DNA from: a virus
Length of the DNA: 24,490 nucleotides
Reading direction: 5' to 3' (one strand)
IMG/VR virus record: IMGVR_UViG_3300011126_000109
Span: 1 to 24,490 of that record
Part shown: positions 1 through 24,490 of the stretch, in pieces
How the letters are laid out: each line of letters begins with the position of its first letter
Position numbering within the stretch: the first letter of the stretch is position 1
The notes under the pieces: model-generated
The model's input: only the letters and a program-made list of their open reading frames with translations
Database searches by the model: none
What the model was told of the DNA's origin: nothing
Made by a program: the position numbers and the translations under genes

Positions 1-185
1 CCGACGAGTGCGTAGGCGAAGCCATCCGGGGCCTGTGCCCGCCTGTAGTGGAGGCTGAGGCGTGCCCACCGCCGCGTGTCGAGGTCATCATCGTGTACGC
101 TGACCCGGACACCGACGAGTGCGACCTGACCGTCCCCGTGGGACACCGACCCATCGAGTGTCGTGGCAAGGACCACGCCCGATGA
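1..185 (+). CDS. 3' end of an unknown small protein (5' end outside window)
   Basis: An open frame runs from the window edge (first whole codon at 3) to a TGA at 183-185. It encodes about 60 residues and has four Cys residues in pairs of context such as DEC...GLC and DEC...IEC, with a short hydrophobic stretch VEVIIVYA. The start lies outside the window. Its stop overlaps the ATG of the protease gene at 182 by the ATGA arrangement that recurs throughout this block, which supports it being a real gene of the same operon. Cys richness and the neighbouring lipoprotein-like genes hint at an exported protein, but I do not recognise a family. Confidence 0.6.
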   Translation, partial: DECVGEAIRGLCPPVVEAEACPPPRVEVIIVYADPDTDECDLTVPVGHRPIECRGKDHAR

Positions 186-841
186 AGGGTATCATCATGT
201 TCCTGGTTGCGATGATGGGTTGTGGGAGCCCCGTCGCCCCTTTATGCCAAGCGCCGGACGTTGCCTCCACCTCGCAATACATTGTGAATGGCACCCCATC
301 GACCGACCGGCGGAGCACGGTGTACGTGCAAGGCCCGGGCTTTTGCTCGGGGACAGTGGTGGGCCCTCACACGGTACTGAGCGCGGCGCACTGTGCGGGC
401 ATGACTGACGTGCTCGTCGAGGGTGTGGCCTGGTACGACGTGGTCGAGGAGCTGGTCCACGAGGACTACTCCTTTCCGCACGCTGACCTCGCCATGTTCT
501 ACGTCGAGGAGGTACTCCCCGAGCCCTACGCAGTCGTCGGCCTCGTGACTGAGTGCTCGGCCCTCGTGGCCCAAGGCTACGGCGTGGGCAGCGGCGGGAA
601 GCTGCACGAGCGCGTGGTCTACGAGACTGACCGGGCAGGCGGCTTCATCCTCACCGACGAAGGCGTGTGCAACGGGGACAGTGGCGGCCCAGTGTACGCC
701 ATCACCGAGGACGGCCCCGTGCTAGTGGGTGTCACGTCGTGGGGCACGAGCGAGCCCAACGTGTGCATCGGCGGGACCAACGGATTCACGGACCTCACCC
801 TGCCCGACAACGCAGCGTGGGTCCAGGAGCATACACGATGA
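182..841 (+). CDS. Trypsin/chymotrypsin-like serine protease (S1 family), putative lipoprotein
   Basis: Encodes 219 aa. All three catalytic motifs of the S1 family are visible: SAAHC (His70), DLAM (Asp102) and GDSGGP (Ser167). It also has a YIVNG segment (residues 33-37) at the place of the mature N-terminus and SWG (188-190 region) lining the pocket. Cys55/Cys71 and Cys163/Cys195 match conserved S1 disulfides. Residues 1-14 form a short hydrophobic leader ending in MMGC, a plausible but not ideal lipobox, so the enzyme is probably exported and perhaps lipid-anchored. I chose ATG 182 over an upstream GTG because it exposes this leader and overlaps the previous stop (ATGA). By alignment to Ser167, the residue equivalent to trypsin Asp189 is Gly161, which argues against Arg/Lys specificity and for small or hydrophobic P1 residues. 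Activation after Tyr33 would also be non-tryptic. A role in lysis, virion maturation or host-surface proteolysis is inference. Confidence 0.9.
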   Translation: MKGIIMFLVAMMGCGSPVAPLCQAPDVASTSQYIVNGTPSTDRRSTVYVQGPGFCSGTVVGPHTVLSAAHCAGMTDVLVEGVAWYDVVEELVHEDYSFPHADLAMFYVEEVLPEPYAVVGLVTECSALVAQGYGVGSGGKLHERVVYETDRAGGFILTDEGVCNGDSGGPVYAITEDGPVLVGVTSWGTSEPNVCIGGTNGFTDLTLPDNAAWVQEHTR

Positions 842-975
842 GCGAAGACCAAATCATCCAGCTACTCGACGCAGTCACGATGGGCGCACGCTCGCTCGTC
901 GCCATCGCCGTGGCCTTGTGGCTCGGCGCAGCCAGCACGAGCGTCACCATCACCAAGGAGGACACCAATGCGTGA
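838..975 (+). CDS. Small single-helix membrane protein
   Basis: Encodes 45 aa. A short polar N-terminus (MSEDQIIQLLDAV) is followed by one hydrophobic helix at about residues 18-32 (SLVAIAVALWLGAAS) and a short polar tail. The ATG at 838 overlaps the protease stop by ATGA, and its own stop overlaps the next gene's start at 968. Small one-helix proteins in phage lysis clusters can be holins or pinholins, and the lipoprotein next door fits such a cluster. There is no diagnostic motif, so holin is only a suggestion. It could equally be a membrane accessory of the protease. Confidence 0.6.
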   Translation: MSEDQIIQLLDAVTMGARSLVAIAVALWLGAASTSVTITKEDTNA

Positions 976-1159
976 CCACATCGACGTGTACGGGCCGTTC
1001 TACTTCATCTTTGGCGTGCCCATCATCCTCTTCTTTGTCGCCCTGATGACCGGGTGTGCCACTACCTACGTCGTCTGCACCCCGAGCCCCACCGCCAACT
1101 GCCGCGTTGACGGGTTCGACATGAGTGCGTGCGATGAGGGAAAGCCGGTGTGCCGATGA
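968..1159 (+). CDS. Small lipoprotein with Cys-rich mature part
   Basis: Encodes 63 aa. A hydrophobic segment at residues 11-27 leads to LMTGC, with Cys30 as the likely lipidated residue. The mature part is only 33 residues and holds four more Cys (37, 45, 55, 62), which may form two disulfides. A very good Shine-Dalgarno, AAGGAGG at 955-961, sits 6 nt before the ATG at 968, so this start is firm. The gene overlaps its neighbours on both sides. Small outer-membrane lipoproteins next to a one-helix membrane protein recall the spanin part of phage lysis cassettes. However, o-spanins are usually Pro-rich rather than Cys-rich, so I leave the function open. Confidence 0.7.
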   Translation: MRDHIDVYGPFYFIFGVPIILFFVALMTGCATTYVVCTPSPTANCRVDGFDMSACDEGKPVCR

Positions 1160-1521
1160 GCTGGTGCGACTGGTTCAGGCGCAAGGCCATCATGGTGGAC
1201 GTGGAGTCCGGGCAGCTAGAGCGTGACAAGCGCGAGCTAGAGGAGCACATCGTCTCGTTGAAGCTCGACCTGGCCAACGCGATGAACCTCGTGCAGTCGG
1301 AGCACCGCAAGCACGATGAGATACGCCGTCGCGTGTCGGATGCACGCATCGAGGAGCTGAGGGTGCAGGGCACCATGCGATACACTGCGTGCAAGGCCGA
1401 GCTAGCCGCCGTGCGTGAGACTAACCGACAACTCAATGACGCACTCATCGCAGCGTACCGCCGCGCTGAGGATGAAGCAATCAAACGACGTGTAGCCTTC
1501 GAGCTATCAAAGGACAACTAA
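1156..1521 (+). CDS. Coiled-coil protein, function unknown
   Basis: Encodes 121 aa. After a Trp/Cys-containing N-terminus (MSWCDWFRRK), residues 15-118 are almost entirely charged heptad-like helix (for example GQLERDKRELEEHIVSLKL and ELAAVRETNRQL), indicating a long coiled coil. I chose ATG 1156 because it overlaps the preceding stop (ATGA); a GTG lies 6 nt upstream in frame. The long coiled coil after a lipoprotein gene resembles the periplasmic part of an i-spanin, but no transmembrane helix is present, which argues against that role. A structural or assembly role is possible. Confidence 0.7.
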   Translation: MSWCDWFRRKAIMVDVESGQLERDKRELEEHIVSLKLDLANAMNLVQSEHRKHDEIRRRVSDARIEELRVQGTMRYTACKAELAAVRETNRQLNDALIAAYRRAEDEAIKRRVAFELSKDN

Positions 1522-1991
1522 TGGCACAACCGGGACAGAAGATAAGCAAGCGAGCACGCCACCGCGCAGCGGTCGAGGCACGCAAGGACCAACCCGTGGT
1601 GAAGCGCCGCAAGCAGCGCCGCAACCCACTCCCTTTCCCGACTGGCTTCTTTGCCATGGCCCGTGAGAACGAACGGGAAGGTGTGCTGATGACACGGGTG
1701 CAGCGCAAGCCGGCTCGTTTCTTCTTGGAGCACTTCGACGCCAACGGCGTCAAGATTCAGGGCGCACTGCAACAGCTACCCAAGGGCACACGAGGCTACG
1801 ACCTGATGCTCGAAGGTGGTGGCGTCCACTCATTCAAGACGCAACGTCGCGCGCTCAAGTTCTTCGCGCGACTGCAAAAGCTGGAGGTCACCGATGAAAA
1901 TCTACATACTGACGAACAAGATTCAGGGGTATCCGACGAGGATACTCAATGTGCAGAAGACCCTGGAGCTAGCGAAGGAGGAGCAAGCTAG
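1521..1991 (+). CDS. Basic N-terminal / acidic C-terminal protein, function unknown
   Basis: Encodes 156 aa and starts at a TAATG overlap with the previous gene. Residues 1-40 are very basic (KISKRARHRA, KRRKQRR), which suggests nucleic-acid contact. The middle (about 45-125) looks like a small folded domain (ARFFLEHFDANGVKIQGALQ, GGGVHSFKTQRRALKFFARL). The last 35 residues are acidic, low-complexity and overlap the next gene in another frame. That tail may have arisen by read-through into the neighbour. No family recognised. Confidence 0.65.
   Translation: MAQPGQKISKRARHRAAVEARKDQPVVKRRKQRRNPLPFPTGFFAMARENEREGVLMTRVQRKPARFFLEHFDANGVKIQGALQQLPKGTRGYDLMLEGGGVHSFKTQRRALKFFARLQKLEVTDENLHTDEQDSGVSDEDTQCAEDPGASEGGAS
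1883..1888 (+). promoter_or_regulatory. Shine-Dalgarno GGAGGT deciding the start at 1894
   Basis: A strong ribosome binding site lies 5 nt before the ATG at 1894, inside the upstream gene. It fixes this start even though the two genes then overlap by almost 100 bases. Confidence 0.75.
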
Positions 1992-2064
1992 GTTCGAGGC
2001 AGCCAACACCCTCAACAGCGTGATGATAGTGTGTCGCGAGGTTGAGTGTGACTGCGACGAATAG
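1894..2064 (+). CDS. Small 56-aa protein overlapping the upstream gene
   Basis: Encodes 56 aa (MKIYILTNKIQGYPTRILNV at the start; a Cys-containing acidic end, CREVECDCDE). A strong Shine-Dalgarno at 1883-1888 supports the start. It overlaps the 3' end of the gene at 1521 by 98 bases in a different frame. The first 20 residues look like one beta strand and a turn, and the rest an amphipathic helix. It is the last protein gene before the tRNA pair, only 5 nt from the first tRNA. Function unknown. Confidence 0.6.
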   Translation: MKIYILTNKIQGYPTRILNVQKTLELAKEEQARFEAANTLNSVMIVCREVECDCDE

Positions 2065-2069
2065 AACAC

Positions 2070-2148
2070 GGAGGTTCGCCCGGAGTGGGCACGGCGACTG
2101 TAACTCGCCCGTCTTATGACATGGGGGGTGCAACTCCCTCAGCCTCCA
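2070..2148 (+). tRNA. tRNA-Tyr (anticodon GTA), unusual or degenerate
   Basis: A class II tRNA fold can be drawn. The acceptor stem GGAGGTT pairs with AGCCTCC (one G-U pair). The anticodon stem GGCGA/TCGCC closes a 7-nt loop CTGTAAC with anticodon GTA at 2100-2102. A variable arm GTC-TTAT-GAC at 2111-2120 closely resembles the GTC-loop-GAC arm of bacterial tRNA-Tyr. The T stem GGGGG/CCCTC (one G-U) closes the loop TGCAACT. Discriminator A is at 2148; CCA is not encoded (CTG follows). Oddities: position 8 is C instead of U, the D arm is short (GCCC/GGGC with a 5-nt loop), and the T loop has G where U55 is expected. It may be a divergent functional tRNA or one in decay. It would insert Tyr at UAC/UAU. 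Confidence 0.6.
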
Positions 2149-2150
2149 CT

Positions 2151-2224
2151 GTGACCGTAGTGTAGTGGTAGCACAACAGGTTGTGTCCCTGTTAGCGTGA
2201 GTTCAAATCTCATCGGTCACCCCA
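2151..2224 (+). tRNA. tRNA-His (anticodon GTG)
   Basis: A complete cloverleaf is visible. The acceptor stem is GTGACCG/CGGTCAC, the D arm GTGT/GCAC with a 7-nt loop, and the anticodon stem ACAGG/CCTGT with loop TTGTGTC (anticodon GTG at 2183-2185). The T stem GTGAG/CTCAT closes a canonical TTCAAAT loop. Discriminator C at 2221 is the expected His identity base, and CCA is encoded at 2222-2224. Two oddities: the base before position 1 is T (2150), so the G(-1) usual for bacterial tRNA-His is not encoded, and position 37 is T where a purine is normal. The gene lies 2 nt after the tRNA-Tyr, so the two are probably processed from one transcript. Confidence 0.9.
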
Positions 2225-2238
2225 CCCTTACAAACGCT

Positions 2239-2299
2239 CTTTCTCTATCAGCGAAACGTGCTTTCTCTATCAGCTCACAAACCTACTTTCCCTATCAAC
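2239..2299 (+). repeat. Three spaced direct repeats CTTTCTCTATCAGC
   Basis: Copies start at 2239, 2261 and 2286. The first two are identical over 14 bases and the third has two changes (CTTTCCCTATCAAC). Spacing is 22 and 25 bp, close to two or more helical turns, as expected for sites bound by one protein on one face of the DNA. They begin 15 nt after the tRNA-His. Likely roles are protein-binding sites (iteron-like origin or regulator sites). Confidence 0.55.
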
Positions 2300-2327
2300 G
2301 AGGGGCTCGGGCCCAGCTCGCGATGGG

Positions 2328-2374
2328 GCGCGCGTGCGCGCGTGCGCGGCCGGGCGTGCGGGCGTGCGCGCGTA
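2328..2374. repeat. Alternating purine-pyrimidine GC tract
   Basis: From 2328 to 2348 the sequence alternates G/T-free purine and pyrimidine steps (GCGCGCGTGCGCGCGTGCGC), and a second alternating run lies at about 2362-2374. Such tracts can adopt Z-DNA and are the most GC-rich part of the window. Confidence 0.4.
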
Positions 2375-2423
2375 GCACGAACTGTGCCAAGCCGATTCCG
2401 CTCGGAGCGGACGGTGCGGACCC

Positions 2424-2439
2424 ATGACACGGATGTCAT
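2424..2439. promoter_or_regulatory. Inverted repeat ATGACA-N4-TGTCAT (operator-like)
   Basis: A perfect 6-bp inverted repeat with a 4-bp centre, in a non-coding region. The size fits a dimeric repressor site. No binding protein can be assigned. Confidence 0.35.
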
Positions 2440-2466
2440 AGCAAAAACCCCCCAAAAACCCACGAT

Positions 2467-2480
2467 GTGAGCTTGCTCAC
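2467..2480. promoter_or_regulatory. Inverted repeat GTGAGC-TT-GCTCAC (operator-like)
   Basis: A perfect 6-bp inverted repeat with a 2-bp centre. A shorter one, GCACA-CGA-TGTGC, lies at 2538-2550, overlapping one of the CACGATG repeats. Both could be operators of early gene control. Confidence 0.35.
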
Positions 2481-2631
2481 GACATATCTGTCCGGGTCGG
2501 GCCCATGGACACGGGAAAAGGGCCGCGTTTCACGATGGCACACGATGTGCATTGTACTAGGGCAGCCGGTAGGCGCCGAACATGGCACCCGAGGCAACCC
2601 AGGCGCGGCTAGATAACGGACGCGCGCCCAT

Positions 2632-2711
2632 GCTCCCCGCGTCGGCTGCTACCAGCGCCACGCCCGCTAGACGGGCCCGCTGCGATTCGCTGCGGCCGAT
2701 TGTTGGGGAGC
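2632..2711. repeat. Long composite hairpin (80 nt), possible structured RNA or origin element
   Basis: Nested arms pair across 80 nt. GCTCCCC (2632) pairs with GGGGAGC (2705). GTCGGCTGC (2641) pairs with GCGGCCGAT (2692), with two wobble pairs. AGCG (2654) pairs with CGCT (2678), and GCCCG (2662) with CGGGC (2672) around loop CTAGA. The result is one long stem with small internal loops, too regular to be chance in my view. It does not fold as a tRNA. It could be a replication-origin cruciform, a leader RNA element, or part of a DNA-packaging or genome-end signal. Confidence 0.5.
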
Positions 2712-2726
2712 TAGCAGTCGAAAATC

Positions 2727-2767
2727 AAAAGGGACACGCTACTCTGACACTGTAGCGCGTCCCCTTT
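2727..2767 (+). terminator. Terminator-like hairpin before the early promoter
   Basis: GGGACACGCTAC (2731-2742) pairs with GTAGCGCGTCCC (2752-2763) with one mismatch. It is extended by A-rich/T-rich flanks (AAA 2727-2729 with TTT 2765-2767) around a 9-nt loop. It would stop rightward transcription from the tRNA block before the early promoter. The T tract is short, so termination strength is uncertain. Confidence 0.5.
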
Positions 2768-2801
2768 GGCATTTGACACGCCAAAGAAAGTTTGCTAAAA
2801 T
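2764..2801 (+). promoter_or_regulatory. Sigma70-type early promoter with inverted repeat over the -35 box
   Basis: TTGACA (2773-2778) and TAAAAT (2796-2801) are separated by exactly 17 bp: a consensus -35 and a near-consensus -10. The -35 box lies in the centre of an inverted repeat, CTTTGGC (2764-2770) and GCCAAAG (2780-2786), which looks like an operator. The predicted start is near 2808. The -10 box overlaps the ATG at 2800, so this promoter cannot serve that ATG. It most probably drives the early genes from 2952 onward, under control of a repressor or activator binding the repeat. Confidence 0.7.
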
Positions 2802-2955
2802 GACGGCCGATGAAAGACGAAAGTTTTTGAAACTAGTTCGGGAAAAGGGCGGCCGTAGTACGGCAACCTATACCACGTTCAAACCAGCAACCAAAGCACG
2901 CCAAAGCGCGCTAACCCGGGTCGGTTTCGGCCCTAGAGAGAAGGCTACAAAATGA
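2800..2955 (+). CDS. Small basic protein, first of the early block (start uncertain)
   Basis: Encodes 51 aa from ATG 2800 and is Lys/Arg rich (ERRKFLKLVREKGG, KARQSALTR). Its stop overlaps the ATG of the next gene (2952). The ATG lies inside the -10 box of the promoter at 2764-2801, so a transcript from that promoter would start about 8 nt downstream and miss it. Either the gene is read from an upstream transcript, or a later non-ATG start such as TTG 2827 is used, or this frame is not a gene. Basic composition suggests nucleic-acid contact, but no family is recognised. Confidence 0.45.
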   Translation: MTADERRKFLKLVREKGGRSTATYTTFKPATKARQSALTRVGFGPREKATK

Positions 2956-3368
2956 GATATACCGGAACAAACAACCAAGCGGACCAAGCGCGAATCAAAC
3001 GAATCCGCGACACTGCGGCCGATTGTAAACACTCGTTCAAACGATACCACGGGGACGCGCTACACTGGGAGCCGGCCGCTGATGTCTTTGGCTACCACGT
3101 CGGGCCCGACGTACAGTTTCACCTTGAATACTGCACGACGTGCGAAACGCGGCGCGAGGTAACGCCCGAAGGGGACGAGATAGCGCGCCATCTAGTGCTA
3201 GGCCGACCCGAGAACGTCTATGTAGAAGCACAGGCGGAGCCGGGCGTATACGTGCCTCGGAACGATGGCATTGATTCGTTCAACGAATCAACCGACGCGG
3301 ACAAGCGCGACCCGTTGTTTACAAACTTGTTCGATAGGCGCGGCGGAGCCGGAGGCATCGGGGACTGA
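2952..3368 (+). CDS. Early protein of unknown function with CxxC motif
   Basis: Encodes 138 aa. A good ribosome site (AGAGAAGG about 8 nt upstream) and stop/start overlaps with both neighbours support the gene. The sequence contains EYCTTCETRREV (a CxxC about residues 60-63) and an upstream Cys/His pair (DCKHSFKRYHGD), which together could make a small zinc-binding site. The C-terminus is acidic then Gly-rich and probably disordered. Host-takeover proteins of this size are common in early phage blocks; no specific function can be given. Confidence 0.65.
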   Translation: MRYTGTNNQADQARIKRIRDTAADCKHSFKRYHGDALHWEPAADVFGYHVGPDVQFHLEYCTTCETRREVTPEGDEIARHLVLGRPENVYVEAQAEPGVYVPRNDGIDSFNESTDADKRDPLFTNLFDRRGGAGGIGD

Positions 3369-3511
3369 TGAACTATCAAACGTTCTACAAAATAAATGCT
3401 TGGATTGACGCGCTAAAGCACGTCGAACCGAAACGCGATGAACTAGAACTAGACGCGCTTGACCTTCAACCGATAGCGCAACCCATAACCAAACGAAAGA
3501 CGGTGATATAA
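3368..3511 (+). CDS. 47-aa early protein, function unknown
   Basis: Encodes 47 aa (MNYQTFYKINAWIDALKHVE at the start). The ATG overlaps the previous stop (TGATG) and the stop overlaps the next start (TAATG at 3509-3513), so it fills exactly the space between two genes. It is largely helical and acidic with a Lys/Arg-rich end (PITKRKTVI). Codon use (CTA Leu, ATA Ile) matches the other early genes. No family recognised. Confidence 0.6.
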   Translation: MNYQTFYKINAWIDALKHVEPKRDELELDALDLQPIAQPITKRKTVI

Positions 3512-3909
3512 TGCGACAAATCAACCAAACGAAAATCTTTGTCAGTGCCGAACGCCACGACGAAACCGAAACCGAAAATCAGCATAGGTCAACCGACCTG
3601 CACGCCAAACTAGAGAACGCGGGTTACTCGTTCCGATACGTGGACGGGTGTTACTCCGCCGCGTTTGAAACCGCGTTTTGTGTCTTCGCAACCCCGGGTC
3701 AAATCCTGGACACGATTGACGACGTGGTAACACTGGCGCGCGAGTTTCAACAAGACACGGTTCTAGTTGTCCACGGGGACAACGCGGCGGAGCTAGTGGA
3801 AGTGAACACGACGTGCAGCGCCATCATCGGGACGTTTCAAACGGTTGAACATCCGGAGCCGGGCGAAGACTGCACGATAGCGGACGGCATCTACTACGTT
3901 GTGCGATAA
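3511..3909 (+). CDS. Small early phage protein, possibly DUF3293-like
   Basis: Encodes 132 aa, preceded by GGTG 5-6 nt before the ATG. The middle, GYSFRYVDGCYSAAFETAFCVF followed by a helix (DDVVTLAREFQQ), a DTVLVVHGDN strand-turn and a final short domain, resembles in pattern the small phage and bacterial proteins grouped as DUF3293. That resemblance is from memory and not searched. No catalytic residues are evident. It sits in the middle of the early block, with 29 nt before the next gene. Confidence 0.6.
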   Translation: MRQINQTKIFVSAERHDETETENQHRSTDLHAKLENAGYSFRYVDGCYSAAFETAFCVFATPGQILDTIDDVVTLAREFQQDTVLVVHGDNAAELVEVNTTCSAIIGTFQTVEHPEPGEDCTIADGIYYVVR

Positions 3910-3938
3910 CTAACAACTAACGAGGAAAAGGTGACGAT

Positions 3939-4367
3939 ATGAGTATTGTAAGCAAGCTAACAAATCAGGATAGCATCGTGCGATGGCGCGAGGCAAAGAC
4001 GGCCGGCGATAAAGAGAAGCACTATCGCAACCAACTAGGTTGCGTCGGGGAGCCTATCAGCGATGCCCTAGACGGTGTTCTAGTCTTTGTTCGGCCGGAG
4101 TATCGGGACGACGCTCTAGCCGCCCTAGACGCGGCCGCAGCGGAGGCACGCGGCAACCTGTGCGACTATGCGAACGAGGCACGCCAGGCCGGAGCCGATG
4201 AAGTGTTATCGGATTTGGAGTGTTGTGTCACGTTCGATAGCTACGATTTGGAGATTGATGCAAGCGACACCCTAGCGGAGGTTGCCGAACGGGGATTTGA
4301 CCTGGCGTTGTCCACTATCACGGGTCAGTGCTGGACGGTGTCCGATGTTAGCTCGGAGGATTTGTAA
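3939..4367 (+). CDS. Acidic early protein of unknown function
   Basis: Encodes 142 aa, strongly acidic. A ribosome site AAGGTGA (3928-3934) lies 4 nt before the ATG. Residues 40-90 look helical (DDALAALDAAAAEARGNLCDYANEARQAG), and Cys96/Cys97 sit in SDLECCVTF. The protein carries a short C-terminal acidic tail. Half of the Leu codons are CTA. Small acidic early proteins of phages are often inhibitors or DNA mimics, but nothing in the sequence identifies a target. Confidence 0.65.
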   Translation: MSIVSKLTNQDSIVRWREAKTAGDKEKHYRNQLGCVGEPISDALDGVLVFVRPEYRDDALAALDAAAAEARGNLCDYANEARQAGADEVLSDLECCVTFDSYDLEIDASDTLAEVAERGFDLALSTITGQCWTVSDVSSEDL

Positions 4368-4368
4368 G

Positions 4369-4854
4369 ATGCCTCACAACTACAATACGGACTATAATCG
4401 TGAGCTAGCTCACAGGTACACAAAGACGCTCCGAGACGCTATGCGGACCAAGCGCGCAACCCGGGTCGGACTAGCGGAAGGGGAGATAACCGTCAAATAT
4501 CACGATACAATCGTGTTCCGATACTATGTAGACACTGGCGATGTCGAGTTAGACACTGGCGGGTGGTACAGTTACACGACGAAAGCACGGTTGAACGAGT
4601 GTCTAGCCGCGTGCGATATACCGGCCGGAGTCTATCAGGAGACGCGGCCGAAACGCGCGGATGATGCTCCCTACATGGACAAGGAATGGCGGCGGACGTG
4701 GTACGTTTGGCACCGTCCAACCGATAGGCGATACGTGCTAGACGGGTCGCTTCACTTCAAACGCTCGCATTGCTTCCCGTTCGGGGAGCACCGAGCCGAC
4801 CTGCCGAGACTAGGCGCCGCGTCTAGGTTGCTTGGTGACCTGATAGCATCGTGA
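4369..4854 (+). CDS. Phage protein with TGDVELDTGGWYSYTTKARLN-type domain
   Basis: Encodes 161 aa. I chose ATG 4369, 1 nt after the previous stop, because GGAGG (4355-4359) lies 9 nt upstream; an upstream in-frame ATG at 4282 lies inside the preceding gene. Residues about 45-80 (a beta hairpin with GDVELDTGGW followed by TTKARLNECL) match a domain I recall from many unrelated phages as a small conserved hypothetical of unknown function. The C-terminal half is Arg/Trp rich (KEWRRTWYVWHRPTDRRY) and could bind nucleic acid. It is the last gene of the early block, followed by a strong terminator. Confidence 0.7.
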   Translation: MPHNYNTDYNRELAHRYTKTLRDAMRTKRATRVGLAEGEITVKYHDTIVFRYYVDTGDVELDTGGWYSYTTKARLNECLAACDIPAGVYQETRPKRADDAPYMDKEWRRTWYVWHRPTDRRYVLDGSLHFKRSHCFPFGEHRADLPRLGAASRLLGDLIAS

Positions 4855-4856
4855 AC

Positions 4857-4916
4857 ATGTTTCTAGCGTGGGTTGCACTGTGCTTCATTGCATGGGGTTG
4901 CATCCCTACGGACTAG
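4857..4916 (+). CDS. Possible 19-aa hydrophobic lipopeptide
   Basis: An ATG 2 nt after the preceding stop opens a 19-residue frame, MFLAWVALCFIAWGCIPTD, ending in TAG. It has a hydrophobic leader with an IAWGC lipobox-like end, similar in size to small lysis lipoproteins. No Shine-Dalgarno is obvious and it may be chance. Confidence 0.25.
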   Translation: MFLAWVALCFIAWGCIPTD

Positions 4917-4930
4917 ACTCGACTGCGACG

Positions 4931-4979
4931 AATCCCTAGCCGGGTTGCATCTATGTGCAGCCTGTGCTAGGGGATTTTC
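4931..4979 (+). terminator. Intrinsic terminator of the early block
   Basis: AATCCCTAGC (4931-4940) pairs with GCTAGGGGATT (4966-4976) with one bulged G. An inner GG-TGCA/TGCA-CC stem gives a long hairpin, which ends in GATTTTCG. It lies 76 nt after the last early gene and just before the first copy of the phage promoter-like motif, separating the early from the following transcription unit. Confidence 0.65.
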
Positions 4980-4986
4980 GCGTTTC

Positions 4987-5010
4987 GCAACCGTTTCAGT
5001 TATATGTGAG
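4987..5010 (+). promoter_or_regulatory. Phage promoter-like motif, copy 1 (rightward)
   Basis: Reads ACCGTTTCAGTTATATGTGA, the most divergent of five copies. By alignment with the other copies, transcription would begin near 5009. It is directly followed by a chain of hairpins and a terminator, with no protein gene. Confidence 0.6.
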
Positions 5011-5153
5011 GCATCGCACATCCCCGTGTAGCTAGCACATCGACAAAGGGGAGTCAAGCGGAGTGTGAGCCAAATCACAAGTAACATCAAGGGGGTGAGT
5101 TTCAAACTCCCTAGCATATTCTCCCCGGTAGTCAACAACTATCGGGTATTTTT
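5009..5153 (+). ncRNA. Predicted ~145-nt structured small RNA
   Basis: Bounded by promoter-like motif copy 1 and a strong terminator. Four consecutive hairpins can be drawn: TCCCC (5021)/GGGGA (5048) with an inner GTG/CAC, TGTGA (5064)/TCACA (5075), GAGTT (5097)/AACTC (5105) with a triloop, and the terminator stem (5124-5146). A frame beginning at ATG 5065 runs through the terminator and does not look coding. The RNA could be a regulator of phage or host genes, a decoy, or a leader. Its existence is inferred from promoter, structure and terminator only. Confidence 0.5.
5124..5153 (+). terminator. Intrinsic terminator
   Basis: CCCGGTAGT (5124-5132) pairs with ACTATCGGG (5138-5146), 9 bp with one G-U, around loop CAACA, followed by TATTTTT. 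This is a textbook rho-independent terminator on the plus strand. Confidence 0.8.
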
Positions 5154-5330
5154 GTGTCTAACCTCACATATCTCCTTCCTTTCTACCCCCCGGGGGTACG
5201 TCTTCCCCCTACACGTATCGGAGGCGACCGAGCGGCAGCGAGTATCACACACTCTCCCCTGAACCTTGAAAAGCTACCTAGCCCGAAGGGCTTATAAAGA
5301 GCTGTTACGGGAAAGTCAACCTCCAGACAC
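5154..5330. other. Non-coding stretch between two terminators
   Basis: No credible gene. It contains a near-perfect GC palindrome, TACCCCC-C-GGGGGTA at 5184-5198, and a short hairpin AGCCC-GAA-GGGCT at 5279-5291. It lies between the end of the rightward small RNA and the end of the leftward one, so it may be silent spacer or hold regulator sites. Confidence 0.45.
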
Positions 5331-5361
5331 AAAAAAACCCCAGTGTCAAGGACATAGGGGT
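5331..5361 (-). terminator. Intrinsic terminator of leftward transcript
   Basis: Read on the minus strand: ACCCC then TGTC-CTT-GACA inside, then GGGGT and a run of seven T. Both stems are perfect with a 2x2 internal mismatch between them. On the plus strand there is no T run, so it terminates leftward transcription only. Confidence 0.75.
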
Positions 5362-5400
5362 AGCAAACACATTACTGTGAAAAGTTTGAAGAGTCTACTC
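5331..5400 (-). ncRNA. Predicted ~70-nt leftward small RNA
   Basis: Starts at the expected start site of the leftward promoter-like copy (5400) and ends at the T run of the minus-strand terminator. Besides the terminator hairpin it can form a first hairpin with CACA-GTAA-TGTG (a GNRA-type tetraloop) extended by CAAA/TTTG across a bulge (5364-5388). It holds no open frame worth naming. Promoter, hairpin and terminator packed into 94 nt strongly suggest a dedicated small RNA. Function unknown. Confidence 0.6.
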
Positions 5401-5422
5401 TATATATAACTGAAATGGTTGA
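5399..5422 (-). promoter_or_regulatory. Phage promoter-like motif, copy 2 (leftward)
   Basis: On the minus strand it reads ACCATTTCAGTTATATATAG, identical over more than 20 bases to the copy in front of the portal gene. It points left into the 70-nt RNA. It stands back to back with copy 3. Confidence 0.7.
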
Positions 5423-5448
5423 GGAAGTTACTCGTTTCCAGGTGTTTT

Positions 5449-5472
5449 TCGACCAAATCAGTTATAAGTAGA
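5449..5472 (+). promoter_or_regulatory. Phage promoter-like motif, copy 3 (rightward, late operon)
   Basis: Reads ACCAAATCAGTTATAAGTAG, immediately followed by the ATG at 5472. If transcription begins at the G of TAG (5471), as the T7/SP6 promoter analogy predicts, the mRNA has a 1-nt leader. Confidence 0.75.
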
Positions 5473-6107
5473 TGTCCGACGCCGACCAGCTCAACGCACT
5501 CGAACGCGCACAGCGCACAGCCTATTGGAAGGGCGAGGAGACAGCCGCTCGTAGGCTTCCAGCCTTCCTTCCGCAAGACCCCGTGCAGGGCGCCGTCCTG
5601 GCCGAGTCAGAGCGCATCGAGGAGCAGGTCTGGAACCTGGAGCAGGAGGCCGCAGAGGCCCAGTACCTCCGGGACGAGGCAGACTGGCAGATGGATGTCG
5701 AGGCCCAGAACATGCCCGGGGGCACCCCCACCTACAACAAGACCCCTGAGTCGCAGCAGGAGATGGCACGCATGGCCTTGTGGCGCATCAAGGAGGCCGG
5801 CGGAGAGCTGTCCCCCAAGGCGCTCGACCAATGGGTGGAGTTCCAGGGCAGGGAGCAGCCGGAGATATTCGACCGCCCCAGCTACGAGCAGAAGGGGATG
5901 TTCTACTCCTGGATGAGGGACATGGAGGACATCAGCGAGGGCCGCGAGCCCAGGGACATCGAGCTACAGTCCCCCGAGGAGCAGCGCCCCCGCGACACCA
6001 AGTCCTTCGACAAGATGGAGCTGGAGCAAGGCAAGCGCCCCCAGCCCCGCGACCTGGACGTAGACATCTCAGGCAACAACCTTCCCGATACCATAGGCGT
6101 CGGATAA
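5472..6107 (+). CDS. First late gene, acidic helical protein of unknown function
   Basis: Encodes 211 aa. The sequence is charged and mostly helical (RIEEQVWNLEQEAAEAQYLRDEADWQ at about residues 48-73), with Gln/Glu/Arg-rich, probably disordered, ends. There is no ribosome binding site; the ATG directly follows promoter-like copy 3. It precedes the terminase genes. A packaging or head-associated role is plausible from position alone. No family recognised. Confidence 0.7.
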   Translation: MSDADQLNALERAQRTAYWKGEETAARRLPAFLPQDPVQGAVLAESERIEEQVWNLEQEAAEAQYLRDEADWQMDVEAQNMPGGTPTYNKTPESQQEMARMALWRIKEAGGELSPKALDQWVEFQGREQPEIFDRPSYEQKGMFYSWMRDMEDISEGREPRDIELQSPEEQRPRDTKSFDKMELEQGKRPQPRDLDVDISGNNLPDTIGVG

Positions 6108-6150
6108 ACCTACACCCCAAGCGTAGGCCCAGCAAGGGCCGGAGCGAAAA

Positions 6151-6588
6151 ATGAGCAACTACACGAACGGCGATGACCGCCGTGAAGAGATTGAAGCCGC
6201 GTCCAGCGTCGTCCAAGCCATCAAGGCTCGACGCGAGCGTCTCGCGGCCCCGCCCGAGGTCAAGCAGGCCCACAAGCCGCTGACCACCGAGGCCCAGCTA
6301 GAGCGCAACATCTACCTGACGAACCTGGCACTGAACAAGTATCAGGTGAAGCTGGAGGACGGCGACGAGCTGGACCTCACTGAGGAGTCGCGCTTCATGG
6401 CTCTCGTGGACTCCGTCCGCAAGCAGGAGGTGTCCCTCGCGGCCATCCAGGCGAAGCAGAAGAATGACGACATGGGCCCCATCGAGATTGCTCTAGAGCT
6501 TCTGGAGACGGGCATGGATGAGGCCGAGGTCATCAACCTCTACGCCGACAACAAGAAAGTGCTTGACGCAATCAGGACAAGAAAATGA
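6151..6588 (+). CDS. Putative small terminase subunit
   Basis: Encodes 145 aa with GGAG 9 nt before the ATG. A small hairpin GGCCC-AGCAA-GGGCC (6126-6140) lies in the 43-nt gap upstream. The protein is all helical, with a basic N-terminal region (VVQAIKARRERLAAPP), a central coiled segment (RFMALVDSVRKQEVSLAAIQAKQ) and an acidic helix near the end. Its length, helical make-up and place two genes before the large terminase fit a small terminase subunit that recognises phage DNA. No clear helix-turn-helix was found, so the call rests mainly on position. Confidence 0.5.
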   Translation: MSNYTNGDDRREEIEAASSVVQAIKARRERLAAPPEVKQAHKPLTTEAQLERNIYLTNLALNKYQVKLEDGDELDLTEESRFMALVDSVRKQEVSLAAIQAKQKNDDMGPIEIALELLETGMDEAEVINLYADNKKVLDAIRTRK

Positions 6589-7121
6589 GAATCATCAACG
6601 AGAAGGGTGCCTTCGACATCCGCCACGCCGAGGACTCCGACCTCGACTACATCCTTTCCTCCTGGCAGCTCACCTGGGAGCGCAGCCCCGAGTGGAACAT
6701 GCCGGGGACCATCCGGGACGAGTACTTCCGCCACGCCCACCTCATCCTCGATGAGCTTATCAGCAGGTCGAGCGCCAACGGCGCCCTGTACGTGTGCCAC
6801 CACGCCGGGAGCCCCCACCTCATCCGTGGGTACCTCTGCGGCGAGGTCTTCCAGAACCCGGACATCGCCTACCTCCACTGGGTGCAGTGCAAGAAGCCCG
6901 AATGGAACAAGGGCGTGGGCCAGGCCCTCATGGAGGCGTTCACGCGCAACTTCAACATCGACCTGGAGGGCGGGCAGAACATCCTGTACACGTTCTCCAA
7001 CAGCGCCCTGAAGCGCCCTGCGTTCGCGCAGAAGGCGTGCCAGGCGTACAACCTCGTGTACTGGCCGACCTTCAAGTACACCAGCCAGGCCCCGGGCTGG
7101 GAAGCTGGACGTGCCCGCTAA
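6585..7121 (+). CDS. GNAT-fold acetyltransferase-like protein
   Basis: Encodes 178 aa. It begins like a GNAT domain (FDIRHAEDSDLDYILSSW, residues 10-27). It has a likely acetyl-CoA loop at residues 108-114 (NKGVGQA; the family pattern is R/Q-x-x-G-x-G/A) followed by the helix ALMEAF. ATG 6585 overlaps the previous stop (ATGA) and the gene's end overlaps the terminase start by 11 nt. GNAT-like genes directly before a large terminase occur in several podoviruses, so I take this as a stable neighbour. Substrate and activity are unknown; Asn108 replaces the first Arg/Gln of the loop and it may be a weak or non-catalytic member. Confidence 0.65.
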   Translation: MRIINEKGAFDIRHAEDSDLDYILSSWQLTWERSPEWNMPGTIRDEYFRHAHLILDELISRSSANGALYVCHHAGSPHLIRGYLCGEVFQNPDIAYLHWVQCKKPEWNKGVGQALMEAFTRNFNIDLEGGQNILYTFSNSALKRPAFAQKACQAYNLVYWPTFKYTSQAPGWEAGRAR

Positions 7122-8658
7122 GAAACCGAACGACCTCATCGCCCAGGAGCGTAGGCGGAAAGAGCTACTCGCGCTCTACGCCACGCAGAAGAACGCCCTA
7201 GCAAAGCTGGACTTCACGGAGCTGTTGCATCCAAAGCAGCTCGCGTTTGCGAACGACCCCGCCCAGTTTAGGGTGGCCTGTTGCTCGCGCCAGTCGGGCA
7301 AGTCCCACTGTGCCGCGCTCATCGCCTTGAAGGCTGCGATTGAGATACCGGGGTCCACTCCCGTATATATCAACATGAATAGGGCGTCCGCCCAGTACAT
7401 CATTTGGCCCCCGCTGATGGAGCTGAATGAGAAGTACGGCCTCGGGCTGGAGTTCATCAAGACCACCTCCGACATCAGGCTACCCAACGGGTCGGTCATC
7501 AAGGTGTTCGGCGCTGGCTCGCTCCGCGAGATGGACAAGATTCGAGGCATCGGTGCCACGCTGAACCTGGTCATCCTCGATGAGGCCCAGAACTTCGGCA
7601 GCGACATGTACAAGCTCATCCGCGAGATTCTCCTTCCCGCGACCGTCACTCACAAGGCCCCCATCCTCATCACAGGGACACCTGGGGCGGCGTGTGCCGG
7701 CCCCTTCTACGACATCGTCCACGGTGGCGGCGAGATGTTCAAGGGCGACGACGACAACCAGCTCATGGGCTGGAGCCAGCACTCCTGGCTAATGAAGGAC
7801 AATCCATACATACCGGACGTGGAGGAGCAGTACCGCGTGCATAAGGCAGCAAACAACTGGACCGACGCCAGTCCGCCTTTCCGCCGTGAGTACCTGGGTG
7901 AGTGGGTCAGAGATACAGACGGGCTGTGCTATTACAGCAAGAACAGCATGGTGGTGGACAGGTTCCCCATCGAGCGGGCGAGCGACTGGCGCTACATCCT
8001 CGGCGTCGATGTCGGGACCAAAGACCCCTGGTCGTTCTCCATGCTCGCGACGAGCCGCGACGTGCAGGCCACCTACGTCCTGGAGTCCGTCGAGAAGCAG
8101 CTCACCACCCTGGAGGCAGGGGACGTGGTCGGGGACTTCATGGACATCTACCCGTGCCACACCATCGTAGTGGACACAGGCGGGCAGGGAGCGGCCCCCG
8201 TGGCCCAGTGGAAGGATACCCACCCCCTCCTTCCCATCCAGCCCGTCAAGAAGGGCTACGGCTCGGTGGACATGGGCATCCAAATCATCAACGCCGACAT
8301 CCAGGCGAACCGGCTCTACTTCGTCAAGGGGGGGACCGTGGACCTGCGGATGCAGATGGGCGTACTCATCTGGGACCACAAGGCGAGCCCCACGGGGGCG
8401 AGACGGGTCAAGCGCGGCGACGGGTACCCGGACCACTGTGCAGACTCCATGCGGTACGCCTACACCAAGGTCCGTACCTGGAAGACCGCGCAGTACGGCG
8501 AGAGCGCCCTGCAAAGTTCCGTTGAGAACGCACGGCGCCACGCGGCGAAGATGAAGCGCGACATCCTCAGCGAGAGCCCCGAGACGGAGGTGCCCTTCTG
8601 GGAAAAGCTCGTCAAGGGCTCGAAGACGCGCGAGGACTCCGGCTACGGCCCGTTCTAG
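7111..8658 (+). CDS. terL: Terminase large subunit
   Basis: Encodes 515 aa from GTG 7111. This is the motor that pumps DNA into the procapsid and cuts concatemers. The N-terminal ATPase shows a Walker A CSRQSGKS (58-65), Walker B LVILDEAQ (153-160) with catalytic Glu158, and a coupling motif ITGTPG (187-192). The C-terminal RNase H-like nuclease shows YILGVDVGTKD (Asp300), TIVVDTGGQG (Asp355) and PDHCADSMRYAY (Asp441/Asp445), giving the expected acidic triad. Length is typical. The start overlaps the GNAT gene by 11 nt; there is no ATG nearby, so GTG is accepted. The stop at 8656-8658 shares CTAG with the stop of the convergent minus-strand gene. Confidence 0.95.
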   Translation: MPAKKPNDLIAQERRRKELLALYATQKNALAKLDFTELLHPKQLAFANDPAQFRVACCSRQSGKSHCAALIALKAAIEIPGSTPVYINMNRASAQYIIWPPLMELNEKYGLGLEFIKTTSDIRLPNGSVIKVFGAGSLREMDKIRGIGATLNLVILDEAQNFGSDMYKLIREILLPATVTHKAPILITGTPGAACAGPFYDIVHGGGEMFKGDDDNQLMGWSQHSWLMKDNPYIPDVEEQYRVHKAANNWTDASPPFRREYLGEWVRDTDGLCYYSKNSMVVDRFPIERASDWRYILGVDVGTKDPWSFSMLATSRDVQATYVLESVEKQLTTLEAGDVVGDFMDIYPCHTIVVDTGGQGAAPVAQWKDTHPLLPIQPVKKGYGSVDMGIQIINADIQANRLYFVKGGTVDLRMQMGVLIWDHKASPTGARRVKRGDGYPDHCADSMRYAYTKVRTWKTAQYGESALQSSVENARRHAAKMKRDILSESPETEVPFWEKLVKGSKTREDSGYGPF

Positions 8659-9038
8659 CCGAGTATCTCGGTGCCTGGCCCCAGCTCACCCTTCTTGGTG
8701 AACGCCGTCCCATAGAGGAGGACGTGGAAGTGGTCCACCACCTGGACCAGCGGGGTGTAGACATTCGGGTCAGAGCTGAAAGTTACAGCCATCCCCTCCT
8801 TGAAGAGGATGCCCGGCGGCGTGAGGGCCTGGGCCTCTAGCACGTCCTTCCGCACGGGAACGGCAAAGGGGTGCGGCGTACCCACGGGTGGGACCGAGGA
8901 GCGCTCCCAGAGCTGGAGGTAGCCCTTGGCGGCGGAGGAGACGTAGACCCCCGCCATGATGATGGGGCCGATGTAGGCCAGCCATTCTTGCTGGTTCGGA
9001 GGGTTGAGGAGGGCGATGGCCCTTCTGGGTTCTGGCAT
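8655..9038 (-). CDS. Lone minus-strand gene: small membrane protein, function unknown
   Basis: Encodes 127 aa. Residues about 19-38 (EWLAYIGPIIMAGVYVSSAA) form one likely membrane helix, followed by a Pro-rich linker (SSVPPVGTPHPFAVP) and a probable beta-rich domain ending in GTEILG. A ribosome site AAAGGA lies about 8 nt upstream of the ATG (minus strand). It is the only reverse gene in the window and is convergent with terL, sharing the 4-bp stop overlap CTAG. A leftward copy of the phage promoter motif sits 118 nt upstream, so it has its own transcript with a structured leader. Position between terL and portal and the membrane helix might suit a superinfection-exclusion or envelope protein, but no family is recognised. 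Confidence 0.75.
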   Translation of the reverse strand: MPEPRRAIALLNPPNQQEWLAYIGPIIMAGVYVSSAAKGYLQLWERSSVPPVGTPHPFAVPVRKDVLEAQALTPPGILFKEGMAVTFSSDPNVYTPLVQVVDHFHVLLYGTAFTKKGELGPGTEILG

Positions 9039-9087
9039 AGCTATATCCTTTCGAGGGTGGGAAAGAAAGCTATGAAAGAAGCAGTAC

Positions 9088-9113
9088 GGGGGGTACCTGC
9101 CCGGATACCCCCC
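9088..9113 (-). other. GC-rich hairpin in the leader of the minus-strand gene
   Basis: GGGGGGTA and TACCCCCC (8 bp, perfect) enclose a 10-nt loop. On the predicted leftward transcript it lies about 43 nt after the start site and 50 nt before the start codon. Lacking a T run, it is more likely an RNA-stability or regulatory hairpin than a terminator. Confidence 0.5.
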
Positions 9114-9154
9114 TCTATGACCGCCGACGTTCCCTTGCCAAAGTGCGCGGGTCG

Positions 9155-9178
9155 TCTACATATAACTGATTTGGTCGT
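9155..9178 (-). promoter_or_regulatory. Phage promoter-like motif, copy 4 (leftward)
   Basis: On the minus strand it reads ACCAAATCAGTTATATGTAG. The predicted start at 9156 gives a 118-nt leader to the reverse gene at 8655-9038. It stands back to back with copy 5, with 5 bp between the two motifs. Confidence 0.7.
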
Positions 9179-9183
9179 AGGTT

Positions 9184-9207
9184 GCAACCATTTCAGTTAT
9201 ATATAGA
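9184..9207 (+). promoter_or_regulatory. Phage promoter-like motif, copy 5 (rightward, portal operon)
   Basis: Reads ACCATTTCAGTTATATATAG followed directly by the ATG of the portal gene. The predicted start at G9206 leaves a 1-nt leader. It is identical over more than 20 bases to copy 2. Confidence 0.75.
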
Positions 9208-11126
9208 TGTCCGCCCCCGCTGTATCAGCCGCCGACCTATCTGTTCCCTGGTGGGACGAGAAGTCGAAGACGAAAATCCTACCCAAGGTCACCCGGCTGT
9301 ACCGCTTCTACGTGGACCAAAGCCGTGACCGACTGAACGCCTACCGTTCCTGGTCCAGCATCTACACCAACCGCGACATCAAGGGTGACAATACCCTCAC
9401 GTCGTACCTTTCCGCCGTCAACAGCGCCCAGTACAGCCGGGTGCCCCTGAACGTCGCCAAGGTAATGACCGACGCCGTCCATGCACGGCTCACTCGCCCG
9501 GCAGTCGCCGTCGAGTTCCTACCCGCCGGGGGCAACTGGTCGCTCCGCACCCGCGCCAAGCAGATGAGCCAGTTCGTTCGTCAGCAGTCGCATCAGTGTG
9601 ACCTCCGCGACCTCCAGGACCAGGCAGAGCTGGACGCCCTCATCCTCGGCGTCGGCGCCATCAAGACAGCGCCCCACCCGGTCATCCCAACCATCGAGAA
9701 CTTCCGGGTCCACCCCCGCGACATCTTCGTGGACCCCGTCGAGGCAGCCAGCACCGGCAAGCCCTCGCACCTCTACCACCGCATGAGCGTGGACCGAGGC
9801 CGGCTCACCAAGATGTTCCCCAGCGCCAAGAAGGCCATCATGGCCGCCGGGCGCCCCACCGCCGCAGACGACAATGCCGACTGGTCAGATGACAGCGAGC
9901 ACGTAGGCGCAGACCGGGGCCACATGGTCGAGGTCGTGGAAGCCTACAAGCTCCCGAGCTGGCGCGGCTCAGGCGACGGCAAGAAGGTCATCTTCATTGA
10001 CGGCGCGGTACTCGACTCCTGCGAATGGGTAAACACCTCCTTCCCGTTCAGCTTCACCTACTGGAAGAAAGACCCCACGGTCGGTTTCTTCGGTATCGGA
10101 CTCGTCGAAGAACTCGTCGGGCTCCACTGGGACATCAACACCTCGCTCCTCCACGTTGAGAAGTGCGTCGAGGCGATGCCCAAGCCATACATTCTGTGCC
10201 CCGCTGATGGAGAAATCTCCGAGGGCAAGCTAGCCGGCGTACCCGGCATCATCATCAACCACACGGGACGGGCGCCTCAGATTGTAATGCCCCCATCCGT
10301 CCCACAAGATGTCGTGAACTACATCGGCGTGCAATGGCAGCGAGCCCTGCAAGTAGCCCGACTAGTCGCGATGGGGTTGCCCGAATCAGCCGGCTCGCAG
10401 GGTGAGACAGGGCAGGCGTTCAAGGACATCGTTGACATCCAGTCAACGGAGCTGTCCCCAGCCTTCCGCTTCAGGGAGGACTTCTGCATCCGTGTGGCCG
10501 AGCAACAGATTGTTGCGGGCAAGATTCTGGACATTCGGACCCCGGGTGGTTTCAAGACCGTCCTCCGGAAAGACCGGAACACCGTCGAGGCAGTCAACTG
10601 GAAGAACATCGACCTTGACCCCAAGGTAGACTCCTACGTCGTGCAAGCCGAGCCCACCTCCGCATTGAGCACCACCTTCGGTGGCCGCCTCGCAGAGATG
10701 AAGGAACTCATCGGCCTCGGCGTCATTCCCCCCAGCCGCGCGTTCAAGTACCTGGACATTCCGGACTTCGACGCGGAGGCACGCATCCAGAACGCCAGCC
10801 TCGACTTCATCGAGCGCATCATGGAAGAGATTCTGGACGACGGCAAGTTCACCGAGCCGGAACCGACGATGGACCTACGCCTCGCGCTCAAGGTCAGCCA
10901 AAAGTACATCAACCTCGCCCAGGCAATGGGAGTCGAAGAGGAATCTGTCAACATGCTCTACCAGTTCTTGCGTGGAGTGACGGACCTTATCGCTGAGGAA
11001 CAAGAAGCAACACAGGCGCAGGCGTCGGGGATGGGCCCTGGACTCCCGGGCCAACCACCGGCACAGGACATCACCGGAGCATCGCCCGGAGCGGCGACTC
11101 TCTCTGGTCAGGTCATGGGTCAATAA
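9207..11126 (+). CDS. Portal protein (head-tail connector)
   Basis: Encodes 639 aa. The portal forms the dodecameric ring through which DNA enters and leaves the head. Support: position directly after terL and before scaffold and capsid, typical length, and portal-like segments such as VPLNVAKVMTDAVHARL (78-95), FRVHPRDIFVDP (about 165-180), FGIGLVEELVGLHWDIN (about 295-312) and MGLPESAGSQGETGQAFKDI (about 388-408). The C-terminus is a helical region then a Gln/Gly/Pro-rich tail. There is no Shine-Dalgarno: the ATG abuts promoter-like copy 5, so a leaderless or 1-nt-leader mRNA is predicted. The next in-frame ATG would remove conserved sequence, which supports this start. Confidence 0.9.
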   Translation: MSAPAVSAADLSVPWWDEKSKTKILPKVTRLYRFYVDQSRDRLNAYRSWSSIYTNRDIKGDNTLTSYLSAVNSAQYSRVPLNVAKVMTDAVHARLTRPAVAVEFLPAGGNWSLRTRAKQMSQFVRQQSHQCDLRDLQDQAELDALILGVGAIKTAPHPVIPTIENFRVHPRDIFVDPVEAASTGKPSHLYHRMSVDRGRLTKMFPSAKKAIMAAGRPTAADDNADWSDDSEHVGADRGHMVEVVEAYKLPSWRGSGDGKKVIFIDGAVLDSCEWVNTSFPFSFTYWKKDPTVGFFGIGLVEELVGLHWDINTSLLHVEKCVEAMPKPYILCPADGEISEGKLAGVPGIIINHTGRAPQIVMPPSVPQDVVNYIGVQWQRALQVARLVAMGLPESAGSQGETGQAFKDIVDIQSTELSPAFRFREDFCIRVAEQQIVAGKILDIRTPGGFKTVLRKDRNTVEAVNWKNIDLDPKVDSYVVQAEPTSALSTTFGGRLAEMKELIGLGVIPPSRAFKYLDIPDFDAEARIQNASLDFIERIMEEILDDGKFTEPEPTMDLRLALKVSQKYINLAQAMGVEEESVNMLYQFLRGVTDLIAEEQEATQAQASGMGPGLPGQPPAQDITGASPGAATLSGQVMGQ

Positions 11127-11135
11127 AGCAAACCA

Positions 11136-11876
11136 ATGTCTGAACAAGCAACACATGAACAATCCGCCCAGGAAGTCTGGGACCGCACCATGGGTGCGCC
11201 AGCCGCCCCTATCACCAAGGACGCAGTCCGTGGAGACGACCCCGCCCCGAGCGAGTCAGTCCTTCCCGACCGCGCGCTAGTGACCGGCCAGCTCAACGAG
11301 ATTTTCGGAGCCACCGAGCCCGCCGCTGACCCGATAGCGGACAAACTAGCGGCCCTCGAAGACAGCCTAGTGCCCCGCCAAGAGCCGGAGCACCCCGAGG
11401 TTTACAAAGAGATTCAAGCCCTTCGAGCCGAACTCGCGGAACGCGATGCAGCGGCCAAAGAAGCGGAAGCCAGTGAGGAGCGCGATGCGCGCCTCCGTAC
11501 AGTACGGGAAGGGTTCATCGAAGCCCTTCGCGAATCAGAAGATTTTCCTGCCATCAAAGCTGCTGGATACGAAGAGAAACTCTTCGATAGTATCCTCGCG
11601 AAGCAGCAGGCGGGTGAGGAAGTAAGCGAAGAAACAATCCTAAGCGACATGGAAGCTAGTCTCTGGACCATCTATGATGCGCTCCACGCGGCCAAGCATC
11701 CGACAACCACGAGCGAAGAACCAACCCCGAGCGAGCCGAACATTCAACCCCCAACTCTAACCCCTTCGTTGTCTGCACAAGACACGGCACGAGGTCTGGA
11801 AGACATCTATACTGATGTTGGAAACGACCGCAAAGCTGCCGCCGTTGAAGTGTGGAACAACATTATGAATAGGTAA
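11136..11876 (+). CDS. Scaffolding protein
   Basis: Encodes 246 aa and is acidic. Residues about 85-125 form a charged helix or coiled coil (EIQALRAELAERDAAAKEAE). Low-complexity Pro/Ser/Thr/Glu stretches and a helical C-terminus (RKAAAVEVWNNIMNR), suited to capsid binding, complete it. Its place between portal and major capsid protein is the standard one for scaffold, which shapes the procapsid and then leaves. Its upstream 9-nt gap has no clear ribosome site. Confidence 0.8.
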   Translation: MSEQATHEQSAQEVWDRTMGAPAAPITKDAVRGDDPAPSESVLPDRALVTGQLNEIFGATEPAADPIADKLAALEDSLVPRQEPEHPEVYKEIQALRAELAERDAAAKEAEASEERDARLRTVREGFIEALRESEDFPAIKAAGYEEKLFDSILAKQQAGEEVSEETILSDMEASLWTIYDALHAAKHPTTTSEEPTPSEPNIQPPTLTPSLSAQDTARGLEDIYTDVGNDRKAAAVEVWNNIMNR

Positions 11877-11881
11877 CTATC

Positions 11882-13159
11882 ATGGCTACTACCCCTATCG
11901 GTAGCGCCGGTACCTTGGCGCAAGGTGATTTCTCGTCCGGCTTCAACGCCGCGCCGGGCGACTACATTGCGTTCCTGAAGGAGTTCTATCAGGGCACCGT
12001 GGTTGCGGACTTGGTTTATAAGAACCACCCGTGGCTAGGTCTTGTCCCGAAGAACCCCGAAGTTCGAGGAACCGTCTACCCCAAACCCGTGAAGTACGCG
12101 AACATTGTCGGTCAGTCCGCTCTGTACGCTACCGCCCACGAAAACCAGGCTCCTGCACAGCGTCAGCGCTGGGAGCTTACCCACATTGACAACTACGCGA
12201 AAGCGACCGTCAGCAACAAGGTGATCGAGCTTTCGCTTGGTAACCCGGCTGCGTTCCGTGAAGCCCTTACCGAGTCCGTGGACAGCGCTTACAGCGCCTT
12301 CGCGAACGACGTGGACTTCGAGATTCTCGCGAAGTACGACAATGGTGCGCGTGCCGCCCTTACCGGCGCCATCAGCACACTGACCCTCTCGCTAGGCGCG
12401 GGCGAAGCTCGTTTCTTCGAGGTCGGTATGAAGATTCAACACACCGCGTCGGGAGCACACACCGTGCTCACCACGTCAGGTGAGGTTGTAACTGTCACTC
12501 ATGTTGACCGTGTCGCTGACACCATCGACGTGAACGCCAGCTTCACCGCCGTCGAGGCCGCAGGCGACCGTCTGTACCGCGAAGGCGACCACCAGGCCAA
12601 GGCCGCCAGCCTTCCCGGCTGGGTTCCTGGCACGTCGGTCACCTCGACCGCATGGTTCGGTATTGACCGAACCGTGGACACTCGTCTTGCCGGCGTCACC
12701 GCCGTTCAGGGCACGGGCACGGCAGCGCCGTACCTCAAGTGTCTCGTCGATACTGGCGCGATTCTTTACAAGGAAGGCTCGTCCCCGGACATCTGTCTTC
12801 TCAACCCCGTAGACCACGCCGCTCTCGCCTTCGAGACGGAAACTCGTGGTGCGCGATACGTGAACCTCGGTGCAACGTCGGGCGGAATGAGCTACAGCGC
12901 TCTCTCCGTGATGACTGGTGCAGGCGAGTGTCCCGTTGTGGCAGCCCCGGCCCTGGCCGAGGACACTGTCGCCATGGGCGAGCGTAGCGCCGTCGAACTC
13001 TTCTCGGCAGGTGGGCTCCCCCGCATGTTCAAGAAGGACGGTTCGTTCTACCACCGTGAGGAAGGTGCCGATACGTTGGCGTTCTACCTCTTCGGTTACT
13101 ACAACCAGGTTGTGCAGAGTCCGATCAAGTGGGCATACCGCTCCGACATCGTTGCGTAA
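11882..13159 (+). CDS. Major capsid protein (HK97-like fold expected)
   Basis: Encodes 425 aa. Support: position after scaffold, length, and typical features of podovirus capsid proteins. These are a helical N-terminal arm ending in LKEFYQGTVVADLVYKNHPWLGLVP (31-55), an ELSLGNPAAFREALTESVDSAY spine-like helix (about 115-135), an inserted beta domain (160-225), and a C-terminal run with INTERIOR-type strands FYLFGYYNQVVQSP. The gene uses more T-ending codons than its neighbours, as expected for a very highly expressed gene. It holds both GATC sites of the window (12223 and 13123). Only a weak ribosome site (AGGTAA) precedes the ATG. Confidence 0.9.
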   Translation: MATTPIGSAGTLAQGDFSSGFNAAPGDYIAFLKEFYQGTVVADLVYKNHPWLGLVPKNPEVRGTVYPKPVKYANIVGQSALYATAHENQAPAQRQRWELTHIDNYAKATVSNKVIELSLGNPAAFREALTESVDSAYSAFANDVDFEILAKYDNGARAALTGAISTLTLSLGAGEARFFEVGMKIQHTASGAHTVLTTSGEVVTVTHVDRVADTIDVNASFTAVEAAGDRLYREGDHQAKAASLPGWVPGTSVTSTAWFGIDRTVDTRLAGVTAVQGTGTAAPYLKCLVDTGAILYKEGSSPDICLLNPVDHAALAFETETRGARYVNLGATSGGMSYSALSVMTGAGECPVVAAPALAEDTVAMGERSAVELFSAGGLPRMFKKDGSFYHREEGADTLAFYLFGYYNQVVQSPIKWAYRSDIVA

Positions 13160-13171
13160 ACTGTTGAGTGC

Positions 13172-13202
13172 GTTCCCTCCGCCCGTTTGTGGCGGGGGGA
13201 AC
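13172..13202 (+). terminator. Strong hairpin after the capsid gene (partial terminator or stabiliser)
   Basis: GTTCCCTCCGCC (13172-13183) pairs with GGCGGGGGGAAC (13191-13202), 12 bp with one G-U pair, loop CGTTTGT. It is followed by CTCTCCCTTCT with no real T run. This placement fits a leaky terminator or a 3' stabiliser that raises capsid mRNA relative to downstream genes. Confidence 0.55.
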
Positions 13203-13224
13203 CTCTCCCTTCTATTGAGATACT

Positions 13225-13890
13225 ATGGCGACCCTTTCCCACATCCGCGAACAAGTCCGAGCCAAGTCCGACATCCAGAACGACGGTAATCACATTACCG
13301 ACGCTGAGATTGACGGGTACATTGCCGACGCGATTCGCCAACTGCACTCCCTCCTCGTGGACGGGACGGATGGGCAGCTTTTCGCCAAGAACGCTGGCGG
13401 CCTCACCAAGCTAGGCACGTACAGCTACCAGCTCCCCTCAGATTTTAGCCAGCTCGTCTCCGTAGACGTTCGGACTGGCAGCCGCTACATCCGCAGCATC
13501 GCAGCGGACCCGCAAGACTACGCGCAGCTCTCCGACCTGGAGAACTACGGCAACTGGATGCCTCGCCGGCATTTCCTCCGATGGAGTCTCGCGCAAGGGC
13601 GCGGCGAACTCTTCATTTTCCCCGAGCCCAACGCCACCATCGACGTTGCGGTCCAGTACGTCCCCTCGGCCCCCACCCTTTCCGCCGACGCTGATGTCCT
13701 GACCTGGCCCGACTTCTGGCATCAGTGGGTCGTCTTCGACGCCGCCATCCAGTGTACCAACAAGGGCGAGAACTTCGGCGCAAGCCAGGCCCTCAGCGCC
13801 GAGCGCGCCACCATAGAGCGCCGCATCCGTGACCACATCCGCAGCATGTCGGTCACCCGCATCAAAACCATTCGCCCCTGGAGCGCCTAA
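13225..13890 (+). CDS. Head-tail adaptor / tail tubular A-like connector protein
   Basis: Encodes 221 aa. A helical N-terminus (HIREQVRAKSDIQND; ITDAEIDGYIADAIRQLHSLL, residues 5-45) is followed by TYSYQLPSDFSQLVSVDVRTG, ELFIFPEPNATIDVAVQYVPSAP and a helical segment, FWHQWVVFDAAIQC. This order (helix bundle, LPxDF strand, FxPxP strand, C-terminal helix) is what I know from podovirus adaptor (gp11/gp4-like) proteins that sit under the portal. Its position after the capsid gene agrees. Confidence 0.7.
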   Translation: MATLSHIREQVRAKSDIQNDGNHITDAEIDGYIADAIRQLHSLLVDGTDGQLFAKNAGGLTKLGTYSYQLPSDFSQLVSVDVRTGSRYIRSIAADPQDYAQLSDLENYGNWMPRRHFLRWSLAQGRGELFIFPEPNATIDVAVQYVPSAPTLSADADVLTWPDFWHQWVVFDAAIQCTNKGENFGASQALSAERATIERRIRDHIRSMSVTRIKTIRPWSA

Positions 13891-14240
13891 TGGGTAAGCT
13901 CCGAAACAAGCGACGAGGTGGTGGACCCGCCAAGACGCTCACGGGATTGAACCGGACTGGCGCCGCGAGCAAGATTATGGGCAACCAAGGGGGTATCCAG
14001 AATCCGACCGTTGGCGACATCGTCTCCGGGAAAGAGGTTGAGCTGACTCTGGGGACTGCTCCCAAGACGGAGCGCGTCGGGCGGCACCTGGGCGCCATCC
14101 TCATCGAGAGCGACGGCACGGCCGGCGGAGCTATCTCCGACACGAACCCCGCAGAGTACATCGTCAACTGGACTTCCCGAGGTGACAACCTCGTAGCGTG
14201 GGCAAGCGGTACTGTCACCGCAAGGTTCTGGGTATTCTAA
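13890..14240 (+). CDS. Small virion-associated protein, function unknown
   Basis: Encodes 116 aa and begins at a TAATG overlap. The first 35 residues are basic and Gly-rich (MGKLRNKRRGGGPAKT); the rest looks like a beta-strand domain (KEVELTLGTAPKTERVGRHL, AEYIVNWTSRGDNLVAWASG, VTARFWVF). Lying between the adaptor and the nozzle-like gene, it is probably a minor structural or head-decoration protein. No family recognised. Confidence 0.6.
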   Translation: MGKLRNKRRGGGPAKTLTGLNRTGAASKIMGNQGGIQNPTVGDIVSGKEVELTLGTAPKTERVGRHLGAILIESDGTAGGAISDTNPAEYIVNWTSRGDNLVAWASGTVTARFWVF

Positions 14241-17200
14241 TGGCTGACAAGCAAGCAGGAACACTCACGAAGACCGTCCTCCTTTCCGGGGGTATGCAAG
14301 ACGATGTCAGCACCTTCCACCAGTCTGACCCCGCGTGCGCGTACATCGAGAATGGCCGCTTCCGTAAGAAGGACGAGATTGAGAAGCGCCTCCCCCATGT
14401 GCAGATTCAAGAGACTGGCCTTCCCGTAGGCTACGTCAGCGACGGCAATCCCCTCATGCTCGCAGAGCAGGGCGACACGCTCGTCACGATGAACCCGGAC
14501 GGCACGCTCTACACCCTCGACCACTCAGACCCCACCAACGAGTGGAGCAGCAAGACTACGCGGGTCACCCCGTACAACGCCTCTGTCGCCTACAAGACGG
14601 CCCCTGAGCCCAACGCCGCGTGCTTCGACGCAATGCAGTGCGACGGCTTCAAGGTCATGGCCTGGGAAGTGCGCGAGCACGGCACCACCAACTACACCCT
14701 CGGCGCCCCGCAGTGCGACGTTGTGGTCGAGGTTCGTAAGGACAACGGCGACCTCATCCAGCGGTGGAAGTCCAACGGCAGCCGCCACCCCCGCCTCGCG
14801 AACAGCCAAGAGGACGGCCTCGGCGTAGCATACGTCGTCTACCAGTACTCCGATGGTGACATCTACTACCGCACCATTTCCATCTCGGGCCTCAGCTCCA
14901 ACACCAACACCGGCCTCACCGCCGTCCTCGACAACCCCATCATCGCCAAGTATGAGTCGGCCTTCGACCCAGACGGCGCAGCCATCGGCACCTTCCTCCG
15001 CGAAGACAGCCGCATCGGCCTCTGCGACGATGGTGGGCTCGACGGCATGTACGAGTACGGTATGCAGGGCATCGTAGGCGCCTACCTCTACATGGACGGT
15101 ACAAACGTCCGCGTGCAGTTCTCCCTCGGCCCCGCGCCGCTGGGCACCCCCCTCACCTGTGACAGCGCCACGAGCACCGAGACGGTCGTCCCCTACGCCG
15201 TCAACACCTACTACACCGGCAGCGAGTACCGAGCCGGCGTCCTCTTCGGCCTCCACAACTGCACCACGGGCACGGGCGAACTCTACTTCGGTGAGTACCG
15301 CTACGACAACGCCTCTTCGGCCCCCATCCAGACGGAGCTGTTCGCCCTGGGCGTCTCAAGCCACGTCTCCAACGGTCGGCCCATCAACGCCTCCCTCCAC
15401 TGGGACGCGAATAACAACTCCTGGCGCTACGCGACCACCCTCTGCGGATTCTCCCCCGACTGGATGAACGACACGGGTGTCCCAAGTGCAGGCGACCGCC
15501 CCGCAGTCCTCGCCGGCTACATGGCCACGGGCTGGAACTCCTTCATCGTCAACGCACGCCTTCGGGACCACCGTCTGGCTTCCCGCACCACCGCGAGTAC
15601 GCTCTCCCCCTCGGGCAGCGACATCGCCACCACCGTCTTCGCCGTCGAGCAGTGGACCCCCTTCGCGCAGCCGCGCTCCAACGTTGCCCAGGACGAGTTC
15701 GCCTCGTGCCCGGTCACCATCCGCCCCCACACGACCGTCGTCATCGAAGTTCCTTTCAACGTAGATGAGTACCGCGTGCTCGCGACTCTCGGCGCTGGGC
15801 AGAACAAGTGCATCAACGGCTCGCAGGACGAGCAGTCCATCCAGCTCAACGGCGCGTACACCCGGGGCGCCGAGGTCAACATCGTCACGCGCAACGTGCT
15901 CCAGCCCGAGGACATCAGCGTCCACCTCGGAGACTCCCTAGCGGCCCGCCAGCGCTTCAACGTGCTATTCGGTGGTGAGGCCACCGGCCGCGTCGAGACG
16001 CTCACGCAGGCCACCCAGCTTACGACCCGCAAGTTCGGGGATGCCACCCTCTTCGGCATGGCTGTCCCCGCGCAGTACGACGGCGTCAACTTCGGAGAGC
16101 AGTCGGTCTTCGACCAGCCGGAAATCGCCTACCTCCAGACCGCGTCCCTCGGCTACGAGGACATCGCCTACGAGAATCTCACCGCCCCCGCCGTTGGGGA
16201 CTGGTACACCTTCACCGTCGTCACCGGCTTCGCGGACCACCTGGGCCAGCTCCACCGCTCCGCCCCGAGCACTCCCATCTGGGTCAACGGCTTCCAGCCC
16301 GCCGACCTTGGCGACACGGACAACCAGGTGACCATTGGTGTGACCACCCCACTTAGCGCCTACGGCTCCTCCCGCGAGTACTTCTGCGAAGTCTACGCCG
16401 CCATCGGTGAGGCCGCCCCGCAGCTCTGTGCCACCAAGGCTATCGCCGTGGACGACGGCGACGGTAACGACTGCACCATCCGATTCACCAACCTGGTCTA
16501 CACGAACAATGGCCAGCAAGACCCCATCCGGTGGAGCGAGGTGCTTTACACCGAGGGTGGCGTGCTCCCCTCCGACCCGTGGCCCGCCTTCGACGACTTC
16601 GTCATCACCTCGAACCGCCTCTTCGCCATCAGCGCCGAGACGCCCGGCACGGTGTACTACTCGAAGCTCCTCGAAGAGAACATCGCCCCTGAGTTCAGCG
16701 CCGGCCTGGTCATCAGCCTCGGCCGTAACCGTACCCTCACGGGCATCGGCGCCATCGACGACAAGATTCTCGTGTTCAGCGACCGAGAGATTTTCGCCAT
16801 CTACGACACCGGCCCCGACAACACGGGTGCGAACGGCGACTTCGTCGTGGACCGCCTCCAGACCACCGTGGGCTGTAGCGACTCCCAGTCCATCGTAGAG
16901 ATTCCTGACGGGCTGTTCTTCTACAGCGACATCAGCCGAGAGTTCCACCTCCTTTCCCGTGACCTTCAGATTCACGACATCGGGAAGGCCATCGAGGACA
17001 CCGCCGGAGGCATCACCGACATCAAGGCCGCCATCGTCGTTCCCGACGAGCACGAGGTTCGCTGGTACGTCGAGACTTCCGACCAGTACGAGTACGGCGA
17101 GTGGTACTACCGCGACCCCTACTACAGCGACCCGCCCTCCCCCTCCATTCCCAGGTCGGTCAGCCCGCTCCCCGCGAACCCGGCCCTGGTGTACAACTAC

Positions 17201-17806
17201 TACTACAAGAAGTGGTGCGTACACAGCCACTCACGCGCCTCGAACGCCGTGCTGTTCCAGAACATGCCCTGCTTCATCGAGAGCGACTGGGACGTGTTCC
17301 AGGCCAGCAACGCCACCGAGAGCTGGGAAGCCAACACCAGCAACAAGCTCAAGATTCGCACCCCTTGGATTCGTGTCAACCAGCTCCAGAGCTTCGGCCG
17401 CATCGAGAAGGTCACCGTCCTCGGCAAGTACCTGTCCTCCTGGATGGACTTCGGGAATGGTACGCAGGCTGGCGACGTGCAGGTTCGAGCGCGCTACGAC
17501 TACGAGGACTTCGACGAGGAGAACTACCAGTACACCGACTACACCTTCCGCGCGAACGCGGGCGAGCTAGGCGGCTACTCCTCCTCCCAGGTGCCCTCCG
17601 GCCGGATGCAGTTCAGCATGACGCCCGAGCGGCAGAAGTGCCAGGCCATCCAGTTCGAGTTCACCGAGCAGACCACCTTCCCCATTCAGGTCAGCGAGCC
17701 CGACTACACGGTCGGCCGTGGCTGGGTCATCGCCGGGCTAGACATCGAGTACTCCCCCAAGCAGGGCACAGGCTCCAAGAGCATGAACACGAGGACGCAG
17801 AAGTGA
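14240..17806 (+). CDS. Very large tail nozzle / stabilisation protein (gp12- or gp10-like)
   Basis: Encodes 1188 aa from ATG 14240, at a TAATG overlap; an upstream in-frame ATG at 14198 lies inside the previous gene. The N-terminus (ENGRFRKKDEIEKRLP, about 40-55) resembles the start of podovirus nozzle proteins, which begin with a per-residue description of a closed ring. About residues 620-690 hold a fibronectin-like stretch (WYTFTVVTGFADHLGQLHRSAPS). Residues 790-915 hold propeller-like strands (LFAISAETPGTVYYSKL; DGLFFYSDISREFHLLS). T7 gp12 is about 790 aa, so roughly 400 residues are extra here, mainly beta-rich sequence between 150 and 600. The family call rests on position and these patterns. 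Confidence 0.65.
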   Translation: MADKQAGTLTKTVLLSGGMQDDVSTFHQSDPACAYIENGRFRKKDEIEKRLPHVQIQETGLPVGYVSDGNPLMLAEQGDTLVTMNPDGTLYTLDHSDPTNEWSSKTTRVTPYNASVAYKTAPEPNAACFDAMQCDGFKVMAWEVREHGTTNYTLGAPQCDVVVEVRKDNGDLIQRWKSNGSRHPRLANSQEDGLGVAYVVYQYSDGDIYYRTISISGLSSNTNTGLTAVLDNPIIAKYESAFDPDGAAIGTFLREDSRIGLCDDGGLDGMYEYGMQGIVGAYLYMDGTNVRVQFSLGPAPLGTPLTCDSATSTETVVPYAVNTYYTGSEYRAGVLFGLHNCTTGTGELYFGEYRYDNASSAPIQTELFALGVSSHVSNGRPINASLHWDANNNSWRYATTLCGFSPDWMNDTGVPSAGDRPAVLAGYMATGWNSFIVNARLRDHRLASRTTASTLSPSGSDIATTVFAVEQWTPFAQPRSNVAQDEFASCPVTIRPHTTVVIEVPFNVDEYRVLATLGAGQNKCINGSQDEQSIQLNGAYTRGAEVNIVTRNVLQPEDISVHLGDSLAARQRFNVLFGGEATGRVETLTQATQLTTRKFGDATLFGMAVPAQYDGVNFGEQSVFDQPEIAYLQTASLGYEDIAYENLTAPAVGDWYTFTVVTGFADHLGQLHRSAPSTPIWVNGFQPADLGDTDNQVTIGVTTPLSAYGSSREYFCEVYAAIGEAAPQLCATKAIAVDDGDGNDCTIRFTNLVYTNNGQQDPIRWSEVLYTEGGVLPSDPWPAFDDFVITSNRLFAISAETPGTVYYSKLLEENIAPEFSAGLVISLGRNRTLTGIGAIDDKILVFSDREIFAIYDTGPDNTGANGDFVVDRLQTTVGCSDSQSIVEIPDGLFFYSDISREFHLLSRDLQIHDIGKAIEDTAGGITDIKAAIVVPDEHEVRWYVETSDQYEYGEWYYRDPYYSDPPSPSIPRSVSPLPANPALVYNYYYKKWCVHSHSRASNAVLFQNMPCFIESDWDVFQASNATESWEANTSNKLKIRTPWIRVNQLQSFGRIEKVTVLGKYLSSWMDFGNGTQAGDVQVRARYDYEDFDEENYQYTDYTFRANAGELGGYSSSQVPSGRMQFSMTPERQKCQAIQFEFTEQTTFPIQVSEPDYTVGRGWVIAGLDIEYSPKQGTGSKSMNTRTQK

Positions 17807-18366
17807 GTTTCGACCCAGAATCCTTTCTCCCCTACGGGGCATCCTTCGGTAGCAGCGCGGCTGGTATGCAGAAGGGCTTCGAGCAGAAGAAAGCCGGCGG
17901 GGACATGAAGTCCCAGATGGGCGGTGCCGCAGGCATCGCTGGTGGCGCCATGGAAGTCATGGGCTCAGTCACCGCAGCCGTCCCCAAAATCAGGCAGGCC
18001 AAGCAGAAGCAGGCGGCGGGCATGGAAGCTCGCGGCAAGCTCGACAAGGCGCAGGCCGGTATCGACATCGCAGCCTCGGCAGCCAGCATGGCTGGGCCGT
18101 GGGGCATGGTCGCAGGCGGAGTCTTGAAAGTCATTTCCGCCCTGATGAACATTCAGGGCCCCAGGCAGAAGCGCCAGAAGCGCGAAGCTGAGTTCCGCCA
18201 GAAGCGGGACGGCCGCCACGCAGCGATGCGGGCCAACTCAGCCGCCGCCGGTATGCAGTTCGCAGGCGGCAACCTACGCACCGGAGCCATAGGCCCCGAG
18301 AACACCGTTCCCGACCCCACCGGGCCCGTCCATTCCTTCAACCCCCGGACTACCTCCAATGGCTGA
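17803..18366 (+). CDS. Internal virion / ejection protein (gp14-like)
   Basis: Encodes 187 aa from GTG 17803, which overlaps the nozzle gene stop; GAGGA lies about 10 nt upstream. Two Ala/Gly-rich hydrophobic stretches (about residues 44-62, AAGIAGGAMEVMGSVTAAV, and 88-113, ASAASMAGPWGMVAGGVLKV) could insert into the cell envelope. They are separated by a charged helix (QAKQKQAAGMEARGKLDKAQ). In T7-like phages small proteins of this type follow the tail gene and form the first part of the DNA-ejection channel. Confidence 0.7.
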   Translation: MSFDPESFLPYGASFGSSAAGMQKGFEQKKAGGDMKSQMGGAAGIAGGAMEVMGSVTAAVPKIRQAKQKQAAGMEARGKLDKAQAGIDIAASAASMAGPWGMVAGGVLKVISALMNIQGPRQKRQKREAEFRQKRDGRHAAMRANSAAAGMQFAGGNLRTGAIGPENTVPDPTGPVHSFNPRTTSNG

Positions 18367-19273
18367 TGATACCAAAAAGAAAGCCTCCAAGGCTTTTGAA
18401 AACCTCGCGCCCCTCCTCGGGTTGGGTGCATCCCTCGGCGCACAGATTCCCGGCCTCAAGAAGGCCAAGAAGGGCGACTCTTCGTCCTCCGCCGCACGCC
18501 AAGTCTCCATGCGAGCAGCAGGCACGGCCGTTGGTGCAAGCCAGACCGGCTTCGGCGCGAGCCGTGGCCTAGCGCTACGCTCAGGTCTTCGGGCCGCAGG
18601 GCAGTACGTCCGCGAGGGCGCAGCAGGCGCAGCGAAGGGCGCAGCAGCCGACGAGGCCCAGTACCGGGCCGACCAGGACGCACGCAACTCGCGACTTGGG
18701 CAGTTTGGTAAAGACGTAGGTGAAGTGGGCGCCACAATCGGCACCGGCATCGTCGAGACGCGCCAGGCCGCAGAGGCAGAGGCAGCGGCGGGCAAGGCCG
18801 CAGAGATGCAGATGCTTGAGCAGCAGGCCGCCACGCTCCTCCCCACCTACGCAGAGAGCCAAGACATCAACCCGGAGACGGGCCTCGGAAACGAGCAGCA
18901 GGGCATGACGCCTCAGCCGATGCAGGAGCTTGAGGTAGGCGCAGGACCGACCCTCGACCAGACCGACCAGTACGGCGACTCCGAGATGGACCCCACGGCG
19001 GGGCTCAACGCTCCTCCGACCCTCGAAGAGATGGCCATGGACCCGGCCCTTGCCGAGCTTGGCCTCCAGGACAAAGAGACGCTCTACAGCATCGCCCCCG
19101 AGCTTGAGGCCCAGCACCGCCTGGAGAACCTCGCGCTGCACGAGGCGTACCGCACGGGTGCAAATATGAACCGAATCTATGCCCGGCTCCGCCGGATGCA
19201 AGACCTACCAGCGGTAGGCTCCGCGATTGACATCAGCCGAGCCCTACAGTACCAGCAGGGAGCGCAGCAGTAA
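18359..19273 (+). CDS. Internal virion protein, Ala/Gly-rich
   Basis: Encodes 304 aa, starting 8 nt inside the previous gene. Residues 15-120 are Ala/Gly rich with amphipathic helices (RAAGTAVGASQTGFGASRGL; REGAAGAAKGAAADEAQYR). Residues 130-155 are a charged helix (RQAAEAEAAAGKAAEMQMLEQ), and the remainder is acidic with a helical end. It is likely a second component of the ejected internal core. No enzymatic motif seen. Confidence 0.65.
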   Translation: MADDTKKKASKAFENLAPLLGLGASLGAQIPGLKKAKKGDSSSSAARQVSMRAAGTAVGASQTGFGASRGLALRSGLRAAGQYVREGAAGAAKGAAADEAQYRADQDARNSRLGQFGKDVGEVGATIGTGIVETRQAAEAEAAAGKAAEMQMLEQQAATLLPTYAESQDINPETGLGNEQQGMTPQPMQELEVGAGPTLDQTDQYGDSEMDPTAGLNAPPTLEEMAMDPALAELGLQDKETLYSIAPELEAQHRLENLALHEAYRTGANMNRIYARLRRMQDLPAVGSAIDISRALQYQQGAQQ

Positions 19274-21624
19274 TGGGAACCGATTGGATTAGCAAGGTCT
19301 TCGAGCGACCCGACGAGTCACCGCCCGAGCCCGAGCCCGTCAAAGAGGAAGAGGTAGGCGACAAGCCCATGCTTTCGGGGGATAAGAACGCCGAGAAGCC
19401 AGCCTTCGTGTCGAGCACCACGGCCACCCCCAGCGATGAGGACGCCAAGGCGCCCAAGGCCCCGTACAACCTCAAGGGAGAGTACAGCCCCCAGCTTCCC
19501 GAGGACATCCAGGACGAGCGCCAGCTCCTCCGCCAGAAGGAACTGAACTTCTCAGAGGCCCAGAGCTTCACCCGGCTGAACACCGGCCGTGCCCTTTCGC
19601 AGACCAAGGCGATGGCGCAGGAGATTCTTGCGGACGACTACGAGGAGATGGACCGGCTCAACAAGGAGCACTACTCCCGGTGGGAGTCAGAGAACGCCGC
19701 CTTCCGTGCCGACATCGACGCCGCCAGGCAGCTCCGGGTCAACCCGAACAACTACTTCCAGAACATCGGCCGCTCGGGCCGCGTGTCCTCGGTGCTCGCC
19801 GCCGCCGCTAGCCAGATGGCAGCCGGTGCGGGCAACCCAAACATGGCGTGGAACCGCATCAAGGCGACCATCGACCAGGACATCACGACGCAGAAGGCGA
19901 ACATCGAACTGGAGTTTGCCGGCATCGAGACAGGCCAGAACCAGCAGGACCGCGAGGCCCTGATGCTTCAGAAGTACTACGGCTTCGAGGAGAAATCCCG
20001 AGCCGTCGCCATGACCGCGCTGGAGGCCCAGGTGGGCGTCATCAAGCAGCGCGCCGGCAACGAGATGGAGTACCAGGCGTACCAAATGATTCGTGACCGG
20101 GCCCGCGCGGAGGCCATCGACGCCTCGGCCGCAGCCCTGGCCAAGAACGCCACCCTCTACCTCGACCAGCCCACGCACACCGCATACCAGAACCTCATCG
20201 CCGCCAACAGGTGGAAAGAGGCTCAGGCCATGCTCCAGGCTGCGTACCACCAAGAGGAAGGTTCCGCTCAGGCTGTAGATACGTCAATCGACACCTACGA
20301 TGCCCAGGGGAACCCCGTTCAAATCACTGACCCGCCGCCGGCCCAACCGCTCGGTGAGGTCGTAGAGGGCCCTGGTGGCCCCGTAGAGGCCGCCCCGCAA
20401 ACTGGGGCAGCTCGGGTCGCCCGTAAGCGCCAGGAGCCCAAGGCTGGACCCTCGCCAGAGGAACAGGCCGTTATCGACTCCGCGCCGGACATCGCCGCAG
20501 ACGCCCAGACCGACCGGGCGAACGACCCGCTCACCCCTGAGCAGGCCCACATGGAGAATCTCCTGGGTCCAGTCGAGGGTGCCCCCGCAGGCATCGAGCG
20601 ACCGGCCGACCAGGTGGCAGCCGAGCTGTCCACCGCCGACGCCGAGGCAGCCGAGCGCAAGCTCCGCCGCCGGGCAGGTGCCGCTCAGACCGAGGCAGGC
20701 ATCCGTCAGCGCATGACCGACAAGGTCTTCCAGCAGGGCGGCTACCGCTACTCTGAGCTGATTCGCAACGGCCACCCCGAGGCAGCGCTTCGCGGCCAGA
20801 ACATCAACACCTTCGCTGAGGCTCGTGACCGCATCCTGGACACGGACGACCCGACCATCGCGGTCTTCCCGTCCTACGCCGATGCCATCGAGGGGCTCAA
20901 GTACGACACCCGCACCGGGGCTCGCGCCGAGTACGAGCGGAAGAACCCCGAGCTGTACGAACAGAACATGGACATCCCGCACGAGGGCACCAAGACCAAG
21001 CCCAGGGTTGTGGAGTCCAACTACGTGAAGTCCGGCTGGGGCATTATGAAGCTCGACAAGGCCGCCACCATCCGCTTCGACCAGGACGGCCGTGACGCTC
21101 TCCGCGCCGAGCTGAACACCGACTTTGCCCGAGCAGGGGAAATCAAGGCCCAGGCCGACGCTATCGCAGCGGCAGGTACCGGCTCCTTCCTCGGCTTCCA
21201 AATCACCAAGGACGGCCCCACCTGGGTCGGCACCGAGGGTGGCGTGGAAATGCAGGAGAAGCTCTCCGGGCAGACAGGGCTGGGCATCCAGGCCATGAAG
21301 CTCCTCGACCCCTCCGGTCGTCTCACCGACAAGGACATTGAGGTTGGCAAGGAATACATGTCCGCCCTCCTCCAGAACAAGAGCATCAAGGGCTGGGACA
21401 TGCTGACGGGGCTGTACCGCAGCGCCACGGGCAAAGACCCAACCAAGAGCGACCTCCGCCGCGTCCTCCGTAAGACGATGGTAGCGATGTCGAACAAGCT
21501 CTCACGAGCCGTCGCCATGAAGCATGTCGGCGTGGTGGTCTTCGACTTCGAGCAGAACGACCAACTCAGCCGCAAGCAGAACGAGACTGAGAAGTTCATG
21601 CGCTCCATCGAGAAGGACGACTGA
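19273..21624 (+). CDS. Large internal virion (ejection) protein
   Basis: Encodes 783 aa and begins at a TAATG overlap with GGGAG upstream. An acidic Pro-rich N-terminus (1-75) is followed by long helices (about 80-340, for example QLLRQKELNFSEAQSFTRL and QQDREALMLQKYYGFEEKS), a Pro/Ala/Glu-rich linker (about 340-470), and a mixed C-terminal domain (480-783). Size, helix content and place after two small internal proteins match the gp15/gp16 type of podovirus core proteins. I see no lysozyme or transglycosylase catalytic motif. Confidence 0.65.
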   Translation: MGTDWISKVFERPDESPPEPEPVKEEEVGDKPMLSGDKNAEKPAFVSSTTATPSDEDAKAPKAPYNLKGEYSPQLPEDIQDERQLLRQKELNFSEAQSFTRLNTGRALSQTKAMAQEILADDYEEMDRLNKEHYSRWESENAAFRADIDAARQLRVNPNNYFQNIGRSGRVSSVLAAAASQMAAGAGNPNMAWNRIKATIDQDITTQKANIELEFAGIETGQNQQDREALMLQKYYGFEEKSRAVAMTALEAQVGVIKQRAGNEMEYQAYQMIRDRARAEAIDASAAALAKNATLYLDQPTHTAYQNLIAANRWKEAQAMLQAAYHQEEGSAQAVDTSIDTYDAQGNPVQITDPPPAQPLGEVVEGPGGPVEAAPQTGAARVARKRQEPKAGPSPEEQAVIDSAPDIAADAQTDRANDPLTPEQAHMENLLGPVEGAPAGIERPADQVAAELSTADAEAAERKLRRRAGAAQTEAGIRQRMTDKVFQQGGYRYSELIRNGHPEAALRGQNINTFAEARDRILDTDDPTIAVFPSYADAIEGLKYDTRTGARAEYERKNPELYEQNMDIPHEGTKTKPRVVESNYVKSGWGIMKLDKAATIRFDQDGRDALRAELNTDFARAGEIKAQADAIAAAGTGSFLGFQITKDGPTWVGTEGGVEMQEKLSGQTGLGIQAMKLLDPSGRLTDKDIEVGKEYMSALLQNKSIKGWDMLTGLYRSATGKDPTKSDLRRVLRKTMVAMSNKLSRAVAMKHVGVVVFDFEQNDQLSRKQNETEKFMRSIEKDD

Positions 21625-24200
21625 TGGCTGAGAACGTTCGTTTCAACGCTGGACACGGGGACCGAGTCCTCCCACAAGCCGACTTCGTCAACTTCATGGC
21701 GAATCTCTCGGGCGCTGCACGCGCTCGCGTGAAGGTGCATGGGAAGCACGACGCGGTGTACCGCAACACCGAGGGTGACCTTGTACGTGAGGGCATCAGC
21801 GGCGACCAGGTGAGCGCACGCATGGACCTCGGTGAGCAGCCGATGGTCACCGGGGCAGATGACCCCAAGCTCCAGGCGCAGATGCGGCAGGAGCAGGGCC
21901 GCGCTCGCGAAGCAGTAGCCAAGGAAGAGGGCGTCCTCGCGACGTTCAACGCCATCAACCCGATGCGCCTCACGGGTATCCCCCAGGCTCTAGAGTCGGC
22001 GGTGCTTGGCGAGGACCAGGCCATCCAGGCGCAGAACGAGATTGCAGCGGCCAACCCCGGCGAGAACATGCTGGGCTCGATGACGCTCGGCTTCGGTGCA
22101 GGCGGCGCAGCCATGGGCGCGCTCAAGGGCATCGGCATCACGGCAAAGACCGGAAAGGGCCTCGGGCTCCTCACGCACATCGCAACGGATGAAGCGGCCT
22201 TCGAGACTGCTCTCTACCAGAAGCACATCATGGACCAACGCCAGGACTTCCAGGCGGAGGAACTGGCACAGAACATCGTGCAGGGTATGATGTTCGCAGC
22301 CCCAGTGGTTGGCGGAGCGCTCCTCCGTAAGCCTATTTGGAACGCGGTCAGCATGGTCGGTGGCGGAGCCATGGGCCACATCCAGTCGGGCCTCGTGGTC
22401 GCCGGGCTCCGGTCGCAGGACGCCGCGCAGGCCAGCAAGTACCGCCGGACGGCAGCAGTCGCCGGCATCGGACGCCGTCTCTTCGGTGGTCGCAAGACCG
22501 TGACGAAGGTGGACGAGCTGGCCGAGATGCGGAAGGCCGCAGCCGCAGAAGAACTCAGCATCGGGCGGGCAACCCCCGAGAGCCTCAAGGGCAACAAGGT
22601 CAAGCGCGAGAGCATCCTTGACTCCGTCAAGAAGAACATGGACCAGAAGGCCACCTACCTCGACAACATCGACGTGGGCAACATGGCTCCGGCCCTGACC
22701 AAGGTCCGCACCGCTGGGCGCCAGGCGCAGAACTCCATCTGGGGTGTCAACCGCAGCGTCGGCACCGGGGCCGTCATCGGCGTCGGCAACCTGGGCAAGA
22801 CCTCGCTCGCGCACCTGGAGTCCGCGATGGACAACTTCCTGGGCCGCGCAGACGACATGGGCCTGGGCGACATCGTCGGCCACCTCCGCGACGTGAAGGG
22901 CCACAAGCAGCTTGGGCTTCTTTTCCAGGCGCGGCTCGACCTTCGTCTCAAGGGCGCCGTGGGCAACCAGTCCACCTCACTCCTCGAAGCAGAGCTGAAG
23001 GCCATCACGGAAGACCCCCGCATCTGGGGCACCGGCAAGCACGCCGAGCAGGCTCGGAACCTGAACAACGGCATCAATAACATCACCGAGGGGTTCACCG
23101 AACTCAAGCGCCTCGACATTCCCGACGACCTCAGCAAGATTCCTGACGGCACCAACCTGGACGCGATGGACAAGGCCCTGGCCACCATCCGCAAGGGCGC
23201 CGACGACCTGCACGCCTCCAAGCTGTTCACCACCAAGCAGAAGATTGGCCTCGAAGCGAAGCTCAACAAGATTGAGGACACGCTCGTCGAGGGCAAGCGC
23301 GCCTACGTGGACGCAGTCAAGCTCAACAAGGCACGCAACAGCGCCGCCAAGAACCACAAGGCCCGCTACGACAAAATCAAGTCGGGCGACGTGGAGACGG
23401 TGGGAGCCCTCGAAGCTCGCATGGCCAACCGCATCGGTGAGTGGTCGGGCGCACGTACCGGGCTCATCAAGGCACTCGACACCCTCGCCACCTCGGGCCG
23501 CATCCCCATCTACTCGAACCGGATGCTCAAGACACTCCGCGAGTCCACGATGGAGGACAAGGAAGAGTTCTTCATGGAGATGCAGGAGCGTCTCCCCGGC
23601 ATGGTGAGCAACCCTGAAATCATGGCCTCCTCGATGGAGCCCTTCATGGCCGAGGCCCCGCAGAACCCCACCATGCACGCGATGGCTGGTGTGGCCGCAG
23701 GCAACTCCACCTACTTCCTGATGAACAAGCTGGGTCGAGTGGACCGGACTCTCTACGGCAAGGGCCGTCGTCCGCGCCGCGACCGTGTGCTCCGCTTCAC
23801 CGAGAGCTACGCCGCGATGGCGAGCCCCATGGACGTGGCCTACGCCGCCGTCTCAGGTGATGTCACCCAAGACATGGTGGACGCCGTCCGCGTGTCGAAC
23901 CCAGCGCAGTACGCAGAGCTGGGCCAAATCCTTTCCGCCTTTGTGGACAACGTCGAGCTGGGACAGCTTCCCCGCTCCACGCAGAAGGGCATCAACAAGT
24001 TCCTCGGGGGCATGGACCCCCTCTTCATGGGCCCGGTGCTCATGCAGCTCCAGAGCAACTACGCACAGAACGAGCAGCAGTCCGACGCCGTAGGCGGCCA
24101 GCAACAGCAGGGCCAGGGCATCGACGGAAACTTCAAGCAGTCTCACCCGCAAGACGGTGACAACGCCTTCACCTTCACCCAACGGCTAATGAGTTACTAA
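21624..24200 (+). CDS. Large internal virion protein with hydrophobic segments
   Basis: Encodes 858 aa. A ribosome site, AAGGAC, precedes the start overlap (TGATG). Residues about 115-230 hold two Gly/Ala-rich hydrophobic runs (MTLGFGAGGAAMGALKGIGI and MMFAAPVVGGALL), and another lies near 240-265 (SMVGGGAMGHIQSGLVVAGL). These could be membrane-entry helices of an ejected protein. The rest is long charged helices (about 275-640), and the C-terminus is Gln-rich and disordered. It likely forms the outermost or largest part of the DNA-delivery core, like T7 gp16, though no enzyme motif is visible. Confidence 0.65.
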   Translation: MAENVRFNAGHGDRVLPQADFVNFMANLSGAARARVKVHGKHDAVYRNTEGDLVREGISGDQVSARMDLGEQPMVTGADDPKLQAQMRQEQGRAREAVAKEEGVLATFNAINPMRLTGIPQALESAVLGEDQAIQAQNEIAAANPGENMLGSMTLGFGAGGAAMGALKGIGITAKTGKGLGLLTHIATDEAAFETALYQKHIMDQRQDFQAEELAQNIVQGMMFAAPVVGGALLRKPIWNAVSMVGGGAMGHIQSGLVVAGLRSQDAAQASKYRRTAAVAGIGRRLFGGRKTVTKVDELAEMRKAAAAEELSIGRATPESLKGNKVKRESILDSVKKNMDQKATYLDNIDVGNMAPALTKVRTAGRQAQNSIWGVNRSVGTGAVIGVGNLGKTSLAHLESAMDNFLGRADDMGLGDIVGHLRDVKGHKQLGLLFQARLDLRLKGAVGNQSTSLLEAELKAITEDPRIWGTGKHAEQARNLNNGINNITEGFTELKRLDIPDDLSKIPDGTNLDAMDKALATIRKGADDLHASKLFTTKQKIGLEAKLNKIEDTLVEGKRAYVDAVKLNKARNSAAKNHKARYDKIKSGDVETVGALEARMANRIGEWSGARTGLIKALDTLATSGRIPIYSNRMLKTLRESTMEDKEEFFMEMQERLPGMVSNPEIMASSMEPFMAEAPQNPTMHAMAGVAAGNSTYFLMNKLGRVDRTLYGKGRRPRRDRVLRFTESYAAMASPMDVAYAAVSGDVTQDMVDAVRVSNPAQYAELGQILSAFVDNVELGQLPRSTQKGINKFLGGMDPLFMGPVLMQLQSNYAQNEQQSDAVGGQQQQGQGIDGNFKQSHPQDGDNAFTFTQRLMSY

Positions 24201-24201
24201 C

Positions 24202-24490
24202 ATGGCAATCACTAACAAAAACCCAGCAGCGAACAGCGTCATCGCCCCGGCGGACAGCTTCACCTTTGACATCGACGACACCTACACCTCCCTAGTGGTG
24301 AAGGTCACCCAGAGCGGGGGCGACGAGTACGCCTACGACTCCACCCTCGGTGGGGCACAGTCGGGGTACGTGGTCACCGTGGAGGACATCGGTAGCCAAG
24401 ACCGTGTCACCATCACGCGCACGGCAGGGTGGAACAAGGAGACTACGAGCATCCTTGGGGTAGAGAACGAGTCGGGCAGCTCCGTCCAGA
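24202..24490 (+). CDS. 5' end of a beta-rich structural protein (runs off window)
   Basis: The frame begins at ATG 24202, one base after the previous stop, and stays open for 96 codons to the window edge. The sequence is beta-rich with Thr/Ser/Val strands (ADSFTFDIDDTYTSLVVKVT; SGYVVTVEDIGSQDRVTITR), typical of tail fibre, tailspike or decoration proteins. Coming after the internal proteins, a tail fibre or appendage protein is the natural guess. No Shine-Dalgarno is visible. Confidence 0.55.
   Translation, partial: MAITNKNPAANSVIAPADSFTFDIDDTYTSLVVKVTQSGGDEYAYDSTLGGAQSGYVVTVEDIGSQDRVTITRTAGWNKETTSILGVENESGSSVQ

Follow-up and report, generated by a model that had tools for sequence, protein, structure and literature searches.

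Genes of the fragment and a predicted SAM lyase

The window, meaning the whole stretch of DNA analysed here, is an IMG/VR fragment of 24,490 bases, and all counts given for it refer to this fragment rather than to a whole genome. It encodes a terminase large subunit, a portal protein, a podovirus-type capsid protein, two adjoining tRNA genes, a trypsin-like protease and a predicted SAM lyase (Table 1). A trypsin-like protein is also found in the relative G004 (L016 549-1205). No DNA methyltransferase or base-modification family was detected among the scanned proteins of the window and of G004, a scan covering part of the open reading frames and, for the window, a fragment.

Table 1. Features of the window.
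Feature	Position	Strand	Basis or remark
Trypsin-like protease (PF00089)	119-841		lipoprotein-like start
tRNA-Tyr	2070-2149		adjoins tRNA-His
tRNA-His	2151-2224		adjoins tRNA-Tyr
Predicted SAM lyase, T3 SAMase family (PF23780), 132 aa	3511..3909	+	Pfam, PHROG, fold match
Terminase large subunit	7111..8658	+	phrog_2 E 2.5e-39
Portal protein	9207..11126	+	phrog_156 E 2.2e-06; collinear homologues in relatives
Major capsid protein, podovirus type	11882..13159	+	phrog_14242 E 2.3e-08; NF033394 E 2.4e-06, below its cut-off
First surviving GATC	12223..12226		Val-Ile, GTG ATC; closest relative L003: GTC ATC
Second surviving GATC	13123..13126		Pro-Ile, CCG ATC; L003: CCC ATC

The putative SAM lyase matches the PF23780 profile with 76 bits (cut-off 28; E 3e-21), and the T3 SAMase matches the same Pfam and PHROG families. 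An AlphaFold2 model of the window protein (pLDDT 84) aligns with the T3 SAM lyase structure 8bb1 over 128 residues (Z 18.1, rmsd 1.9), with unrelated rows scoring about 7 or less. Searching PDB sequences with the window protein returned no match; only the fold comparison gave one. Sequence family and predicted fold identify the gene as a predicted lyase of the T3 type, although aligned identity to the T3 enzyme is 27% and the loop preceding the conserved Glu is shorter in the window protein. Taking Gly56, Glu69 and Gln104 of Svi3-3 as the reference active-site residues, Gly46 and Gln110 of the window lyase are invariant and can be aligned with T3. All three lyase copies of this lineage have Glu53, and its pairing with T3 Glu68 rests on a by-eye alignment that requires a 6-residue loop deletion. 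Homologues of the lyase are present in the relatives G004 and L006, while no match was found in the remaining searched relatives, which are mostly short fragments. A search for the family in 42 random contigs was likewise empty, which is no proof of absence there. The PHROG family concerned, phrog_2226, is titled 'SAM-dependent methyltransferase', yet it contains the T3 SAMase, and PF23780 is the SAM lyase family (window 3511-3909; L195 901-1359); the wrong name is carried by annotated phage records, that of T3 among them.

The T3 SAMase leaves T3 DNA unmethylated, and its role against host restriction is described as having been disputed (PMC8406200), for which reason an anti-restriction role of the window lyase is something we infer. 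SAM is required by Type I and III restriction enzymes and not by orthodox Type II enzymes (Rusinov and co-authors), so a lyase-bearing phage would still need to lose its Type II words.

GATC is avoided through synonymous codon choice

GATC occurs twice in the whole window, at exactly the two positions in the capsid gene reported in a preliminary description of the sequence, and there are no further sites. The expectation from base composition is 82.9 copies, near the roughly 85 estimated in that description, and a maximal-order Markov model predicts 90.6. Synonymous codon shuffling gives 79.8 ± 6.5 copies, and shuffling codons only within the same following-base context gives 55.3 ± 5.0 (lowest 40). 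The observed count of 2 therefore lies outside the range of the codon-shuffled controls, whose lowest value in 200 shuffles is 62. GATC is the most strongly depleted of all 256 tetramers under the Markov and codon-shuffle nulls alike.

The avoidance is reached at synonymous sites, as codon choice for Ile and Asp demonstrates. Following a G-ending codon, Ile is encoded by ATC 2, ATT 38 and ATA 9 times, compared with ATC 244, ATT 29 and ATA 5 times following any other codon (Fisher p = 3.8e-32). This bears out the earlier claim that ATT replaces ATC after G-ending codons, and an equal ATT preference after other codons, the pattern that would have spoken against avoidance, is not seen. All six ATT examples listed earlier are present, with their quoted positions 3 to 6 bases too early; the codons begin at 12323, 16766, 16790, 17354, 18446 and 19226. 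The same avoidance is seen in a further codon phase, where Asp preceding a C-starting codon is GAC in 104 cases and GAT in none. Judged against L003, the closest relative, both surviving GATC sites look like young synonymous changes. The pair is confined to a single 1.3-kb gene.

GATC is one of many eliminated palindromes

Depletion in the window is not GATC-specific. Defining as testable any palindromic 4-mer or 6-mer with an expectation of at least 4.6, and as eliminated any at 10% or less of its expectation, we found that 16 of the 44 testable palindromes are eliminated and 28 are normal, with none between 10% and 50%. Counting GATC, at least 16 palindromes are thus eliminated, compared with a mean of 0.05 to 0.14 and a maximum of 1 in codon-shuffled genomes. 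Absence affects 14 of 29 palindromic hexamers and only 5 of 1,966 non-palindromic ones. The absent hexamers with the highest expectations (in brackets) are GAGCTC (16.5), CTCGAG (15.5), GTCGAC (12.9), CCGCGG (11.7), CAGCTG (10.1), GACGTC (9.4) and AGGCCT (9.3), followed by GTGCAC, CTGCAG, CGTACG, CACGTG, ACGCGT, TTCGAA and AAGCTT, each with an expectation of about 5 or more. Some of the eliminated words with expectations of 5 to 7 could singly be absent by chance. The tetramers AATT and TTAA are absent as well, against 14 and 17 copies expected from codon shuffling. Other palindromes occur at normal frequency (observed/expected: GGCGCC 21/22, CGGCCG 24/22, GCCGGC 19/20, TCGCGA 13/13). One of the five absent non-palindromes is the asymmetric GAGACC/GGTCTC (0/11.6 counting both strands), and GGTCTC is a known Type IIS recognition word. 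Elimination in the window is limited to palindromes and other words of the Type II kind.

All palindromic hexamers together amount to 201 copies against 384 expected, about half. When inverted 3-base arms are separated, the deficit present at gap 0 (201 against 421) fades from a gap of 1 or 2 bases and hardly any remains beyond. Degenerate recognition words that would merge several lost hexamers were considered and rejected, as no degenerate hexamer was found that lacks its non-palindromic members too; the majority of the lost hexamers therefore seem to represent distinct specificities. The only merged words to appear are some of 7 bp, for example GCGWCGC and CCGWCGG. GCGWCGC is absent from the window, L003, G006, L009 and G004 (2.8 to 7.6 expected in each) and normal in L010 (18/14.6).

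Lost words are shared and turn over among relatives

Relatives were found as IMG/VR contigs using the terminase, portal, capsid and tail genes. They include G004 (IMGVR_UViG_3300009702_000038, 44.4 kb; L005/L011/L013-L016) and G006 (IMGVR_UViG_3300011261_000081; L007/L017/L018). Statements about clades rest on a quickly built capsid tree whose outgroup has a long branch, and which gives no direction of gain versus loss. GATC is absent or nearly so in eight relatives (L003, L002, G006, L009, L006, L012, G004 and L004) and not eliminated in L030, L031, L033, L008 and the distant L010, with observed/expected values in these outer relatives of 56/52 for L030, 84/94 for L031 and 133/140 for L010. 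Relatives at 62-79% aligned-nucleotide identity have a common lost core of GATC, GAGCTC and CTCGAG, and most of them have also lost GTCGAC, CCGCGG, CAGCTG and GACGTC.

Beyond this core the lists are lineage-specific. The window has lost AGGCCT and GTGCAC, G006 has lost AGCGCT, and G004 has lost GCCGGC, CGGCCG, GGGCCC, TGGCCA and CCATGG, five words that together occur 71 times in the window and twice in G004. Conversely, AGGCCT is at 0/9 in the window and at 25/32 in G004, and codon-aligned stretches contain it 13 times in G004, 7 times in G006 and not once in the window. L003, G006, L006 and L012 likewise have no GAGACC/GGTCTC, and the word is retained in G004 (17/24) and L004 (7/5). The non-palindromic AGTTC/GAACT is reduced only in G004 (18 copies against 72.6 expected; L014-L016).

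Sequence searches found no close relatives among annotated phage records. A tblastn search of 50,697 phage records with the capsid protein of the window gave no match, and the window's terminase matched phage records only below 60% identity. Two scans of species genomes, one using a terminase alignment and the other the trypsin-like protein, yielded no relative, and hence no host was identified and no cognate restriction system was seen.

The breadth of loss lies within the range of virulent podoviruses

For comparison, 40 stretches of 20 kb each were taken from viral contigs drawn by a 15-base word, a procedure blind to site loss. The median number of eliminated palindromes in these stretches is 1, two stretches reach 14, and GATC is eliminated in 5, compared with 13 to 15 eliminated palindromes in 20-kb parts of the window. 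The window proteins have no match in the 40 stretches. One random contig, L167 (IMGVR_UViG_3300032038_000160, first 20 kb), wholly lacks five tetramers (AGCT 0/65, CCGG 0/124, CGCG 0/179, GATC 0/69 and GGCC 0/124).

Among known phages, eliminated/testable palindromes number 9/54 in T7, 13/53 in T3, 14/60 in phiKMV, 7/64 in SP6, 27/51 in gh-1, 19/51 in Pisces, 18/63 in VyarbaL, 9/55 in PRA33, 13/53 in A-4L, 2/47 in Mx8 and 2/47 in K, for stretches that are mostly 38-45 kb and hence have more power than the 24.5-kb window. In 24.5-kb parts, T3 has 8-10 eliminated palindromes, VyarbaL 10 and T7 5, compared with 16/44 in the window. Pseudomonas phage gh-1 (L200) has the highest elimination of all phages examined. 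The idea that the window is unique in its breadth of loss is contradicted by the random viral stretches and the T7-group phages: it lies in the upper tail, still inside the known range of virulent podoviruses, and the phage itself is probably virulent.

The phages of the T7 group (T3, T7, gh-1 and phiKMV) resemble the window in having wholly lost many palindromic hexamers, often together with GATC, whereas the virion proteins of the window are not close to theirs. Anabaena phage A-4L has GATC at 0/97 over 41.75 kb and has lost 12 further palindromes, and its gene order of terminase, head-tail adaptor, scaffold and capsid resembles that of the window. It differs in its 43% G+C, in the additional elimination of GGCC and in its cyanobacterial host, and at E 1e-5 there is no capsid match between it and the window. 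Staphylococcus phage K also has GATC at 0/93 in its first 45 kb, but its eliminated words are limited to GATC and GGCC. The kind of phenomenon is thus already established, with other phages matching or exceeding the window. Complete or near-complete elimination of words has been described for roughly 10% of phage genomes and has been ascribed overwhelmingly to orthodox Type II words, Type I words not being among those that phages are known to avoid (PMC6286503).

Many Type II restriction enzymes as the probable selecting agent

The GATC deficit, as the largest among all tetramers, would by itself be compatible with selection on GATC alone, whether through one GATC restriction system, Dam methylation or MutH mismatch repair. 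For phiX174, which is without GATC, mismatch repair has been investigated as the cause (PMC5014478). Dam or mismatch repair would remove only GATC, though, and at least 15 other palindromes are equally eliminated; mismatch repair in particular is not known to be connected with GAGCTC, CTCGAG or GTCGAC. As a whole account a GATC-only cause is refuted and so very unlikely, although it could still contribute to the loss of GATC itself. For the preliminary description this means that restriction-driven selection is well supported, while its focus on GATC-targeting systems is too narrow.

A mutational or codon-context bias, arising from codon pairs, tRNA supply or methylation-driven deamination, could make words rare, and some other tetramers do deviate moderately (CATG 103/141, CTGC 45/72). 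We nevertheless regard this as extremely improbable: unrelated hexamers stand at exactly zero while GGCGCC, CGGCCG and TCGCGA stay normal, non-palindromic hexamers are almost never absent, and shuffles that respect following-base context retain about 55 GATC. The halving of palindromic hexamers in total might instead reflect a general, structurally driven avoidance of all short palindromes, with hairpins or recombination as examples of a cause, rather than of particular restriction sites. Against this, the counts are bimodal with no partial class, the deficit fades once the arms are 1 or 2 bases apart and the list of lost words varies among relatives, leaving very little probability for a structural cause.

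The elimination very probably reflects selection by a large number of orthodox Type II restriction enzymes that the hosts carry, rather than by one GATC system. The shared core, the lineage-specific lists and the normal GATC of the outer relatives fit this explanation. A host Type II enzyme would cut incoming unmethylated phage DNA at its recognition word, and a genome without that word would escape cutting. Synonymous changes over time would have removed GATC, AATT, TTAA, at least 14 palindromic hexamers and GGTCTC, words that would belong to different enzymes distributed across the host population. At the genus level, restriction specificities per genome have a mean of 2.5 and a median of 2, with about 16 in Microcystis (PMC8262939). 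As at least 15 specificities exceed the set of one typical genome, the explanation has to assume several hosts or one with an exceptionally rich set.

In such a scheme the SAM lyase would deal with SAM-dependent Type I and III restriction, Type II enzymes being escaped through site loss. T3 likewise pairs a SAMase with 13 eliminated palindromes. The lyase was considered as a cause of multi-site loss and rejected. In the four phages with a lyase, 9 to 19 words are eliminated, and gh-1 and phiKMV, for which no lyase is on record, lose as many or more (27 and 14), so we claim no causal link; gh-1 shows that site loss does not in general require a SAM lyase. It is conceivable, if rather unlikely, that the lineage couples a lyase disarming SAM-dependent restriction with a drainage of SAM that blocks host methylation of phage DNA. 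If so, the phage DNA would stay unprotected and Type II words would have to be lost completely, and the lineage-specific lists of lost words would be a record of the restriction repertoires of the hosts.

These results add a predicted SAM lyase to a phage lineage without a close match in the searched phage records and move the focus from the single word GATC to an entire repertoire of words. They illustrate how much of a host restriction arsenal may be readable from an uncultured phage alone, with each lineage's own list of forbidden words predicting the enzymes to seek in its hosts.
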